Virus record (IMG/VR): IMGVR_UViG_3300020192_000279
Coordinates: 43,016-107,015 of that record
DNA length: 64,000 nt
Direction: 5' to 3' (one strand)
Source: a virus
Shown here: positions 1 through 64,000 of the stretch, piece after piece
Layout of the letters: every line of letters starts with the position of its first letter
Position numbering within the stretch: the stretch's first letter is position 1
Notes under the pieces: model-generated
The model's database searches: none
The model's input: the letters and a program-made list of their open reading frames with translations, nothing else
Told to the model about the DNA's origin: nothing
Position numbers and translations under genes: made by a program

Positions 1-162
1 TCATTTCAAGACGAAAACGATCTCGTTGGCAATATTCCAAAAATGTTTTCTGTGGGAGAAAGTCTTTCCAAGAGAATTGCCACTCAGGGCCAAGAGCATT
101 GCTTGAAGAACCATACCTACAGGAATAGATGTTCGGCTATTTTGACTAGGATATTCCCGTAA
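1..162 (+). CDS. C-terminal end of a glycosyltransferase (partial)
   Basis: The frame is open from the window edge to a TAA at 160-162, so only the last 53 residues are visible. They include KNHTYRNRC followed by a closing helix, which resembles the C-terminal end of CgeB-type glycosyltransferases. The gene at 926-1894 belongs to that family, so this could be a paralogue. It lies head to tail with the glycan genes that follow. The family call is tentative because the fragment is short. Confidence 0.5.
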   Translation, partial: SFQDENDLVGNIPKMFSVGESLSKRIATQGQEHCLKNHTYRNRCSAILTRIFP

Positions 163-254
163 TTATTCCAGATAGTGCTGGACAAGATGTTGTTTTTAAG
201 TAACCATATATATAGGCACCGTTGTTTGACGATCTTAAAAAAAGTTGTTTCCAC

Positions 255-929
255 ATGAAAGAGTCTGACAAGATTAGTATTTTAGTTTGCTGTCACAGCA
301 ACGATCATGAGCACGACATGCTTTTGCAAGCTGCTCTTGAGTCTTTAACTCGACAGACGTATCAAAATTTTGAAACTGTTTTAGTGCTTGATGAGTGTCA
401 TGAAGGCACGAAATGGATAGCTGAGCCCTATAAGGATATTTTAAGTATTAAGATCCATGAGCGTCCCCATAAGCAAGGCTTGGCAATAGCCAAGAACTTT
501 GGTTTAGCTCGCTGTGCGGGTCAATGGGTTGCCTACCTTGATGCTGACGATCAGTGGATGGATTGTAAGCTTGAACTGCAACGCAACTTCCTTTTAGAGA
601 ACGAGAATACGGATTTTGTATTTTGTGAAGTATGGGATAATCATGCTGGTACGCTAACTCCTAACTGTTTCAAGATTGGGCAATACGAAACCCACGCGGC
701 AATCGCTACTGCGATGCCGCGTGAGAATGTTGTATGTCACGGCTCAGCGTTAATTCGTAAATTAGCTATTGATTCTCTGGGTGGTTACAGTACTCACCGT
801 TCACTATTGGGTCGCGAAGACTGGGATTTGTGGCAAAGAGCTATCGCTAATGGATTTCATTTCTATAAAATACCAGAAAGATTGTATATTTATGGCATGG
901 GAACTAGCGTTGTTCGTGGCGAAATATGA
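255..929 (+). CDS. Glycosyltransferase family 2
   Basis: A GT-A fold enzyme expected to move a sugar from a nucleotide donor to a glycan acceptor. From the ATG at 255 it has 224 aa: an N-terminal strand ISILVCCHSND, a donor-site stretch GLAIAKNFGL near residue 80, the metal-binding LDADD near residue 97, and an acceptor region with REDWDLW. An in-frame TTG at 222 would add 11 residues; neither start has a clear Shine-Dalgarno. It overlaps the next gene by 4 bp (ATGA). Sugar and acceptor cannot be read from the sequence. Confidence 0.85.
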   Translation: MKESDKISILVCCHSNDHEHDMLLQAALESLTRQTYQNFETVLVLDECHEGTKWIAEPYKDILSIKIHERPHKQGLAIAKNFGLARCAGQWVAYLDADDQWMDCKLELQRNFLLENENTDFVFCEVWDNHAGTLTPNCFKIGQYETHAAIATAMPRENVVCHGSALIRKLAIDSLGGYSTHRSLLGREDWDLWQRAIANGFHFYKIPERLYIYGMGTSVVRGEI

Positions 930-1894
930 TGAAAAAAGTCTTGTATGTAGGTTTGTTGCATAACTATGGTAAGCCCGAAGAGGGCTTCTCATACGAGCAT
1001 ATGAATATTGAAGCTGGCCTTCGTGACTGTGATATGTTTGAAGTGACGTATTGGTATCCTGATTCGTACGTCTATCAAGATTCTGCCGAAGAAGTTTTCA
1101 CGAGCCAGAAGTTCGACGCCATCTTTCATGTCGCCTTTAACGAATCACTAGATCTGCCTGAGGGGGTAGCAAAGCTAGCCCTCAGGCAGGATATTCCAGT
1201 CATACAATGGGATTGCGACAGCTCTTGGCGTTTCCAGAACTGGATCTTCCCGCGTCGTGACCGCGTGAGTCACTTTGTCACGACACATTCAGCCATGGTG
1301 CCGCAGTACGAGAAGAATGGCTTGAAAGTTATTAAGTCACAGTGGGCTGGTTCCCCGGCGTATAAGGCGAATTCGGGGGTGTATATGTACGACGCTACGT
1401 TTGTTGGCCAGAAGCATGGTCAGATGCCGAATGGCAAATTTCTACGCTCAGAGATCGTGGATGCCATTATGAATGCTGGTATCCGCGTTGACATCTTTGG
1501 TAATTACTGGGATGGCTATGCTAATTGGCATGGCTACGCGAAGGACTTTGAAGAAGTGATTCGCGTATTCAATCAGTCGCGTGTCAATTTGAATCTGTCG
1601 AATCCATGGCATCATGGAACGATGCCACAGATTAAGGGCAGGCACTTCGAAATTCCTCAGTGTCAAGGGTTTCAGATTAGTACGCCAGCAGACGATCTTG
1701 AATCTTACTTTGTACCAGACAAGGAAATAGTCATTGCCAAAAACGTTCAAGAGTTGATTGAGAAGACACAATACTATCTTGCCAATCCAGAGGAGCGAGA
1801 GGTAATTGCTCAAGCGGGTCGTGACCGTATGCTTCGTGACCATCAATGGTACCATCGTTTCGAGTACATCTTTAAGGAAGTGGGATTGCTATGA
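926..1894 (+). CDS. CgeB-like glycosyltransferase (GT-B type)
   Basis: 322 aa. The C-terminal half has the CgeB/Glyco_trans_1_2 pattern: a KGRHFEIPQCQGF loop that would contact the nucleotide sugar, a STPADDLESYF segment, a helix with YYLANPEEREVIAQAG and a closing HQWYHRFEYI. The N-terminal half is a Rossmann-like domain. Members of this family transfer sugars to cell-surface or virion glycans. It overlaps both neighbours by 4 bp, so translation is probably coupled. The substrate is unknown. Confidence 0.8.
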   Translation: MMKKVLYVGLLHNYGKPEEGFSYEHMNIEAGLRDCDMFEVTYWYPDSYVYQDSAEEVFTSQKFDAIFHVAFNESLDLPEGVAKLALRQDIPVIQWDCDSSWRFQNWIFPRRDRVSHFVTTHSAMVPQYEKNGLKVIKSQWAGSPAYKANSGVYMYDATFVGQKHGQMPNGKFLRSEIVDAIMNAGIRVDIFGNYWDGYANWHGYAKDFEEVIRVFNQSRVNLNLSNPWHHGTMPQIKGRHFEIPQCQGFQISTPADDLESYFVPDKEIVIAKNVQELIEKTQYYLANPEEREVIAQAGRDRMLRDHQWYHRFEYIFKEVGLL

Positions 1895-2424
1895 GATTGA
1901 ATCTAGCATCACACGGCGACAACCGCGAAGGTTACGTCAACATTGATTACGATCATCCCTCGGCAGACCTCAAGGCCGATGTTTCGGCACTGCCGTACGA
2001 GGAAGATTCGGTAGATCAGATCCTGGCTTACCACATTCTCGAACACTTTCGAGCCGGTGAGTACGAGCCACAACTATCGAATCCGCTCAATCCCAAGACA
2101 GCAATGGCTGCTCTTGCTGAGTGGCGTCGAGTCCTGAAACCGGGCGGCACACTAGAGATCAAGGTGCCGGACTTCGAGAAGATCGTTTGGCTTTACTTCA
2201 ACTTCCCTCAATGGGCCAGAGCAGAATCCAGCGTCAACGCTCCATTTGGTAGCTACTCGGATTGGGTTGTATCTAACGGGCAGCACCAGTGCCTCTTCGA
2301 CAAGAAGGCCATGCACAAGCTTCTGACGTTGTGTGGCTTCAAGGACATCACGTTCGTTGACTCGCCAGCGGTTGCCGTAATTGACAGAGCGAATTTAGAG
2401 ATGTATGTAATCTGCTCTAAGTGA
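1891..2424 (+). CDS. SAM-dependent methyltransferase, small class I
   Basis: 177 aa. It begins with a compact SAM-binding core: LNLASHG (motif I variant) near residue 3, VNIDYD (acidic end of strand 2), AYHILEHF and then RVLKPGGTLEIKVPDF, the usual post-motif III signature. The length suits a sugar or small-molecule methyltransferase rather than a DNA methylase. It lies inside the glycan operon, so O-methylation of a sugar is the simplest inference. Its TGA overlaps the HNH start by one base (TGATG). Confidence 0.75.
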   Translation: MRLNLASHGDNREGYVNIDYDHPSADLKADVSALPYEEDSVDQILAYHILEHFRAGEYEPQLSNPLNPKTAMAALAEWRRVLKPGGTLEIKVPDFEKIVWLYFNFPQWARAESSVNAPFGSYSDWVVSNGQHQCLFDKKAMHKLLTLCGFKDITFVDSPAVAVIDRANLEMYVICSK

Positions 2425-2792
2425 TGGTACGCACATACAAAACACTTGAGTTTGGTAGAGCTTCTGGCAATGAAGTATGGCGGTCATACATCGCTCGTGC
2501 CGCATCTAAGGGACTGGCTTGGGAATTGACACGCTGTGAATTTGATGCACTGATATCTCGATCATGTGTCTATTGCAGTAGACCTCCCGGCAACATCAAA
2601 AACAACGGCAGAAACTATGGCCATTTGTTTTACAATGGCATTGATAGAGTTGACAATCGTCTCGGATACATCAAGAGTAATGTAGTCTCGTGCTGTGCCA
2701 TCTGTAACAGAGCTAAAGGCACGCTCACCACACAAGAATTCGATCTATGGATTCATGATCTCATGCGAGTACAACATGGACTACCAAACTAG
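2424..2792 (+). CDS. HNH homing-type endonuclease, free-standing
   Basis: 122 aa from the ATG at 2424 (a GTG at 2421 is also possible). It has the zinc-bound HNH-like core of this phage: CVYCSRPPG, then NGIDRVDN, then CCAICNRAKG, i.e. CxxC...GIDRxD...CxxCNxAK. Four other genes here share related motifs (3411, 12254, 22671 and, more distantly, 41723). It starts inside the previous stop codon and ends inside the next gene, so it is inserted without breaking the flanking methyltransferases. Expected role: DNA nicking that drives its own spread. Confidence 0.8.
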   Translation: MVRTYKTLEFGRASGNEVWRSYIARAASKGLAWELTRCEFDALISRSCVYCSRPPGNIKNNGRNYGHLFYNGIDRVDNRLGYIKSNVVSCCAICNRAKGTLTTQEFDLWIHDLMRVQHGLPN

Positions 2793-3411
2793 ACGCGACA
2801 ATCACGACTTCATGACCGAAGAGCACATCTCGGTGTTCCTACGTAATCACAACACGGGCACGGACAACCTGGGTCGTCATCGCCTAGCAGCTATCGTTCG
2901 CGAACACGCGAAGCCAATGGTGCTTGACGTAGCCTGCGGGACCTGCGTTACGTGGGAGGTCATGAAGGCCGTTGGCGTTGACTGCCAATACTGGGGCTTT
3001 GATCGCACCGAAAAGATGCTCGCCCACGCCAGAGCCCTGTATGGCGATGAGATCTACCTCCGCAAAGGCTTCATCCAATCTCTTCCTTTTGAAGCTGATT
3101 CTTTTGACATCGTTATTGCTCGCCACATTCTCGAACACTTAGGCGAAGGTTATGAACAAGCAATCAAGGAAGTCTATCGCGTTGCGTCGAAAGAGGCGAT
3201 CGTTATTCTTTTCGAGGACTTGGCCGACATGCCGCACGATGTCATCAAGGAGTCAGAGCCAGACGAGAATGATTGTACCTACTTCTGGAACACATATGCT
3301 CATGATAAGTTCATGACCTTCCTTGGTACACTGGGATGCCAAGTCAAGGTGGAGTACGTTCGTACGCCCGGTGCTGCTGCTAATGATACGATCATTCGAC
3401 TTATCAAATAA
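2776..3411 (+). CDS. SAM-dependent methyltransferase
   Basis: 211 aa from the ATG at 2776. Motif I is VLDVACGTC, strand 2 ends in WGFDRTEKML, followed by IQSLPFEADSFDIVIARHILEHL, typical of the Methyltransf_11 family. The start lies inside the 3' end of the HNH gene (17 bp overlap); an internal ATG at 2812 is an alternative. Earlier in-frame starts would lie deep inside the HNH gene and are rejected. Probably methylates a glycan precursor; no substrate residues can be assigned. Confidence 0.78.
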   Translation: MDYQTRRDNHDFMTEEHISVFLRNHNTGTDNLGRHRLAAIVREHAKPMVLDVACGTCVTWEVMKAVGVDCQYWGFDRTEKMLAHARALYGDEIYLRKGFIQSLPFEADSFDIVIARHILEHLGEGYEQAIKEVYRVASKEAIVILFEDLADMPHDVIKESEPDENDCTYFWNTYAHDKFMTFLGTLGCQVKVEYVRTPGAAANDTIIRLIK

Positions 3412-3965
3412 TGCACAAACGAATTCAAAACCTTGACGGCAAGAAGTTTGGTAGCTTGACGGCTACTAACATAACTCGTAAACGTCGTAATAGAAAATTG
3501 CAGCGTCTATGTCATTGTGATTGTGGGCAAGATTCTTGGGTCGAGACAAATGCCTTGATAAGCGGCGGCACCAAAAGTTGTGGCTGTAAGCAAGGCGGTG
3601 GTAGAAAATTGTCTTTTGGTACCGCCTCAAGAAATGAAGTCTTAAGAAATTACAAAAGCAGTGCTAAGAAACGTGCTCTTGTTTGGAAAATTACCGACAA
3701 AGAGTTTGACGAGCTAACAAGTGGCATATGTCATTATTGTGGCTCGCCACCCTCTAGAGTCAAACATACTGGAAGAAATTATGGTGACTTTGTTTATAAT
3801 GGTATTGATAGAATTGATAGTGCTATAGGATATACTGTCAAAAATGTTGTCCCTTGTTGTACGCTATGCAATAGAGCTAAAAACACCATGAACTATATTG
3901 ATTTTATTCATTGGATTGATAATATCAGGACGCACAATCGTTTGGAGGTTGTATATGTTTCATGA
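3411..3965 (+). CDS. HNH homing-type endonuclease with N-terminal zinc-ribbon-like domain
   Basis: 184 aa. The N-terminus has LCHCDCGQDSWV and later KSCGC, the Cys-rich DNA-binding module found in front of many phage HNH enzymes. The C-terminal half has CHYCGSPPS, NGIDRIDS and CCTLCNRAKN. It is clearly related to the gene at 2424 but longer. It starts on the last base of the upstream TAA and overlaps the following glycosyltransferase by 11 bp. A mobile, selfish gene rather than part of the glycan pathway. Confidence 0.8.
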   Translation: MHKRIQNLDGKKFGSLTATNITRKRRNRKLQRLCHCDCGQDSWVETNALISGGTKSCGCKQGGGRKLSFGTASRNEVLRNYKSSAKKRALVWKITDKEFDELTSGICHYCGSPPSRVKHTGRNYGDFVYNGIDRIDSAIGYTVKNVVPCCTLCNRAKNTMNYIDFIHWIDNIRTHNRLEVVYVS

Positions 3966-4803
3966 TGTGACGTACGGGGTTTTGCATTACAATCCCAGCC
4001 TAGATGCAGGTGCGACTCGTGCGTATATTAATGCTGTTGATTCTTTAGCACAAAATAGAAGCTCTAGTTTGCGTAGTGAAATTTTTCTTATTGATCAAAA
4101 TAGTGATCAAGAGTTAACGAATACACTTGCTAAAAAATATGGCTTTAGTTCATTATGTTTAAACAAAAACATTGGCATTAGTCGTGGTATTAACCTACTT
4201 GCCAATATAGCTCGTGGCGAATTTGTGTCTCTTGTGACCTCTGACGTGACGTTTACGCCTGGACTAGATGACGCTTTGGTATCGACACTTCGTGCCGATC
4301 CCAAAATTTATCAGATCTGTCCAACGTCAGACAACTCATCGCTAGATCATCAACGAATGCAACAAGCTCGTCCAGACGGCATTCTTGTCGAAAACCTTGT
4401 ACAAGAATTGACTATCCAGTTTTGGCCACGTACTGTTTTCGACAAGATCGGATACTTTGACGAACGCTGGAAAGCATGCTATGAGAATATGGACTTTGCT
4501 CTACGTGCGTTTCTGGAAGGTGGCTCTGTAGTTGTTGATCAGCGTGTCTTTTGTCATCACGAACATAATGGCACCACTAAGAGCGGTGCTATTCACAAGG
4601 CGTATGACGGCTATATGTCAATGCCCAATGGTCTTGATCATCAGCCGCTCTTGCAGATGTGGCGTGACAAGTGGCCCAACCTTGAAAGATACATGAATCA
4701 CTATGACACATTCACTAAGGATATGGGCCAAACGCGGGCGGCAATGTTTTTTGCGTATAGCAAGAACGTGTATCTGCCGTATGTACAAGAGGTCCCTTAT
4801 TAA
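3955..4803 (+). CDS. Glycosyltransferase family 2
   Basis: 282 aa from the ATG at 3955, which has GGAGG eight bases upstream; this decides the start over in-frame codons inside the HNH gene. Core features: VTYGVLHYNPS strand, IFLIDQNSD, NKNIGISRGINLL, a DVTF motif near residue 99 in place of DxD, and FDERWKACYENMDFALRA, a common GT2 acceptor-side helix. The non-acidic end of the DxD-like motif is unusual and may weaken metal binding. Glycan-modifying role inferred from context. Confidence 0.8.
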   Translation: MFHDVTYGVLHYNPSLDAGATRAYINAVDSLAQNRSSSLRSEIFLIDQNSDQELTNTLAKKYGFSSLCLNKNIGISRGINLLANIARGEFVSLVTSDVTFTPGLDDALVSTLRADPKIYQICPTSDNSSLDHQRMQQARPDGILVENLVQELTIQFWPRTVFDKIGYFDERWKACYENMDFALRAFLEGGSVVVDQRVFCHHEHNGTTKSGAIHKAYDGYMSMPNGLDHQPLLQMWRDKWPNLERYMNHYDTFTKDMGQTRAAMFFAYSKNVYLPYVQEVPY

Positions 4804-4804
4804 C

Positions 4805-5386
4805 ATGAAACGCTACGATATCATTCGTCATCTGATTGAGGCACGCGACTACAAGTCGTATCTTGAAATTGGTGTACTGGGACAGGAAACATTCAACAGC
4901 TTGCCGCCATTAGATGTTAAACATAGTGTTGATCCTAATGGGCAAGCTGTGTTTAATACTACCTCCGACGACTTTTTCAAGAATCATTGTGATCAATATT
5001 ATGATTTAATCTTTATTGACGGCTTGCATCTTGAAGAGCAAGTGCAAAGAGATATGGAAAATTCATTGACACACCTAAACGAAGGTGGCATAATTATAGT
5101 ACATGACTGCTTGCCTTCGGCAGAGTACGAGCAACTGCGAGAAGGTGTTAGTGGCAAACCATGGACTGGGGACGTGTGGAAGGCATTTGCAAAGCTGCGA
5201 GCGGATCGTAGGGACTTAATTATGCGTGTTGTGGATACTGATTATGGATGTGGGTTAATTGAGCGTGGTGTCGATCCGGTCGAGTACCACTCAATTGATG
5301 GCGATTACACCTGGGACTTCTTCTGTAAGAATCGTAACAAAATCATGGGTGTGATTACACCGGAGCAGTTCATTGGACGTTCATAA
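4805..5386 (+). CDS. SAM-dependent methyltransferase (Methyltransf_24-like)
   Basis: 193 aa from the ATG at 4805. YLEIGVLGQETF is motif I, VDPNG the second acidic strand, YDLIFIDGLHLEEQV the catalytic-side strand and GGIIIVHDCLP motif III. The IDGLH pattern is typical of the Methyltransf_24 group, which often methylates sugars next to glycosyltransferases. Its 3' end overlaps the next gene by 14 bp. Confidence 0.75.
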   Translation: MKRYDIIRHLIEARDYKSYLEIGVLGQETFNSLPPLDVKHSVDPNGQAVFNTTSDDFFKNHCDQYYDLIFIDGLHLEEQVQRDMENSLTHLNEGGIIIVHDCLPSAEYEQLREGVSGKPWTGDVWKAFAKLRADRRDLIMRVVDTDYGCGLIERGVDPVEYHSIDGDYTWDFFCKNRNKIMGVITPEQFIGRS

Positions 5387-5900
5387 TCGAGATTGGGTTG
5401 TAGCTCGTAACAATCTTTTGAATGGCAAGCTACTTGAGATTGGTAGTTTTGTTGTGCCCGGCCAAGAACAGATTGCCTTGCGACCAGCAGTCGCAAAGTT
5501 TGTCAATAGCTATCTCGGCATTGACATGCGTGAAGGCCCTGGCGTTGATCTCGTAACTAGCGAAGACAACGCCTTTCCTTTTGAAGATAACACATTTGAT
5601 GTCGTTGTATCGTTAGATACCCTTGAACACGTTCGCAACCCTTGGACGTTCATTGAAAACGCAGCGAGAGTCCTAAAGCCCGGTGGTCACTTCTTTTTGG
5701 CTACCGTGTTTTCATTTCCTATTCATGGTTACCCGGATGACTACTGGCGTTTCACCCCCAATTGCTTGAAGATGCTCATCGAGACCTATGGTCTCGAAGT
5801 GGCAGGTGATTTGACGCCATCTGAATGCTGTACTAAAAACCCTGCACATCACTTGGCGAACCCGACAATCGTTCGTCTAATTGCTAGAAAGCCACTATGA
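5373..5900 (+). CDS. SAM-dependent methyltransferase (Methyltransf_11-like)
   Basis: 175 aa with a TTG start at 5373 inside the previous gene; no ATG fits before motif I. LLEIGSFVV, GIDMREGPGVDLV, FPFEDNTFDVVVSLDTLEHV and ARVLKPGGHFFLATV give a complete class I core. DDYWRFTP is a conserved tail seen in sugar-linked methyltransferases. The fourth small methyltransferase in this operon. Overlaps fcl by 4 bp. Confidence 0.75.
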   Translation: MDVHNRDWVVARNNLLNGKLLEIGSFVVPGQEQIALRPAVAKFVNSYLGIDMREGPGVDLVTSEDNAFPFEDNTFDVVVSLDTLEHVRNPWTFIENAARVLKPGGHFFLATVFSFPIHGYPDDYWRFTPNCLKMLIETYGLEVAGDLTPSECCTKNPAHHLANPTIVRLIARKPL

Positions 5901-6883
5901 ACGCCAAGACATTAGTTACTGGTTCGTCTGGATTTTTAGGTAAACATGTCGTTCCACTCTTACGTGCCGATGGTCATGAAGTGATGACCCCATCAAGTAA
6001 CTCTTTGAACTTACTTGACCAAGACGCTCAGGCAATTGCGAGGTATCTTGTTTTCCACGAGGTAAGTACGGTTGTTCATCTTGCTGCAATTTGTGGTGGC
6101 ATCGGCATCAATAAAGACAATCCAGGTAAGTTCATGTATGAGAACTTGCAGATGGGTCTTAACGTTATCGAGGCGTGTCGCCTCGCTAACGTAAAGAAGC
6201 TTGTGAATTTGAGTACCGTCTGCTCGTATCCCAAGAACACGCCGGTGCCATTTCAAGAGAGTGATCTATGGAATGGCTATCCCGAAGAGACGAATGCTCC
6301 ATATGGCATTGCTAAGAAAACGATTGTGGAGCTTGGTATTGCATACCATAAGCAGTATGGTTTAAACGTCACTAATCTAGTGCCGGTTAATATGGCCGGT
6401 GAGCACGATCATTTCGATCTTTATTCCTCTCATGTTGTGCCAGCTTTGATTCGCAAGTTTGAAGAAGCTGATCAACAAAGAGAGTATGTAGATATCTACT
6501 CAGTGTACCAAACGTTACCAACTGACAAAGCTTTGATTAGTGCCCCACTTGTGACCTTATGGGGTACAGGATCTGCTTCTCGCGAGTTTTTGTATGCCGG
6601 TGATTGTGCCAAAGCGATTGCAATTGCCGTTCAAAAGAATACGGGGCCAGATCCCATCAATCTTGGCACTGGTCAAGAAATTACCATCAAGCAGTTAGCC
6701 GAGTTGGTAAAGCAAATTGGTGGTTATTTTTCCAATGTCAAATGGGATCATACTAAGCCAGATGGTCAGCCACGCAGATCACTAGATGTTTCAAGAGCCA
6801 AGAACGTGCTTCGCTGGGAAGCAACCACACCGATCGAAGAAACTGTGCGACGCACAATTGAATGGTATAGACAGAACCAATGA
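5897..6883 (+). CDS. fcl: GDP-L-fucose synthase
   Basis: 328 aa, full length for the family. Converts GDP-4-keto-6-deoxymannose to GDP-L-fucose (epimerisation at C3 and C5, then NADPH reduction). Visible: the Rossmann motif VTGSSGFLGKHVV at the N-terminus, HLAAICGGIGIN, STVCSYP with the catalytic Ser/Cys, the YGIAKK active-site YxxxK, and NLVPVNMAGEHDHFD, which is diagnostic for Fcl. It directly precedes gmd, whose product is its substrate. Overlaps both neighbours by 4 bp. Confidence 0.88.
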   Translation: MNAKTLVTGSSGFLGKHVVPLLRADGHEVMTPSSNSLNLLDQDAQAIARYLVFHEVSTVVHLAAICGGIGINKDNPGKFMYENLQMGLNVIEACRLANVKKLVNLSTVCSYPKNTPVPFQESDLWNGYPEETNAPYGIAKKTIVELGIAYHKQYGLNVTNLVPVNMAGEHDHFDLYSSHVVPALIRKFEEADQQREYVDIYSVYQTLPTDKALISAPLVTLWGTGSASREFLYAGDCAKAIAIAVQKNTGPDPINLGTGQEITIKQLAELVKQIGGYFSNVKWDHTKPDGQPRRSLDVSRAKNVLRWEATTPIEETVRRTIEWYRQNQ

Positions 6884-7899
6884 GCAAGACAGCTATCATT
6901 ACGGGCATCGGCGGCATGGACGGATTTTATCTATCTCGTTTATTGCTTGAAAAGAACTATAGGGTTGTTGGTATACTGCGTCGCTCTGCCAATAAGAACG
7001 ACGCTCGCTTACGCACATTGCAAGGCTCACCCAACCTGCATCTAGTGTATGGCGACATTACCGATGCGGCAAGTATCAGTACGATAGTTGAGCAGTTTAG
7101 ACCTGATGAATTTTATCATCTAGCCGCCAACTCTTTCGTGGGATGCTCATGGACATCGCCCAACCATGTGTTTGAAACGAATACAATTGGTGTAATTAAT
7201 TGCCTAGAAGCATTGCGACAGTTCAAGAAGGACTGTCGTTTTTACTTTGCTGGCAGTAGCGAGATGTATGGCGATTACGTTAAGCGTAAGGGCGGCAACG
7301 TTCTTCTGGACGAAAACTCACCAATGATTGCCGCATCACCTTATGGAGTATCTAAGGTAGCGGGATATCAAATGACAAAGGTGTACAGAGAGTCATATGA
7401 TATGTTTGCTGCGTGCGGCATTCTATTCAATCACTCTGCTCCTCATCGCGGCGAAGAGTTTTTTACTCGAAAAGTCACAAGTCAGTTGGCCAAGATCTTT
7501 TGGGGCCGTCAAGATCAACTTGTCTTGGGCAACCTTACTGCCAAACGTGACGAGGGCTATAGTGGCGATTACGTTAAGGCTATGTGGCTCATGCTGCAAC
7601 ATGACAAGCCAGACGATTTCGTTATTTCAACCGGCGAGACCCATAGCTGTCTAGAATGGCTTGACCACACACTCGACTTCTTTCACCTTTCAAGCGATTG
7701 TGTTACCACGTCTTCTAGTTTGGTTCGCCCCAACGAAGTGAATGTATTAATTGGTGACTCTACTAAAGCACGCGAGGTTTTAGGGTGGACGCCATCTGTA
7801 AGCTACAAAGAATTGAATACTAAGATGTGTTGTTATGATTACCATCTTCAATCATTGAACCCCGAGTTCGCTCGTCGAGCGGACGAGTTCCTTTTCTAG
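6880..7899 (+). CDS. gmd: GDP-mannose 4,6-dehydratase
   Basis: 339 aa. Dehydrates host GDP-mannose to GDP-4-keto-6-deoxymannose. Motifs: ITGIGGMDGFYLS (NAD(P) binding), RRSANKNDARL, HLAANSFVG, AGSSEMYG with the catalytic Ser/Glu, SPYGVSKVAGY (YxxxK) and FNHSAPHRGEEF, a Gmd hallmark. With fcl it forms a two-step GDP-fucose route. It ends in TAG, followed by a short gap to the next gene, so it closes the glycan cluster. Confidence 0.88.
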   Translation: MSKTAIITGIGGMDGFYLSRLLLEKNYRVVGILRRSANKNDARLRTLQGSPNLHLVYGDITDAASISTIVEQFRPDEFYHLAANSFVGCSWTSPNHVFETNTIGVINCLEALRQFKKDCRFYFAGSSEMYGDYVKRKGGNVLLDENSPMIAASPYGVSKVAGYQMTKVYRESYDMFAACGILFNHSAPHRGEEFFTRKVTSQLAKIFWGRQDQLVLGNLTAKRDEGYSGDYVKAMWLMLQHDKPDDFVISTGETHSCLEWLDHTLDFFHLSSDCVTTSSSLVRPNEVNVLIGDSTKAREVLGWTPSVSYKELNTKMCCYDYHLQSLNPEFARRADEFLF

Positions 7900-7907
7900 G
7901 AGTAAAT

Positions 7908-8594
7908 ATGAATAAGAATGAAAAGCCGCATGAGATCACTGAACGTGAGAAGCGTGCATGGCAAGAGGGTTCTAAGACCCGCAAACGTGATCGTCCTACA
8001 TTGACAATGCTACAGCGTATTGTATTCTTGAAGATGGTTGCACAGCTTTCAAGTAATACAGCATTCGAAAGAACGCTTGGATTGAGTGCTGCCGACGTTG
8101 ACTTCTATAAAAATGAGTTCAATGTTGAAAATCAAAGTGATGCTAGACGTTTGTATAAACGCCTAGAGACCGACATGATTGAAGGTAACGAAGAGCGTAT
8201 TATTAGCGAGACAGGCAAAGCTCGTGACGCTGAGGCTACTGCTAATCTTAGACTGAAAGAGCTTGAATTGCGTAAGACGATTGAGAAACGTGAAAAGGCC
8301 GTTGGCACGCCGAACGGTAATGCAATTCGTACTGAGGATGCCGAACGTCAACAACGTTTCCAGCAAGAGCAAGACGCTCAAATGACAGAAGCTCTTAGCA
8401 AGAGTGAGCCTTGGTTTTTGCCACTTGAAGGCTCTGAATCCGATAGACGCGGTATTACCGAACGTTTCCGTCGAGACGTTGAGAATGGTGGTTTACAGTT
8501 TTGTGTCAATAAGTATCAGGCCAATATTCTTCAATTGAAAACAGAAGCGGCAAGACTCAAGCTTCGCATCAATTGGGATAGAGTCAAAAGATAA
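7908..8594 (+). CDS. Hypothetical protein with coiled coil
   Basis: 228 aa, highly charged, preceded by GGAG six bases before the ATG. A basic N-terminus (KTRKRDRP), a helix with LQRIVFLKMVAQLSSNTAFERTLGLS that may be a helix-turn-helix, then a long Glu/Arg/Lys-rich helix at residues 80-150 likely to coil. It ends in INWDRVKR; the unrelated gene at 26320 begins with the same INWDRVK. A small terminase subunit-like role is conceivable but not supported by a motif. Confidence 0.6.
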   Translation: MNKNEKPHEITEREKRAWQEGSKTRKRDRPTLTMLQRIVFLKMVAQLSSNTAFERTLGLSAADVDFYKNEFNVENQSDARRLYKRLETDMIEGNEERIISETGKARDAEATANLRLKELELRKTIEKREKAVGTPNGNAIRTEDAERQQRFQQEQDAQMTEALSKSEPWFLPLEGSESDRRGITERFRRDVENGGLQFCVNKYQANILQLKTEAARLKLRINWDRVKR

Positions 8595-8604
8595 ACCGCA
8601 AACT

Positions 8605-9324
8605 ATGAAATTGACGCATCAAAGTTTGCAACAACTCTACGATACCATGTCGTTGGATGAAATGGCTATTCATGTAGGCATGTCAAAGTCTACCCTGTAT
8701 TATCATATGAAAAAGTTGGGCATCGCCCGTAGAGGTAAGAGTGACGCTCAACGTAAACACATTGAGACTATTGGTCATCAGAGAACTGGCAGCCATCATA
8801 CGAGCGAGGCTCGCGAAAAGATATCGACGGGCACGAAAGAGTTTTGGGAGTCCGATAGAGGTAAAGATCAGAAGGCTGCGTTACGTAAATTGCGTCGCCA
8901 AGAATGGTCAGATAGTACAAGTAAGAGGCGTGGTGCCGTACTGGCACGCCTTCAAGATGCTCACAGGCCGGAGCCCGGCGAGCTTTCGAACTTTGGAAAG
9001 AAGTTGTCCACGTTCCTTGCAAGTAGGGAACGTGTTTCTACAGGAATCCGACTGACGAACGATCACATTAGTGACATAATCTTAGAGGACAGGAAGGTGG
9101 TTATAGAGCTTATCTTCCCGATTAGTATCTATGGTGAACAACAACAACATCGACTCGAAGAACGGTACGCACGCCTCACGCAGCATTTGAATGCCGCAGG
9201 CTATCGCGTTATGATCATCGAAGACAAGTCCAATTCTGTATCGCAAGCTCGCTGTCAGCGGGTATATGATCAACTCTGTCTCTTTTTTCAAGAGACGCAA
9301 CAGGCCAAGACAATCATTTCATGA
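8605..9324 (+). CDS. Putative homing endonuclease (HTH + Vsr/EDxHD-like nuclease)
   Basis: 239 aa. The N-terminal 40 residues form a helix-turn-helix (LDEMAIHVGMSKSTLYYHMKKLG). Next comes HTSEAREKISTGTKEFW, a NUMOD3-like DNA-contacting motif common in homing endonucleases. The C-terminal half (VVIELIFPIS, RYARLTQHLNAAGYRVMIIEDKS) has the strand order of Vsr/EDxHD nucleases. The catalytic acidic residues are only partly recognisable. Mobile gene between two operon members; overlaps the next by 4 bp. Confidence 0.6.
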   Translation: MKLTHQSLQQLYDTMSLDEMAIHVGMSKSTLYYHMKKLGIARRGKSDAQRKHIETIGHQRTGSHHTSEAREKISTGTKEFWESDRGKDQKAALRKLRRQEWSDSTSKRRGAVLARLQDAHRPEPGELSNFGKKLSTFLASRERVSTGIRLTNDHISDIILEDRKVVIELIFPISIYGEQQQHRLEERYARLTQHLNAAGYRVMIIEDKSNSVSQARCQRVYDQLCLFFQETQQAKTIIS

Positions 9325-10028
9325 CTATCACACCCAAGCTACCCCGATACGGCACTAACTGGGAAGATCAACTTCAACCTACCGACATTGGTACTCGAAA
9401 AGAAGATAATAGGGAGATGCGAGTTGTATACTTGCGTGGTCTACAACGTCTTGCTCAAGAAGCTGGCATGATTCGCAGTGAATGTAGACTCAACTTCATC
9501 ACAAAGGACCAGACCGGATCAGTTGGCATCATGCAGGCTGTGTATACGGTTGAGTTTTCTGATGGTACTTGGTGGGTTGGAGCAGCCGACTGTAACTCGG
9601 CGAATACGTCAGAGAAGTACATGAAGTATCCAACGGCGGTGGCCGAGTCTCGTGCAGAAGCCCGTTGCCTTCGCAAGGCCCTGAACATTGGTATCCTGTC
9701 GTCGGAAGAGATTGGCTTTACTGATGGTGGTGCGATTGAACAAATTGCGGCCTCATCGAATAAGCAAGTGGATACACAGGTTGTGAAGGCTATTGAAAAG
9801 CTTTGTGAGTCTCGTGGCGTTACGAACGCCGAAGTGCTCGAAGCGGTTCTTAGTAAAGATCGCAATAGCTCCGTCTTTGAGCTTGGCGAATTGACGGTTG
9901 ACGAAGGTCAGAAAGCCATGGGATGGCTAAACGAACAGAAACCGAAGGCGGTCAAGTTGACTGCTACCCAAGAACGTGACGCCCGCAAGAAGGAATTGCG
10001 GGCACAGGCAGATAAGGATAATTCATGA
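9321..10028 (+). CDS. Hypothetical protein, possible single-strand annealing (Rad52-like) protein
   Basis: 235 aa. The segment YPTAVAESRAEARCLRKALNIG near residue 110 resembles the helix of phage Rad52/Erf-like annealing proteins, and WWVGAADCNSANTSEKYMKYP just before it fits the beta-sheet of that fold. The C-terminus has a UBA-like helical piece (KLCESRGVTNAEVLEAVL) and a charged tail. The next gene is a small zinc-ribbon protein, an arrangement often seen with such proteins. Assignment is from pattern only. Confidence 0.45.
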   Translation: MTITPKLPRYGTNWEDQLQPTDIGTRKEDNREMRVVYLRGLQRLAQEAGMIRSECRLNFITKDQTGSVGIMQAVYTVEFSDGTWWVGAADCNSANTSEKYMKYPTAVAESRAEARCLRKALNIGILSSEEIGFTDGGAIEQIAASSNKQVDTQVVKAIEKLCESRGVTNAEVLEAVLSKDRNSSVFELGELTVDEGQKAMGWLNEQKPKAVKLTATQERDARKKELRAQADKDNS

Positions 10029-10366
10029 AGATTACATATACAAGCAAGAGTGGTCGTCTCGCCGCAGAGTTTGACGAGAAGTCCCAAAAAGATCTCTTCC
10101 AACAGATTTCTACATTTCAAGAAGTCTTTGAAGAGACGAAGTGTGGTGTCTGCGGTAACGAAGATTTGCGTTTTGTTGTCCGCAACGTTAAGGACAACGA
10201 TTTTTATGAACTCCACTGCTTGAACATTTCTTGCAAGTCTCGCTTGGCGTTTGGACAGCACAAGAAGGGTGAAACGCTGTTTCCGAGTCGCAAGGACGAC
10301 GAAGGTAAGTGGCTACGTAACGGCGGTTGGACCAAGTGGAACCCTGATACGAAGAAGGAAGAGTGA
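10025..10366 (+). CDS. Small zinc-ribbon protein
   Basis: 113 aa with CGVCGNE (CxxC) near residue 40 and CLNISCKSR (CxxxxC) near residue 67, forming one zinc site. A positively charged GGWTKWNPDTKK tail ends the protein. Encoded in 4-bp overlap with the possible annealing protein upstream, so it may be a DNA-binding partner. No enzyme motif seen. Confidence 0.6.
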   Translation: MKITYTSKSGRLAAEFDEKSQKDLFQQISTFQEVFEETKCGVCGNEDLRFVVRNVKDNDFYELHCLNISCKSRLAFGQHKKGETLFPSRKDDEGKWLRNGGWTKWNPDTKKEE

Positions 10367-10746
10367 TGAATACATTCCGCCTTACTTTTCAAGAGTATCA
10401 AAAGCTTGCTGCCGCTACCGCAGTTTATCCTTTTGTTGGGGTCAGTCCAAATAGTGTTGGTGAGACTGCACATTGTGAAAACTACATTTATCCTGCTCTT
10501 GGATTATGTGGAGAGGCTGGTGAAGTAGCTGAAAAAATCAAGAAGATTATTCGTGATAAAGGTGGTGCAGTATCAATAGAAGATAAGATGGCTATTGCCA
10601 AAGAGCTTGGCGACGTTATGTGGTATCTTGCCGCTCTATGCAAAGAACTTGATCTTGATATGGGTGAAGTCGCTCAATGTAATCTTGACAAGCTTGCTGC
10701 TCGTGCATCAAAAGGAACTCTTGGTGGAAGCGGTGATAGCAGATGA
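10366..10746 (+). CDS. MazG-like nucleoside triphosphate pyrophosphohydrolase
   Basis: 126 aa from the ATG at 10366. It has the EAGEVAEKIKK helix (ExxE) and KELGDVMWYLAALCKEL (ExxD) that bind Mg2+ in MazG-type enzymes, which cleave (d)NTPs or alarmones to monophosphates. Single-domain phage versions are thought to lower (p)ppGpp or sanitise nucleotide pools. Lies in the nucleotide-metabolism part of the operon; overlaps the next gene by 4 bp. Confidence 0.85.
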   Translation: MNTFRLTFQEYQKLAAATAVYPFVGVSPNSVGETAHCENYIYPALGLCGEAGEVAEKIKKIIRDKGGAVSIEDKMAIAKELGDVMWYLAALCKELDLDMGEVAQCNLDKLAARASKGTLGGSGDSR

Positions 10747-11036
10747 GACGCATTGGTGATGGAACTCCTGTAGACAAGAAGGTGTTTACGTGCCCGCAAT
10801 GCTTGCGGATACGTATGACTCGTCCATTGGATCATACAGTGTCTCTTGACAAACAAGAATTCAAGACGAAAGATGGTTCGTCTATTTTGTTAATGATTGA
10901 CACTTGCGACTCTTGCGTCGCAAGGAATTATCGTAGGTATTTTGAACCAACGAGAGCAGACATTCGCAAAGTTCTCAGGGCTATGAATGATGAGGCTCGG
11001 GTGTCGCCTGATGTATCGCTAGAAGAATTGCTGTAG
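10743..11036 (+). CDS. Hypothetical protein with zinc site
   Basis: 97 aa. CPQC near residue 18 and CDSC near residue 57 make a CxxC...CxxC zinc knuckle. The rest is basic and helical (RADIRKVLRAMNDEA). Between the MazG-like gene and the FAD oxidoreductase, stop TAG. No family recognised. Confidence 0.55.
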   Translation: MRRIGDGTPVDKKVFTCPQCLRIRMTRPLDHTVSLDKQEFKTKDGSSILLMIDTCDSCVARNYRRYFEPTRADIRKVLRAMNDEARVSPDVSLEELL

Positions 11037-11037
11037 T

Positions 11038-12264
11038 ATGGTCAAACACGCAAATTTGTGGTTTGAATCGTGCCCAACCAAGCGTGAACTCACGTCTGGA
11101 CTGATAAAGAATGTTGACACGCTCATCATCGGTGGCGGACTCGCCGGGGTGAGCTTGCTTTATAATCTTGTCAATAGCGGCATGGTCAATACATATCTCG
11201 TTGAAGAAAACTCTGTTGGGTTTCATGGGTCCGGTCGTGGCATGGGACAGCTTATGCTACGCGGTAGCAAGCTCTTTCATGAAATGCCAGATGGTGAAGA
11301 GTACCTGAATTTCGTTAGCGACAATAACTGTCGTTTCTTGAAAGGGTTACGAGCACTGTCCTTTGATCATGACCTTCGTGAAACTGGTGGTCTAAGACTT
11401 GCTGTGAACGATCAAGAGATGGCGTTGCTTGAACATGAATCATGGTTTATTCAACAGGTGCGTGGGATCGACTGTCCAATTCTTTCGAGACGACAGTTAG
11501 ATTTACTAGTACCAGCTAAACATTTCATAGGCGGTATGTTTGTTCCTAATGAAGCTTCGTACAATCCATACAAAGTTGTGAATGGTTTGCGAGATACTGT
11601 TGAAAAAAACGGATTTCGTGTCTTTACTAACACTCAGGTAGAATCTGTACTTGCAAACGACGATGGAAGTTTAACTGTTTTAATTCGTCATCGTGGCACC
11701 ATTCGAGCCAAACAAGTAGTGTATTGTCTTGGTGGATATACGAGTAGACTGCTACCAGAATTTGCGGACGTGCTTGTTCCATTTAGAGAGCAAGTAGTTG
11801 CTACCGATTATCTTGAAAACGACGCTGTACAGACGCTCCCGACTATGAGCATTTCATGCAATAATGGTCAGGAGCGATTTCGTCAGTACGCGAGTCGTTT
11901 CCTTATGGGAGGCATGCGACAGTCTGTGCGAGGCCAACAAGAAGGTCTCGTATACGACGGAGAGATTAGTTCTGCGGTGTATGAAAAACTTCGTGTATTC
12001 GCCATCGAATCTTTTCCAGTCTTAAAACATTCTAAGTTCAGTCATGTCTGGTCAGGTGTTTTCTGTGGCACCAAAGATGATAAGCCATTGATTGGTCCGG
12101 TACCAAATCGCCCCAATCAATACATGATGACTGGTTTCGGTTGTTATGATTCTAGCAACGCAATTCTCGGCAGTATGTTGATCAAGGATTACATTAAGCA
12201 CAAGGGCTCGGCTGGGCCGGGCCACCAAATTTTGCATCCAGGACGCTTCTTTAATGAAATCTAA
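11038..12264 (+). CDS. FAD-dependent oxidoreductase, DAO/DadA family
   Basis: 408 aa. The N-terminus has LIIGGGLAGVSLLYNL (GxGxxG) and a VEEN acidic strand end for FAD. GMGQLMLRG follows the flavin-binding segment and TGFGCYDSSNAILGSMLIKDYI closes the FAD domain, as in D-amino-acid or glycine oxidase-like proteins. Such proteins are rare in phages. Possible roles are sugar-amine oxidation in glycan making, or amino-acid oxidation in thymidine hypermodification; neither has a partner visible here. The HNH gene starts inside its last codons. Confidence 0.75.
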   Translation: MVKHANLWFESCPTKRELTSGLIKNVDTLIIGGGLAGVSLLYNLVNSGMVNTYLVEENSVGFHGSGRGMGQLMLRGSKLFHEMPDGEEYLNFVSDNNCRFLKGLRALSFDHDLRETGGLRLAVNDQEMALLEHESWFIQQVRGIDCPILSRRQLDLLVPAKHFIGGMFVPNEASYNPYKVVNGLRDTVEKNGFRVFTNTQVESVLANDDGSLTVLIRHRGTIRAKQVVYCLGGYTSRLLPEFADVLVPFREQVVATDYLENDAVQTLPTMSISCNNGQERFRQYASRFLMGGMRQSVRGQQEGLVYDGEISSAVYEKLRVFAIESFPVLKHSKFSHVWSGVFCGTKDDKPLIGPVPNRPNQYMMTGFGCYDSSNAILGSMLIKDYIKHKGSAGPGHQILHPGRFFNEI

Positions 12265-12727
12265 ACATAGAAATTCAGATGGTAAACGTTATTATGATAT
12301 TAAAGGCGATCCCATGGCCTTAGATCAACGTAGAGAATTAAGGCTATCATATGATAGTAGGTTATGGAATAAAGCAGTGAAGGCTTATAGTGCTCTTGTA
12401 AAGAAAGACTCTGAGCGTGGCCATACTGCCATTACATTTGGCTATCCATTTAAAGTACTAACGCTACAAGAGTATTTGCAGATCGTTATACTTCCGTGTT
12501 ATTATTGTGATAACGTTCCTTCGCTTGGTGCAGACAGAATGGATAATGATATGGGTCATTGGTCATCTAATGTTGTGCCATGTTGTGAAAAATGTAATGT
12601 CATATTAGGTACATTACCATTTAATGTGAAAGAAAATCTTAAGGATGGTCTAAAGAGGTCCGTGAAGGACGGCTTATTAGACGCCTGGACGCCCATATAC
12701 AAGACAAAGAAAAAGAGTTGGCTATGA
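12254..12727 (+). CDS. HNH homing-type endonuclease, free-standing
   Basis: 157 aa. The core CYYCDNVPSLGADRMDN and CCEKCNVILG follows the same CxxC...DRxDN...CxxCN plan as the other HNH genes here, with ADRMDN replacing GIDRID. It starts 11 bp inside the oxidoreductase gene and its TGA overlaps the reductase start (ATGA), so both flanking genes stay intact. RNR genes are frequent targets of phage homing enzymes, which fits this position. Confidence 0.78.
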   Translation: MKSKHRNSDGKRYYDIKGDPMALDQRRELRLSYDSRLWNKAVKAYSALVKKDSERGHTAITFGYPFKVLTLQEYLQIVILPCYYCDNVPSLGADRMDNDMGHWSSNVVPCCEKCNVILGTLPFNVKENLKDGLKRSVKDGLLDAWTPIYKTKKKSWL

Positions 12728-14604
12728 AACTTGAAGGCTTAAGTCACGAAATCTTTACTCAACGTTATGCTATGCCAACTGAGCGAGAATGGAGTCAGTG
12801 TGCTCGTAGAGTCAGCGAGAATATTGCTCGTGAAGAAAAAGACGACGTTCAGAAACACTGGTCTAATACGTTTTACGAAGTCATAAATAATGGATGGTTT
12901 ATGCCGGGTGGTCGTATTCTTTTTGGTGCTGGTCGTAGACAATTTAATATGTTGAATTGCTATAGATTACATCCAGAGGACACGGTTGAAAGTATTGGCA
13001 ATACAATCAAGGAAACGTACATCATTTCTTGCGGTGGTGGCGGCATTGGGTTCAATTTTTCCGACATTCGCCCCAAGGGAGACAACATTCAGAACATATC
13101 CCACTCTGCTCCCGGTGCTGTTTCTGTTATGAGAATGATCAATGAAGTTGGCGAGCACGTTCGTAGCGGTAAAAATAGACGTACGGCACTTATTGCTATT
13201 TTGAATGTAACTCATCCAGACCTACTTGATTTCTTGCACGTCAAGTTAGATCTCAATGAGCTTACTAATTTCAATATCAGTATCGGTATCACCAATGATT
13301 TTCTAGACGCTGTGAGAAAAAATCTTGAATGGACGTTTCGCTTTCAAGGACGTGAATATCATGTTTACGATATTGATCGCACAAACACAATTGGTACAGA
13401 TACTGTACGTGTTGTGGGGTTAAACACAGAAGACGCCTTAGGTCGAGCAAAGCATCACCATAGAATCACTCAGGATGATAAGCTTGACAATGTACGTGTT
13501 TACAAGCTTTATGCTCGTGAGATTTGGGACATCATGATTGTCAATAGCTGGAAGAGCGGCGATCCCGGTATTTACAATATTGACCTTGCTAACTCATATA
13601 CAAACGTTTCATATTTTGAATCATTGGACTCTCCTAATCCGTGTGGTGAAATTCCGTTGCCGCCATATGGCAATTGTTGTCTTGGCCACATCAATCTTTC
13701 TGAGATGGTTGATCATAAAAAACATGATGTGGATTGGAAACGTTTTGCAAATACTGTTCGTACGGGCATTAGATTTTTAGATAATGTTTTGTCTGCTAAT
13801 CATTATCCTGTACCAGAATGTAAGACGATTGGTCAGCGTAGTCGTCGTATTGGTCTTGGGGTTACTGGCTTACATTACATGTTGATTAAACTTGGTTATA
13901 AATATGGAGACGAAAAGTGCTTAGAGTTTCTAGAAAGATTATTTGCTACATTTAGAGACGAAGCTTACAAAGCCTCTGTTGAATTATCAAAAGAAAAGGG
14001 TGCTTTTTCAGCATTTGATGCTGAAAAATATTCACAAGAAGTGTTTTTTGCTCATTTGCCAGCACGTATTCAAACAGAGATAAAGAAGCATGGCGTACGT
14101 AATGCCGTGATGTTAACAATTGCACCCTGTGGAACCAATAGTATGGTGCTGGGAGTTTCTTCTGGTATTGAACCTATCTTTGCTCCACTCTATAAGCGTC
14201 GTTTTAAAGAGGGAAATATTTGGCGTGAAGAATTCGTAGCCGATTCTCTATTCGCTGAGTACTACAAAAACGGCAGGGATGTTAGCGTTTTCAAGGGTGC
14301 ATACGATATTTCAGTTAGAGATCACATCCGCGTACAGGCAACAATTCAGAAGTACATTGATTCTGCTATTTCCAAAACTACAAATCTACCCAATGATTAT
14401 CCTGTTGAACAACTAAGTGACGTCATTCTTGAGTTTGCTTCTTATGTTAAGGGTTTCACAATCTATCGTTCTGGCTCAAAAGGATCTGAGCCATTGCAGC
14501 CTATTGACATGAATGATCAAGCTGTGTTAGACTTCGCTATGGAGAGGGCTGGTCTAGGAGTTAAGAGTCTTGAGGCTTGTCGTGATGGACTTTGTGAAAT
14601 CTAG
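12724..14604 (+). CDS. nrdJ: Ribonucleotide reductase, class II-like (NrdJ) large chain
   Basis: 626 aa from the ATG at 12724. Reduces ribonucleotides to deoxyribonucleotides. Visible: NMLNCYRL with a redox Cys, CGGGGIGFNFSDIRP, NPCGEIPLPPYGNCCLG with the thiyl-radical Cys, TIAPCGTNSMVLGVSSGIEP near residue 470, and a C-terminal CRDGLC pair that could pass electrons. No ATP cone and no small-subunit gene in the window favour an adenosylcobalamin-dependent class II enzyme over NrdA, but NrdB could lie outside. ThyX follows. Confidence 0.82.
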   Translation: MKLEGLSHEIFTQRYAMPTEREWSQCARRVSENIAREEKDDVQKHWSNTFYEVINNGWFMPGGRILFGAGRRQFNMLNCYRLHPEDTVESIGNTIKETYIISCGGGGIGFNFSDIRPKGDNIQNISHSAPGAVSVMRMINEVGEHVRSGKNRRTALIAILNVTHPDLLDFLHVKLDLNELTNFNISIGITNDFLDAVRKNLEWTFRFQGREYHVYDIDRTNTIGTDTVRVVGLNTEDALGRAKHHHRITQDDKLDNVRVYKLYAREIWDIMIVNSWKSGDPGIYNIDLANSYTNVSYFESLDSPNPCGEIPLPPYGNCCLGHINLSEMVDHKKHDVDWKRFANTVRTGIRFLDNVLSANHYPVPECKTIGQRSRRIGLGVTGLHYMLIKLGYKYGDEKCLEFLERLFATFRDEAYKASVELSKEKGAFSAFDAEKYSQEVFFAHLPARIQTEIKKHGVRNAVMLTIAPCGTNSMVLGVSSGIEPIFAPLYKRRFKEGNIWREEFVADSLFAEYYKNGRDVSVFKGAYDISVRDHIRVQATIQKYIDSAISKTTNLPNDYPVEQLSDVILEFASYVKGFTIYRSGSKGSEPLQPIDMNDQAVLDFAMERAGLGVKSLEACRDGLCEI

Positions 14605-14638
14605 TAGACATGAGACTGATCTTGGTCATAATATAGAC

Positions 14639-14911
14639 ATGCAGAACACACAAAAGTACGTTATGATCTTCGCTAGGGACGAGCAGGGTAACGAAATCAA
14701 ATATCGTTTCATGCTTTCCATTAGTAAGTCAATTAAGTCAGTCGAAGAGAAGCTTCTTAAGGCTGTGATGGGTACCGATGGAGTCGATCGTATCGAGATT
14801 CATGGTCGATACACGGCTGAGGTCGTGATCGCTCGTGCCTTTGATGCCGAAGAGGTATTAAAGGTACTCACGCCCAAGCTCGATGAAGTACTCAGCGACA
14901 TCATTGTATGA
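14639..14911 (+). CDS. Hypothetical protein
   Basis: 90 aa from the ATG at 14639. Two alternating strands and helices (YVMIFARDEQGNEIKYRFML; VDRIEIHGRYTAEVVIARAFD), suggesting a ferredoxin-like fold. Between nrdJ and thyX and overlapping thyX by 4 bp, so it may serve nucleotide metabolism. No family recognised. Confidence 0.6.
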   Translation: MQNTQKYVMIFARDEQGNEIKYRFMLSISKSIKSVEEKLLKAVMGTDGVDRIEIHGRYTAEVVIARAFDAEEVLKVLTPKLDEVLSDIIV

Positions 14912-15537
14912 ATCAGCACACTAACGTAGTAGAACTGATCGGACATTATGGTGGTGACGAGTCACATGCTCTGTCTGCGTGGACTAGTACAAGCCGCGAT
15001 CTTACAGACGAGAAGCGTGGGCGTATGGGTCGTCTACTTGAATCTCTTGCTAAGGCAGGTCATCACACACCATTTGAAAAAAGTCAATTACATTTTCTTG
15101 TCACTTGTGATACCGCAAGTCACATTCATATCATTAAGCATCGCATCGGTGTTAGTGTGAATGCCGAATCTGCTCGTTACAAGGAACTCAAAGAAGACAA
15201 ATATTATCTGCCACAAGACTGGTCTCAAGAATCACGAGATGATCTTGAGTGTAGCATAAAGAAATGCTATGTGGAATACCACCGTTATGTGCGTGAGCTT
15301 GAAAAACAAGGCATTGACAAAAAACGTGCTAAAGAATCCGCACGCTTCATTCTTCCTTACGCTAATCAGTTGGTGCTTGATGTGAGTTTTAACTTTCGTT
15401 CCTTTATGCACTTCCAAGGACTGAGAAATAACGAACATGCTCAGCTAGAGATTCGGACAATCGCTCAACAAATGTTGCGTTTAGTTAAAGACACTGGTCA
15501 GTTTGACATGTCATTGAAGGCATTTGAATATGCTTAA
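14908..15537 (+). CDS. thyX: Flavin-dependent thymidylate synthase
   Basis: 209 aa, normal length. Makes dTMP from dUMP using FAD, NADPH and methylene-THF. The ThyX signature is present as KHRIGVSVNAESARY (RHRX7S with the first Arg changed to Lys). TPFEKSQLHFLV and the closing NFRSFMHFQGLRNNEHAQLEIR are also ThyX-specific. Last gene of the left operon; a hairpin terminator follows 30 bp later. Confidence 0.92.
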   Translation: MNQHTNVVELIGHYGGDESHALSAWTSTSRDLTDEKRGRMGRLLESLAKAGHHTPFEKSQLHFLVTCDTASHIHIIKHRIGVSVNAESARYKELKEDKYYLPQDWSQESRDDLECSIKKCYVEYHRYVRELEKQGIDKKRAKESARFILPYANQLVLDVSFNFRSFMHFQGLRNNEHAQLEIRTIAQQMLRLVKDTGQFDMSLKAFEYA

Positions 15538-15566
15538 CTTATGGTCTAATTGACGTTCTTTCAAGA

Positions 15567-15581
15567 CCCGCTAAAAGCGGG
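15567..15581 (+). terminator. Hairpin terminator after thyX
   Basis: Perfect 5-bp stem CCCGC / GCGGG with a TAAAA loop, 30 bp after the thyX stop. The trailing sequence is only weakly T-rich. It separates nucleotide genes from virion genes. Confidence 0.5.
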
Positions 15582-15640
15582 CCTTAGTGTATTCATCTAA
15601 GGTCGGGTATCGTTTTTGTACCTTTTCAAGGAAGTTCAGT

Positions 15641-16087
15641 ATGACCTCAATAGTAGCATCAATCGTAGGCAGTGGAACATTGCATTTTACTCGTGCAATT
15701 CTTCCACCTTCTCAGCGTGGCACCCAACTTGGTTCCGAGGGTGTTCGCACCGGAACACAGGTAATGATTGGCAACCCCGAAGACATGAATTCGGTTGATG
15801 CCTTTGCCGTCTCTGGTGTGTCGCTGGCGGGAACTCCTGTGCTAATCTGGGGACCGGGTATTAGCTCTTTACCTAGACAGCGAGAAGTGACGATTAAAAA
15901 TCAAGGACCGGGCTCTGTTTACATTGGCCCAAACTCAACTGCTGTCATTACACCCAGTGGTTTCCAGATCAATCCACCTACGGCGAACAACACGTTCAAC
16001 GAAGTAAAGCTTCCATTCTTGTGGAACGTAGACATTTGGGCTAGAGCAGATGGTGCCGGTGCGTCGGTAACTATTATCGCTTACTGA
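15641..16087 (+). CDS. Probable virion decoration or fibre protein
   Basis: 148 aa from the ATG at 15641, preceded by AAGGAAG. All-beta composition with a repeated pattern VTIKNQGPGSVYIGPNST and Gly/Pro-rich turns. The next protein has a matching ALVLHNAGPGILYIGLSG segment, so the two share a fold. Head of the structural block; likely on the virion surface. No enzymatic motif. Confidence 0.6.
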   Translation: MTSIVASIVGSGTLHFTRAILPPSQRGTQLGSEGVRTGTQVMIGNPEDMNSVDAFAVSGVSLAGTPVLIWGPGISSLPRQREVTIKNQGPGSVYIGPNSTAVITPSGFQINPPTANNTFNEVKLPFLWNVDIWARADGAGASVTIIAY

Positions 16088-16114
16088 TGACACAACCCCT
16101 TTAAAGGGGAGCCC

Positions 16115-16549
16115 ATGTCCTTAGAATACAGCACAATTATTGGCTCAGGTACAACTCCTCATCTAGCACCGTCGCCGGTCTATAACTTTCTAGATGGTAC
16201 GTTTCCGATTCCTGATCAACGCACGGACCTTCGTGCCCGTCGTGGCGAAGGCACCGTCATTCTCAATCCCGAGAACTTCTCGGTGTCGATTGGATTGCGT
16301 CAGCAGGCCATATCTGTTTCAAGCGAAATAGCACTGCCGCTAAATCCCCTAGAGAATAGACGTGCTCTTGTTTTGCACAACGCTGGTCCAGGTATACTGT
16401 ATATCGGATTATCTGGTGTCACTACTATTGATGGTTTCCCAATTGCTGTAAATGAAAAGATAGCAATTGACTGCCAGGGAACCCCGAACGTAACCCTTTA
16501 CGGCGTCTCTGACTCGACTTGCGATGTCAGAGTGCTTGAGTTTGCGTAA
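16115..16549 (+). CDS. Probable virion decoration or fibre protein, paralogue of the preceding gene
   Basis: 144 aa, preceded by GGGGAG. Contains NAGPGILYIGLSGVTTIDG, matching the NQGPGSVYIG segment of the upstream protein, and ends in beta strands (DVRVLEFA). It overlaps the next start by one base (TAATG). Structural by neighbourhood and composition. Confidence 0.58.
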   Translation: MSLEYSTIIGSGTTPHLAPSPVYNFLDGTFPIPDQRTDLRARRGEGTVILNPENFSVSIGLRQQAISVSSEIALPLNPLENRRALVLHNAGPGILYIGLSGVTTIDGFPIAVNEKIAIDCQGTPNVTLYGVSDSTCDVRVLEFA

Positions 16550-16941
16550 TGGTCAGCATTGGCGGTATCGTATCGCTTGGCGGGGGCACAAGCGGTGGGG
16601 GCGGCGGGTCTACATCCGGCATCCAGTCTATCAACGGCCAGACTGGCCCGACTGTTTCATTCACTGGCGTCAACGGCATTGTAGTGACCGCTGGCGGCAA
16701 CCAGATTGTTATCGACGGTGCGGGTGCATCAGGCGTAACGAGCAAGTTCGCACAGTCCTTTTCTTCTATTTCAAGTGGATTGTTTACGCATGGATTAGGT
16801 ACTTTAGATGTGCTGGTTCAGGTGTACGATAATGGCTCTCCTAGACGTGCCATGATGCCTGACGATATCATTATTGAGAATACTACACAAGTGTCACTAA
16901 TCTTCAATACTCCACAATCTGGACGTGTTGTGATTGTTTAG
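16549..16941 (+). CDS. Tail fibre-like protein with Gly-rich hinge
   Basis: 130 aa. A Gly/Ser-rich linker (about residues 8-22) precedes IQSINGQTGPTVSFTG, a phrase frequent in phage tail fibre shafts. The C-terminal 65 residues form a small beta domain (GLFTHGLGTLDVLVQVYD ... SGRVVIV) that recurs at the C-terminus of the next protein. Probably attaches to or extends a fibre. Confidence 0.65.
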   Translation: MVSIGGIVSLGGGTSGGGGGSTSGIQSINGQTGPTVSFTGVNGIVVTAGGNQIVIDGAGASGVTSKFAQSFSSISSGLFTHGLGTLDVLVQVYDNGSPRRAMMPDDIIIENTTQVSLIFNTPQSGRVVIV

Positions 16942-16965
16942 TGTAATTATATTTGGAGGAACACC

Positions 16966-17736
16966 ATGGTAAGACTAAATGGCGATCTCATTCCCGGTAG
17001 TAGTGGTCAAGCACATTTGGGCGTGAACGGTGGCGTAGGCGATGCATTTGATATAACCACGCTAACACCGTTTGGTCATATTCATATGAACTCTGGCGTC
17101 TGGCACGATCCTATGACGGGTCAATCAGGCGTCCTTAGATACAGCCAAGCCGCTAGTGCGTTCCAGATCTCCATCGACGGTGGTAGAACGTTCAACGACT
17201 TGGTGACTGGTGCCACGACAGTGGCATCTGTTGGTGTAATTGGTGGTGCTAATCTCACCGGCAACATCGACCTAGCGACCCAAGCGAGCGGCTTCCTTGC
17301 TATCTTTGACACTGCTGGTGCAAGCCCAATCAATTTTGCCGTTAATCATCTAGGTCTATCTGGCTTGTGGAGATTCCCAACACAAGGCTTCAATGGATCT
17401 GTTGTCAATCAATTGACAGACTTTAATGGCACGACAGTACAGGGCTCAGTCAGTGTAGTTGGTGCCTCTGGTGTTGTTGTTGATATTATTGGTCAAGTTA
17501 TGACCATTACCGCTGGCAATACACTTCTAAGATCATTTGCTCAAACCTTTGTTGCTGCTACGTCTTGGACCGTCACGCACAATCTTGGTACGGCTGACGT
17601 ATCTGTTGATGTATACGACTCAAGTAGTCCACGCCTAGCAATCATTCCTGATGCTATCGCTATTACGGACACCAATACTGTAACGGTGACATTTAACGTT
17701 GCTCAAGCTGGACGAATTATCATCACAGGATTCTAA
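16966..17736 (+). CDS. Tail fibre-like protein
   Basis: 256 aa, preceded by GGAGG. The N-terminal module GDLIPGSSGQAHLG ... FGHIHMNSGVWHD is repeated in the next protein. The middle holds beta-rich sequence, and the last 65 residues (TVTHNLGTADVSVDVYD ... AGRIIITGF) repeat the C-terminal domain of the preceding protein. Virion receptor-binding or fibre component by composition; no catalytic motif. Confidence 0.65.
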   Translation: MVRLNGDLIPGSSGQAHLGVNGGVGDAFDITTLTPFGHIHMNSGVWHDPMTGQSGVLRYSQAASAFQISIDGGRTFNDLVTGATTVASVGVIGGANLTGNIDLATQASGFLAIFDTAGASPINFAVNHLGLSGLWRFPTQGFNGSVVNQLTDFNGTTVQGSVSVVGASGVVVDIIGQVMTITAGNTLLRSFAQTFVAATSWTVTHNLGTADVSVDVYDSSSPRLAIIPDAIAITDTNTVTVTFNVAQAGRIIITGF

Positions 17737-17737
17737 C

Positions 17738-19192
17738 ATGGCGAGAGAAACTGGTGACTTGTGGCCGCAGTCTAGTGGTTCTGCATCTTTAGGTGCGGAG
17801 ATGAGTAATGGTGGATTTACTGGAGCGATACGTCCATTCGCTCATGTACATATGTACAGTGGTATATTTCATAATTCACTTGTTAATAGTTCTGGTATCA
17901 TTAGATTAGATAAAGGCAAGGGATTTTTTAATGCACTTGCTCCATCTTTTTCATTTTCTTTTAATGGCGGGAAGAATTTTCCGTTGGAAATTGGTGGTGC
18001 TTCATCACAACCAGTATCAGAAGCTGCGTATATTGAGACACCAAGAGGAGACTTGCGTCTTACTGCAAGCGGCACTTTAACGCTTTTAAGTCTTAATAGC
18101 GACATTGGCGTTCTAACAAGTAATGGAAGTGTTGCAATTCAGACTATTGGTACTGGTAACGAAATCCATTCCATTAAAGGTTTTATTTCATTACAGACTT
18201 TGACTGGGGATATAGTCATTAATAGTGCTGGCAGTGCTACACTACAAGCTTTTAGTAATAGCGGTGTTCTACTTTATCAGTTTGGTCCATACCAATCTTG
18301 GTACATGAAGACTACCCACGCTAACACTGGCGGTCCATTCAACGATGGCTACTGGCCTATTGCTCACTCGGGTAACGTTAGTCAAATGATCAATCAGGCC
18401 GTACTCGGCCTGAGCAGCGGATTGCAGGTCGCCTATAATGGTGGTCGTCGTATCATCACGAACAGTACAATAGGCGACCTGGAGTTCGTCTCCGATACAG
18501 CCAAGACTAAGTTCGCTGGTACGACTCGTGCATCATTGAATATGTCTGGTGTATTGACACGTCCTAGTACGTCGCTTGAAATTGGCGATATGTGGATGTA
18601 TGATAACAGTGCTATTGAGGCACTTGGCAATAATACAAATGCCTCTAGTCGTGCTGAGTCTACCGCTAAGGCTCTTGGATTAGCTACGCTATGTTATAAC
18701 ACTGGTTCTGGCGTCATTAATGTCTCGAATGGATCGGGCATTGTTCAGTACTTTAATACCGGCACCATGCAGGTGACTTTAGTTGCTCAGGTCATTCCGT
18801 TCAATACGGACTTTCCTATTAGTGACAGGAATTATGGACTCGGTACTGGTTCTGCTAGCGGTCAAGTGACTATCTTTTCGCCAGGGCTCTATCGTGCAAC
18901 CTATAAAATTCTATTGAACAAGACAGTCGGCACTACTCCACAAACTTGTATTATAAGTGCACGCCAAAATGGTAGCAATCTTTTGGGATCTGCTACTAGT
19001 ACATTCCATTTCGATAATACAACAGCGGCTCAAAATGCTGGTAGTGCTGTCGTGTTATTTAATGCAAACGCTGGAGACACTTTTGACATAACTGTATTAT
19101 CAAGTCTTGATGGAGCGAACAACGTTACTCTCGGTGTTCGTGGTGCCTTAGTGCAGATTGATAAAATTGGCCCCAAACGTGGAAGGTTCTAA
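17738..19192 (+). CDS. Large fibre or spike protein with C1q/TNF-like C-terminal domain
   Basis: 484 aa from the ATG at 17738. N-terminal attachment module GDLWPQSSGSASLGAE ... FAHVHMYSGIFH shared with the preceding protein; a beta-repeat shaft (about residues 100-190); and a C-terminal 140 residues with the strand pattern of C1q/TNF-like trimer heads (FNTDFPISDRNYGLG, GQVTIFSPGLYRATYKILL, GAVVLFNANAGDTFDI-like). A trimeric receptor-binding tip is likely. Confidence 0.65.
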   Translation: MARETGDLWPQSSGSASLGAEMSNGGFTGAIRPFAHVHMYSGIFHNSLVNSSGIIRLDKGKGFFNALAPSFSFSFNGGKNFPLEIGGASSQPVSEAAYIETPRGDLRLTASGTLTLLSLNSDIGVLTSNGSVAIQTIGTGNEIHSIKGFISLQTLTGDIVINSAGSATLQAFSNSGVLLYQFGPYQSWYMKTTHANTGGPFNDGYWPIAHSGNVSQMINQAVLGLSSGLQVAYNGGRRIITNSTIGDLEFVSDTAKTKFAGTTRASLNMSGVLTRPSTSLEIGDMWMYDNSAIEALGNNTNASSRAESTAKALGLATLCYNTGSGVINVSNGSGIVQYFNTGTMQVTLVAQVIPFNTDFPISDRNYGLGTGSASGQVTIFSPGLYRATYKILLNKTVGTTPQTCIISARQNGSNLLGSATSTFHFDNTTAAQNAGSAVVLFNANAGDTFDITVLSSLDGANNVTLGVRGALVQIDKIGPKRGRF

Positions 19193-19193
19193 T

Positions 19194-19517
19194 ATGTTTG
19201 CCGAAACCATTACAAGCTTTGGTGATATTGTAAGTATACTGGTGCAACAATACGGCATTACAGGGCTAGCATTTGGTGGACTCTTGTGGCTTCTATGGAA
19301 GAACAAGAAGGACGCTGACGTGCGTATCACAGAGCTTGAGCGTGCAGCAGACTCTTATCAGTCTGGTCAAGTTGCCAACTACAAAGAGATGATCATAGAA
19401 TATGTTGATCTCGTTAAGGGGAACACAGACATGCTCGCTAAGCTAACTACCTGTCTTGAGTCAATGAATAATACTCTACTTAGGCTAGAAGATAAGAAGC
19501 AAGAAAAGCAAGAATAG
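19194..19517 (+). CDS. Single-pass membrane protein, holin- or spanin-like
   Basis: 107 aa from the ATG at 19194. One transmembrane helix (GITGLAFGGLLWLLWK, residues 21-36) followed by a charged coiled-coil tail. Last gene of the structural block, where lysis genes are common, but no lysin is next to it. Could be a holin, an i-spanin or a tail-associated membrane factor. Confidence 0.55.
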   Translation: MFAETITSFGDIVSILVQQYGITGLAFGGLLWLLWKNKKDADVRITELERAADSYQSGQVANYKEMIIEYVDLVKGNTDMLAKLTTCLESMNNTLLRLEDKKQEKQE

Positions 19518-19525
19518 AAACACTC

Positions 19526-19546
19526 GGGGCCGCGATAAGCGGCCCC
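19526..19546. terminator. Bidirectional terminator between convergent genes
   Basis: Perfect 8-bp stem GGGGCCGC / GCGGCCCC with loop GATAA, followed on the + strand by GGTTGTTTT. It sits exactly between the rightward block ending at 19517 and the leftward gene ending at 19554, so it can stop both. Confidence 0.8.
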
Positions 19547-19553
19547 GGTTGTT

Positions 19554-19793
19554 TTACACGATGTTTGGTTTGGCGTTGTTAGGATCGCCTCGCTTCTCGA
19601 TCCTCTCTTTGTCCGCAGCTACACTCGCTTCGGGCGTCATTACGCACGCACCAAACGGTTTACGTTCTGGGCGTCCAAAGAAGGCCATGATCTCAGTCCT
19701 GAGACTTGCACGCACCTCTTGTGGTACATTGAATTGTTCTAAGCGTTCACGCAGAATGCGATCCAGCGTGAGTCCATTGTCATTACTGTTCAT
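19554..19793 (-). CDS. Hypothetical protein
   Basis: 79 aa, last gene of the leftward operon. Helical N-terminal part (LTLDRILRERLEQFNVPQEVR) and a basic, Pro-rich second half. Overlaps the upstream gene by 11 bp. No family recognised. Confidence 0.55.
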   Translation of the reverse strand: MNSNDNGLTLDRILRERLEQFNVPQEVRASLRTEIMAFFGRPERKPFGACVMTPEASVAADKERIEKRGDPNNAKPNIV

Positions 19794-20289
19794 TTTTCCA
19801 CATTCTTTTAAAGCGGTTGATAGTACGTCTCTTGAATGAGCGTGCTTGATCTTTATCTATCTTATCTAGTTTGGCAGCCAACTCACTAACCTTTGAGTGG
19901 TCCTTGGGAGCCAATAGATCCTCTCCATCCCTAACCTTTGCCTTAACATATTCGGCTGTCTTCTTACGAAAGAAGACGAGCGATCGAATAGTGGGCACCA
20001 ATTCACGACGAATAGTTTGTTGCCACCTGCGACAAGTATCGTCGAGCGGCGGGACCTGACTGTTAAGTTCATCTATGATTCGCGAGTCATTGTATACCAT
20101 CACGTCACCCTGAATGCCTTGTTTTCGAGCCACTTCCTTGAGGGCTAGAAATAACACCTTATAGGTGTGGTGAATCTCATTAAAGATAGGATGGCCACGT
20201 TCATCCGTTGCCGGGGTGCATTTGAAGCTAGCTTCAACGCCTTCCCCGGCAACATAGTAACCATCTTTGGTAACAAAGACCGTGATCAT
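19783..20289 (-). CDS. RNase H-like fold protein, probably inactive
   Basis: 168 aa. The order of elements fits RNase HI: a first strand FVTKDGYYVAGEG, helix A with TYKVLFLALKEVARKQG, strand VMVYNDSRIIDELN, then a helix and RSLVFFRKKTAEYVKAKV. The first catalytic Asp appears replaced by Thr and other acidic positions are not obvious, so activity is doubtful. A basic C-terminal tail (RSFKRRTINRFKR) may bind nucleic acid. Fold call is by pattern only. Confidence 0.45.
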   Translation of the reverse strand: MITVFVTKDGYYVAGEGVEASFKCTPATDERGHPIFNEIHHTYKVLFLALKEVARKQGIQGDVMVYNDSRIIDELNSQVPPLDDTCRRWQQTIRRELVPTIRSLVFFRKKTAEYVKAKVRDGEDLLAPKDHSKVSELAAKLDKIDKDQARSFKRRTINRFKRMWKNEQ

Positions 20290-20816
20290 TGTGCCGAACG
20301 ACAGAAGTCAGCTTTCATTTCCGTAGCCTGTGCTTGCTCGACTGGCGTAACTACGCCAGCAGTGCGTAGAGCGTTAGCAACAATAGTCAGTACTTCTTGG
20401 GTACGTGGCGAGAGTTCAAACACATTCGTCTCGGGATTCAACCATTCCAAGGCACCACGAGCTAGCAATTCTTGTTCGACAACAAGCAAGATGAATTCAA
20501 CTTCATCATTATCAAAGCCAGCCTTACGAAGAGCCGGAACAATCAAGGACTTCACTCCACCAGCAATGGGTTCGCCCTTAATGCCATCAATGATTGCGGC
20601 CACAACGCCGAGTTGATCATGAGTGACAAGGTCCTCCTGTAGAAGGCGGGTAGCACCAATCTTCACACCCAACTGAATGTACAGCTTCCACTTGCTGTAT
20701 TCAAGTTCGGTCATCTCTTCAATCTGCTTAACTCCACCCCCTCCGGTGTTGACGCACGATACGAATCCGCTCGATAGAGCGGCACAAAATACCAACACTG
20801 TTACAATTTTCTTCAT
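20286..20816 (-). CDS. Putative lipoprotein
   Basis: 176 aa. N-terminal signal KKIVTVLVFCAALSSGFVSC with Cys20 in a lipobox-like FVSC, then a Gly-rich linker and a mostly helical domain. It could be an outer-face lipoprotein such as an o-spanin or a superinfection-exclusion factor; it is longer than usual o-spanins. Overlaps both neighbours by 4 bp. Confidence 0.6.
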   Translation of the reverse strand: MKKIVTVLVFCAALSSGFVSCVNTGGGGVKQIEEMTELEYSKWKLYIQLGVKIGATRLLQEDLVTHDQLGVVAAIIDGIKGEPIAGGVKSLIVPALRKAGFDNDEVEFILLVVEQELLARGALEWLNPETNVFELSPRTQEVLTIVANALRTAGVVTPVEQAQATEMKADFCRSAQ

Positions 20817-21403
20817 GATTCATTCTTCTTTCGAGCTACTGGACTGTGACCTTCTCGGGTGTCGGTTGGAGCCCTTGCACCCAAGAACGCCGCCTTTTCT
20901 TCTACTGTTTTTTCATTGATACGCTTACGGCAGTCTCTACACGTACGGTAGATATGACGTCTACCATCCTTCATGGTTGTATTGATGGGACTTTTATTGA
21001 TGTGTAAACATTTACCATCTACTGCCATTCCTGGCAAAATGATATCTTGATCTTCTGATATTTCACGAGGATCTGTGTCAACGCCTTCCTCGATCATCTC
21101 TCGTTTCTTTGCAGTAACAAAACTAGCATCGTCTTCACGAGGAGAGTCATCATCCAGGTCAGCAAATGTACGCCGACCTGGATTTTCGGAATGGCTCTGG
21201 CGGGCACCGCCAACAAAGTCCCAGTCCTCGGGCAACAAGTTGCCCGAGACAAGCTGTTGCTCAAGTTTTGCGGCTGCTGCCGCAGAGAGTTCGTATGTGC
21301 GACCAGTCTTCTTGCCGCTTTTCTTTATAACCAACGTGACTGTATCGGCGGGATCATATTCCTGCTTGGTTAAATCACATTCTTGAACAACACGTCTTGC
21401 CAT
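20813..21403 (-). CDS. Hypothetical protein with Lsr2-like N-terminus and zinc motif
   Basis: 196 aa. The first 50 residues (VVQECDLTKQEYDPADTV, then GRTYELSAAAAAKLEQQL) follow the strand-strand-helix of the actinobacterial Lsr2 dimerisation domain. A C-terminal CRDCRKRINEK may be part of a zinc site. The middle is acidic and disordered. If the similarity is real it points to an actinobacterial host and a DNA-binding role. Confidence 0.45.
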   Translation of the reverse strand: MARRVVQECDLTKQEYDPADTVTLVIKKSGKKTGRTYELSAAAAAKLEQQLVSGNLLPEDWDFVGGARQSHSENPGRRTFADLDDDSPREDDASFVTAKKREMIEEGVDTDPREISEDQDIILPGMAVDGKCLHINKSPINTTMKDGRRHIYRTCRDCRKRINEKTVEEKAAFLGARAPTDTREGHSPVARKKNES

Positions 21404-22092
21404 TACGGTAAATCCTGACTTCTGTATGCTTCGTATCTACGAAGAACTTCCTTAACGATTGGTGAGCGTTGAACCGTCTCAATATTCTCCATTGAGATTA
21501 CACCCACTCCTGGTACCCCATCTAGTACGTTGATTGCCTCAATCAAAGCACTGTTTTCTGGACGAATGTCGCACTGATCCATATCGCCAGCAATTACTAG
21601 CTTGGAATGCTTACCAACTCTAGTAAGTAACATCTTCATAGCGTCACCATCCAGAGGAACGTTTTGTGCTTCCTCTACGATAATGAAGCAGTTGTTGAAT
21701 GAGCGTCCACGACACAGACTTAAGACCGTGAACTCAAACTTGTCACGAACGATGTTGTTAATGTCTTGTTCATTTTGAAACATAAGACGCATGTTGTCTC
21801 TTAGACCTAGAACATACGGCGTTACCTTTTCATCAACTGTACCCGGCAGAGCACCAAGTTTTTCTCCAGTATTGGATTGAATATATGGACGAACGATCAC
21901 AATGCGTTGAATGCCGCCTCTTTTGGGGGCATTCATCATCATGGTCAATGCCTTATTGACCGCCAAGAATGTCTTTCCTGTACCGGCATAGCCGTTACAG
22001 ATAGTGATAATGTTTCGATCTAGTGAATCTTGATACTCTTCTTGTCCTGGTGCTGGTTGAGCGGGAACAAATCGGATTTCACTTTTTTGCAT
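21403..22092 (-). CDS. phoH: PhoH-like ATPase
   Basis: 229 aa, normal for phage PhoH. Walker A GYAGTGKTF, the PhoH-typical IVIVRPYIQSNTGEKLGALPG, Walker B FIIVEEAQNV and a sensor motif VIAGDMDQCD. Predicted ATPase/helicase linked to RNA metabolism or phosphate stress; widespread in large phages, role in infection unknown. Short gap to def upstream. Confidence 0.9.
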   Translation of the reverse strand: MQKSEIRFVPAQPAPGQEEYQDSLDRNIITICNGYAGTGKTFLAVNKALTMMMNAPKRGGIQRIVIVRPYIQSNTGEKLGALPGTVDEKVTPYVLGLRDNMRLMFQNEQDINNIVRDKFEFTVLSLCRGRSFNNCFIIVEEAQNVPLDGDAMKMLLTRVGKHSKLVIAGDMDQCDIRPENSALIEAINVLDGVPGVGVISMENIETVQRSPIVKEVLRRYEAYRSQDLP

Positions 22093-22095
22093 CTA

Positions 22096-22713
22096 TCATC
22101 CTCTATTGGCCCTACGAGAAGCTTTTGCTTTCTTGTTTTGGGCACGACGATCCGCAATAACCTTGCGACGGTGGGGGGTAAGTTTCATGCCAAACTTCGT
22201 TTGGCTAACTTGTACTGACATTTCATTCTCAAGGTGATGAGAAATGATCGTACCATTCAGGTGGTCCATTTCATGCATCACACATCTTGCCCAAAAACCC
22301 TTGAATACTTCCGTCTTGACCTCGCCGTCAAGCTCGTGATATTGAAGAGTAATTTGCTTTGGTCTTTTAATCATTGCACCAAATCCAGGAAGTGACAGGC
22401 ATGCTTCGCCGTCCTTCTTCGTCTCGCGACTACGCGAGATAACTGCCGGATTAATGAATGCACGATTCACGCCCTTTTCGCGAAGCAAGAAGATCCGTTT
22501 AGGATAGCCTACCTGTACGGCGGCTAAACCTGCGGCTTGTTCTCCAAGCACATCAAGGACAGCATCCATTTTGCCAATGACGGCTGCATCAGTATCATTA
22601 ATGGGTAAGCTACATGGTTGCGACGCACCTTCAAGCAAAGGCCAGCGTTCTTGATCTTGGGGCGTGATTATCACTGATTCTTGTGTTGATGATTCCATAC
22701 TCGATTGATCCAT
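22096..22713 (-). CDS. def: Peptide deformylase
   Basis: 205 aa. Removes the formyl group from nascent N-terminal Met. All three motifs are present: GLAAVQVG (motif 1), EACLSLPG (motif 2, variant of EGCLS) with the metal Cys, and HEMDHLNG (motif 3, two metal His and the catalytic Glu). A 30-residue basic tail (RRAQNKKAKASRR) is an extension that could bind the ribosome. An internal ATG at 22698 is an alternative start. The upstream HNH gene overlaps its 5' end by 43 bp. Confidence 0.9.
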   Translation of the reverse strand: MDQSSMESSTQESVIITPQDQERWPLLEGASQPCSLPINDTDAAVIGKMDAVLDVLGEQAAGLAAVQVGYPKRIFLLREKGVNRAFINPAVISRSRETKKDGEACLSLPGFGAMIKRPKQITLQYHELDGEVKTEVFKGFWARCVMHEMDHLNGTIISHHLENEMSVQVSQTKFGMKLTPHRRKVIADRRAQNKKAKASRRANRG

Positions 22714-23342
22714 TTCAAAAATTCCTCGGTTGTCTTGACGTGCTTCCCGTAATTACAATCTTTACAAGATGTCACACAGTTGTCTAGTGAATAGCCAAGA
22801 TTACTATCAATCCTGTCAATGCCGTTTGTCCGAATCAGACCATCCTCGTGACGCCGCTTGGCTTGTTCTGACCGAACTTGTTTGTATCTAGTCTTATTAA
22901 AGACGTTTTGTGCTATTGATGGAAGAGCACCACAATAATAACAACTTGAAAAAATGAAGCGTTCAAACTCGTCTTTTGTTAATGACCAAGACAAGTGTCT
23001 TTTTTCTGCTCCGCCTTTGTAGCGGGACATGTAGTTATTGATATTTGTTTCTTTAGGATCTCTTGAAAAGAGAGGAGCGTGAACACGCCATTGACATCCA
23101 CATGACCTATTGGGTGTTCTACGAATTTGCCTGCTGTCTAAGATGATTTCATTGCCACAATCACATCTCGCCTGCCATTGCACGTACTTATCATTCTTGA
23201 CAAGTTTTTGATCATCGGATACACGCCCTAAGATGGTCATATATCCAATACGCTTTCCTGTATAATCTATTGCTTTGTGTGCCACATCAAGTAGTACACT
23301 ATTAGCACGCGGCATGAGTGTGATATTAGGACAGAATCTCAT
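22671..23342 (-). CDS. HNH homing-type endonuclease with N-terminal zinc ribbon
   Basis: 223 aa from the ATG at 23342, which has AAGGAAG upstream; an ATG at 23315 is possible. The N-terminal module has ARCDCGNEI and RSCGC; the catalytic core has CYYCGALPS, NGIDRIDSNLGYSLDN and CKDCNYGKH. It is wedged between map and def, overlapping both. Same family as the genes at 2424 and 3411, but on the opposite strand and in a different operon, so the element has spread within the genome. Confidence 0.78.
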   Translation of the reverse strand: MRFCPNITLMPRANSVLLDVAHKAIDYTGKRIGYMTILGRVSDDQKLVKNDKYVQWQARCDCGNEIILDSRQIRRTPNRSCGCQWRVHAPLFSRDPKETNINNYMSRYKGGAEKRHLSWSLTKDEFERFIFSSCYYCGALPSIAQNVFNKTRYKQVRSEQAKRRHEDGLIRTNGIDRIDSNLGYSLDNCVTSCKDCNYGKHVKTTEEFLKWINRVWNHQHKNQ

Positions 23343-24102
23343 AGCCATCTTCCTTGACAAGGATACATCTTTCCGAATGAGCAACCCATGATCCGTCTTT
23401 AGAGCGTGCCGTCCAGCCATCATCACCAATCACAAACTCTGTTGATCCGAATGTCACAACTGGTTCGAGACAAATAATATCGCCGGTCTTAAGCTTATAC
23501 GCAGCATACTCTCTTTCAAGTTGCCACTGCTTAATCTTAGAGAGCGATCTATCTATTCCATTGGGGATAAAGGGCTCTTCATGTAATGTTCGCCCTATCT
23601 TATGACCACCCCAAGCAAGACATATATTGACGCCTAATGCAGCGGCTCTAGCCTCAGCAACTCTAGCTATTTCAAGTAAACTAACGCCATCTTTAAGCAC
23701 AGACATCTCAGCTTCTAATACACCCTCTACAGCAGTAATGAGACGTTCTTGAAAAGGAAAAAATGTAGGGCGTGTTACATCAGAAACGATGCGGGTGCGT
23801 GCAGAGTCCACACACCATCCTTCATAGCTACAGCCCACGTCTACGGTGAGTAGATCGCCGTCTTTTAGAACGTAGTTGTTCGGGACGCCGTGTACGACAA
23901 CATCGTTAGGCGATAAGCAGCAGACTCCTGTGAAGCCGCGATAGCCCTTAAAGATTGGTACACATCCAAATATAGCGAAGTGTTGCTCTATCGCGTCGTT
24001 AATCTCTAAGAGAGTTGTTCCCGGAACGGCATAGCTAAATCCTAATTCAATAGCTATGCGATTGATTTCACCGGCGTGGCGAGTAGCTTCGAGTCTATCC
24101 AT
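23326..24102 (-). CDS. map: Methionine aminopeptidase
   Basis: 258 aa from the ATG at 24102. Removes N-terminal Met after deformylation. Metal ligands visible: VDVGCSYEGWCVDSART (two Asp), GHKIGRTLHEEP (His) and LEPVV (Glu), plus a distal NDVVVHGVPN with the substrate His. Type I by length and spacing. Encoded in the same leftward unit as def, so both N-terminal processing steps are supplied together. Overlaps the UDG gene by 8 bp. Confidence 0.88.
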   Translation of the reverse strand: MDRLEATRHAGEINRIAIELGFSYAVPGTTLLEINDAIEQHFAIFGCVPIFKGYRGFTGVCCLSPNDVVVHGVPNNYVLKDGDLLTVDVGCSYEGWCVDSARTRIVSDVTRPTFFPFQERLITAVEGVLEAEMSVLKDGVSLLEIARVAEARAAALGVNICLAWGGHKIGRTLHEEPFIPNGIDRSLSKIKQWQLEREYAAYKLKTGDIICLEPVVTFGSTEFVIGDDGWTARSKDGSWVAHSERCILVKEDGYEILS

Positions 24103-24694
24103 GTTCGTCAACCCAATACTTGATCTTTCGCCAGTGTGACAGCGTTTCACGGTAAGCCTTTTCAGGACTTTTCAAGTGAAACGATGGGTGGTAAGTCACA
24201 ATAACCTTAGAAGCGTAGCCATCTACAGTGTAATTCAGCCAGCCGTCTTTATTGGACAGCTTATCAAAGAAAAACCGATTCAATGCACCCTTAATTGGCT
24301 CGCCTCTAAATTGTTCAAGTGCAGATCGTCCAAGCAATACTATTAACTTGGGACGCAGCAACTTGATCTGTAGGTCGAGCCGCCATTTACACGAGTCCAT
24401 TTCTTCTTTTCGAGGCGTTCTGTCATTAGGTGTACGACATAGAACCGTGTTTGTGATATAGACATCTTGACGTGTCACGCCAAGGTAACTAAGGATTGAG
24501 TCTAATTTTTGTCCAGCTTTTCCTAGAAAAGGAATGCCCTCCAGGTCCTCTTCTTCGCCAGGGGCTTCTCCAACAATCAAAATCAATGGTTCGTGTGAGC
24601 CTGATCCGAATACAACCTTCTTGCGGGTTTTACATAGGTCGCAAGATCCGCACGAAGACATCTGTTCTTGAAGAGCATCAAGCCGAGCATTCAT
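24095..24694 (-). CDS. udg: Uracil-DNA glycosylase, family 4
   Basis: 199 aa. Excises uracil from DNA. Family 4 marks: CGSCDLCKTRKKVVFGSG with Fe-S cysteines at the N-terminus, GEAPGEEEDLEGIPFLGKAGQ (motif A), ITNTVLCRTPNDR with a further Cys, and VTYHPSFHLK (motif B). Overlaps flanking genes by 4-8 bp. Confidence 0.88.
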   Translation of the reverse strand: MNARLDALQEQMSSCGSCDLCKTRKKVVFGSGSHEPLILIVGEAPGEEEDLEGIPFLGKAGQKLDSILSYLGVTRQDVYITNTVLCRTPNDRTPRKEEMDSCKWRLDLQIKLLRPKLIVLLGRSALEQFRGEPIKGALNRFFFDKLSNKDGWLNYTVDGYASKVIVTYHPSFHLKSPEKAYRETLSHWRKIKYWVDEHG

Positions 24695-25629
24695 ACATTA
24701 TGTCCCGTGAACAACTCGTTAGTCCAATTGCCCTTAGTCTTTCTTCGCAGTGCGTCTCCACCGAAGTGAAGTAAGTTCATCATGGAGTCGGCTGATGCTG
24801 CGATACGACCTTCAATCGTCTTGATGTCTGTCATTTCATTGCAAGAGTTTTCAAGAGCTTGCTTCTTAGCTTCCGGCACTTGTATTTCAAGGTCATTCTC
24901 AACGTGAATCATTAGATGATCCACATAGCGGGCACTTGCACGATTGATACCTGTCATATAGAATGCGTCCTTCGGACGCAGGTAGCCATTCACATAGCAG
25001 GTTGACGTGTGCCAGCCGATGTTGCGGAAGATACAGGCTGCCATGACCAGTGAAATGTTCAGGGGGGTTTCAGATTCTTTTGCCTGTACGGCCATCACCT
25101 TGGCTAATCGTAGCGAGCCAGCGACGTGTACTAAAAGACCGCCGCGATAAGCCAGGGGGCCGCTCAAGCCATAGGGGCTAGTCTTGAGAGCGTGTAGCAT
25201 ATCGAGACGATGAATAGCGTTACCCACGACATTGCGGTAGTGCTCATCAGCCATTGTCTCGAAGGCTTCTTCAACGTCTGCTGCACACGCAGCCAGAGCG
25301 GCGTCACTCATGCCCTTCACATAGTCGTGAATATTGAGGGGCGTATCTACCTCAACGACCTTACTGGCGTCTACAGAGAACTCTAGGTCGTCCTTGTAGG
25401 GCTTTAACTCTACTGCCATACGATAATACTGACCTTCAACTAAGGTGCTGTCGTAATTCCATACGACACCTTCAATTTCTCCAGTAATATCTCGAAGCGT
25501 TGCCTTGGCGAATCTACTGCCAGAGGTCGTTAGCATGGCTTCATTTTGCGTAACCTTTTGAACAAGAAAGATCTGTCGGTAACGACCAGCTTTCAAGTCC
25601 TTGATCGCAACATACGTTTCAGTATTCAT
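24691..25629 (-). CDS. YhaM-like OB-fold/HD-domain protein, catalytic site degenerate
   Basis: 312 aa from the ATG at 25629. The N-terminal 100 residues match an OB-fold like that of YhaM 3'-5' exonucleases (FLVQKVTQNEAMLTTSGSRF, LRDITGEIEGVVWN). The C-terminal part has the HD-domain helix order (GLLVHVAGSLRLAKVMAV, VMAACIFRNIGWH), but where HD-family proteins have HDIGK it reads FRNIGWH. The metal site is therefore probably lost and a binding or regulatory role is likely. Confidence 0.6.
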   Translation of the reverse strand: MNTETYVAIKDLKAGRYRQIFLVQKVTQNEAMLTTSGSRFAKATLRDITGEIEGVVWNYDSTLVEGQYYRMAVELKPYKDDLEFSVDASKVVEVDTPLNIHDYVKGMSDAALAACAADVEEAFETMADEHYRNVVGNAIHRLDMLHALKTSPYGLSGPLAYRGGLLVHVAGSLRLAKVMAVQAKESETPLNISLVMAACIFRNIGWHTSTCYVNGYLRPKDAFYMTGINRASARYVDHLMIHVENDLEIQVPEAKKQALENSCNEMTDIKTIEGRIAASADSMMNLLHFGGDALRRKTKGNWTNELFTGHNV

Positions 25630-25831
25630 ATCTGTTGCGTCTGCCACCCTGCGTTCGATCATCCCCCTGTTTACAGGTTGGGCATCGAGCGACCTTGCGG
25701 GTAATGATGTAGATTTCATCTGGCTGTTCTCTTTCTGAACCTGGATTAAGGATGACCTTCAATTGTCCGCCGTAGTAACAGCCGCGACACTTGCCGCATT
25801 CAATAAGAGTGATAGTCTTAGGCGTTTTCAT
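25619..25831 (-). CDS. Small zinc-ribbon protein
   Basis: 70 aa with CGKCRGCYYGG near residue 12 and CPTC near residue 49, a CxxC pair plus an extra Cys. Overlaps both the YhaM-like gene and the sigma factor gene. Could be a transcription or translation cofactor; no family recognised. Confidence 0.6.
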   Translation of the reverse strand: MKTPKTITLIECGKCRGCYYGGQLKVILNPGSEREQPDEIYIITRKVARCPTCKQGDDRTQGGRRNRYEY

Positions 25832-26330
25832 GACTCAATCTCTTTTCCAGCAACCTGACGAGTCGTTTGATATGCGTGGCCACACCCTGATGTGAGATGT
25901 CACTTGACTCCGCTATCTTTCGAAACGACTTACCTTTGACATAGTACTCGATTAAGAAGTGTGCGTTTGGCTCTTCCGCAACCGCACTAAAAATAGAATC
26001 CATAAGCTCGCTTTCTTCAAGTGAGTTGTCTACATAGCCGGGTTCGAGCGTAGCGTCAAGCTCTAAACGATTATCGGAGATGCGAGTCCTTTCAAGAATA
26101 TAGCGTAGCATACGTCCACGCATATACAAATAAGCGAAGGTCGTGAACTTAGCTTTTGTTGAGTCATAGTTTTTGACTGCACTAAGCAGGCCAACCCACG
26201 CCTCTTGTTCAAGGTCTTCGTACGTAATTAGTGGATCTTTTCTTGCGTACACAAGGAATGGACGTATAATACTACTGATTAGTGCGTCCCATTCACATTT
26301 TGGCAAAGAGCCTAAAGTTTTATCGTTCAT
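25818..26330 (-). CDS. RNA polymerase sigma factor, sigma70/ECF-like
   Basis: 170 aa from the ATG at 26330 (an ATG at 26339 is possible). Region 2 is clear: YEDLEQEAWVGLLSAVKNYD and FTTFAYLYMRGRMLRYI, the RNAP-binding and -10 recognition helices. Region 4 is a helix-turn-helix (GKSFRKIAESSDISHQGVATHIKRLV). Regions 1 and 3 are missing, as in ECF-like factors. It could direct host RNA polymerase to phage promoters. Confidence 0.8.
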   Translation of the reverse strand: MNDKTLGSLPKCEWDALISSIIRPFLVYARKDPLITYEDLEQEAWVGLLSAVKNYDSTKAKFTTFAYLYMRGRMLRYILERTRISDNRLELDATLEPGYVDNSLEESELMDSIFSAVAEEPNAHFLIEYYVKGKSFRKIAESSDISHQGVATHIKRLVRLLEKRLSHENA

Positions 26331-26697
26331 AAGAGTCAATTTGTGCGACTAGCATTGTAATGTACGTGCTCTTTTCGTCGTTTGTCAGAGCAGCCCAGTG
26401 AGAGATTACGTCGAGATTGCCACCGTTTGGCACTTCTTCGTTACCCACTATTTGGCGATGCCGATATAGCACTCGTCCTTCTATGTCTTGCACTACAAAG
26501 GTTACCACATGAAAGTCTTCGCTGTCGGTTAAATTCCAGAAGTACTTGAGCAGTTCGTTGTATTGCACTACAGCCTTCTTTGGTTTACCGCCCTTTTCTA
26601 TCAGGACAAAGATAACCTTATCCTGGTTTTTCCAGCCATCTGATTCTAGCTCGGCGTGTAATTGCTTTACTCGGTCCCAATTGATTTTGATCGTCAT
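26320..26697 (-). CDS. Hypothetical protein
   Basis: 125 aa from the ATG at 26697. Begins INWDRVKQLHAEL and has alternating strands (FHVVTFVVQDIEGRVLY). Overlaps the sigma factor gene by 11 bp, so it may act with it, but no family is recognised. TTTCAAGGAAGG lies just upstream and may provide the ribosome site. Confidence 0.55.
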   Translation of the reverse strand: MTIKINWDRVKQLHAELESDGWKNQDKVIFVLIEKGGKPKKAVVQYNELLKYFWNLTDSEDFHVVTFVVQDIEGRVLYRHRQIVGNEEVPNGGNLDVISHWAALTNDEKSTYITMLVAQIDSYER

Positions 26698-26731
26698 GAG
26701 ATAAGCCCCTTTCAAGGAAGGATTACACTAA

Positions 26732-27988
26732 TCACGCAACGCGACCATCCTCGATGTAAACACCCATTCTATCTTCGGAGTTGCGTGAGGCGTATTCAAT
26801 CCAGATCTGAAAGTCACTGTCAACAGCCATAGACTTAATAACCGCCATACTGGCGTCATCCAGTAGCGAACCGTCTGTAATGCGAATGACACGTAAAGTT
26901 GGATTGGATGCCATCGCGATAGCAAGCGAGATTTTTAGTCTGCGTGCCGCAGAGGCTTGACAGAATGGTACGTCTGTACCGTCTTCATTGATAATACGCA
27001 CACCTTCGGCATTGATAGTAAAGCCCTTGACCGGCAAGGGGGCAGCTTCTAGAGCTTCCGCCTTTTCAATCTCGATCAGTTCCATCTTTGCGTTCAGCGA
27101 TGTGATGTTAGTATCTACACCTTCTAGTGCCGTGCGTAGCTTACGATACTCGATAACTTCACGAGCACGGCGATTGTTGTTCTCAATGTCCTTGAGTTGA
27201 CTTTGCAAAAACGTAACGTCAACAACTTCTGTCTTGCCAAGCTCAGCAGTGTTTGCTCCCATGATCATGGCGGAGTTGTTCATTACTACCTGTAGTCTTT
27301 GAATCTCACGGAGGGCATCTGCGGACGCCTTGATAGCACGCTCGTTCTCAGCTTGCAAGTCCTTGATTCGTTGATTAACTGCCATGCCAACTGTGATAGA
27401 GACGGTGAGATCTAGGCTAGACCATTCTTCTGCTGGATCTTGATCTGTTGGTGGACGAACATTCGCCAACAAACTAGCCAGACGTTTCTTTTCACGGTTG
27501 GCATCGGTGCGAGATTCGTAGGCAGTTTGTATGCGGGCGTCGAAGTCCGCCAAGTTCAACTTGCCATCCGTAATCTTAAACAAGAGGTCGGCCAGCATGG
27601 TACGCTGCTCTTGTTCGGTTTTTCTAGCAAACTCCCATGGATCGAATGAAAGATCACCAATCATTCCATCAAGTAGTTTTTGAGGAGACGACACCTTATT
27701 GCCTTCTGGCGTACGAACTTCTAAAGTGCTGCCGCCCTCAGTAAAACGACGAGTCACAATGTAGTCGCCCAGATCCAAAGTCGTCACGGCACTTTTCTCG
27801 CCACGACGTATTGGCTGCGGACTACTCTTGGATGCTGCCCTGTATTCGAGTGCGAGATAGATACAGTCAAGCACAGAAGTTTTGCCATTTTCATTCTTAC
27901 CACTGATAACTACTACGTTATCAGTGGGGGTAATGTCAATAGCCTTAAGTCGCTTGATGTTTTCAGCTTGTAATTGAATGATCTTCAT
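26732..27988 (-). CDS. SMC/RecF-like ATPase (SbcC/RecN family, short)
   Basis: 418 aa. Walker A GKNENGKTSVLD near residue 31, two coiled-coil arms (about residues 160-310), and a C-terminal ABC head with ARRLKISLAIAMA (signature-like) and VIRITDGSLLDDAS (Walker B/D-loop region). AAA_23-type ATPases of this length act in DNA repair, often with an SbcD nuclease; a metallophosphatase is encoded at 55.3-56.0 kb but not next to it. Confidence 0.75.
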   Translation of the reverse strand: MKIIQLQAENIKRLKAIDITPTDNVVVISGKNENGKTSVLDCIYLALEYRAASKSSPQPIRRGEKSAVTTLDLGDYIVTRRFTEGGSTLEVRTPEGNKVSSPQKLLDGMIGDLSFDPWEFARKTEQEQRTMLADLLFKITDGKLNLADFDARIQTAYESRTDANREKKRLASLLANVRPPTDQDPAEEWSSLDLTVSITVGMAVNQRIKDLQAENERAIKASADALREIQRLQVVMNNSAMIMGANTAELGKTEVVDVTFLQSQLKDIENNNRRAREVIEYRKLRTALEGVDTNITSLNAKMELIEIEKAEALEAAPLPVKGFTINAEGVRIINEDGTDVPFCQASAARRLKISLAIAMASNPTLRVIRITDGSLLDDASMAVIKSMAVDSDFQIWIEYASRNSEDRMGVYIEDGRVA

Positions 27989-28340
27989 TGTTAAACGTTT
28001 TCAGAAAGCTGTAGAATTGTTCTTGACAAATTGGACATAGGCCCGGCTCATTCAGGTATCTGCCGTGCTCGCAGTGTTCGCGATACGGTACGTGCATCAT
28101 ATGGCTTTCTGTATCACTCTCTCTAGTCCACGATACATTGCCACGTTCAATACGATCGTGCCCATTTTCTTCTATTTTAAGCAGATGACAGATGCCACAG
28201 GTGCAAACGCCATGTAGTTTCCAGCGACCACAGTCGCTATCGCACATATATTTGCCGTTGTCAAGCTTACGCCATGACCTTACTGGCTCACCTCGTATAG
28301 CCAGAATGAAATATCGAATGGCACGTCTCAATCTATTCAT
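27963..28340 (-). CDS. Cys-rich hypothetical protein (zinc-binding)
   Basis: 125 aa from the ATG at 28340, which overlaps the upstream TAA (TAATG). A basic amphipathic N-terminus, then CDSDCGRW, CTCGICHLL and CPICQEQF, enough Cys/His for two zinc sites. Overlaps the ATPase start by 26 bp. Function unknown. Confidence 0.55.
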   Translation of the reverse strand: MNRLRRAIRYFILAIRGEPVRSWRKLDNGKYMCDSDCGRWKLHGVCTCGICHLLKIEENGHDRIERGNVSWTRESDTESHMMHVPYREHCEHGRYLNEPGLCPICQEQFYSFLKTFNNEDHSITS

Positions 28341-28936
28341 TAGCGTGCGAACTCGAACGTCACCGTTTCGCTTACGTTTGATAGTCCGCCCAGGCTTTGC
28401 ATTGTTTGCCATAATAGTTTATCGTGATTATCTGATGGCTGCCAGCCATCAGTGAGTTGAAAAAGTGCTCGTGTGTGTGCCATACCAACCGTTAAGATAT
28501 CCGTACTGTTTGTTTGGCCTACTCTACGATTGACCTGTTTCGAGCGTGGAGATTTACGTCTCCATGAAAAGGAGCGTCCAATAGTTCTTAACATAGTTGC
28601 TTGAGGATTCTCCTCAAGCAGGCTTGAAAAAGTAGAAAGATGGTTGGGTAGCCACACGTCGTCGTCGTCGATGTACGCAATCCAGGGATTAGAACCTAAC
28701 GCCACACCTTTATTGCGAGCCCAGGCACCGAAGTCTTCGTGACAGGGTACGTCTGAGTGAACGACCTTCACTTGTGGACTATCGACAATGTGTTCTAGGC
28801 GTGACATACCGTCACATACTATCCAAAGACACCAGTCCTTATAATCTTGATGTAGGACTGATTCGATAGCTTGAAACAGGCTGAGCCTGCCGACTGACGG
28901 AAGGATGATATCAAACTTCACTTGAGAGGTCTCCAC
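28340..28936 (-). CDS. Glycosyltransferase family 2
   Basis: 198 aa. N-terminal FDIILPSVGR strand, LHQDYKDWCLWIVCDG, WARNKGVALGSNPWIAYIDDDDVWLP with the DDDD metal site near residue 95, then a short acceptor part with GMAHTRALFQ. A fourth glycosyltransferase, remote from the glycan operon and embedded among DNA/RNA enzymes, so its acceptor could differ (DNA base, protein or wall glycan). Confidence 0.82.
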   Translation of the reverse strand: METSQVKFDIILPSVGRLSLFQAIESVLHQDYKDWCLWIVCDGMSRLEHIVDSPQVKVVHSDVPCHEDFGAWARNKGVALGSNPWIAYIDDDDVWLPNHLSTFSSLLEENPQATMLRTIGRSFSWRRKSPRSKQVNRRVGQTNSTDILTVGMAHTRALFQLTDGWQPSDNHDKLLWQTMQSLGGLSNVSETVTFEFAR

Positions 28937-29403
28937 ACAAACTTACCAACTGGTATTTTATATGATGGTTTATGCCCGAATCCCGACCACGGGATGATCT
29001 TGCATGTATCTATAATGTCTTGGAGGGCCGCAGGCTTGAGCATCGTATAGCGTGGTATGTTTTCATTAGATCCATTGATCATCAGGACGATTGCATCATC
29101 ACGTAGGTATGACTTTACTTGAGAAGCCTTCAAATGAAAGAACTTATCCAGTAGTGGCTTTGAAAATTTGACTTCGACTTTACCATAACCCTCAACATTA
29201 AAGTCGGGATCCATGGACACTTCTTTGTCTGTCAGTAGCTCGCCAGTTTGACCGCAGCCGGTATCAGTATACTTTGGCCGAACGCCACTGGTGCGTTCGA
29301 CCAAATCTAGCCACATAATGAACAACGCACGCTCTTCTTTCGTCCTAGATTTAATGTCCTTCTTGAACTGATCTTCGGAACGACTATCATAGCGGTAATT
29401 CAT
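28918..29403 (-). CDS. Putative PD-(D/E)XK-type nuclease
   Basis: 161 aa. DPDFNVEGYGKVEVKFSKPL near residue 65 has the D...ExK spacing of restriction-like nucleases, and KASQVKSYLRDDAIVLMIN after it fits the following helix and strand. YRYDSRSEDQFKKDI at the N-terminus could be the first helix. Similar stand-alone phage proteins include resolvases and repair nucleases. Confidence 0.5.
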   Translation of the reverse strand: MNYRYDSRSEDQFKKDIKSRTKEERALFIMWLDLVERTSGVRPKYTDTGCGQTGELLTDKEVSMDPDFNVEGYGKVEVKFSKPLLDKFFHLKASQVKSYLRDDAIVLMINGSNENIPRYTMLKPAALQDIIDTCKIIPWSGFGHKPSYKIPVGKFVWRPLK

Positions 29404-29405
29404 TT

Positions 29406-29465
29406 TTATAGCTTCAAAGGTGTTCTTGGTCTAGCGATGTCGCCACAAGAAGCTGTACCGTCCAT
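29406..29465 (-). CDS. Possible mini-ORF, 19 aa
   Basis: ATG overlaps the stop of the exonuclease gene (TAATG) and the ORF ends just before the next gene. Such overlaps usually mean translational coupling in this genome, but the peptide (starts MDGTASCGD) has no recognisable feature. Confidence 0.3.
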   Translation of the reverse strand: MDGTASCGDIARPRTPLKL

Positions 29466-30064
29466 TACTTCACAAGTCTTTCAATGACATCCGGCTGAGA
29501 CAAGACCTTGCGGAATTTGTGCAGCACTTGAAAACAACAATGAGAATCATATAGAGCGGCGTGGAACTTACTCTTGCCAAGATAGCTCATGTCGATTTTG
29601 AGAGCCTTCACTGTCTGCGACAGACTTGCTCCACCCTTGATTGCTTCATTGCCAGCAAACAATCGGATGAGGGGCATAGAGTCAACGTAACGGTACGTGA
29701 AGTTGGCTTCAAATTGTTGAGGCTCGATACCATAAATACCATACGCCAACATTCGTACATCGAATGCTATATTGTGACCGCCCATGATCTGAGCACCATT
29801 ATCGTGCCACATGTCTACGAATTTACTCTGGATTACTTCCGTTGTTTCCCCTTCTGAGAAGGCTTGTGACGGAGTAATGCCATGAATTTCGATGGCCTTT
29901 GGCGTAAACTTATAGTCTTCAATAGACGGCAGCTTATGCAGAGATTCAAACTGAGAAATAATCTCGCCAGTTTCAAGATCGCCAACAAGAGCACCAACCG
30001 AGAACACTGAGTGTACCTTGGGATCTAATCCGCCCGTTTCACTGTCAAACACCATGATTCGCAT
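29465..30064 (-). CDS. DEDDh 3'-5' exonuclease (DnaQ-like)
   Basis: 199 aa. Exo I FDSETGGLDP, Exo II GGHNIAFDVRM, Exo III FHAALYDSHCC: all four acidic residues and the catalytic His are present. Family members include the DNA polymerase III epsilon chain and RNase T, so the substrate may be DNA or RNA. Confidence 0.85.
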   Translation of the reverse strand: MRIMVFDSETGGLDPKVHSVFSVGALVGDLETGEIISQFESLHKLPSIEDYKFTPKAIEIHGITPSQAFSEGETTEVIQSKFVDMWHDNGAQIMGGHNIAFDVRMLAYGIYGIEPQQFEANFTYRYVDSMPLIRLFAGNEAIKGGASLSQTVKALKIDMSYLGKSKFHAALYDSHCCFQVLHKFRKVLSQPDVIERLVK

Positions 30065-30085
30065 TTTTATTCCTCATCTTTTCTT

Positions 30086-30172
30086 TTAGTCGCCTGAACG
30101 CAAATGACTCCAGCACCCATTAGGTTCTATTCGAACCTTCTGCATGAATCGTACTGGAATTGATTTTTTCAT
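30086..30172 (-). pseudogene. Remnant of an HNH homing endonuclease (N-terminal stub)
   Basis: A 28-codon ORF whose RFMQKVRIEPNGCWSH matches the start of many phage HNH enzymes, which continue as GCWEW; here a stop follows soon after. No HNH core is found downstream. It probably marks a lost mobile gene between the exonuclease gene and its upstream neighbour. Confidence 0.45.
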
Positions 30173-30173
30173 C

Positions 30174-30611
30174 TTACGATACGCATTGTGTATTAACCGC
30201 CTTCACGGCTTCGTCAAACATACCAACGATCTTTACCCACTGATCGTCGCGTGCCATCGGGGAACGCAAGGCAACATTGCCAAGCTTGCCAACATTCGAA
30301 AACGTCGGGTCCGTACAAGCGTGTTCGGGTTTGAATACCTTGCGGAATACACGCACAACTGCACGAGCATCTACCTTGTCCAACAGGTGCTCCACGACGC
30401 CAACAAACTTGACGTTGTTATTGCCTTCAATCGTACTCACAATACGTTGAGCCAGAATGTGGCGGGCCAACTTGCGGTTGAAGCAGTCGCCATCACGCAC
30501 GAAGCCAACTGACATATAGGCGACGCCAGCAATCACTGCGACGCCAACACTGATGCCGTCAGCAGGACGGTGAGAAAATGCCATCGCATCAATCAATTCA
30601 AAAACCTTCAT
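30174..30611 (-). CDS. Hypothetical protein
   Basis: 145 aa from the ATG at 30611. Alternating strands and helices, with AFSHRPADGISVGVAVIAGVAYMSVGFVRDGDCFN near the N-terminus split over two strands, then HILAQRIVSTIEG. Overall an alpha/beta domain. No family recognised. Confidence 0.5.
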   Translation of the reverse strand: MKVFELIDAMAFSHRPADGISVGVAVIAGVAYMSVGFVRDGDCFNRKLARHILAQRIVSTIEGNNNVKFVGVVEHLLDKVDARAVVRVFRKVFKPEHACTDPTFSNVGKLGNVALRSPMARDDQWVKIVGMFDEAVKAVNTQCVS

Positions 30612-30621
30612 TTGAAGTCTT

Positions 30622-30786
30622 TCATTGTACGGGTGGTTGGACTTGGCTGAGAACAGACAAGGCCAGGAAAAGGTTAACGGTAACTCCGATTGGAGCACCG
30701 ACGTTAGTTGTACGGAGGGCAGCCATTAAAATGCGTGCCTCATCCCCGGACAGTGCGATATTGGGTTCGTGTTGTGTATCAGTCAT
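30622..30786 (-). CDS. Small hypothetical protein
   Basis: 54 aa, below usual ORF cut-offs. Starts within the last codons of the dNMP kinase gene (8 bp overlap) and ends 10 bp before the next start. One hydrophobic stretch near the C-terminus (IGVTVNLFLALSVL) may be a short membrane helix. Confidence 0.5.
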   Translation of the reverse strand: MTDTQHEPNIALSGDEARILMAALRTTNVGAPIGVTVNLFLALSVLSQVQPPVQ

Positions 30787-31504
30787 TGATCAAACCATAT
30801 TTTTTCAAGACGGAGCGTAGATAGTTTTCAAGGTCATCGAATGAACCATTGTTCTGGTACGTGTTCTCAAACACTTCGTTATCTAGGGCCGTTTCACTTG
30901 CGTGATTATCTTTAAGGCCCGTAGACCTCTCTATTCTAATGATGACGCCGCCCGCCTCTTCTGTCACGCTCTTTTCGTTAGGAAAGCGACAGTCCGTTAT
31001 GATTACTACGTCAGTGCCCCAATCGCGGTTAAATGGAGCTTTAGCCCATACTGGATCGTAAATCGCACGAAAGATGTCAGTACCCATCACTTGAAGCACT
31101 TCACGATTAGTCATGGCACCAGTTCGCGGCAGTAGTTTACCATCAAGTTGGTCAATTTCTATACTATATTTCAAGCGAACGTTGAGAGTGAATCCATCCC
31201 ATAGAATGTGGGAGCGTTCGTTTTTTTGTACGTTAGTGCCGTAGACTCCCGTGGGACGCAAGCCTAAGATGTCAACGCACATATTCTTGAGAGGTTCAGC
31301 GAACGCAGTAAGGACCGCTGTCTTACCTTGCGACTCTAGGACCTGAACAATCATTCCAGCCGCTGTGTCTTTACCAACTTGCTTCTTTCCTGACAGTGCA
31401 ATGAACACTGGAGAGGCATGGGGGGTATTTTTAGTCATATCTTCTAGTCCTACTGTTAGAGTGTCGTGTGGTGTACCATAGTCTACTTCATCAAACCAAT
31501 TCAT
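30779..31504 (-). CDS. Deoxynucleoside monophosphate kinase (T4 gp1-like)
   Basis: 241 aa. Phosphorylates dNMPs to dNDPs. P-loop IALSGKKQVGKDTAA near residue 40, then VLTAFAEPLKNMC, GTDIFRAIYDPVWAKA and VVIITDCRFPNEKS, the usual order of phage dNMP kinases (PF21448-type). The first 30 residues are an acidic lead; a later start is possible. Confidence 0.78.
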   Translation of the reverse strand: MNWFDEVDYGTPHDTLTVGLEDMTKNTPHASPVFIALSGKKQVGKDTAAGMIVQVLESQGKTAVLTAFAEPLKNMCVDILGLRPTGVYGTNVQKNERSHILWDGFTLNVRLKYSIEIDQLDGKLLPRTGAMTNREVLQVMGTDIFRAIYDPVWAKAPFNRDWGTDVVIITDCRFPNEKSVTEEAGGVIIRIERSTGLKDNHASETALDNEVFENTYQNNGSFDDLENYLRSVLKKYGLIND

Positions 31505-31538
31505 GCGTGCATCAATCTTGAAAAAACTGTAGGTGTCT

Positions 31539-32021
31539 CTAGTACTCCCCTAAGATACCCTTCACGACGTACAGGGCGTCTGCGATATTGGTTGTGCGAA
31601 ACTGACAGCATTCGGTGACAAATGCGTGTTCGTGCAAATTGCCAGTCTCTTCAATGATTAAGATGATAGGAATATCTCGGGCATTGGCCCAGCCGACCTC
31701 TACCATTGATCCAATAGAAACTCTTTTCGAGCCAAGTAAATTGAGAATCATGACATCAGTATTGAGACAATAAAACCTGTCACGAGTCACAACACCAGTC
31801 GGCGTACTCATGGCACGCACCGCACACTCAAGTCCAGGTGTGATTTCACAATCAGTTAATACACCTTTGTGATGACGTAGATGCACCGCTGAACTGAGTG
31901 GGCTAATGGCCTTGATGCCTGATTTAGCAAGCTCTTCTTGTGCGTCTTGACGCCATTCTGTAGCTTCGTCATACGTGAGACCACTGATTGGACCAGCCAA
32001 GTATACCGTTTTGTTTACCAT
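31539..32021 (-). CDS. Nucleoside 2-deoxyribosyltransferase-like protein
   Basis: 160 aa. VYLAGPISGLTYDEATEWR is the N-terminal signature of the DRT/DUF4406 group, NTDVMILNLLGSKRVSIGSMVEVGWA supplies the nucleophilic Glu region. These enzymes move deoxyribose between bases or hydrolyse N-glycosidic bonds. In this genome it joins other base/ribose enzymes (NADAR, NadV-like, Prs-like). Confidence 0.7.
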   Translation of the reverse strand: MVNKTVYLAGPISGLTYDEATEWRQDAQEELAKSGIKAISPLSSAVHLRHHKGVLTDCEITPGLECAVRAMSTPTGVVTRDRFYCLNTDVMILNLLGSKRVSIGSMVEVGWANARDIPIILIIEETGNLHEHAFVTECCQFRTTNIADALYVVKGILGEY

Positions 32022-32122
32022 TATCGTAGTCTCGTCTTTAAATTATAGGGTTCATAGTGTCAGATCCTTTGTTGAGTCTCGCTACTACTCGGCAACTGTG
32101 TCCGTCATAGACAACGAACAAT

Positions 32123-32350
32123 TTAGTCCATGATTTCGAATTTGAATCCATAGATCATTTCAAGTTCTTTAACGATAGCAGTGAAGTATAGCATGGCAGA
32201 GTCATTACCGGCCTTAACTAGATTGCTTTCAGCAATAGCTAGATTGGATAAGACTAGACCATAGTTACGTAAGCCGTCTGCACCACAAGTCGTCTTAGGT
32301 TTGCCAACTTCTACAATACGCAATGGCTTGCTTTCAAAGTATCTCTTCAT
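32123..32350 (-). CDS. Hypothetical protein, tandem paralogue B
   Basis: 75 aa from the ATG at 32350. Its C-terminal part (RNYGLVLSNLAIAESNLVKAGNDSA ... YGFKFEIMD) matches the next upstream gene almost position by position. Recent duplication of a small helical protein. No function known. Confidence 0.6.
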   Translation of the reverse strand: MKRYFESKPLRIVEVGKPKTTCGADGLRNYGLVLSNLAIAESNLVKAGNDSAMLYFTAIVKELEMIYGFKFEIMD

Positions 32351-32360
32351 AGTAGCTTTC

Positions 32361-32558
32361 TTAGTCAATGATTTCGAATTTGAATCCATATACTGTTTCA
32401 AGTTCTTCAACGATAGCAATGAGGTATGGTATGGCAGAGTCATTGCCGGCCCTAACTAGATTGTTTTGAACAATAGCCATATCAATTAAGATACGTGCCT
32501 CTAGACCATAGTTACGAAAGTCATCTTCATCTGCAATACGTAGAAATGTAGTATTCAT
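32361..32558 (-). CDS. Hypothetical protein, tandem paralogue A
   Basis: 65 aa. Shares NNLVRAGNDSA and YGFKFEIID with the following gene. Overlaps the RNA ligase gene by 4 bp, so it is at the end of the RNA repair unit; a role there is only suggested by position. Confidence 0.6.
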   Translation of the reverse strand: MNTTFLRIADEDDFRNYGLEARILIDMAIVQNNLVRAGNDSAIPYLIAIVEELETVYGFKFEIID

Positions 32559-33616
32559 TCTTGCGTGACGGGCTTGCCTTTTTCATCCTTAACCTTTTCA
32601 AGGACAATTTTCCAGATATTGTCTATCATCTTCTTCTTATCTAATAGACCAAAGACAATACCAGTTAAGGTCTTGGGCGTGTTTGCCTGGATCCAGAGAG
32701 CTTGCGTCTTGCGATCTGCATCAGGGATGCGACCGGCAATATCCTCAGTCTCGATACGCAGCTTGTCGTGCATAGTCTGCACGTAAGCACGGATGTCGTC
32801 GAAGTCCTGTCGAATACCATGAGGCAATTCGCGAAGCGTTACGCCGTATTCCTTGCCACGGATAAGCTCGATGACCCCTTTCGGGCTCATGTAATTCAGG
32901 AGTCGGTGGACACGCAGGTAGGCCGGTGATTTGACTTTAACACGACGACCGCTCGCAAAGCGAGCGACGTATCCCTCGTGGTTATCCTCGAAAGGAATGT
33001 CGCCACGTAAGTCCAGATTGTAGCGGCTGGGCCGCTTAAAGCCACACTTCTCTGCGAGTTGATCAACTCGCATGGGGTGCCATTCCGTTCCGCCGTGCTC
33101 GATAACACCGAGTAGACACAGGAACGTCTCGCCCTTGTAATCTACGACGATCCGGTTCTCTGGATAGATAATCTCGAAGATTGGCGTGCAGTCCTTCGGC
33201 AGCAATTGCGTAGGATAGTTAGCATTCAAGATCTGAGTGCCCATCTTTGCCTGATTCGACTCCATGCTACCGGGAGTCGCCAGTGACCACGACACGTCAC
33301 CCGTCAAGAAGTATCCGATACCACATGAGCCGTCCACCTTCTCCGCGATCTCGATCTCTTCATCCCACGGAAGATTCTCCACCATCGTCTCGGAGACCTC
33401 TCCGAGGTTGAAGAACTTCGGAAAGGGGCGAGCCACTACCGTTCCATCGGAACGGAAGATGATACCGCGAGCCTGACGGTTCGTGTCGTTCCAGAGACCC
33501 TGGATGTGGGTGTCCTGGGTGTATTTGAAGATCGCGAGGTCGCCCGTTCGTGAGACGTTGACACGACCTTCGTGTACCTCGCGAAGGAGCTTCTGATAAA
33601 GTATGTAGTCTTTCAC
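32555..33616 (-). CDS. rnlA: RNA ligase, T4 Rnl1-like
   Basis: 353 aa, close to T4 Rnl1. Seals 3'-OH/5'-P RNA ends, classically to repair tRNA cut by anticodon nucleases. Motif I EKVDGSCGIG (adenylated Lys) near residue 93, FEIIYPENRIVVDY (motif IIIa), HEGYVARF (motif IV) and RRVKVKSPAYL (motif V). RQARGIIFR ahead of motif I is Rnl1-typical. It overlaps the CCA enzyme gene by 4 bp, so both are made together. Confidence 0.88.
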   Translation of the reverse strand: MKDYILYQKLLREVHEGRVNVSRTGDLAIFKYTQDTHIQGLWNDTNRQARGIIFRSDGTVVARPFPKFFNLGEVSETMVENLPWDEEIEIAEKVDGSCGIGYFLTGDVSWSLATPGSMESNQAKMGTQILNANYPTQLLPKDCTPIFEIIYPENRIVVDYKGETFLCLLGVIEHGGTEWHPMRVDQLAEKCGFKRPSRYNLDLRGDIPFEDNHEGYVARFASGRRVKVKSPAYLRVHRLLNYMSPKGVIELIRGKEYGVTLRELPHGIRQDFDDIRAYVQTMHDKLRIETEDIAGRIPDADRKTQALWIQANTPKTLTGIVFGLLDKKKMIDNIWKIVLEKVKDEKGKPVTQE

Positions 33617-34845
33617 GCTAGTGCCTTTACTCGTGCCTGCTCCATCTTTTGCTTAATGGCTTCGCCATTTCGTAAATTAGCGAACTGATCGCCCTTCACG
33701 CTGCGGAATCTATCCGCAGCGTCTAGCACAGCTTGACGCTGCGGATAGGGCTTGTCATGAAAGTCGGGTCCACGCCCTTGAGCGTCTGCCTGCGAAGCAA
33801 GCGTAACGCATTCAATTAGCGTGTTGCCGTGAGCGGCCCCTAGTCGATCAAGGAGTCGTACCTTTGTCGTAGACCTCAAGGAATCGAAACGATGGATATT
33901 CAGGTGCTCTCGTGACGTAGCTACACCAACATCTCTGAGTGCGTTGGGCACCTTTAAACGATCACAGAATTTATGTACCAATGGTATACCCAACGCCTCA
34001 TGATTGTAATGGTGCGGTAGGTTATCGTCGTCAGTCACAGCCTTTCCTAGGTCGTGGACCAATGCAGCAAACATCGTGGCGTCATCCGCCCCGAGTTCGC
34101 GTGCTCGATCCACGACTAGAAGCGTGTGAACGAATGCGTCACCCTCCGGGTGATGCTTCTCTGGTTGGACTCGTCCAGCCAGAGCAGCGATTTCTGGGAA
34201 CACTTCTGCCAAACATTGGAAGTCTCGAAGTGCCTTAAAGAATGCACTCGGCTTGGCCGAACGTAACGCCTTCATAAGCTCCTCAAAAACACGCTCGCCA
34301 GCGAGCGTGGGAAGCTCGAAACGCAAGAATTGGCACATATTCACAAGCTCTTGCGTAGGCTGGAGTCCGAGTTGGGCTGCAAACCTTGCAGCACGCAACA
34401 CACGTAACGGATCCTCAACGAAGTGCTCGCTGACGGGAATCAATCTTTTTTCAGCAATTGCCTTACGACCACCGAACGGGTCGATAATCTCACCCGTGAA
34501 CGGTTCCATAGCCATAGCATTAATCGTCAAGTCACGACGGAACAAATCTTGTTCAATCGTGATGCCGCCCGTATCACAGACGAATCCCGTGTGACCAGCA
34601 CTGACCTTGCGTTCCGTACGAGCTAGGGCAATTTCGATACCCGCAACGATAACGATAGGAAAATCCTTACCTACGGCATCGCCTTCTGGAAAGGCTGCAA
34701 GCAACTGCGGCATCGTCAGGCCAATGACGCAGATGTCCACGTCATTCGACTCGCGACCCATTACGTGATCGCGGACGGCCCCACCAACCACAAAGGGGTG
34801 GCCACCAACCGCTTGAATGCGGCGGCAAAGCTCAAGATGTTCCAT
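33613..34845 (-). CDS. cca: CCA-adding tRNA nucleotidyltransferase with HD domain
   Basis: 410 aa. Restores the 3' CCA of tRNAs. VVGGAVRDHVMGRESNDVDI holds the GG and DxD motifs, RRDLTINAMAM and EDPLRVLRAARFAAQ are the nucleotide-recognition motifs, and an HD domain follows (VHTLLVVDRARELG, ALVHDLGKAVT). HD-containing CCA enzymes can also remove 2',3'-cyclic phosphates. At least three tRNAs here lack an encoded CCA and need it. Own promoter; ATG 5 nt after the -10. Confidence 0.9.
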   Translation of the reverse strand: MEHLELCRRIQAVGGHPFVVGGAVRDHVMGRESNDVDICVIGLTMPQLLAAFPEGDAVGKDFPIVIVAGIEIALARTERKVSAGHTGFVCDTGGITIEQDLFRRDLTINAMAMEPFTGEIIDPFGGRKAIAEKRLIPVSEHFVEDPLRVLRAARFAAQLGLQPTQELVNMCQFLRFELPTLAGERVFEELMKALRSAKPSAFFKALRDFQCLAEVFPEIAALAGRVQPEKHHPEGDAFVHTLLVVDRARELGADDATMFAALVHDLGKAVTDDDNLPHHYNHEALGIPLVHKFCDRLKVPNALRDVGVATSREHLNIHRFDSLRSTTKVRLLDRLGAAHGNTLIECVTLASQADAQGRGPDFHDKPYPQRQAVLDAADRFRSVKGDQFANLRNGEAIKQKMEQARVKALA

Positions 34846-34850
34846 GTCTC

Positions 34851-34879
34851 AATATACCTTACGTCGTGGGCGTAGTCAA
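34851..34879 (-). promoter_or_regulatory. Promoter of the CCA enzyme / RNA ligase unit (leaderless)
   Basis: TTGACT (34874-34879), 17-bp spacer, TATATT (34851-34856), then 5 nt to the ATG at 34845. The expected start site is at or next to the ATG, giving a leaderless mRNA. Confidence 0.75.
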
Positions 34880-35287
34880 CTTCTTTCGCAGATTCATGAG
34901 AGCCTTACCCAGAAAATTACTTCCCTTGCCGTTGCAGACTCCCCAAAACGTATCGCCCCAGGTATTACCTTCGATCAATTCGGCATCGCCAGTGGCGACA
35001 AGAGCGTCCTTAAGCACTTCTTCTGAAAATTTACTTACAAGTATATCTTCCATTACAACGATCTTGTTCCAATTGGGACGTAATACCAGTGCTCTGCCAA
35101 GGTGTTTAGAGAGGCTTGCATCCATTAAAGGTTGTGTAAATGCTCGCCTTGCTTCCATGTTCAGGGTCTTGGCGGCTTGAAAAGCATGTTCGCTAGAAGG
35201 ATAAATTAGTCCCTCATAACCTACATTACATCTGTAGAAATTACTCAGGAAGGCGTATTCGCCACGAAATTGTTCAATTCTTTTCAT
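34859..35287 (-). CDS. NADAR domain protein
   Basis: 142 aa from the ATG at 35287. EYAFLSNFYRCNVGYEGLIYPSSEHAFQAAK is the NADAR opening (split here: FLSNFY, then YPSSEHAFQAAK), with EGNTWGDTFWGVCNGKGSNFLGKALMNLR closing the domain. NADAR proteins are N-glycosidases acting on ADP-ribose-linked molecules; some remove ADP-ribose from guanine in DNA and so can counter DarT-type toxins. Fits the NAD/ADP-ribose theme of this region. Confidence 0.85.
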   Translation of the reverse strand: MKRIEQFRGEYAFLSNFYRCNVGYEGLIYPSSEHAFQAAKTLNMEARRAFTQPLMDASLSKHLGRALVLRPNWNKIVVMEDILVSKFSEEVLKDALVATGDAELIEGNTWGDTFWGVCNGKGSNFLGKALMNLRKKLTTPTT

Positions 35288-35567
35288 AACGACTACACTC
35301 CGTAACGACATTAAAGACGAGCGGTGATACAATCGACTGACCGGGCTGCGAACGCCAGAAACATACCGATCGCACCTTCTGGAGATCAACCGAGATTTGG
35401 GAAAAGCCGGGACTTTCTGCATTGTCACCGTCGAATGTATTGCCCTGTATCACTTCTGGCTGCATGAAAGTTTGCACCTCGTGATCCTGCAACGTCATGC
35501 CATGTCGGCACGTCCAGCACCGACTTTGTTGGGGTGTCAGCGGCGTGTCTTCTTCATCTTCATGCAT
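35274..35567 (-). CDS. Hypothetical protein with Cys pair
   Basis: 97 aa from the ATG at 35567, overlapping the kinase stop. CWTCRHG near residue 17 is half a zinc site; a CFW and CSRYEKN later could complete it. Between the kinase and NADAR genes. Family not recognised. Confidence 0.5.
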   Translation of the reverse strand: MHEDEEDTPLTPQQSRCWTCRHGMTLQDHEVQTFMQPEVIQGNTFDGDNAESPGFSQISVDLQKVRSVCFWRSQPGQSIVSPLVFNVVTECSRYEKN

Positions 35568-35976
35568 ATTCTTGTTCACTTTCAAGCGGTTGATACTTGT
35601 TGATTTGCCTTTGAACAATCTCTTTGGTTACACCATGAGTGTTTCGGGACGCGAATAGTTTGGCGTCCCACGGACCCTTGATTCGATAAATTGTGACTTC
35701 GTAATCAAATTCCTTAGCTATTTGAAGGTACGGAGTTAATTCCCAGCGAGTCATGCTCGTGTTCGACACGACCACCAGTTCTTTTTCGCTACTGACAGCT
35801 TCACGAACACGACGTTGACAGTCAGCGTGAGCTTGACTCAGCTTATTGGCCTCAAAAACGTACGTGCCGCTCTGCATAAAGAATTCGTCTGCCTCAAAGT
35901 GGAGACCTCCGAGTGCTTTAGCGGCGGTGGACTTGCCCGAGCCACTCGGCCCACGAAAGATGATGAGCTTCTTCAT
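35560..35976 (-). CDS. P-loop kinase, polynucleotide kinase-like (AAA_33)
   Basis: 138 aa from the ATG at 35976. Walker A IFRGPSGSGKSTAAKAL, then DEFF, VVVSNTSMTRWELTPYL and YRIKGPWDAKLFASRNTHGV, the pattern of the 5'-kinase domain of T4 Pnk-like proteins. No phosphatase domain; the HAD protein at 50.9 kb could supply it. Likely prepares RNA 5' ends for the ligase. Leaderless promoter directly upstream. Confidence 0.72.
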   Translation of the reverse strand: MKKLIIFRGPSGSGKSTAAKALGGLHFEADEFFMQSGTYVFEANKLSQAHADCQRRVREAVSSEKELVVVSNTSMTRWELTPYLQIAKEFDYEVTIYRIKGPWDAKLFASRNTHGVTKEIVQRQINKYQPLESEQEYA

Positions 35977-35982
35977 TGCTTT

Positions 35983-36022
35983 ACCATACAACAGGGGCAC
36001 GCTCTTGTCAAGCGTGCCCCTG
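35983..36022 (-). promoter_or_regulatory. Promoter with -35 box in the loop of a 12-bp inverted repeat
   Basis: TATGGT (35983-35988) lies 6 nt before the kinase ATG; TTGACA (36006-36011) is 17 bp upstream. The -35 box sits in the 7-nt loop (TGACAAG) of a perfect 12-bp inverted repeat CAGGGGCACGCT / AGCGTGCCCCTG (35992-36022). As RNA the repeat would also form a hairpin after ssb, so it may be terminator and promoter at once. Confidence 0.75.
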
Positions 36023-36042
36023 TGAAAACTTGATCTAAAGGA

Positions 36043-36420
36043 TCAGAACAGCTTGCCTTCGCTCGTAGCTGCCTCAACTTCTACAGGAGGTGCGTCGCTC
36101 TTTTGTCCACCACTGACGAAGCTGAATCCGCTGAAGTTGTCGAGAATCACTTCAAGCTTGGAACGCTTCTCGCCTTCCTTAGTTTCCCAGCGGTTCTGAC
36201 GAATAGAGCCCTTTACGATGATCTGTTTACCCTTCGTGAAGTGAGCCTTGATCGTCTCAACTTGCTTACCAAAGGCTACACAATCAACGAATGCCGTTTC
36301 CTTGTTTTCACCAAATCCGTTGTTCACGGCGACGGTAAAACGAGCCACGTTCTTTTCTTGACCGACGATCTCAGGATCAGCCGTCAAATTACCCTGCAAA
36401 ATCACTACGTTCAAATTCAT
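36043..36420 (-). CDS. ssb: Single-stranded DNA-binding protein
   Basis: 125 aa. OB-fold order of bacterial SSB: NVVILQGNLTADPEI, VARFTVAVNNGFG, TAFVDCVAFGKQVETI, KGKQIIVKGSIRQNRWE, then an acidic tail shorter than usual and ending in EGKLF. Overlaps the upstream gene by 4 bp. Expected to coat replication and repair intermediates. Confidence 0.9.
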   Translation of the reverse strand: MNLNVVILQGNLTADPEIVGQEKNVARFTVAVNNGFGENKETAFVDCVAFGKQVETIKAHFTKGKQIIVKGSIRQNRWETKEGEKRSKLEVILDNFSGFSFVSGGQKSDAPPVEVEAATSEGKLF

Positions 36421-36782
36421 ACTACTATTTCCTTGGCTGCGATAGCAGCGATAACTTCTTGTAATGCCTGCTCACGAGTGAGCGTGCCATCCTTGTGTCG
36501 TTGATATTGTTCACGACTCATGCGAAATCTACGGACCACGCCCGTAGCCGCCTGTACTCTTTCCGAGAAATTTGCGATGGTCAATCCATTTTCAAGATAG
36601 ACCGAATCAGGAACCTCAGGCTTTCTAGGCTTAAGCTTCTCGGCTCCACCAGCCGCAATAAACTCAGCAAATGCCTGTTCTCGTGTCAACGTACTAGCTT
36701 CGATACGTGCGAACTGTTCGTTGCTAACACGAAAACGGAACCCCGTCTTTTCGTGAAAGTTTTCTAGCGTTAGATCATTCAT
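36417..36782 (-). CDS. Hypothetical protein with internal duplication
   Basis: 121 aa made of two similar halves: LTLENFHEKTGFRFRVSNEQF ... LTREQAFAEFIAAG and LTIANFSERVQAATGVVRRFR ... LTREQALQEVIAAI (each split here). Preceded by GGAGG. A short helical repeat placed before ssb; may be a replication accessory protein. No family recognised. Confidence 0.6.
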   Translation of the reverse strand: MNDLTLENFHEKTGFRFRVSNEQFARIEASTLTREQAFAEFIAAGGAEKLKPRKPEVPDSVYLENGLTIANFSERVQAATGVVRRFRMSREQYQRHKDGTLTREQALQEVIAAIAAKEIVV

Positions 36783-36893
36783 GTTGTGCCTCCATGTAAC
36801 TATTATGACAGATTGGGTTTCTAGCGTCTATCTGAAATTCGAATTCGTAGGAAAGGTGATTATAGTCTAAACTTACTCAGGGCATTGAGTGTT

Positions 36894-37979
36894 TCACAGA
36901 TCCTTAGAATCACGGAATACGATACCTACAGGGAAACGGGGAATACCGTCGTCCGTGAGGTCGAAGTAGCGGACGGTGAGCTTCTTACCGATGTACTTTT
37001 TGCGTTCCGCATAAAAGCGGCGACGTTCGTCCATGGTAACCTTCATCGTGCATTCGAAAAGTCCACCATTACTTTGACAGGTCCACACGACGCACGCTGT
37101 CATCTTGCCACGACCGTCACGAGCATCGACAACGAGGAATTCGGCATCTTGGAATTCCTTTACCTTTAGAAGCTCAGAAGAGCGATGTCCCCAAAGGTAT
37201 TGTCCATGACCAAGACGTAGAATTGCACCTTCATAGCCCTCTTGGACGAATTGACCGTACAGAGTCATTAGCTCTGTGTGTGATGCGACTTTAAAAGTAG
37301 GTACACGTTTGACATTTTTGAATTCCGCGATCGAATTCAGCTTGAGTGTACGTTCTTCAAAAGTGAGTGTTTCATCGCCTTCGTCACAAACCGGCACGTC
37401 ATAGACGTTGTAGATAATCTGCTCACTGCCGGGCTTCCACTTTTTGACGAGCGAAGTCACCGTTTGGCATGATAGGCCATGATAGTAAAGCTCGCCATCA
37501 AGAACCATGTCGCGGGGCAACCATTTTTCAAGCTGCTCTTGAATGGGCGGCATCTTGTATGGCTTACCCGATCGCGAGGTCAAAGCGACCTTATTGCCTT
37601 CCCATTCAGCTAAACAGCGAACGCCATCTAGCTTGGGTTGCACGAAAGCTGGGAAAGAGACATTCTTCTTCTTATCCTCGTACTTATGAGCTAACATCGG
37701 AAGGCGTAGCTCCTCCTGAGCCCCTTCCTTCGTCTCACTGTACTTTCTCTCGACTTTAAAGGTCCAGAGTGATTGAGCCTCCGCCTCGGCTTGTGCATCA
37801 GGCGTCGTGGCGTTCGAACGTCCTACGTTCTTCGAGATAGCCTTTTTCAAGCTTTGTTGAAGCTTACCGCCAACCTGACCATACTCGGTCATGATCGTGT
37901 CGCCTTTGGCCCAAACTCGCCATTGACGGAGATCTCCGCCCTTGGCTTTGTGATAAAGGACAGGAAGTTTCATATCCAT
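36894..37979 (-). CDS. ATP-dependent DNA ligase
   Basis: 361 aa from the ATG at 37979. The N-terminal 75 residues resemble a WGR-like domain (LRQWRVWAKGDTIMTEYGQVGGK). Motif I is VQPKLDGVRCLA, followed by LTSRSGKPY, MVLDGELYYHG, YEGAILRLG and SELLKVKEF (motif V), then an OB-fold. Complete catalytic set, so probably active. TGATG overlap with the RNA ligase gene upstream. Confidence 0.88.
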   Translation of the reverse strand: MDMKLPVLYHKAKGGDLRQWRVWAKGDTIMTEYGQVGGKLQQSLKKAISKNVGRSNATTPDAQAEAEAQSLWTFKVERKYSETKEGAQEELRLPMLAHKYEDKKKNVSFPAFVQPKLDGVRCLAEWEGNKVALTSRSGKPYKMPPIQEQLEKWLPRDMVLDGELYYHGLSCQTVTSLVKKWKPGSEQIIYNVYDVPVCDEGDETLTFEERTLKLNSIAEFKNVKRVPTFKVASHTELMTLYGQFVQEGYEGAILRLGHGQYLWGHRSSELLKVKEFQDAEFLVVDARDGRGKMTACVVWTCQSNGGLFECTMKVTMDERRRFYAERKKYIGKKLTVRYFDLTDDGIPRFPVGIVFRDSKDL

Positions 37980-39067
37980 CAATGACGCTCGGTTCCGCCC
38001 TTACGGGTCAGGTAATCATGACTAATGACTTTGAAAATACGACGCTTCGGATGCGGGTCAAGATCTCCCTTACCCCAAGTCTCTTCGTCCATTGGACGGA
38101 CAACTATACCCTCTTTGATTTGACCGGGCGACAATACACTGTCGCCTTCCGCTAGTTCACACAATTCCTTGAAAGTGTAAACAGTAGGGTTTATGTGCGG
38201 GACGATCGGTAATTCGCATTGAACGCAGATTTCCTTGACGTACGCCCAAGGCAAGTAAGTGCCGTTGATCGCGATGTCGAAAATACGCCACGCCTTTTCT
38301 TTGCCGTAAGTCAAATCCTGTACGCCAGGACCGAAGATCTCGCCGAAGACGAGAATGGAGTCGATGAGCACGTGACCATCGGCGTGTCCTGGTACGCTCG
38401 TGGTTGTCAGGATATCGTACAAGGTATTCAGGCCCTTATCGTAAAGCTCGAAAGGTAGACCGTAAACTCCGGCCTGCTCAATCTTACGTTGCGTGCGGTG
38501 AGTACCAGCAACCTTTTCAAGGTAGTCATTGCCTATCTCGTTCGAGGAACGAACACAGCCCACGCGGCTATTCGTGCCATGAATCTTTTCCGTCAGAATC
38601 AACGGTGCTCCGTAATTCAATTGATCCGGGAAGTTGCGAAGATTCTGAATATCCGTGTACGTATGGAAGAGCGGATGATTGCGGACCATCTGTCCCAGCG
38701 ACGTACTTTCAGGCTCTTCGTATTTTTCAATGCCAAGATATTCGGCCAGATTCGTTCCAATAGGATCATCACCCGGCACAGGAGCGAGGAAGCCAAAACT
38801 AGGAGCACCGCGTAGCTTCACAGCCTTGACGCGACCCTTAGTGGCGTCTTTCTTCCACGAAAGATAGTCGCGTACACCCCAGGCAATAGCCCAGTCCTTT
38901 GGCACCATAACATCGGGCGGAACGTGGACAGCTAGCTGACCGACAACATAATTGCCCTTGCCAGAGACAATCTGCCAACCACCAACTTTCACAATTTCAA
39001 GCTTATCCGCATTAGGATGCGGATGTACTTCGTCAATCTTTACAACAAGTACAAGAAGATCACTCAT
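37979..39067 (-). CDS. RNA ligase, DRB0094/Rnl5 family
   Basis: 362 aa from the ATG at 39067 (ATGAGTGA overlap with the NadV-like C-half). The N-terminal OB-like domain reads VHPHPNADKLEIVKVGGW, diagnostic of the Deinococcus radiodurans RNA ligase family, where it precedes the ligase domain. Motif I is LTEKIHGTNSRVG; later FGEIFGPGVQDLTYG and IKEGIVVRP (motif IV), IFKVISHDYL (motif V). Such ligases seal 3'-OH/5'-P RNA in nicked duplexes. Second RNA ligase of this phage. Confidence 0.88.
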   Translation of the reverse strand: MSDLLVLVVKIDEVHPHPNADKLEIVKVGGWQIVSGKGNYVVGQLAVHVPPDVMVPKDWAIAWGVRDYLSWKKDATKGRVKAVKLRGAPSFGFLAPVPGDDPIGTNLAEYLGIEKYEEPESTSLGQMVRNHPLFHTYTDIQNLRNFPDQLNYGAPLILTEKIHGTNSRVGCVRSSNEIGNDYLEKVAGTHRTQRKIEQAGVYGLPFELYDKGLNTLYDILTTTSVPGHADGHVLIDSILVFGEIFGPGVQDLTYGKEKAWRIFDIAINGTYLPWAYVKEICVQCELPIVPHINPTVYTFKELCELAEGDSVLSPGQIKEGIVVRPMDEETWGKGDLDPHPKRRIFKVISHDYLTRKGGTERH

Positions 39068-39836
39068 GGTTAAGCCGGGCTCGGATTTCAGCGAGCGTAG
39101 TTGTGTTGTATTGCATGCCGTTTGAGTAAACAAGTTGGAAGGCACAGGAGTTGACCTGTTCCCACGAAGCTTCCTGTCGCATCACAAATGACTTGCCGAA
39201 ATCGGCTTCGTAGACAGCGATCAGTCCCTTGGCAGACTTCTTGCTGAAAGCCCCCTTGTTTGTCTTGGGGTCTTTGAAAATGGCTCGTTCCTCGCCGTTA
39301 ACCACACCGAAGGTAGCCTTCATCGCGAAACCAAATGTGTCGCGAGTTACATACTGATATGTGTAGCTGCCGATACCAGCGACCCAATTTACGCTTGCGA
39401 AGCCCTTAGCCTTAAGCTCTTGATTGATCTTTCTTGCCAAAGGCAAGGTGATGCTGTCGCCGTAGATTAGACCGATGTGCGGATCCAATTCCTTGAAGCC
39501 TGCGGCATTCGTGACGCCGCCAAAAAGCTCCCAAAGTACTTCAACAGATCCCTTGAATTCCGGGCTGCTGGGTGCGGCGTCAGGGTCTCCGCAAATGATC
39601 TCCAATGGCGTCTTGGGACTTGAGTCCGGTCGAATCACCAACTTGCCATTTCGGGCCATGATTTCCTCCCGCAATTGCGGGAGGATGGTAGTTAGAACAC
39701 CCCAGTAGTCCCAAGTGTCTGATACGACACTAACGATGCCTGTAGGGTAGACACTAAGTAGACGCTTGAAATACTCTAATTCGCCATAAAAGAGTTTTTC
39801 GTGTTCGTTAAGAGTGCGAATTCGTTTTCGAGTCAT
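39060..39836 (-). CDS. nadV: NadV-like nicotinamide phosphoribosyltransferase, C-terminal half
   Basis: 258 aa. It contains the C-terminal part of the NAMPT fold: YPTGIVSVVSDTWDYWG, KLVIRPDSSPKTPLEIICGD, GLIYGDSITL, GIGSYTYQYVTRDTFGFAMKAT (split here), FKDPKTNKG. The N-terminal half is a separate gene at 39892. The two are out of frame and 55 bp apart, with a promoter between. Together they would make a full-size enzyme that joins nicotinamide to PRPP (or to ADP-ribose pyrophosphate in NARP1-type pathways). Confidence 0.82.
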   Translation of the reverse strand: MTRKRIRTLNEHEKLFYGELEYFKRLLSVYPTGIVSVVSDTWDYWGVLTTILPQLREEIMARNGKLVIRPDSSPKTPLEIICGDPDAAPSSPEFKGSVEVLWELFGGVTNAAGFKELDPHIGLIYGDSITLPLARKINQELKAKGFASVNWVAGIGSYTYQYVTRDTFGFAMKATFGVVNGEERAIFKDPKTNKGAFSKKSAKGLIAVYEADFGKSFVMRQEASWEQVNSCAFQLVYSNGMQYNTTTLAEIRARLNHE

Positions 39837-39847
39837 GGTAATGTATT

Positions 39848-39876
39848 AGTATACAACGGAGTGTTCGGAATGTCAA
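39848..39876 (-). promoter_or_regulatory. Promoter between the two NadV halves
   Basis: TTGACA (39871-39876), 17-bp spacer, TATACT (39848-39853), 11 nt to the ATG at 39836. Lets the C-terminal half be made independently of the N-terminal half. Confidence 0.75.
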
Positions 39877-39891
39877 GCAAAAGATAACTTA

Positions 39892-40725
39892 TCAAGGAAG
39901 CGATCTAATGAACTTCCAAGTTTGTGACGCTTCATTCCACTCTTCTTCTACAGAAGTGATGATGGCTGCCCTATCCATTGATACTAAAGAGGCGACAGAA
40001 TGTTCGGTTGCCGCCACGCTACATCCGACAAGCTCTTTGTCGGAGTCGGCACCGTAATACTGTTCAAGGAAGTCAATCGCTGGAACGGTGTCCGATCCGA
40101 CAAAGGACAGAAGGTGAGCCGCACCACTCGTGCAGGCAGCTTCGATACCGGGCATGCCACGGAACGAGAAGTCGTGACCTTGAAAGGAAGTAAAACCAAC
40201 GTCAGCTCCGGTCTCTTTCGCCGCTCGCACAAATTCCTTCTTGTATTCTGCCGCGATCGTGGCTGACGTGCAGGGTTGCCAGAGCGTCGCAGACAGAATC
40301 GTTTCGAGGTAATTCGGGAGCCAGAAGCCGCTCGGGTGCGTGTTGTGAATGACTACCGGAGGTACCCCAATCGGAACTCGACTACCTTCTGGTAGTGCGA
40401 GAATTCGAACCGGCAGATATCCCAGGGCGTGCAACGCCCTGATGTGATCCATCGGGACGGTATCCTTGCCAAGAGCATTGTCTACACGACGCTTGTACCT
40501 CGCGACCACTTCTTCAACAGGTCGCGAGAAGAAGTTGACATTCCACTCGTGAGCAAGAAATCTTTGAATGAAGTATTGAAGGCCAAAAAATACCACGGAT
40601 TCCACTCCGTCGATCCGTGAGGATCGCGGGGTGAAGTTCGAGAAAACGAGGCTCGTGCCCTCGGGGTATTGGCGACGGTGGTCGGCCTTGTACCAGTCGA
40701 TACTATGAAGCGGATGAGTATTCAT
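39892..40725 (-). CDS. nadV: NadV-like nicotinamide phosphoribosyltransferase, N-terminal half
   Basis: 277 aa. The opening SIDWYKADHRRQYPEGTSLVFSNFTPRSS (shown as family pattern: YKxxHxxxYP...NFTPR), FFGLQYFIQRFL, LPNYLETILSATLWQPCTSAT, FQGHDFSFRGM, GAAHLLSFVGSDTV and VAATEHSVAS cover the N-terminal catalytic half including the active-site His. After EHSV the chain continues with about 35 unrelated residues and stops, so the gene is truly split. Follows a Prs-like gene with a 24-aa peptide gene between. Confidence 0.82.
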   Translation of the reverse strand: MNTHPLHSIDWYKADHRRQYPEGTSLVFSNFTPRSSRIDGVESVVFFGLQYFIQRFLAHEWNVNFFSRPVEEVVARYKRRVDNALGKDTVPMDHIRALHALGYLPVRILALPEGSRVPIGVPPVVIHNTHPSGFWLPNYLETILSATLWQPCTSATIAAEYKKEFVRAAKETGADVGFTSFQGHDFSFRGMPGIEAACTSGAAHLLSFVGSDTVPAIDFLEQYYGADSDKELVGCSVAATEHSVASLVSMDRAAIITSVEEEWNEASQTWKFIRSLP

Positions 40726-40796
40726 TGGGAGATGTAGTCATTAAAAGATGCACAGATCATGAACAATATTACAGGAAGACAAAACAACATGTTCAT
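40722..40796 (-). CDS. 24-aa hydrophobic peptide
   Basis: ATG overlaps the Prs-like stop by 4 bp (ATGA), and its TGA overlaps the NadV N-half start by 4 bp (ATGA). This double coupling argues strongly for translation. The peptide is almost a single membrane helix (LFCLPVILFMICASF) with a short polar tail. It could anchor or regulate the flanking enzymes, or simply carry ribosomes across the gap. Confidence 0.55.
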   Translation of the reverse strand: MNMLFCLPVILFMICASFNDYISQ

Positions 40797-41572
40797 AGTT
40801 TTAGTTGCCTAATCATCGGGTCGTCAAATGTTGCAAAACTGTCCGTGCAGTAGATTCGCTCGATCTTGCCGTCAAAGACGGCAAGGCCATTCGAGAAGAT
40901 CGCATGCGTTACGACCAAGTATACCTTTGCCTTCGGAGAACACAAGTGAATTGCTTTCGCGATCTCTGTAAAAGTGCGACCGCCATCGCAAAGGTCATCT
41001 ACAATCACGAACTTGTCGTATATGCGAATGTTAGTGGAGGTGGTGTTTATTTCCGTGCCAACAACCTTGCCGTTTTCGTCACGACGCTTGCTGCATTGCA
41101 CTAAATCGCAGTTGAGTGGGATTTGATGGCTAACCCAGGTCGCAGCACCGGCATCGGGCGACACGAAACAAACGTTGTCGTCGCCAATATCCTTGAGAGC
41201 CAAGTCCACAAGTCGGATCGTGGGCTCGACAATACTGGCATTGGGCAGATATTTCTTCAATGCCACAGGATTGTGCGGCTTGACGACATCGATCGTTTCG
41301 AGGCGAAGGCTACACAAGTAATCGCATACAATCTTGATGTCGATAGCCTCGCCAGGGGAGAAGCGGCGGTCACAGCGAGCAGCCAGCAAGTAATTGACTT
41401 GAAGGTGCCTGATCTCCGGGTGAATCTCCAAAACCTGAGCGATCAAGAAGAGGTCGTCGAAATTACGGATACTAGCACTAAGTGTAGTGGAGCCCTTGAG
41501 ATCCATCGTTGACACAATGTGCTTGTGACCATCGGGATAGTGAGAGACCTTGAAATCGGATAGATTAACCAT
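40793..41572 (-). CDS. Ribose-phosphate pyrophosphokinase-like protein
   Basis: 259 aa, shorter than bacterial Prs (about 315). HYPDGHKHIV, ARCDRRFSPGEAIDIK, FVSPDAGAATW and the PRPP loop FVIVDDLCDGGRTF are present. The catalytic-region DLHA is replaced by VVKPHN. Classical Prs makes PRPP for NadV; in NARP1-type phage pathways a Prs-like enzyme instead makes ADP-ribose pyrophosphate for NAD rebuilding. The pairing with NadV halves fits both. Confidence 0.82.
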   Translation of the reverse strand: MVNLSDFKVSHYPDGHKHIVSTMDLKGSTTLSASIRNFDDLFLIAQVLEIHPEIRHLQVNYLLAARCDRRFSPGEAIDIKIVCDYLCSLRLETIDVVKPHNPVALKKYLPNASIVEPTIRLVDLALKDIGDDNVCFVSPDAGAATWVSHQIPLNCDLVQCSKRRDENGKVVGTEINTTSTNIRIYDKFVIVDDLCDGGRTFTEIAKAIHLCSPKAKVYLVVTHAIFSNGLAVFDGKIERIYCTDSFATFDDPMIRQLKL

Positions 41573-41597
41573 TTGCTTTACTCTTTCTTACAGTGTT

Positions 41598-41686
41598 TGG
41601 TGCGGGTGACAGGCATCGAACCTGCAAGCCTTTTTAGGGGCACGGGATCCTAAGTCCCGCGTGTCTGCCAATTCCACCACACCCGC
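41598..41686 (-). tRNA. tRNA-Leu (TAG)
   Basis: Class II cloverleaf; anticodon loop CTTAGGA in stem CGGGA/TCCCG, T-loop TTCGATG, A73 and encoded CCA. First tRNA of the array. Confidence 0.92.
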
Positions 41687-41722
41687 GTGTGTTCCTCTAT
41701 TATACGCTACTTCGTAGCGTTG

Positions 41723-42082
41723 TCAAGCTTGAAACTTCATCTTCTTGAATTTTAACTGCTTGCTTGTTTTGCGTCTATGGCAATTAGCACACAACACGTC
41801 ACACTTATCTAATTCCTTCTGGAGTCTTATTAGAGAGAATTTCCTATGCTTTATAGCACGCGATATTGTTGTCTCTTTTGTTTTCCTGTTTCTGTGATCA
41901 AATTCCAATACAATGGGGTCATTTTCACCACAAACAATACAGAATTTGTCTTTTAAGTATTGCCAAACGTACATGCGATTGCGTTGTATTACATCAAGTT
42001 GCCTTTTACGATATTGACGTTTATTGGCATTGTAATGAGCTTGCTGTGCCGCCAATTGTTTTACTCTGTTTTTGAATGGCAT
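41723..42082 (-). CDS. HNH endonuclease between two tRNA-Leu genes
   Basis: 119 aa, very basic N-terminus (RKRQLDVIQRNRMY). FCIVCGENDPIVLEFDHRNRKTKE (split here: CIVCGE, FDHRN) then CDVLCANCHRRKTSK is a classical HNH with two CxxC zinc pairs. A different subfamily from the GIDRxD enzymes elsewhere. tRNA genes are common insertion points for such mobile genes. Confidence 0.82.
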   Translation of the reverse strand: MPFKNRVKQLAAQQAHYNANKRQYRKRQLDVIQRNRMYVWQYLKDKFCIVCGENDPIVLEFDHRNRKTKETTISRAIKHRKFSLIRLQKELDKCDVLCANCHRRKTSKQLKFKKMKFQA

Positions 42083-42084
42083 AT

Positions 42085-42171
42085 TGGTGGCCTCGGTCGG
42101 ACTCGAACCGACACGCTTTTTAGGGCACTAGATTTTGAGTCTAGCGGGTCTGCCAATTCCCCCACGAGGCC
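42085..42171 (-). tRNA. tRNA-Leu (CAA)
   Basis: Class II; loop CTCAAAA in stem CTAGA/TCTAG, acceptor GGCCTCG/CGAGGCC, A73, encoded CCA. Confidence 0.92.
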
Positions 42172-42177
42172 GCTATA

Positions 42178-42699
42178 TCAAACATTGTGTTGGCAGATGA
42201 TGGCATCAGGGAAATAGTGTTCGATAATGGCCAAGTAAATACCCCACTCTCCGCCGCCAAGGCCGCATCCCATCTTGAAAGGGAAGTAAAGAGGAACACC
42301 CTTGTCAAGTTTCGGAGCAAGCGACTCAAAGGCTCTTGCCGTGGCATCGTAGCTAGTCATTCGCCACCTAGAGGAAATGTAACCTTGGCCAAAAACGTTT
42401 GCGATTTTGAGGTGCTTGTGATTAGGTACCGTCCACATGAACGTTTTGCCAAGCATCACGTCGTTAGCAAGTTGCTCTTGACAAAGAATGTCGCCGTCTT
42501 CTGTAAGATAACCACTGAGACGTTCGTTATCTACTGACTTAATCCACTTGGCAATACAATCTTGATATTCTTTTTCAAGACCTGGGAACTTCTTGGCGAG
42601 TGCGTAGGCGATGCCGCCCCCCATGATGCCTTGGCAGTTGACCTGATGGAAGAGAACGCCATCCGTGAGAGCAAGCATGTCCTGTTTGATGATCTTCAT
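42178..42699 (-). CDS. Macro domain protein (ADP-ribose binding)
   Basis: 173 aa. VLFHQVNCQGIMGGGIAYALAKKFPG (here shortened: VNCQGIMGGGIA) is the macro-domain diphosphate loop; IANVFGQGYI, TSYDATARAFESLA and YFPFKMGCGLGGGEWGI complete the fold. Macro domains remove ADP-ribose from macromolecules or hydrolyse ADP-ribose-1''-phosphate, a by-product of some tRNA repair. It lies beside the tRNA array and close to the NAD genes. Confidence 0.85.
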   Translation of the reverse strand: MKIIKQDMLALTDGVLFHQVNCQGIMGGGIAYALAKKFPGLEKEYQDCIAKWIKSVDNERLSGYLTEDGDILCQEQLANDVMLGKTFMWTVPNHKHLKIANVFGQGYISSRWRMTSYDATARAFESLAPKLDKGVPLYFPFKMGCGLGGGEWGIYLAIIEHYFPDAIICQHNV

Positions 42700-42744
42700 G
42701 TTCTATAGTATCACGCGACTGTCACGTTGTCCAGTAAAAAGTAC

Positions 42745-42819
42745 TGGTAGGTCCAGATCGACTTGCACGATCCTTTACGAGTTAAAAGCTCGTTACTTCG
42801 CTTTCTAAGTTTTGAACCC
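42745..42819 (-). tRNA. tRNA-Lys (TTT), non-canonical D- and T-loops
   Basis: Acceptor GGGTTCA/TGGACCT, D-stem ACTT/AAGT with loop AGAAAGCG lacking GG, anticodon CTTTTAA in ACGAG/CTCGT, T-stem GATCG/CGATC with loop TGCAAGT instead of TTCRANN, A73 and CCA. It lies 11 bp from tRNA-Arg in the array. Standard finders may miss it. Confidence 0.7.
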
Positions 42820-42830
42820 ACAATTTAATT

Positions 42831-42905
42831 TGGTATCCCTACTAGGACTTGAACCTAGATTGTCGGATTAGAAATCCGATGTTCTGTCCTTTGAACTATA
42901 GGGAC
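42831..42905 (-). tRNA. tRNA-Arg (TCT)
   Basis: Acceptor GTCCCTA/TAGGGAT, loop TTTCTAA in TCGGA/TCCGA, T-loop TTCAAGT, A73, CCA encoded. Confidence 0.9.
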
Positions 42906-42911
42906 CTGTAG

Positions 42912-43002
42912 TGGTGCGTCCACCAGGATTCGAACCTGGGATGGTGATTGCTCACGTTTGATTAAGAATCAAATACCTTCGGCCTACTCGGTACATGGAC
43001 GC
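42912..43002 (-). tRNA. Class II tRNA with Lys anticodon (CTT)
   Basis: Well-formed cloverleaf: acceptor GCGTCCA/TGGACGC, D-arm GAGTAGGCCGAA like tRNA-Ser, loop TTCTTAA in TTTGA/TCAAA, variable arm GTGAGCAATCAC, T-loop TTCGAAT, A73, CCA. A long variable arm is expected for Ser, Leu or Tyr, not Lys, so the amino acid it carries is uncertain. Confidence 0.8.
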
Positions 43003-43029
43003 ATTCATATGTTGCGTGTAATTTAATGA

Positions 43030-43105
43030 TGGTAAGGGCGGCGAGACTCGAACTCGCGGTCTGCTGGTTCCAAACCAGCCGGAATAACCACTATCCTACG
43101 CCCTT
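43030..43105 (-). tRNA. tRNA-Pro (TGG)
   Basis: Acceptor AAGGGCG/CGCCCTT, loop TTTGGAA in GCTGG/CCAGC, T-loop TTCGAGT, A73, CCA. Confidence 0.9.
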
Positions 43106-43118
43106 ATCAGTGTTGTTT

Positions 43119-43196
43119 TGGTCCGCAGAGGTGGAATTGAACCAGACCTACCTCTCGGTTATCAGCCGAGTGCAAATACCGTTATGCTTCCTGCGG
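43119..43196 (-). tRNA. tRNA-Ile (GAT)
   Basis: Loop CTGATAA in CTCGG/CCGAG, acceptor CCGCAGG/TCTGCGG with one G-T pair, T-loop TTCAATT. The T-stem has two mismatches. CCA encoded. Confidence 0.8.
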
Positions 43197-43204
43197 AATT
43201 GTTT

Positions 43205-43291
43205 TGGCGGAGAGGTAGAGGAATCGAACCCCGGACCTTGCGATCCCCCCGGCATTCAAAACCGGCTGCCGACCATTCAGCGGTACCTTCC
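43205..43291 (-). tRNA. tRNA-Ser (TGA)
   Basis: Class II; loop TTTGAAT in CCGGT/GCCGG, G73, CCA. Acceptor and T-stems contain mismatches, so the fold looks weakened. Confidence 0.75.
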
Positions 43292-43300
43292 GTTTGTTTG

Positions 43301-43432
43301 TTAGCGACGCCGCTCCAACCAGCGAATGATGTCGTTTCCAACATGCTCGCCACGTTGACGCAGTGACTTGAAATAGGAAAGAGCTTCGGCAACGCTCATT
43401 TTTCCAGACTTGACGTTTTCACGAATTCCCAT
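43301..43432 (-). CDS. Small basic protein, 43 aa
   Basis: Starts next to the stop of the upstream gene (43435) and ends near tRNA-Ser. Helical and basic (SVAEALSYFKSLRQRG, IIRWLERRR). Below common ORF cut-offs, but its spacing is typical of this genome. May bind RNA or DNA; no family recognised. Confidence 0.5.
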   Translation of the reverse strand: MGIRENVKSGKMSVAEALSYFKSLRQRGEHVGNDIIRWLERRR

Positions 43433-43434
43433 TG

Positions 43435-43830
43435 CTATATATCTCTTGTGAATTTGACGTTTTTGATTAGCTCGCCAATTCCTTGGTCGAGTAGATCTTG
43501 GAATAGCTTCTTCTGTCCATGTTCATCATACACTTTATCGGCGTAGTGGTCAAGCCAAGAATAGAATTTTTCGTCTTGCTCGACATCAATCGTACGGCCA
43601 GTCAAGTGCTCGAAATAGTCACTGTCAACGCCTTTTGCGGGGCGAATGCGAATGATAATCTCACCTTTTCGAGTAGTTATGCCAGACGGAGACTTGGGCG
43701 GTTTTGGATTTTCGACACCAGATGGAATGACAATATGTCCTCCACCAGATAGCAGAATACGCTCAGCTTCCGCCTCTCGTGCCGAAAGACCGCGAGCCAA
43801 CTCGTCTTTGGTGCGTCGTAAGTGTGTCAT
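43435..43830 (-). CDS. Hypothetical protein
   Basis: 131 aa. Basic helical N-terminus (LRRTKDELARGLSAREAEAER), strands IIIRIRPAKG and an acidic helical C-terminus. Overlaps the upstream gene by 4 bp. No recognised family. Confidence 0.6.
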   Translation of the reverse strand: MTHLRRTKDELARGLSAREAEAERILLSGGGHIVIPSGVENPKPPKSPSGITTRKGEIIIRIRPAKGVDSDYFEHLTGRTIDVEQDEKFYSWLDHYADKVYDEHGQKKLFQDLLDQGIGELIKNVKFTRDI

Positions 43831-44108
43831 GATTGTTTTGCATAGCTATTTTCGATAGCGAAAAACAGTTCGTATTCGGGATTTGCGTCGTCCCATGACC
43901 ATTTACAGGCATAAAACCCACCCGTTGAACAACGATAGTTTTTTTTGTCAGTACTCAAGATGATTTCAATGAGTTCTTCTGCCGAATCTCTCAGTCTTTC
44001 GACTGACGGAGAAGTATCTTCGTGCCAGTAGGTCCAGCCTTCCTTCACCATGTGGTTATGAATAGCTTGAAAGTTGATGCCGTCAAGCAACTTGCTTTTG
44101 ATGTCCAT
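43827..44108 (-). CDS. Hypothetical protein
   Basis: 93 aa; INFQAIHNHMVKEGWTYWHE and RLRDSAEELIEIIL helices, then a Trp/Tyr-rich strand region YACKWSWDDANPEYELFFAIE. Its ATG overlaps the TGA of a 39-aa membrane protein gene. Function unknown. Confidence 0.6.
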   Translation of the reverse strand: MDIKSKLLDGINFQAIHNHMVKEGWTYWHEDTSPSVERLRDSAEELIEIILSTDKKNYRCSTGGFYACKWSWDDANPEYELFFAIENSYAKQS

Positions 44109-44227
44109 CAGTTTCTCTCAAGCCACTCGATCAAGGTTTTGAGAAGGAAGAGAAGACCGACCATGCAAGCACACCACCACATGATATTGACGATGACGAA
44201 TACCCAGAAAGCGATTTTGAACTTCAT
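44108..44227 (-). CDS. Small membrane protein, 39 aa
   Basis: Short ORF with a strong promoter and ATG 6 nt after the -10 box. One long transmembrane segment (FWVFVIVNIMWWCACMVGLL) and a charged C-terminus (IEWLERN). Coupled to the next gene by TGATG. Could affect membrane or lysis timing; no homology claimed. Confidence 0.6.
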   Translation of the reverse strand: MKFKIAFWVFVIVNIMWWCACMVGLLFLLKTLIEWLERN

Positions 44228-44233
44228 GTCTCT

Positions 44234-44261
44234 ATGATATCACTTTTCAAGCGAAGTGCAA
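44234..44261 (-). promoter_or_regulatory. Leaderless promoter with CTTGAAAA in the spacer
   Basis: TTGCAC (44256-44261), 16-bp spacer, TATCAT (44234-44239), 6 nt to ATG. CTTGAAAA occupies 44244-44251 inside the spacer, where a bound regulator would block or shape RNA polymerase binding. Confidence 0.75.
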
Positions 44262-44277
44262 GTATATTTTCAGATTT

Positions 44278-44367
44278 TGGCGGTAGGTGTAGGATTCGAA
44301 CCTACGGGAACTTTCGCTCCGTTCCCTTAGCAAGGGAGTGCATTCAGCCAGACTCTGCCAACCTACC
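44278..44367 (-). tRNA. tRNA-Ser (GCT)
   Basis: Class II; loop TTGCTAA, acceptor GGTAGGT/ACCTACC, variable arm GGAGCGAAAGTTCC, T-loop TTCGAAT, G73, CCA. Confidence 0.9.
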
Positions 44368-44368
44368 G

Positions 44369-44445
44369 TGGAGCCCAGTATAGGATTTGAACCTATGAAT
44401 TACCGATTTGCAATCGGCAGCATTGGACCGCTCTGCCAACTGGGC
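44369..44445 (-). tRNA. tRNA-Cys (GCA)
   Basis: Acceptor GCCCAGT/ACTGGGC, loop TTGCAAA in GCCGA/TCGGT, T-loop TTCAAAT, T73, CCA. Confidence 0.9.
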
Positions 44446-44454
44446 ATTGTATAG

Positions 44455-44526
44455 TTCCTCTTCCACGATTCGAACGTGGACTAAGTGCTTCAAAGGCACT
44501 TGTGCTAGCCATTACACCAAAGAGGA
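44455..44526 (-). tRNA. tRNA-Gln (TTG)
   Basis: Acceptor TCCTCTT/AAGAGGA, loop CTTTGAA in AGTGC/GCACT, T-loop TTCGAAT, A73. The 3' end is CTA, not CCA, so CCA must be added after transcription. Confidence 0.88.
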
Positions 44527-44527
44527 G

Positions 44528-44602
44528 TGGTGTCGGATCCAGGAATCGAACCTGGACCAACTGACTCAGAATCAGTTGTGCTGCCAATTACACCAACCCG
44601 AT
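44528..44602 (-). tRNA. tRNA-Gln (CTG)
   Basis: Loop TTCTGAG in ACTGA/TCAGT, T-loop TTCGATT, A73, CCA. First acceptor pair is an A-C mismatch. Confidence 0.88.
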
Positions 44603-45021
44603 TATGTTGGCCACACGTATGGCAATGACTGATCTTCTTGCCAGCCATATTTACCATAGAATACTATATCCTTGCGGAGTAGATTTGATCTATGAGAGGC
44701 ATGAAAAGTAGGATCACCAAACCAAATTGGCATTGCTACATCTTGTGTTGGAGCAAAATGCATGTTGTTTTTATAGCCGCGTTTAATCCACTCCTCAATC
44801 ATCGTATTCATATACAAACGCAGAGCGTTTGGGTATGGACGCCACATGATCGCGGCAGGGTGATTTCTCCAACCCTTTTTTGATACGCGACCTTCAAGTG
44901 CCCAAGAGTCGTCAATCGCCATTAGCAATTGAAAAGCCTCAACACGTTGTTTACCAAGTCTACGATAGTCTAGTGTCTCTGCCGAGGCCCTAAAGTCTGG
45001 AAATGGTAAAAAGGTCTGCAT
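44602..45021 (-). CDS. MSMEG_6728-like protein (pyrimidine dimer glycosylase-type fold)
   Basis: 139 aa. MQTFLPFPDFRASAETLDYRRLGKQRVEA (shown in parts: TFLPFPDF, LDYRRLGKQR), WRNHPAAIMWRPY and FHASHRSNLLRKD are the conserved blocks of a family common in Actinobacteria and their phages and related to T4-type pyrimidine-dimer glycosylases. Exact substrate unknown. Confidence 0.72.
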   Translation of the reverse strand: MQTFLPFPDFRASAETLDYRRLGKQRVEAFQLLMAIDDSWALEGRVSKKGWRNHPAAIMWRPYPNALRLYMNTMIEEWIKRGYKNNMHFAPTQDVAMPIWFGDPTFHASHRSNLLRKDIVFYGKYGWQEDQSLPYVWPT

Positions 45022-45072
45022 CAGAGTCCGCTAAAAGTTGTTGAATGGATGGCGACGTTATAGCCCGTATAC

Positions 45073-45450
45073 TTAGAGAGTGTACTCCCAGCTACCGTCA
45101 GAAGCAAGCACTTTCAAGGATCTGACAGCAGTTGTCATAATCGTGCCGTTTCCATTGCCAAGCCGATTATTGGGGTGCCAAAATTCTATATACATGTCAA
45201 TGCCAAGCCATCCTTGCTTGAGCATAGAGCCTCCCCACGTTGAGCCAGCAATCGAAGCCTCTGTCGGTTCCTCGAAATAGAAGCCGCCCTCGATCATGTA
45301 CTTTCCGTTTTCAAGCACTTCGATCCTGTATAGCGTGTTCCGAGTTTGAGCCTCAAGACAGGTCCCAACCGCCAGCTTATCTAGCTGAACGCCGCCATTC
45401 TTCTTGGACTCTTCGATGTTACGAACGATATCAGGATGTAGATTTGTCAT
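45073..45450 (-). CDS. Hypothetical protein
   Basis: 125 aa, beta-rich: TLYRIEVLENGKYMIEGG, STWGGSMLKQGWLGIDMYIEF, VRSLKVLASDGSWEY. A small barrel-like domain of the kind often found beside phage tRNA genes. Function unknown. Confidence 0.6.
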   Translation of the reverse strand: MTNLHPDIVRNIEESKKNGGVQLDKLAVGTCLEAQTRNTLYRIEVLENGKYMIEGGFYFEEPTEASIAGSTWGGSMLKQGWLGIDMYIEFWHPNNRLGNGNGTIMTTAVRSLKVLASDGSWEYTL

Positions 45451-45459
45451 TGTATTTTG

Positions 45460-45530
45460 CAGGGGCCGTAAGAATCGAACTCACGTCTATTGATTTGGAA
45501 TCAACTATATTACCACTATACGAGACCCCT
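45460..45530 (-). tRNA. tRNA-Trp (CCA)
   Basis: Acceptor AGGGGTC/GGCCCCT, loop TTCCAAA in GTTGA/TCAAT, T-loop TTCGATT, G73. CCA not encoded. Confidence 0.88.
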
Positions 45531-45534
45531 ATTG

Positions 45535-45840
45535 TCATTTCCAGAGAGATAAGGTCTTGAAAAAGGCGTCCCATTCAGGACGCGGACAGAAGACTGCACC
45601 CACTACTCGATTGCCGAGAGCACTTTCCGTCATAACTACATTGTCGTCCGCAAGATCGAGTGCCTTTTCAAGCCCGTCTCGCGAAACGCTACACGTGACC
45701 TTCTTGAAAGATGAGTCAAGCCACAGCTTCATATTTGACGAACTGCCATATCGTAGGTAGCACGCGAGCGAAGCGTGAGCAGCGATGTTGACAGCGTGAC
45801 CGACGGGCACGTCGTCAAGAATCAGGATGTACATCTTCAT
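45535..45840 (-). CDS. PTH2-like / DUF2000-like protein
   Basis: 101 aa from the ATG at 45840. YILILDDVPVGHAVNIAAHASLACYL matches the N-terminal part (shown as ILDDVPVGHAVNIAAHAS) of the PTH2 superfamily, followed by KVTCSVSRDGLEKALDLA. Type II peptidyl-tRNA hydrolases recycle stalled peptidyl-tRNA, which would suit a phage with many tRNAs, though DUF2000 members lack proven activity. CTTGAAAA lies just upstream. Confidence 0.65.
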   Translation of the reverse strand: MKMYILILDDVPVGHAVNIAAHASLACYLRYGSSSNMKLWLDSSFKKVTCSVSRDGLEKALDLADDNVVMTESALGNRVVGAVFCPRPEWDAFFKTLSLWK

Positions 45841-45885
45841 CGTAAGTTCTTTCTTTTCAAGCTCGTACGCTATTCGCGAAGAGTG

Positions 45886-45960
45886 TGGTAGGCCCAACAG
45901 GATTTGAACCCGTATCGTCGGTTCCGTAGACCGAAGTTCTTCCAGTTGAACTATGAGCCC
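45886..45960 (-). tRNA. tRNA-Arg (ACG)
   Basis: Loop CTACGGA in TCGGT/ACCGA, T-loop TTCAAAT, A73, CCA. A34 would need deamination to inosine to read all CGN codons. Confidence 0.88.
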
Positions 45961-45973
45961 GTGTTGTTATTTG

Positions 45974-46047
45974 GGGTGGATAAGGGGTTTCGATCCCCCA
46001 CTTACAGCGTCACAAGCTGTCGTGCAGGCCACTACACTATATCCACC
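45974..46047 (-). tRNA. tRNA-His (GTG)
   Basis: Acceptor GGTGGAT/ATCCACC with C73, as expected for His; loop TTGTGAC in ACAGC/GCTGT. T-loop is irregular (ATCGAA core). No complete encoded CCA. Confidence 0.85.
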
Positions 46048-46051
46048 GTGC

Positions 46052-46438
46052 TTATTCTTCGACTGCCTTCGCAAAAGCAGCCAGTCCATCTTGTGTGTCG
46101 ATGTGATAGCAGTAGGGTACTCCATCTTCACCGAACCAAGTCTCGGGCGGACGACATGCACAGTCTCCGCCCGCTCTTGCTACTTGGCCGTGTGTCTCGA
46201 AAAGGCGTTTTGCCGTAGCCATTGTCATCGGTTTATACGGCGGCTTCCATTCCGCGACCCAATACCGCCAAGCTCGCTTAACGATCCATCCCCGTTTTTC
46301 AAACCATCCAAAGATGTCGGTTTTTACTTCCCCGGCTTGTAATAGCCTAAAGGGAAAAACGGGGATGCCCGCTTGTTCCAATTCTCTGCGACAGACTTCG
46401 TCGCACATTTCTTTGGATTGACCGGCAAGATTACGCAT
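46052..46438 (-). CDS. Hypothetical protein
   Basis: 128 aa from the ATG at 46438, 6 nt after a -10 box. MCDEVCRRELEQAGI, GWFEKRGWIVKRAWRYWVAEW, and CACRPPETWFGEDGVPYCYHI: Trp-rich with several Cys, possibly zinc-binding. No family recognised. Confidence 0.6.
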   Translation of the reverse strand: MRNLAGQSKEMCDEVCRRELEQAGIPVFPFRLLQAGEVKTDIFGWFEKRGWIVKRAWRYWVAEWKPPYKPMTMATAKRLFETHGQVARAGGDCACRPPETWFGEDGVPYCYHIDTQDGLAAFAKAVEE

Positions 46439-46444
46439 GCTGAT

Positions 46445-46473
46445 ATCATAGCTCGCCAAAGCGAGCTAGTCAA
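46445..46473 (-). promoter_or_regulatory. Leaderless promoter with inverted repeat in spacer
   Basis: TTGACT (46468-46473), 17-bp spacer containing GCTCGC tttg GCGAGC, TATGAT (46445-46450), 6 nt to ATG. The spacer dyad is a likely operator. Confidence 0.72.
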
Positions 46474-46480
46474 GAAAAGT

Positions 46481-46565
46481 TGGTAGGAACAGTCGGGATC
46501 GAACCGACACGCCGTTAGGCACATCATTTTAAGTGATGGGCGTCTGCCAATTCCGCCATGTCCCC
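46481..46565 (-). tRNA. tRNA-Leu (TAA)
   Basis: Class II; loop CTTAAAA in CATCA/TGATG, T-loop TTCGATC, A73, CCA. Confidence 0.9.
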
Positions 46566-46571
46566 GTGTAT

Positions 46572-46648
46572 TGGTCCGCTATCTAGGAATTGAACCTAGC
46601 CCTGAGGTTAATAAGACCCCTGCATGACGACCAGTGTGCTAATAGCGG
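46572..46648 (-). tRNA. tRNA-Ile (TAT)
   Basis: Acceptor CCGCTAT/ATAGCGG, loop CTTATTA in GGGGT/ACCTC, T-loop TTCAATT, A73, CCA. Reads AUA. T37 is unusual. Confidence 0.8.
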
Positions 46649-47083
46649 TCAGTCCAGTGTACAAGCCATTGCATTCGAGGTGTTGAACGTGATCGCACCA
46701 GAGTTCGTGTCACGGTACCACCACTGAAAAAGGAGCGTCGTGCCAAGCGGCATCAGCGTCAAGTCAACCTGACGAGTTGCGTTGCCGTTCACGGTAGCAG
46801 TCGGCCCACCGACGCGAACGAACTGCCCGAGCGGATTGATACATAACGTGCCGTTACCAAAAGGAACGTTGAACTGGGTCGTGCCACACGTCAGTTGTGC
46901 AAACGACTGAGGCATTGCGTTCGTCAGCGTACAGCCGAGGTTGTTGTCGATTCGCGTTAGCGAGCCGGTGTAGTCACAATGAGCAACCAATCCAAGAGAA
47001 TTGGGCTGCGAATCGCAGTAGTTGTAAGCGGAGCCAGCGGAGGCGGTAAGTGCTAGGAGGCACACAGCGATGATGTTCTTCAT
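46649..47083 (-). CDS. Secreted protein
   Basis: 144 aa. Signal peptide NIIAVCLLALTASAGSA, cleavage after about residue 19, then a beta-rich domain with paired Cys (HCDYTG, LGCTL, LTCGT, LCINP, ACTLD) that could form disulfides. Own leaderless promoter. Exported or surface protein of unknown role. Confidence 0.65.
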   Translation of the reverse strand: MKNIIAVCLLALTASAGSAYNYCDSQPNSLGLVAHCDYTGSLTRIDNNLGCTLTNAMPQSFAQLTCGTTQFNVPFGNGTLCINPLGQFVRVGGPTATVNGNATRQVDLTLMPLGTTLLFQWWYRDTNSGAITFNTSNAMACTLD

Positions 47084-47089
47084 GCTCTA

Positions 47090-47117
47090 ATGATACATCA
47101 TTTTCGCGGTTTGTCAA
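47090..47117 (-). promoter_or_regulatory. Leaderless promoter
   Basis: TTGACA (47112-47117), 16-bp spacer, TATCAT (47090-47095), 6 nt to the ATG of the secreted protein. The spacer contains GCGAAAATG, a degenerate version of the CTTGAAAA site. Confidence 0.72.
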
Positions 47118-47125
47118 GCAAAAAA

Positions 47126-47695
47126 TCACTCTAAGCCGATGTACGAGCCGACGCCGATGGTCGCGTTCTCGACGATGGTCACGTTCTTGCCGACGGTTGA
47201 GTCATCGCCGATGATCGCGTGCTCGCCGATGGTCGCGTGCTCGCCGATGGTCACGTTCCAGCCGATGTACGAGTCCTCGCCGATGGTCGCGTCCCGACCG
47301 ATGGTCGAACCCCGACCGATTATCACGTACTCGCCGATGTTCGCGTACTCGCCGATGTTCGAGTACGAGCCGATGGTCACGTTCTTACCGATGGTAACGT
47401 TCTCGCCGATGGTCACGTGCTCGCCGACGGTCGCGTTATTGCCGACGGTCGCGTTCCTACCGATGTTCGAGCCCCAGCCGATGTTCGAGTACGAGCCGAT
47501 GTACGAGCCGTCACCGATGTTCGAACTCCGGCCGATGGTCGCGTGCTCGCCGATGGTCACGTACTTACCGATGGTAACGTTCTCGCCGATGGTCACGTGC
47601 TCGCCGATGGTCGAGTACGAGCCGATGTACAAGTTCTCCCCGACGTTGACTTGAACGGTCTTGCCGTTCGGGTTCGTGTGCGTGATGGTTTTCAT
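47126..47695 (-). CDS. Left-handed beta-helix (hexapeptide repeat) protein
   Basis: 189 aa. After THTNPNGKTVQVNVGE the protein consists almost entirely of about 28 copies of a six-residue repeat xxIGxx/xVTIGE, which winds into a left-handed beta-helix. Acyltransferases of this fold have loops and a catalytic His; none is apparent. A binding or mimic role is more likely. A paralogue with the same N-terminus starts at 63549. The DNA is an array of degenerate 18-bp repeats, prone to length change. Confidence 0.7.
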   Translation of the reverse strand: MKTITHTNPNGKTVQVNVGENLYIGSYSTIGEHVTIGENVTIGKYVTIGEHATIGRSSNIGDGSYIGSYSNIGWGSNIGRNATVGNNATVGEHVTIGENVTIGKNVTIGSYSNIGEYANIGEYVIIGRGSTIGRDATIGEDSYIGWNVTIGEHATIGEHAIIGDDSTVGKNVTIVENATIGVGSYIGLE

Positions 47696-47701
47696 GCTTC
47701 A

Positions 47702-47729
47702 ATTATACATCATTCTTGCGGTTCGTCAA
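47702..47729 (-). promoter_or_regulatory. Leaderless promoter of the beta-helix gene
   Basis: TTGACG (47724-47729), 16-bp spacer, TATAAT (47702-47707), 6 nt to ATG. Nearly identical in layout to the promoter at 47090. Confidence 0.75.
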
Positions 47730-47737
47730 GCAAAAAA

Positions 47738-48358
47738 TCATTCATACGTCACTCTAATTCTCAGTAACGTAATGTTCTCGTTCCAGTCAGTACCCCACGT
47801 TCCCCAATGTCCATGAGGAACGCCGACAATTGTTTCTTGAAAGCGTGGGCTGAAATTAATCGTGACATTACCACTACCTTCAAACAGCATCATTTTTACT
47901 GGATTGGTGCATACCGTCCACGCATCCACACTTGTCACGCCAGCAATATGACCCTGATAACCGCTAGGACCATCAAAGTCAACTCGACCGTCAAATGGCG
48001 ATAGACTGTCTTGATGAATATAAGTCCAGCCAATCGGCTCTGGACTGTCATTTAGTCTATTACGAAATATGGGATTGAATCCATTGAATGGTTCAATGCT
48101 CCAAAATTGTCTATCTCGCCAGATATGGAGAGTATTTGGAAGATATGCTTGCGACACGTTTTCAAGCCTATAGTCAAGACTCAAGCATTGACCTGGACCG
48201 ATACGTTGAAATTCCACCTTCGTAACGTGTCCGTTCACGCGAGGAATGGTAACGGGAAAATTGAAATTGTCGATGACGATACCGTTATCACAAAGATTGA
48301 TAACACCTGGACCTGGACGCTCGAAAGTGACGATGGTTGCAAGTAATAGTGTAAGCAT
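47738..48358 (-). CDS. Hypothetical exported protein
   Basis: 206 aa. Hydrophobic start LTLLLATIVTF may be a short signal. Rest is beta-rich with aromatic residues (LHIWRDRQFWSIEPFNGF, VPHGHWGTWGTDWNEN). It follows the beta-helix gene's direction. No family recognised. Confidence 0.55.
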   Translation of the reverse strand: MLTLLLATIVTFERPGPGVINLCDNGIVIDNFNFPVTIPRVNGHVTKVEFQRIGPGQCLSLDYRLENVSQAYLPNTLHIWRDRQFWSIEPFNGFNPIFRNRLNDSPEPIGWTYIHQDSLSPFDGRVDFDGPSGYQGHIAGVTSVDAWTVCTNPVKMMLFEGSGNVTINFSPRFQETIVGVPHGHWGTWGTDWNENITLLRIRVTYE

Positions 48359-48371
48359 GTTTAATATGGTT

Positions 48372-48460
48372 TGGCTAGGGAGGTAGGTTACGATCCTACA
48401 GTTGAGATTGCTCTCGCTACATTAACAGTGTAGTGCGTCTACCAGTTCCGCCACCCCCTA
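48372..48460 (-). tRNA. Class II tRNA with Asn anticodon (GTT) and variant T-loop
   Basis: Acceptor TAGGGGG/CTCCCTA, Leu-like D-arm GCGGAACTGGTAGACGC, loop CTGTTAA in CTACA/TGTAG, variable arm CGAGAGCAATCTCA, T-stem GTAGG/CCTAC with loop ATCGTAA, G73, CCA. A long variable arm is not found in normal tRNA-Asn, so its charging is uncertain. Confidence 0.72.
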
Positions 48461-48480
48461 GTGTTTTGTTTTTGTTGTAT

Positions 48481-48554
48481 TGGTAGGCAATGAGGGAATT
48501 GAACCCCCGACTTCTGGATGTAAACCAGACGTTTTACCACTAGACTAATCGCCC
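48481..48554 (-). tRNA. tRNA-Val (TAC)
   Basis: Acceptor GGGCGAT/ATTGCCT, loop TTTACAT in TCTGG/CCAGA, T-loop TTCAATT, A73, CCA. Confidence 0.88.
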
Positions 48555-48562
48555 GTGCTAAG

Positions 48563-48889
48563 TCAATCCCAAAGATGGAAAAAGTACTCTCGGAAAAGAT
48601 CAAGGCCAGTTTTAACCTCAGCCTGCTCTTCCTCAGTCAGCATGTACATTGCACCCTCTGAATCGACAATCAGCTTGAATGCCCTATGCATCTTTTCAAG
48701 CATGACAAGCCACGCTTCGTTACCGCCATCCAACCCCATTGGAAAGCCATGATTATAAGTGTCAATAAAAGCTCGCAGACGAGGCTCGATGAATGCAGCG
48801 ACTGTAGTATTAAGAGACCACAATTCGCTATCGTCAAATCCGCGAGTAAGACGTTGCCACAAGAAGTGTATCTTGCGAGATAATTTCAT
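48563..48889 (-). CDS. Conserved phage protein of unknown function
   Basis: 108 aa from the ATG at 48889. GFDDSELWSLNTTVAAFIEPRLRAF and a helical EEEQAEVKTGLDLFREYFF tail; the LWSLNTTVAAFIEPRL phrase recurs in many phage proteins beside tRNA genes. Function unknown. Earlier in-frame starts would run through the upstream tRNA and are rejected. Confidence 0.65.
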   Translation of the reverse strand: MKLSRKIHFLWQRLTRGFDDSELWSLNTTVAAFIEPRLRAFIDTYNHGFPMGLDGGNEAWLVMLEKMHRAFKLIVDSEGAMYMLTEEEQAEVKTGLDLFREYFFHLWD

Positions 48890-48907
48890 ATTAATCCTAA
48901 AGTGTAT

Positions 48908-48984
48908 TGGAGCCATCGGTGGGCCACGATCCCACAACCTATCGCTTACAAAGCGATTGCACCGCCCACTTGTGCTACGATGGC
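48908..48984 (-). tRNA. tRNA-Thr (TGT), variant T-loop
   Basis: Acceptor GCCATCG/CGATGGC, loop TTTGTAA in ATCGC/GCGAT, T-stem GTGGG/CCCAC but loop ATCGTGG (A54 and T58 exchanged against normal), T73, CCA. Confidence 0.8.
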
Positions 48985-49110
48985 ATTTTCTTTTTACGAA
49001 TGCGTTTAGCATTCTTATATGATGTTGGTAGACCGTGACGGTGATGCTCTATCATACACCCTCTTACGAGGGTGTGGGCTTGAAAAAGAAGAATTACATT
49101 TTCAAGTGTA

Positions 49111-49174
49111 TGGTGCCTCCCCGACGACCTTCTGCTCTTCACGCAGACGCTACTACTAACTGAGCTACAGAAGC
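49111..49174 (-). tRNA. tRNA-Phe (GAA) lacking a T-arm
   Basis: D-arm TAGCTCAGTTAGTAG and anticodon arm TCTGC GTGAAGA GCAGA are clear, then AGGTC and only about 12 nt before ACCA; no T-stem-loop fits. 64 nt including CCA. Either a deleted, dead tRNA or an armless variant. Confidence 0.5.
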
Positions 49175-49190
49175 AAAAGCATGCTTGTAT

Positions 49191-49268
49191 TGGTGGGGAA
49201 GGCAGGACTCGAACCTGCGACCTTAAGGGTATACACCCTTGTTGCTCTCCCAACTGAGCTACTTCCCC
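49191..49268 (-). tRNA. tRNA with 6-nt anticodon loop (GTA-like)
   Basis: Acceptor GGGGAAG/CTTCCCC, normal D-arm and T-loop TTCGAGT, A73, CCA, but the anticodon stem AAGGG/CCCTT encloses only TGTATA. Reading T33 then GTA would give Tyr; identity is uncertain since a regular tRNA-Tyr follows at 50328. Confidence 0.6.
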
Positions 49269-49291
49269 ATAGTGGAGTTAATGTACTTTGA

Positions 49292-57302: not shown

Positions 57303-57462
57303 GTGACTTCCATAAAACGCAGCGACCTAAGAAATAAGCCACTGCGATCAACATGAAGTAGTGTTCACATAGCACGAAAAAGAGAGTAGTGATGGGCAGT
57401 AGAAACATACATACGCTTAACACGATGGAGCCGAGCAGAAGACTCAGGGCGTGGTGCTTCAC
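57292..57462 (-). CDS. Small membrane protein, 56 aa
   Basis: GTG start at 57462 overlapping the upstream stop (GTGA). Two hydrophobic helices (LLLGSIVLSVCMFLLPITTL; FMLIAVAYFLGRCV). Extension to an ATG at 57504 would overlap the 52-aa gene and is less likely. Confidence 0.5.
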   Translation of the reverse strand: MKHHALSLLLGSIVLSVCMFLLPITTLFFVLCEHYFMLIAVAYFLGRCVLWKSLDK

Positions 57463-57617
57463 TTCACTGTCACCATAGCATTTTGAGGCACGAAAACGAT
57501 ACAATTATTGGTTTCAAGACAGAAGACCTTGGCTTGAGGTCCACCGTACAATTTCAAGAACGTCTTGCCGTCATAAGTAAACCACGTTGCGTTTCTTAGA
57601 GACCAAAAGAACTTCAT
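57459..57617 (-). CDS. Small hypothetical protein, 52 aa
   Basis: ATG overlaps the upstream stop (ATGA). Beta-rich with aromatic residues (FFWSLRNATWFTYDGKTFL). Below common cut-offs but tightly coupled on both sides. Function unknown. Confidence 0.5.
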   Translation of the reverse strand: MKFFWSLRNATWFTYDGKTFLKLYGGPQAKVFCLETNNCIVFVPQNAMVTVK

Positions 57618-57862
57618 ACTGCGTAGAAAACAAGGTCTTCTTGTTTCTCGTCCCAGGACATATTCACTAACCCAAGCTCAACCAGACGCATAAGATCTTC
57701 GCTAATCGCCAGAGTATTAATCTCTGTAAGAAGCTGGTCGTCTGTGAAGTAATCTGGCATTCGCGAGATAGCCAATATAGTAATGTACTCGGAGTATTCG
57801 CCGTCAACTGAGACACGTGAGCACTCTTCAAGAGGCTTGAAATAGTCAGATTTATTGTGCAT
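57614..57862 (-). CDS. Hypothetical protein
   Basis: 82 aa from the ATG at 57862. Acidic, helical: LLTEINTLAISEDLMRLVELGLVN resembles a winged-helix half. Overlaps neighbours. Function unknown. Confidence 0.55.
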   Translation of the reverse strand: MHNKSDYFKPLEECSRVSVDGEYSEYITILAISRMPDYFTDDQLLTEINTLAISEDLMRLVELGLVNMSWDEKQEDLVFYAV

Positions 57863-58055
57863 AATTTCTCCTAAACAGTTTGTCGATTTCAAAACATTCG
57901 GCGTTCGTCTTTTTGTTTCGAGGACCAAAAACGACAGTGATAAAGGCCAGTCTACATCCCTTAAAGTCTGCGTGCCACCACAGATGCCAGCCATCATAAC
58001 GATGCGTCGCTAGATTTAGCCACCATCGACGTGTATGTGCGTTCAGATCAAGCAT
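57852..58055 (-). CDS. Small hypothetical protein, 67 aa
   Basis: Trp/His-rich N-terminus (RRWWLNLATHRYDGWHLWWH), basic C-terminus. Overlaps both neighbours by 8-11 bp. May be nucleic-acid-binding; no family recognised. Confidence 0.5.
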   Translation of the reverse strand: MLDLNAHTRRWWLNLATHRYDGWHLWWHADFKGCRLAFITVVFGPRNKKTNAECFEIDKLFRRNYAQ

Positions 58056-58623
58056 AGCCGGTAATCGTATTAATGATGCGGACGGCAGTTTCCTCGTCGT
58101 TATCTTTAAGGATGCGGACGGCCATTTTGTGGTACCTGGAACGTTTAATGCCTACGTGTTTCCAGTCCCAAACCTCGTCCTTCTTGATGGTCGTAGCCTT
58201 CTTGGTTCCGCACACACATTCTTCTCGCTTGAAGATGGTGCGTTTGCCAAGTGCTTCGTAGAGGCGTTTTGCCATAGACAAAACTAACTCCTCTTTTTCT
58301 TTTTCAAGCGATTCAGACGTAAAGTGAACTTGCGATACGTCTACACCCTTAGCGTGTAAGTCTCGAAGATAGCGACCTAAGCGAGACCTCTTTCCGCAGT
58401 AACGGAAGTCGAATTCATTGAGGCTAATCTTAGCATTTTTGTCATGCACGACCACAACGCCTAACTGTTTCCATTGGTGACGTTCGCCATAGTGGATAAA
58501 CGTTGCCTGCATTGATGGCGACGCATTAGTCGGTACTGGCACTGGTGGCAAATTACGATTAAAGTTTCGAAGTCCCGCTTGGGCTGTGAAAACGTTCAAT
58601 CGTTTAGGGTTTAAGTGTGTCAT
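58048..58623 (-). CDS. Hypothetical protein
   Basis: 191 aa. Strands VVVVHDKNAKISLNEFDFRY, a helix KEKEELVLSMAKRLYEAL and CVCGTKKAT near residue 138. Basic overall. Followed by tiny genes. No family recognised. Confidence 0.55.
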   Translation of the reverse strand: MTHLNPKRLNVFTAQAGLRNFNRNLPPVPVPTNASPSMQATFIHYGERHQWKQLGVVVVHDKNAKISLNEFDFRYCGKRSRLGRYLRDLHAKGVDVSQVHFTSESLEKEKEELVLSMAKRLYEALGKRTIFKREECVCGTKKATTIKKDEVWDWKHVGIKRSRYHKMAVRILKDNDEETAVRIINTITGYA

Positions 58624-58697
58624 GATTGGTAATATTAGCGGTAACGATTGTCACTTTTGCTGTCACAAAAACATAATCACTTTTGTAACGACGTATG

Positions 58698-58841
58698 TTA
58701 ATCTTCCAGGTCTTCGCCATATTGGGCGAACGGCAGAGGCGTAGGTTTGGGTGTTGCGGTCGGCCACATTTTCTTGACACCCTTAACGACTAAGCCGCCA
58801 ACAATGAGACCGCCAAAGATGACGGGGCACACCACACACAT
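58698..58841 (-). CDS. Small membrane protein, 47 aa
   Basis: Starts at the stop of the previous small gene. CVVCPVIFGGLIVGGLVVKG forms one transmembrane helix with a CxxC at its start; Pro-rich tail with acidic end (GEDLED). Confidence 0.5.
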   Translation of the reverse strand: MCVVCPVIFGGLIVGGLVVKGVKKMWPTATPKPTPLPFAQYGEDLED

Positions 58842-58979
58842 TCACTCACCATCCTTTTCGAGTTGTTCGATTACCCAGATTATCATCTTAAGTTCGGCTT
58901 CTAATATTAGACTCTGTCGTTCAATTAGGGCTCGTTTAGCTCGAAACTGTTCGATTCGGGCCTGTAGCTTAGTTTGCAT
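58842..58979 (-). CDS. Small coiled-coil protein, 45 aa
   Basis: ATG 5 nt after the -10 box. A single amphipathic helix (QARIEQFRAKRALIERQSLI ...). First gene of a small leftward unit. Confidence 0.5.
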   Translation of the reverse strand: MQTKLQARIEQFRAKRALIERQSLILEAELKMIIWVIEQLEKDGE

Positions 58980-58984
58980 ATCTC

Positions 58985-59012
58985 AGGATACCCCATCTAG
59001 TGGCTAAGTCAA
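58985..59012 (-). promoter_or_regulatory. Leaderless promoter with CTTGAAAA upstream of -35
   Basis: TTGACT (59007-59012), 16-bp spacer, TATCCT (58985-58990), 5 nt to ATG. CTTGAAAA (59017-59024) lies 4 bp upstream of the -35 box. Confidence 0.72.
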
Positions 59013-59246
59013 GTTCTTTTCAAGTTCCTTACGCAGAGCCTCCACACACTTATCACAAACCTTACCAGAGACATTATTGAGGCGACCGAGGTCGATACCC
59101 ATGAGTTTGGTGCCGCAAATGGCGATTGTGCCTTCCTTGGCGGGTTTATCCCCGTTGCGGATGATGTGGGCCAGCGGAGGCCAGCAGGACGGAACCTCGT
59201 CCACCATGGGTTCGATTACGGGCTCAGTCAGTGTTTCTTTTATCAT
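59004..59246 (-). CDS. Small zinc protein (DUF3039-like)
   Basis: 80 aa from the ATG at 59246. HIIRNGDKPAKEGTIAICGTK and VCDKCVEALRKEL give a two-part zinc site in the order of actinobacterial DUF3039 proteins. Its start immediately follows CTTGAAA. Confidence 0.5.
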   Translation of the reverse strand: MIKETLTEPVIEPMVDEVPSCWPPLAHIIRNGDKPAKEGTIAICGTKLMGIDLGRLNNVSGKVCDKCVEALRKELEKNLT

Positions 59247-59409
59247 TTTCAAGCTCTTTCAGAACTGCCCTTAATAGAGTCATATGACCAATAAGAGTAG
59301 TTATGACTGTGGGATTGTCATAGTACATATTCATGATGAGTTCGATGGCGGGAATCGAGTTACGGACCTTAGTGACTAAATTGTCTTCCTTGGTATTACT
59401 CATTTTCAT
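59224..59409 (-). CDS. Small helical protein
   Basis: 61 aa from the ATG at 59409 (an ATG at 59403 is equally possible). Helix-rich (IPAIELIMNMYYDN, LLRAVLKELENDK). The start codon directly follows CTTGAAA. Confidence 0.5.
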   Translation of the reverse strand: MKMSNTKEDNLVTKVRNSIPAIELIMNMYYDNPTVITTLIGHMTLLRAVLKELENDKRNTD

Positions 59410-59411
59410 TT

Positions 59412-59555
59412 TCAAGCTACTCCAAAACCATAGTCAATGTCAATGTACAGATCCTCGTGCGTATTCGCTTTGGGGCGACGCTCATTAGGGTCTATCTTAG
59501 CCGATCCTTTTCTTTTCGTTATAGTTTTTGTTTTCCTGTGCTCACACACAAACAC
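59412..59555 (-). CDS. Small basic protein, 47 aa (GTG start)
   Basis: Ends just before the next ATG. FVCEHRKTKTITKRKG is basic; C-terminus EDLYIDIDYGFGVA acidic. GTG at 59555 or TTG at 59561. Coding supported mainly by overlap geometry. Confidence 0.4.
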   Translation of the reverse strand: MFVCEHRKTKTITKRKGSAKIDPNERRPKANTHEDLYIDIDYGFGVA

Positions 59556-59736
59556 TAACAAAGCTCATTCTCCGCCGGGCAGATTCTTGCAATGGCTCGA
59601 AACGGAATTCTCCAGGATGTCGGCTCGCCCACAAGCACTTCGGCCCCGACCGTGTGTTATCGGACCTCCCTCGCCTGAGTGCGTTTTGCGATCGTGCAGA
59701 TACAAAAAAACACGGCCAGCGTTTGCTTGAAATAGA

Positions 59737-59877
59737 TCAGCTAGCGTCCCTGGACGCAGCTTCCAGCCAACCAGCCTCCCAATCGTCGTGGTCGCTAGTA
59801 CCTTCTCGATACGGGTTATCCTGTAGCCCCTCACCGTCACAGTACGCATCGTAGCCTTCGTCGTATTCTGAACTCAT
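59737..59877 (-). CDS. Ribosome modulation factor-like small protein
   Basis: 46 aa from the ATG at 59877. GYDAYCDGEGLQDNPYREGT followed by WEAGWLEAA reproduces the RMF pattern (GxxAyxxG...NPy...WxxGWxxa). RMF dimerises and silences 70S ribosomes; phage versions are common and unexplained. Leaderless promoter with a CTTGAAAA-like site in the spacer. Confidence 0.65.
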   Translation of the reverse strand: MSSEYDEGYDAYCDGEGLQDNPYREGTSDHDDWEAGWLEAASRDAS

Positions 59878-59883
59878 GTTTGC

Positions 59884-59912
59884 ATGATAATACTTTTTCG
59901 AGCTATTGTCAA
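59884..59912 (-). promoter_or_regulatory. Leaderless promoter with two CTTGAAAA-type sites
   Basis: TTGACA (59907-59912), 17-bp spacer holding CTCGAAAA, TATCAT (59884-59889), 6 nt to ATG. A TTTTCAAG copy lies 3 bp upstream of the -35 box, giving an inverted pair around it. Confidence 0.78.
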
Positions 59913-60165
59913 GAAGTTCTTGAAAAAGAAAAAAGTGGTTGCACACCTACCCTCTTGAGTGTACTATCTCGTGTCGTCGGGGTGATATCCTGTAATGGGG
60001 CACCTTGGGCGACACGATCTTTTGAATGCAGGAGCCCAGCTAGGGCTCGCAAGATAGGTGTCCGCAAACCCCAATCCGGCGGTTTGGCACAATCCAGCAA
60101 ATTGTGGCGTTTTGCGTGTAAACGCTATACGTCTGTTGCCCGTCCTGCACTTTTCAAGGAATAGC
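59913..60165. other. Non-coding stretch with hairpins
   Basis: No convincing gene. An 8-bp stem TCGTGTCG/CGACACGA (59969-60017) encloses a smaller GGTG/CACC element. Could be part of a processed RNA or a terminator for the upstream units. Confidence 0.4.
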
Positions 60166-60193
60166 TTGACATTACGAGGAATCGTGATATGAT
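60166..60193 (+). promoter_or_regulatory. Promoter of the initiator tRNA / structured RNA
   Basis: TTGACA (60166-60171), 16-bp spacer, TATGAT (60188-60193). TTTTCAAG lies 10 bp upstream of the -35 box. Reads rightward into the tRNA at 60279. Confidence 0.75.
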
Positions 60194-60278
60194 AGAAGTG
60201 CCAGACTGATGGCTTGAAAAAGTCACCACCTAACTATGCGATTGCCAGTATCGTCAAACTGGTGACAACTTGAAACAC

Positions 60279-60357
60279 TGCGGAGTAGAGAAGCCTGGTT
60301 GTTCTCGTCTGCCTCATAAGCAGAAGATCGTGGGTTCAAATCCCACCTCCGCTACCA
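60279..60357 (+). tRNA. Initiator tRNA-fMet (CAT)
   Basis: Anticodon loop CTCATAA in TCTGC/GCAGA; AGAGAAGCCTGGTTGTTCTCG is the initiator-type D-arm; T-loop TTCAAAT; first acceptor pair is a T-T mismatch, the hallmark formylation determinant; A73, CCA. The three G-C pairs typical of the initiator anticodon stem are absent. The only tRNA found on the + strand. Confidence 0.82.
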
Positions 60358-60700
60358 TCTAACTTAGAAATTGGGCCATGTAAAGAAGCGGATAAAGCCT
60401 ACTGACCGTCAAGCCTCAGTAGCCACAAAACCGCAGCCAGTGACGGCTGGAAACGATCAATATAAGATCGTGCCCAACGGAGACATCGGGGGTCAAACCC
60501 TGGTGTCTCTTTTCGTTTGCTTTGTAGCTCGAAAAGGTAGAGTTACTAAGGGAACTATATGCCGCTGGCGTCTCTTCGACACGAACGCTTGGTATTCCTA
60601 AACCAACGGCGTTAGGCATATTAGAGACCGGGGGTCGAGAAAATGGGGTAATAGATATTCCCCTGGGAGTACCGGGGTACGTAAAAAATACGTCTAAGAC
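60358..60700 (+). ncRNA. Large structured RNA candidate downstream of tRNA-fMet
   Basis: No ORF, but many stems in order: CTACTGA/TCAGTAG, CAGCC/GGCTG, ACGATC/GATCGT, a long GAGACA..GGGGT/ACCCT..TGTCTC, CTTTTCG/CGAAAAG, AACGC/GCGTT, CCCC/GGGG and ACGTA/TACGT. Size, ornate folding and a neighbouring tRNA recall GOLLD/ROOL-type phage RNAs; no specific motif was matched. Confidence 0.45.
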
Positions 60701-60733
60701 TTAAAAATGAAATTCTGAATAGACATGAGAGAA

Positions 60734-61110
60734 AACTCTGGAAGTCTGTACAATTCGCTTACTTAGCGTTTCCCAGAAATTTCAGCGGCTTCGTCACCGT
60801 CCTTACTAGTGGCTTGAAAAGGAAGAACTGGGGGCGGGCGTGCTCAACTCCTATCCCCATAGGAGGAGCACCACCCGTCGCCGTGGCCCGCCTTCGCACA
60901 CCCTATCTTACTTCATTTCAAGCACACCGGGTGTCTTGAAGTAGTCTTTTTGGTAAGTGTCCCTAGTAAGTATGGGGTGTGTTTCTTGAAAAGGCTGGAA
61001 GCCTGAGCATCGTCATTACTAGCAATCCCCAGAACTCTGGAAGCTTCGCTACCGTCCTTACTATGCGGCGATCCCAAAAACTCTGGCAGTCTGTACAATC
61101 GCCTTACTAG
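60734..61110. repeat. Iteron-like repeats
   Basis: Five degenerate copies of a unit containing ACTCTGGAAG and ending TTACTAG, at about 60734-60766, 60779-60809, 60998-61022, 61030-61064 and 61077-61110, spaced 42-46 bp within each group. Two groups are separated by the 115-bp direct repeat. Possible replication origin iterons or repeated RNA hairpins (CCAGA/CTGG). Confidence 0.5.
60808..60923. repeat. 115-bp direct repeat, copy 1
   Basis: Nearly identical to 61124-61248. Contains CTTGAAAA, a hairpin CTCCTAT/ATAGGAG inside GTGCTC/GAGCAC, and a -10-like TAAGAT on the minus strand without a good -35. Non-coding. Confidence 0.75.
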
Positions 61111-61123
61111 TGTCTAAAGCAGA

Positions 61124-61248
61124 AGTGGCTTGAAAAGGAAGAACTGGGGGCGGGCGTGCTCAACTCCTATCCCCATAGGAGGAGCACCACCCGTCGCCGT
61201 GGCCCTTGGCCCGCCTTCGCAACACCCTATCTTACTTCATTTTCAAGC
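61124..61248. repeat. 115-bp direct repeat, copy 2
   Basis: Same elements as copy 1 with an 8-bp insertion. Here the minus-strand promoter is complete: TTGACA (61251-61256), 16-bp spacer containing CTTGAAAA, TAAGAT (61229-61234). It would transcribe a short hairpin-rich RNA across the repeat. Confidence 0.75.
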
Positions 61249-61323
61249 GATGTCAACAAGGATCCACGATTTTCGTCCCTGATGTCGGATCTTCCAGGGC
61301 GACCGTATCTCGTTGACAGTTAC

Positions 61324-61352
61324 ATGTTATCATCGTTTTCAAGCGATGTCAA
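61324..61352 (-). promoter_or_regulatory. Promoter with CTTGAAAA in spacer
   Basis: TTGACA (61347-61352), 17-bp spacer with CTTGAAAA flanked by CATCG and CGATG, TAACAT (61324-61329). No ORF follows within 60 bp; probably makes a small RNA. Confidence 0.72.
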
Positions 61353-61425
61353 ACAGCCTATATGTTTTATGCTTACATGGTTTTGTCGGTTTGACAAGTA
61401 AAATCATGGATTTATCAGAAACTGT

Positions 61426-61502
61426 TGGAGCGGGTCTCTCCCCGCGTCAAGTCTAGTTACCGAGCCCTTCGGCATGGCGACGCGACTTTCCGTTTGAACC
61501 GC
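61426..61502 (-). ncRNA. tRNA-like rod RNA with CCA end
   Basis: 77 nt, the length of a tRNA with CCA. Ends GCGGTTC/GACCCGC plus T73 and CCA, but inside are only CGCGTC/GACGCG and a CCGA/TCGG hairpin: a rod, not a cloverleaf, with no usable anticodon or T-loop. Confidence 0.35.
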
Positions 61503-61531
61503 TTGTTACGGAACCGCAACAGAGAGGCAGA

Positions 61532-61626
61532 TGGATGCCCTGAAAGGATTTACACCTAAGTCTTTCGCACTATTTCCTAGGACTGCGTGCGGCTGTTCTG
61601 TTTCTTGTGTTTTTGAACTACAGGGC
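61532..61626 (-). ncRNA. tRNA-like RNA with its own promoter
   Basis: Ends GCCCTGT/TCAGGGC, D-like stem GTTC/GAAC, middle stem CGCAC/GTGCG with a 16-nt loop, T-like arm with loop TGTAAAT, 3' TCCA. The start predicted from the promoter at 61633 falls on its first nucleotide, which supports a defined 5' end. Confidence 0.45.
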
Positions 61627-61632
61627 GGACAT

Positions 61633-61660
61633 ATCATACCATCGTTTTCAAGATAGTCAA
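61633..61660 (-). promoter_or_regulatory. Promoter of the tRNA-like RNA
   Basis: TTGACT (61655-61660), 16-bp spacer with CTTGAAAA, TATGAT (61633-61638). A second, inverted copy (61669-61676 on the + strand) lies just upstream of the -35 box. Confidence 0.75.
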
Positions 61661-61694
61661 GCGGAACGCTTGAAAAAGAAATCGCCCGTCTCGT

Positions 61695-61722
61695 TTGACA
61701 TTCCCACGGATCGGCGTATCAT
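61695..61722 (+). promoter_or_regulatory. Promoter of the DUF932 gene
   Basis: TTGACA (61695-61700), 16-bp spacer, TATCAT (61717-61722). Leader of about 40 nt with GGAG before the ATG, so this one is not leaderless. CTTGAAAA lies about 19 bp upstream of the -35. Confidence 0.72.
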
Positions 61723-61769
61723 ATGGAGTACCGCCAATCGGCACGAACCAACAACAACGGAGAATCGAC

Positions 61770-62654
61770 ATGATGCAAGCAACGACCGACTTCCTGAACC
61801 GCGAGGGTATGAACTACAGCGTGCAGGCCATGCTGGCACCGCACCCCGTGCATCGTGATCAGAACGTCGAGGGACAGTACCACCTCGTTCGCTCTACGGA
61901 CAATGTCGTGATCTCGCCGAAAACGGTCTCGAAAAAGTACGTCGCGACGTGCCCGATCGACATGATCGCCCCGATCGCCCCTCTGATCGCCGAGGGCTGG
62001 GTGACGCCGGAGCGAGGCTTCATGCTCTCCGGCGGGTCGCACGAGATGCTGGTGTTCAAGATCGACGGCGGCAAGCTCGACAACAGCGGCAAGGTCGACG
62101 GTGAGGATTGGGACCACTTTTTCCAGCTTCACAACTTCCAGGGGTCCGGATCGTTCTTCGGCTCGCTCTTCGCCCGCCGTCAGATCTGCTCGAACGGTGC
62201 CGTTCGCATCGTGAGCAAGGGTAACGGGTTCCGTCTCCGCCACATGGGAGCCCTTCAAGCGAAGTACGAGGATGCCATGCGAACGTGGGAAGATATCCAG
62301 GTCGAGATCCGCAAGCTCTCGAAGCGGATGACGGTCTGGAATGGTCAGACGCTGACCTACTCCGAAGCCGTCGCCCTCTTCCACATGATTTACGATGTCG
62401 AGGATCCGAACGACATCGCGACGCGGACGGAAAACGAACTCAACTTCGCGATCAGCGAGTTCTCGAATCCGGGCCGTGGCACCTACGGCAAGACCGTTGC
62501 GGATGTCTACAACGCGATCACGGCGACGAACACGCACTATGCTCCCAAGAGTAGCCGCGAGACGGAAACGAAGCGTATGTCGAGCCTCTTCAATCCGAAC
62601 GGTTCGCGGAACCTTCTCGAAGGTCGGGCAATCGAAGTGCTGTCGAGCCTCTGA
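61770..62654 (+). CDS. DUF932 (TIGR03299-like) phage/plasmid protein
   Basis: 294 aa from the ATG at 61770 (ATGATG). Motifs RGFMLSGGSHEMLVFKI, HDFFQLHNF-like segment and RRQICSNGAVRIVSKGNGFRLRHMG (split: ICSNGAV, FRLRHMG) match DUF932, where CSNG...RxRH is conserved. Function unknown; frequent on plasmids and large phages. The gene is clearly richer in G+C than its surroundings and strongly codon-biased, which suggests high expression or recent arrival. Confidence 0.78.
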   Translation: MMQATTDFLNREGMNYSVQAMLAPHPVHRDQNVEGQYHLVRSTDNVVISPKTVSKKYVATCPIDMIAPIAPLIAEGWVTPERGFMLSGGSHEMLVFKIDGGKLDNSGKVDGEDWDHFFQLHNFQGSGSFFGSLFARRQICSNGAVRIVSKGNGFRLRHMGALQAKYEDAMRTWEDIQVEIRKLSKRMTVWNGQTLTYSEAVALFHMIYDVEDPNDIATRTENELNFAISEFSNPGRGTYGKTVADVYNAITATNTHYAPKSSRETETKRMSSLFNPNGSRNLLEGRAIEVLSSL

Positions 62655-62665
62655 TTAGCCTCGGG

Positions 62666-62701
62666 GTGGCGGTTGACAAGACCGCCACTCCGGACTATAC
62701 T
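62666..62701 (+). promoter_or_regulatory. Promoter with -35 in the loop of an inverted repeat
   Basis: TTGACA (62673-62678) lies in the loop TGACAAG of a perfect 8-bp repeat GTGGCGGT/ACCGCCAC (62666-62688); 17-bp spacer; TATACT (62696-62701); 8 nt to ATG. Same plan and same loop as at 35983-36022 on the other strand. Confidence 0.78.
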
Positions 62702-62709
62702 CTAACCTC

Positions 62710-62871
62710 ATGGCACATCGCTGGGATCGTGAATATAATCGGGCTTCTCGACCTCCGCCCGACCTCATTGGTGACGCCAAAGGCGTTCTCACGGAATGGG
62801 TTATCTTGGCACTAGGGGCCGCATTACTGGGGTGCTTCATCAAGTTTATGGGATGGAACACGGACGACTGA
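62710..62871 (+). CDS. Small membrane protein, 53 aa
   Basis: Basic N-terminus (AHRWDREYNRASRPPP), one transmembrane helix (WVILALGAALLGCFIKF), acidic end. Near-leaderless. Followed by a strong hairpin. Function unknown. Confidence 0.6.
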   Translation: MAHRWDREYNRASRPPPDLIGDAKGVLTEWVILALGAALLGCFIKFMGWNTDD

Positions 62872-62876
62872 CCTAG

Positions 62877-62902
62877 GGGGCGGCTCAAAAGAGCCGCCCC
62901 CA
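62877..62902 (+). terminator. Hairpin terminator
   Basis: 11-bp stem GGGGGCGGCTC/GAGCCGCCCCC with AAAA loop a few bases after the membrane protein gene. Lacks a long T-run, so efficiency is uncertain. Confidence 0.6.
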
Positions 62903-62917
62903 ATTCTTGAAAAGGAG

Positions 62918-62946
62918 TTGACAGCCGACACTTTCAAGGGTATGAT
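62918..62946 (+). promoter_or_regulatory. Promoter with paired CTTGAAAA/TTTCAAG sites
   Basis: TTGACA (62918-62923), 17-bp spacer holding CTTTCAAG, TATGAT (62941-62946), 8 nt to ATG. CTTGAAAA (62906-62913) lies just upstream of the -35, so two inverted sites bracket it. Confidence 0.78.
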
Positions 62947-62954
62947 TGGTCACT

Positions 62955-63143
62955 ATGAAGGACAGCATGATCTTGAACACTTTCCTTGGCGTGATTCTCG
63001 CCCTCGCCCTTGGCATCTTGATCGGTATCGTCTGCGGAGTGGAGCGAGTGCAGAAGCAGGCGGTGGCTAACGGTGCAGGCCATTGGGTCGGCATGGGTCC
63101 GAATAGTAGTGAATTCGCGTGGGGCACAGCCCCTCGCAACTGA
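62955..63143 (+). CDS. Small membrane protein, 62 aa
   Basis: From the ATG at 62955. One transmembrane helix (LGVILALALGILIGIVCGV), then a short outside or inside domain ending FAWGTAPRN. Near-leaderless. Unknown function. Confidence 0.6.
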   Translation: MKDSMILNTFLGVILALALGILIGIVCGVERVQKQAVANGAGHWVGMGPNSSEFAWGTAPRN

Positions 63144-63209
63144 AAAGCGGTCGCGATTGCAATTGTGAACGCTTAGGGGGCAAGCCTAATAAGCCCAACC
63201 CCGCCGGTA

Positions 63210-63240
63210 AGGGTCGGAACATATGTTCCGGCCCTTTTTT
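63210..63240 (+). terminator. Rho-independent terminator
   Basis: Stem CGGAAC/GTTCCG extended by GGG/CCC, loop ATAT, followed by a TTTTTT run. Classical intrinsic terminator. Confidence 0.85.
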
Positions 63241-63515
63241 CGTATCTATACGGCTGCCATTTTGGCAGCCATAATCCTACGGTGGCCCCCGGTCCTCCAC
63301 CATGACGCTGAACTATATCACACGAAACGTGTTACGTCAAGTGGAATCTTCTTCCGCTTTTCTGTCCGATGCACTGTAAAATGAAGCCGCAAACGGCCCT
63401 GGGAGCCCGCAGGCTGCACGATTGACCCCCTCCCCCGCATGGCCTTCTATCTAGGGCGAGCGTGCTATTGGCACGCAACGTACCAGGGCTCCACGGGGCA
63501 AACTTAGTTTTTCTC
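63241..63515. other. Non-coding spacer with possible minus-strand promoter
   Basis: No gene seen. Contains the hairpin GGCTGCCA/TGGCAGCC and a minus-strand TTGACG-17-TATAGT (about 63308-63338) without a plausible ORF downstream. Confidence 0.4.
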
Positions 63516-63543
63516 TTGCTTTTTCGCACTTATAGGGTATCCT
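63516..63543 (+). promoter_or_regulatory. Leaderless promoter of the second beta-helix gene
   Basis: TTGCTT (63516-63521), 16-bp spacer, TATCCT (63538-63543), 5 nt to the ATG at 63549. Confidence 0.65.
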
Positions 63544-63548
63544 AGGAC

Positions 63549-64000
63549 ATGAATACCATCACGCACACGAACCCGAACGGCAAGACCGTTCAAGTCAACG
63601 TCGGCGAGCACGTGACCATCGGCGAGAACGTTACCATCGGTAAGAACGTGACCATCGGCGAGAACGTGACCATCGGCAATAACGCGAACGTCGGCGAATA
63701 CGTGCTCATCGGCCAGGACGCGACCATCGGCCAGGACGTGACCATCGGCCAGGACGTGACCATCGGCGAGCACGCGATCATCGGCTCGTACTCGAACATC
63801 GGCTCGTACATCGGCGAGCACTCAACCGTCGGCGAGCACGCGAACATCGGTAGGAACGCGACCGTCGGCAAGAACGTGACCATCGGCGAGCACGCGAACA
63901 TCGGCAAATACGTGCTCATCGGCGAGCACGCGACTATCGGCAAGAACGTGACCATCGGCAATAACGCGACCGTCGGCGAGTACGCGAACATCGGCCTAGT
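63549..64000 (+). CDS. Left-handed beta-helix repeat protein, paralogue (partial at 3' end)
   Basis: 150 residues visible, open to the window edge. Begins with THTNPNGKTVQVNVGE, identical to the protein at 47126, then continuous hexapeptides xVTIGE/xATIGQ/xNIGSY. Copy order differs from the paralogue, consistent with repeat shuffling. Opposite strand and 16 kb away, so it is an old or transposed duplicate rather than a tandem one. Confidence 0.7.
   Translation, partial: MNTITHTNPNGKTVQVNVGEHVTIGENVTIGKNVTIGENVTIGNNANVGEYVLIGQDATIGQDVTIGQDVTIGEHAIIGSYSNIGSYIGEHSTVGEHANIGRNATVGKNVTIGEHANIGKYVLIGEHATIGKNVTIGNNATVGEYANIGL

What the first reader, a model, noticed from the sequence alone, without database searches (positions are those of the whole stretch)
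6946..62913. A genome-wide octamer, CTTGAAAA, enriched about 25-fold and built into promoters
I count about 58 copies of CTTGAAAA/TTTTCAAG in 64 kb where about 2 are expected, plus roughly as many one-base-shorter copies. They occur in coding and non-coding DNA and in both orientations. At 44.24, 61.24, 61.34 and 61.64 kb a copy lies inside the 16-17 bp spacer of a sigma70-type promoter; at 59.0, 59.9 and 62.9 kb copies flank the -35 box, sometimes as inverted pairs. This resembles the stoperators of cluster A mycobacteriophages, where one repressor binds promoters and many other sites. It could also be a nucleoid-protein or phage-encoded activator site.
Basis: partly seen in the sequence, partly recalled or inferred. 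Interest (0 to 1): 0.88.

Follow-up and report, generated by a model that had tools for sequence, protein, structure and literature searches.

The report
Dispersed operator-like sites across a phage
A large virus of bacteria carries about one copy per kilobase of a short DNA word, selected at the DNA level even inside genes and set at fixed positions around a group of promoters, which looks like the landing site of one phage-wide gene-silencing protein not yet identified.

Summary
The octamer is real: 59 copies in the window against 3.7-4.9 expected (12-16 fold, not 25). It is the most over-represented 8-mer there. The contig is a 107-kb fragment of a ~148-152 kb phage group without close named relatives. 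Codon usage does not explain it: synonymous-codon shuffles give 13.5 coding copies against 54 seen in the contig, and intergenic DNA has 21 against 0.9. The full site is asymmetric, gCTYGAAAAnG, identical in coding and non-coding DNA, with no second element. Inside genes CTTGAAA is the most synonymously conserved of 1215 testable 7-mers between relatives (62 of 97 kept against 30.7). At promoters it sits at fixed offsets: CTYGAAA 8-10 bp after the start of the -35 box, its inverse 13-15 bp before it (7 each, 0.25 expected). The likeliest role is repression of early promoters by one protein that also binds some 100 other sites. It works like, but is not, a Cluster A stoperator system: no orientation with transcription, mostly intragenic, no Bxb1-type repressor homologue, no integrase. 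The binding protein is not identified; a ribbon-helix-helix protein of the relatives is a weak lead. Nothing was shown experimentally.

The parts
4974..62913 (.). 59 exact CTTGAAAA sites on both strands; full site gCTYGAAAAnG
61633..61660 (-). sigma70-type promoter with a site in the spacer (61645-61652 -) and an inverted site upstream of the -35 (61669-61676 +)
61324..61352 (-). promoter with a site in the spacer (61336-61343 -)
61229..61256 (-). promoter with a site in the spacer (61240-61247 -)
59884..59912 (-). promoter (TTGACA, 17 bp, TATCAT) with CTCGAAAA in the spacer (59895-59902 -) and an inverted CTTGAAAA upstream (59919-59926 +); same geometry at the G001 147513 promoter
   Evidence: read; G001 copy
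60166..60193 (+). promoter with an inverted site upstream of the -35 (60151-60158 -) and a site downstream (60213-60220 +); upstream offset of -14 also in G001 (147740) and G004 (144963)
62918..62946 (+). promoter with CTTGAAAA just upstream of the -35 (62906-62913 +) and inverted CTTGAAA in the spacer (62932-62938 -); same arrangement at G004 165
58985..59012 (-). promoter (TTGACT, 16 bp, TATCCT) with CTTGAAAA just upstream of the -35 (59017-59024 -)
   Evidence: read
44234..44261 (-). weaker promoter-like site with CTTGAAAA in the spacer (44244-44251 -)
41699..41726 (-). promoter with an inverted CTTGAAA next to the -35 (41728-41734 +)

Best explanation
The octamer is the core of an 11-bp asymmetric double-stranded DNA site, gCTYGAAAAnG, for one sequence-specific protein, most likely phage-encoded. 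Shown by computation: enrichment beyond codon usage on both strands, a sharp specificity profile, selective retention inside genes, and a fixed position around the -35 box of a group of promoters clustered near one end of the map. Inferred: protein on these sites would cover the -35 or the spacer on one or both sides and keep RNA polymerase off, so it turns those (probably early) promoters down. Also inferred: the roughly 100 other sites per genome hold the same protein along the DNA, either slowing transcription, compacting the genome, or acting as a sink that ties promoter shut-off to genome copy number.
For: Enrichment 59 vs 3.7-4.9. Synonymous shuffles in G000: sense 31 vs 6.5, antisense 23 vs 7.0; intergenic 21 vs 0.9. 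One-mismatch neighbours fall to or near background apart from T3 to C (5-fold) and some freedom at position 8. Same flanks in coding and intergenic sites, no second element. CTTGAAA ranks first of 1215 7-mers for synonymous conservation, z 7.3 (pairwise z 3.0 to 6.0). 62 distinct promoters: 7 copies at +8..+10 and 7 inverted copies at -13..-15 from the start of the -35, 0.25 expected each, P about 1e-8 each. The geometry recurs in G004, about 75% identical in DNA. Enrichment in all large relatives and weakly in several remote ones.
Against: No binding protein identified. The candidate ribbon-helix-helix gene has flanking sites in G001 but not in G004, and its model is low-confidence. Most sites are not at promoters, and most strong promoters lack a site, so regulation of promoters alone does not explain the number. 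In-gene sites are spread evenly along genes. A weak bias to one genome strand is not predicted by a pure operator model.
Confidence: 0.66

Rival explanations
1. The sites are mainly for genome maintenance: a nucleoid-like, partition-like or Chi-like recombination or replication element carried by phage DNA, and promoter copies are secondary.
For: Most sites are intragenic and evenly spread along genes; a weak genome-strand bias independent of gene direction; the phage encodes RecA and other replication proteins.
Against: Fixed offsets around the -35 box at about a dozen distinct promoters, highest density in the promoter-rich early-like region, intergenic enrichment far above coding. The strand bias is small and absent between genes.
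Confidence: 0.2
2. The motif is a promoter element (-35 like the sigma32 CTTGAAA) of a phage or host sigma factor.
For: The group encodes two clear sigma70-region-2 proteins; the sigma32 -35 consensus resembles CTTGAAA (own knowledge).
Against: No second element at any fixed distance in 346 sites, both orientations, mostly inside genes. The group has a separate oriented single-element promoter candidate, TTAGTGTA.
Confidence: 0.05
3. Activator site: the protein recruits RNA polymerase at the promoters with sites.
For: Sites next to the -35 at -12 to -15 could contact sigma.
Against: Copies in the spacer at +8 to +10 lie under the polymerase; most of these promoters have good -35 and -10 boxes and should need no activator.
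Confidence: 0.07
4. Codon or amino-acid bias artefact.
For: Sense copies are mostly in one frame, CTT GAA AA.
Against: Synonymous shuffles, antisense and intergenic enrichment, top synonymous conservation.
Confidence: 0.02

Closest known systems
Stoperators of Cluster A mycobacteriophages (L5, Bxb1, TipsytheTRex)
   Same: Short asymmetric site, in promoters and dispersed over the genome; core shares CTTGA (Bxb1 CTTGACACGTAAC).
   Different: Cluster A sites follow transcription and lie mainly in short intergenic gaps of temperate phages (PMC9283540, PMC6550527); here both orientations, mostly intragenic, no repressor homologue or integrase, and several times more sites.
17-bp repeats of Cluster O mycobacteriophages (Corndog)
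   Same: Dispersed sites without orientation, part within genes, denser at one genome end, no stable lysogens recovered (PMC4351075).
   Different: Those are perfect 7-3-7 palindromes, 34 in Corndog, and mostly not near promoters; here asymmetric 11 bp with promoter geometry.
SPBRE of SPbeta, bound by the master repressor MrpR
   Same: Repeated element found in silico, later shown to be one repressor's operator (PMC10516654).
   Different: SPBRE is about 15 bp, in promoter regions, around ten sites, temperate phage.
Asymmetric repeats of T1-like phages (T1, Stevie, TLS)
   Same: Lytic phages with stoperator-like repeats of unknown role (PMC4319613, PMC11447400).
   Different: Those are mainly intergenic and oriented with transcription.

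Membership tests
Cluster A stoperator system | Asymmetric site repeated over the genome | tested here: met
   gCTYGAAAAnG, no palindrome
Cluster A stoperator system | Orientation correlated with transcription | tested here: not met
   sense 31 / antisense 23 in G000, 26/27 in G001; tandem intergenic 12 with, 14 against in G000; Bxb1 control is oriented
Cluster A stoperator system | Sites in promoters and short intergenic gaps rather than genes | tested here: not met
   54 of 76 octamers in genes in G000, though intergenic density is higher
Cluster A stoperator system | Homologue of the Cluster A immunity repressor | tested here: not met
   tblastn of Bxb1 gp69 against five contigs gave nothing below E 0.02; remote homology not excluded
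Cluster A stoperator system | Temperate phage with integrase or partition genes | tested here: not met
   no tyrosine or serine recombinase in G000, G001, G004, G008, G013; partition genes not tested
Cluster A stoperator system | Bound repressor blocks initiation and elongation | not testable with these tools
   needs experiment
Cluster O type palindromic repeat | Dyad-symmetric 17-bp site | tested here: not met
   11-bp asymmetric logo
Sigma32-type promoter | -35 CTTGAAA plus a -10 at fixed distance | tested here: not met
   no downstream element

The most novel reading that the evidence does not exclude
A non-integrating large phage uses one protein both as operator-bound repressor of early promoters and as a genome-wide coat bound to about a hundred sites that selection maintains inside its own genes, so that promoter shut-off is coupled to genome copy number or compaction.
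Probability: 0.3. Interest if true: 0.8.

Novelty: new variant of a known kind. Interest (0 to 1): 0.6.

Why it matters
Dispersed repressor sites are known mainly from temperate phages, where silencing maintains lysogeny. Here they are abundant, unoriented and selectively kept inside genes in a phage group without a detected integrase. That makes the open question of what such repeats do in lytic phages (T1, Cluster O) testable with one defined site, and offers a simple statistic, synonymous conservation of k-mers, to find such systems elsewhere.

Tried and rejected
Codon-usage artefact: rejected by synonymous shuffles. Sigma32-like or other two-element promoter: no second element. Paired sites as the genome-wide unit: pairs are near random apart from promoters. 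Chi-like polarity: only a weak bias. Cluster A repressor homologue: none. Integrases: none. HTH_28 family search: no hit at the genome threshold. Ribbon-helix-helix protein as binder: suggestive in G001, not supported in G004, no PDB match or wider viral relatives found, weak model. HTH protein at 8605-9324: conserved, but its best matches are HNH/homing-endonuclease HTH domains. Host inference through the FAD oxidoreductase gave no relative. Literature search for the octamer with phage: of 369 papers the 15 listed showed nothing relevant. The palindrome at the ribbon-helix-helix gene (GTCCnCAGTGGAC) occurs only there, so it is not the dispersed site.

Full report
Where it lies. The window is positions 43016-107015 of a 107,015-bp virus record (G000). 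No named phage matches a 24-kb stretch of it by megablast. Through its DNA polymerase and rIIA proteins it has relatives in IMG/VR: G001 (151.8 kb; polymerase 98%), G008 (91 kb; 100%), G011 (48 kb; 98%), G004 (147.9 kb; 91%), G013 (76 kb; 89%) and fragments at 66-83%. G000 and G001 are about 94% identical where aligned, G000 and G004 about 74%, so G004 is the informative comparison. The first 100 bases of G004 recur at its end, so it is probably a complete genome.

The count. CTTGAAAA occurs 59 times on both strands of the window. Dinucleotide shuffles give 3.7, with 9 the largest of 100; an order-2 Markov model gives 4.9. It is the top 7-mer (CTTGAAA 111 vs 18.7) and top 8-mer. The whole contig has 76 against 1 for the reversed word, and G001 has 90 against 5.

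Not codon usage. I made a simple gene call and shuffled synonymous codons across all genes. In G000 the octamer is seen 31 times sense (6.5 expected, largest 13 of 200) and 23 times antisense (7.0, largest 15); intergenic DNA has 21 against 0.9. Reordered control words are near expectation in G000. The signal is in both strands, in genes and between them, which points to duplex DNA.

The site. Aligning 346 non-redundant CTYGAAA sites of G000 and G004 shows G before the core, A at position 8 and G at position 10, with the same flanks in coding and intergenic sites, and no other strong element within 70 bp at a fixed distance. Changing single bases of the octamer drops enrichment to or near background, except T3 to C (5-fold) and T or G at position 8 (3-4 fold). 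This is what a protein's specificity looks like. In G004 and G013 the words CTCGAAAW and CTTGAAAT carry more of the signal; in the most remote large fragment, G010, CTCGAAAW is the stronger word (15 vs 3.8).

Selection inside genes. For codons whose amino acids are unchanged between relatives, I asked how often a 7-mer stays identical, against other codons for the same leading amino acids in the same phase. CTTGAAA stays in 62 of 97 cases where 30.7 are expected, and ranks first of 1215 testable 7-mers (z 7.3; spread of z 1.4). Pairwise values for CTYGAAA are z 3.0 to 6.0. The three pairs pooled share genomes, so z is not a probability, but the rank is fair. Many single sites still turn over between G000 and G004, so density seems to matter more than exact place.

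Promoters. A sigma70 scan chosen without regard to the motif gave 62 distinct intergenic promoters in G000, G001 and G004. CTYGAAA reading with the promoter starts 8 to 10 bp after the first base of the -35 box in 7, and the inverted word starts 13 to 15 bp before it in 7; each has an expectation of 0.25 (P about 1e-8). Several promoters have both, so that the -35 lies between two inverted sites. A second arrangement, with the word just upstream of the -35 and its inverse in the spacer, occurs at 62.9 kb and at the corresponding G004 promoter (165), and its upstream half at 59.0 kb. These promoters cluster near one end of the map, where site density is also highest (35 per 10 kb in G001 140-150 kb). 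Calling them early promoters is inference from host-type boxes and location. The position bins were chosen after looking at the list, so the P values are optimistic, but the recurrence in the diverged G004 is further support.

What it does. Protein bound at these offsets would overlap the polymerase footprint at the -35 or the spacer, so repression is likelier than activation. What the roughly 100 other sites do is open: roadblock, genome coat, or sink. Sites are even along genes, face both ways, and show a weak preference for one genome strand in genes only.

Who binds. Not identified. The group encodes two clear sigma-like proteins (G000 28839 + and window 25821-26339 -), but a different, oriented element, TTAGTGTA, lies upstream of many genes and is the better candidate for a phage sigma. 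A 63-aa protein with a ribbon-helix-helix-like pattern and a KRGRGRP arm is present in G001 and G004; in G001 an inverted pair of sites lies just before it, in G004 not. Its PHROG match to a transcriptional regulator is weak (E 0.006) and its model low-confidence though of strand-helix-helix order. G000 is incomplete and does not cover that region, so absence there means nothing.

Known systems. Cluster A stoperators are asymmetric and dispersed, but oriented with transcription (PMC9283540, PMC6550527). The same k-mer procedure applied to Bxb1 recovered its site and its orientation. Here orientation fails, most sites are in genes, no Bxb1-type repressor is found, and integrases are absent. Cluster O repeats are unoriented and partly intragenic but palindromic and mostly not at promoters (PMC4351075). 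T1-like repeats are mainly intergenic and oriented (PMC4319613). SPBRE is a precedent for a repeat later proved to be a repressor's operator (PMC10516654). I therefore file this as a new variant of dispersed operators, not as a member of any of these.

Noticed in passing
window 47134-47740 and 63504-63929; G001 both ends: Family of genes with 18-bp (six-residue) repeats matching Pfam Hexapep left-handed beta-helix models; at least seven such genes in G001, several with near-identical promoters that lack the octamer.
   Followed up: partly
G000, G001, G004, G008, G013; e.g. window 26731 (-): TTAGTGTA(AT)T, oriented, mostly 28-110 bp upstream of genes, looks like a single-element phage promoter; one copy precedes a sigma-like gene.
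   Followed up: partly
window 25821-26339 (-) and G000 28839-29033 (+): Two phage-encoded sigma-70 region-2 proteins, and a weaker third at G001 23115.
   Followed up: partly
window 60360-61700: About 1.3 kb without called genes, with two near-identical ~90-bp copies (around 60810 and 61126), three octamer-bearing minus-strand promoters and only a tRNA-Met beside it; no Rfam match other than tRNA; possibly small RNAs.
   Followed up: partly
window 41598-50417: Array of 23 predicted tRNA genes on the minus strand, among small genes; one with anticodon CTA.
   Followed up: no
window 34859-35287, 37979-39145, 39060-40596: NADAR-domain protein, RNA ligase and NAPRTase-like proteins (two matching members in the relative G001), suggesting NAD rebuilding and tRNA repair.
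   Followed up: no
L085 2837-3025 (G001) and L106 1035-1223 (G004): Ribbon-helix-helix-like protein with an AT-hook-like KRGRGRP arm and a conserved palindrome GTCCnCAGTGGAC before it.
   Followed up: partly
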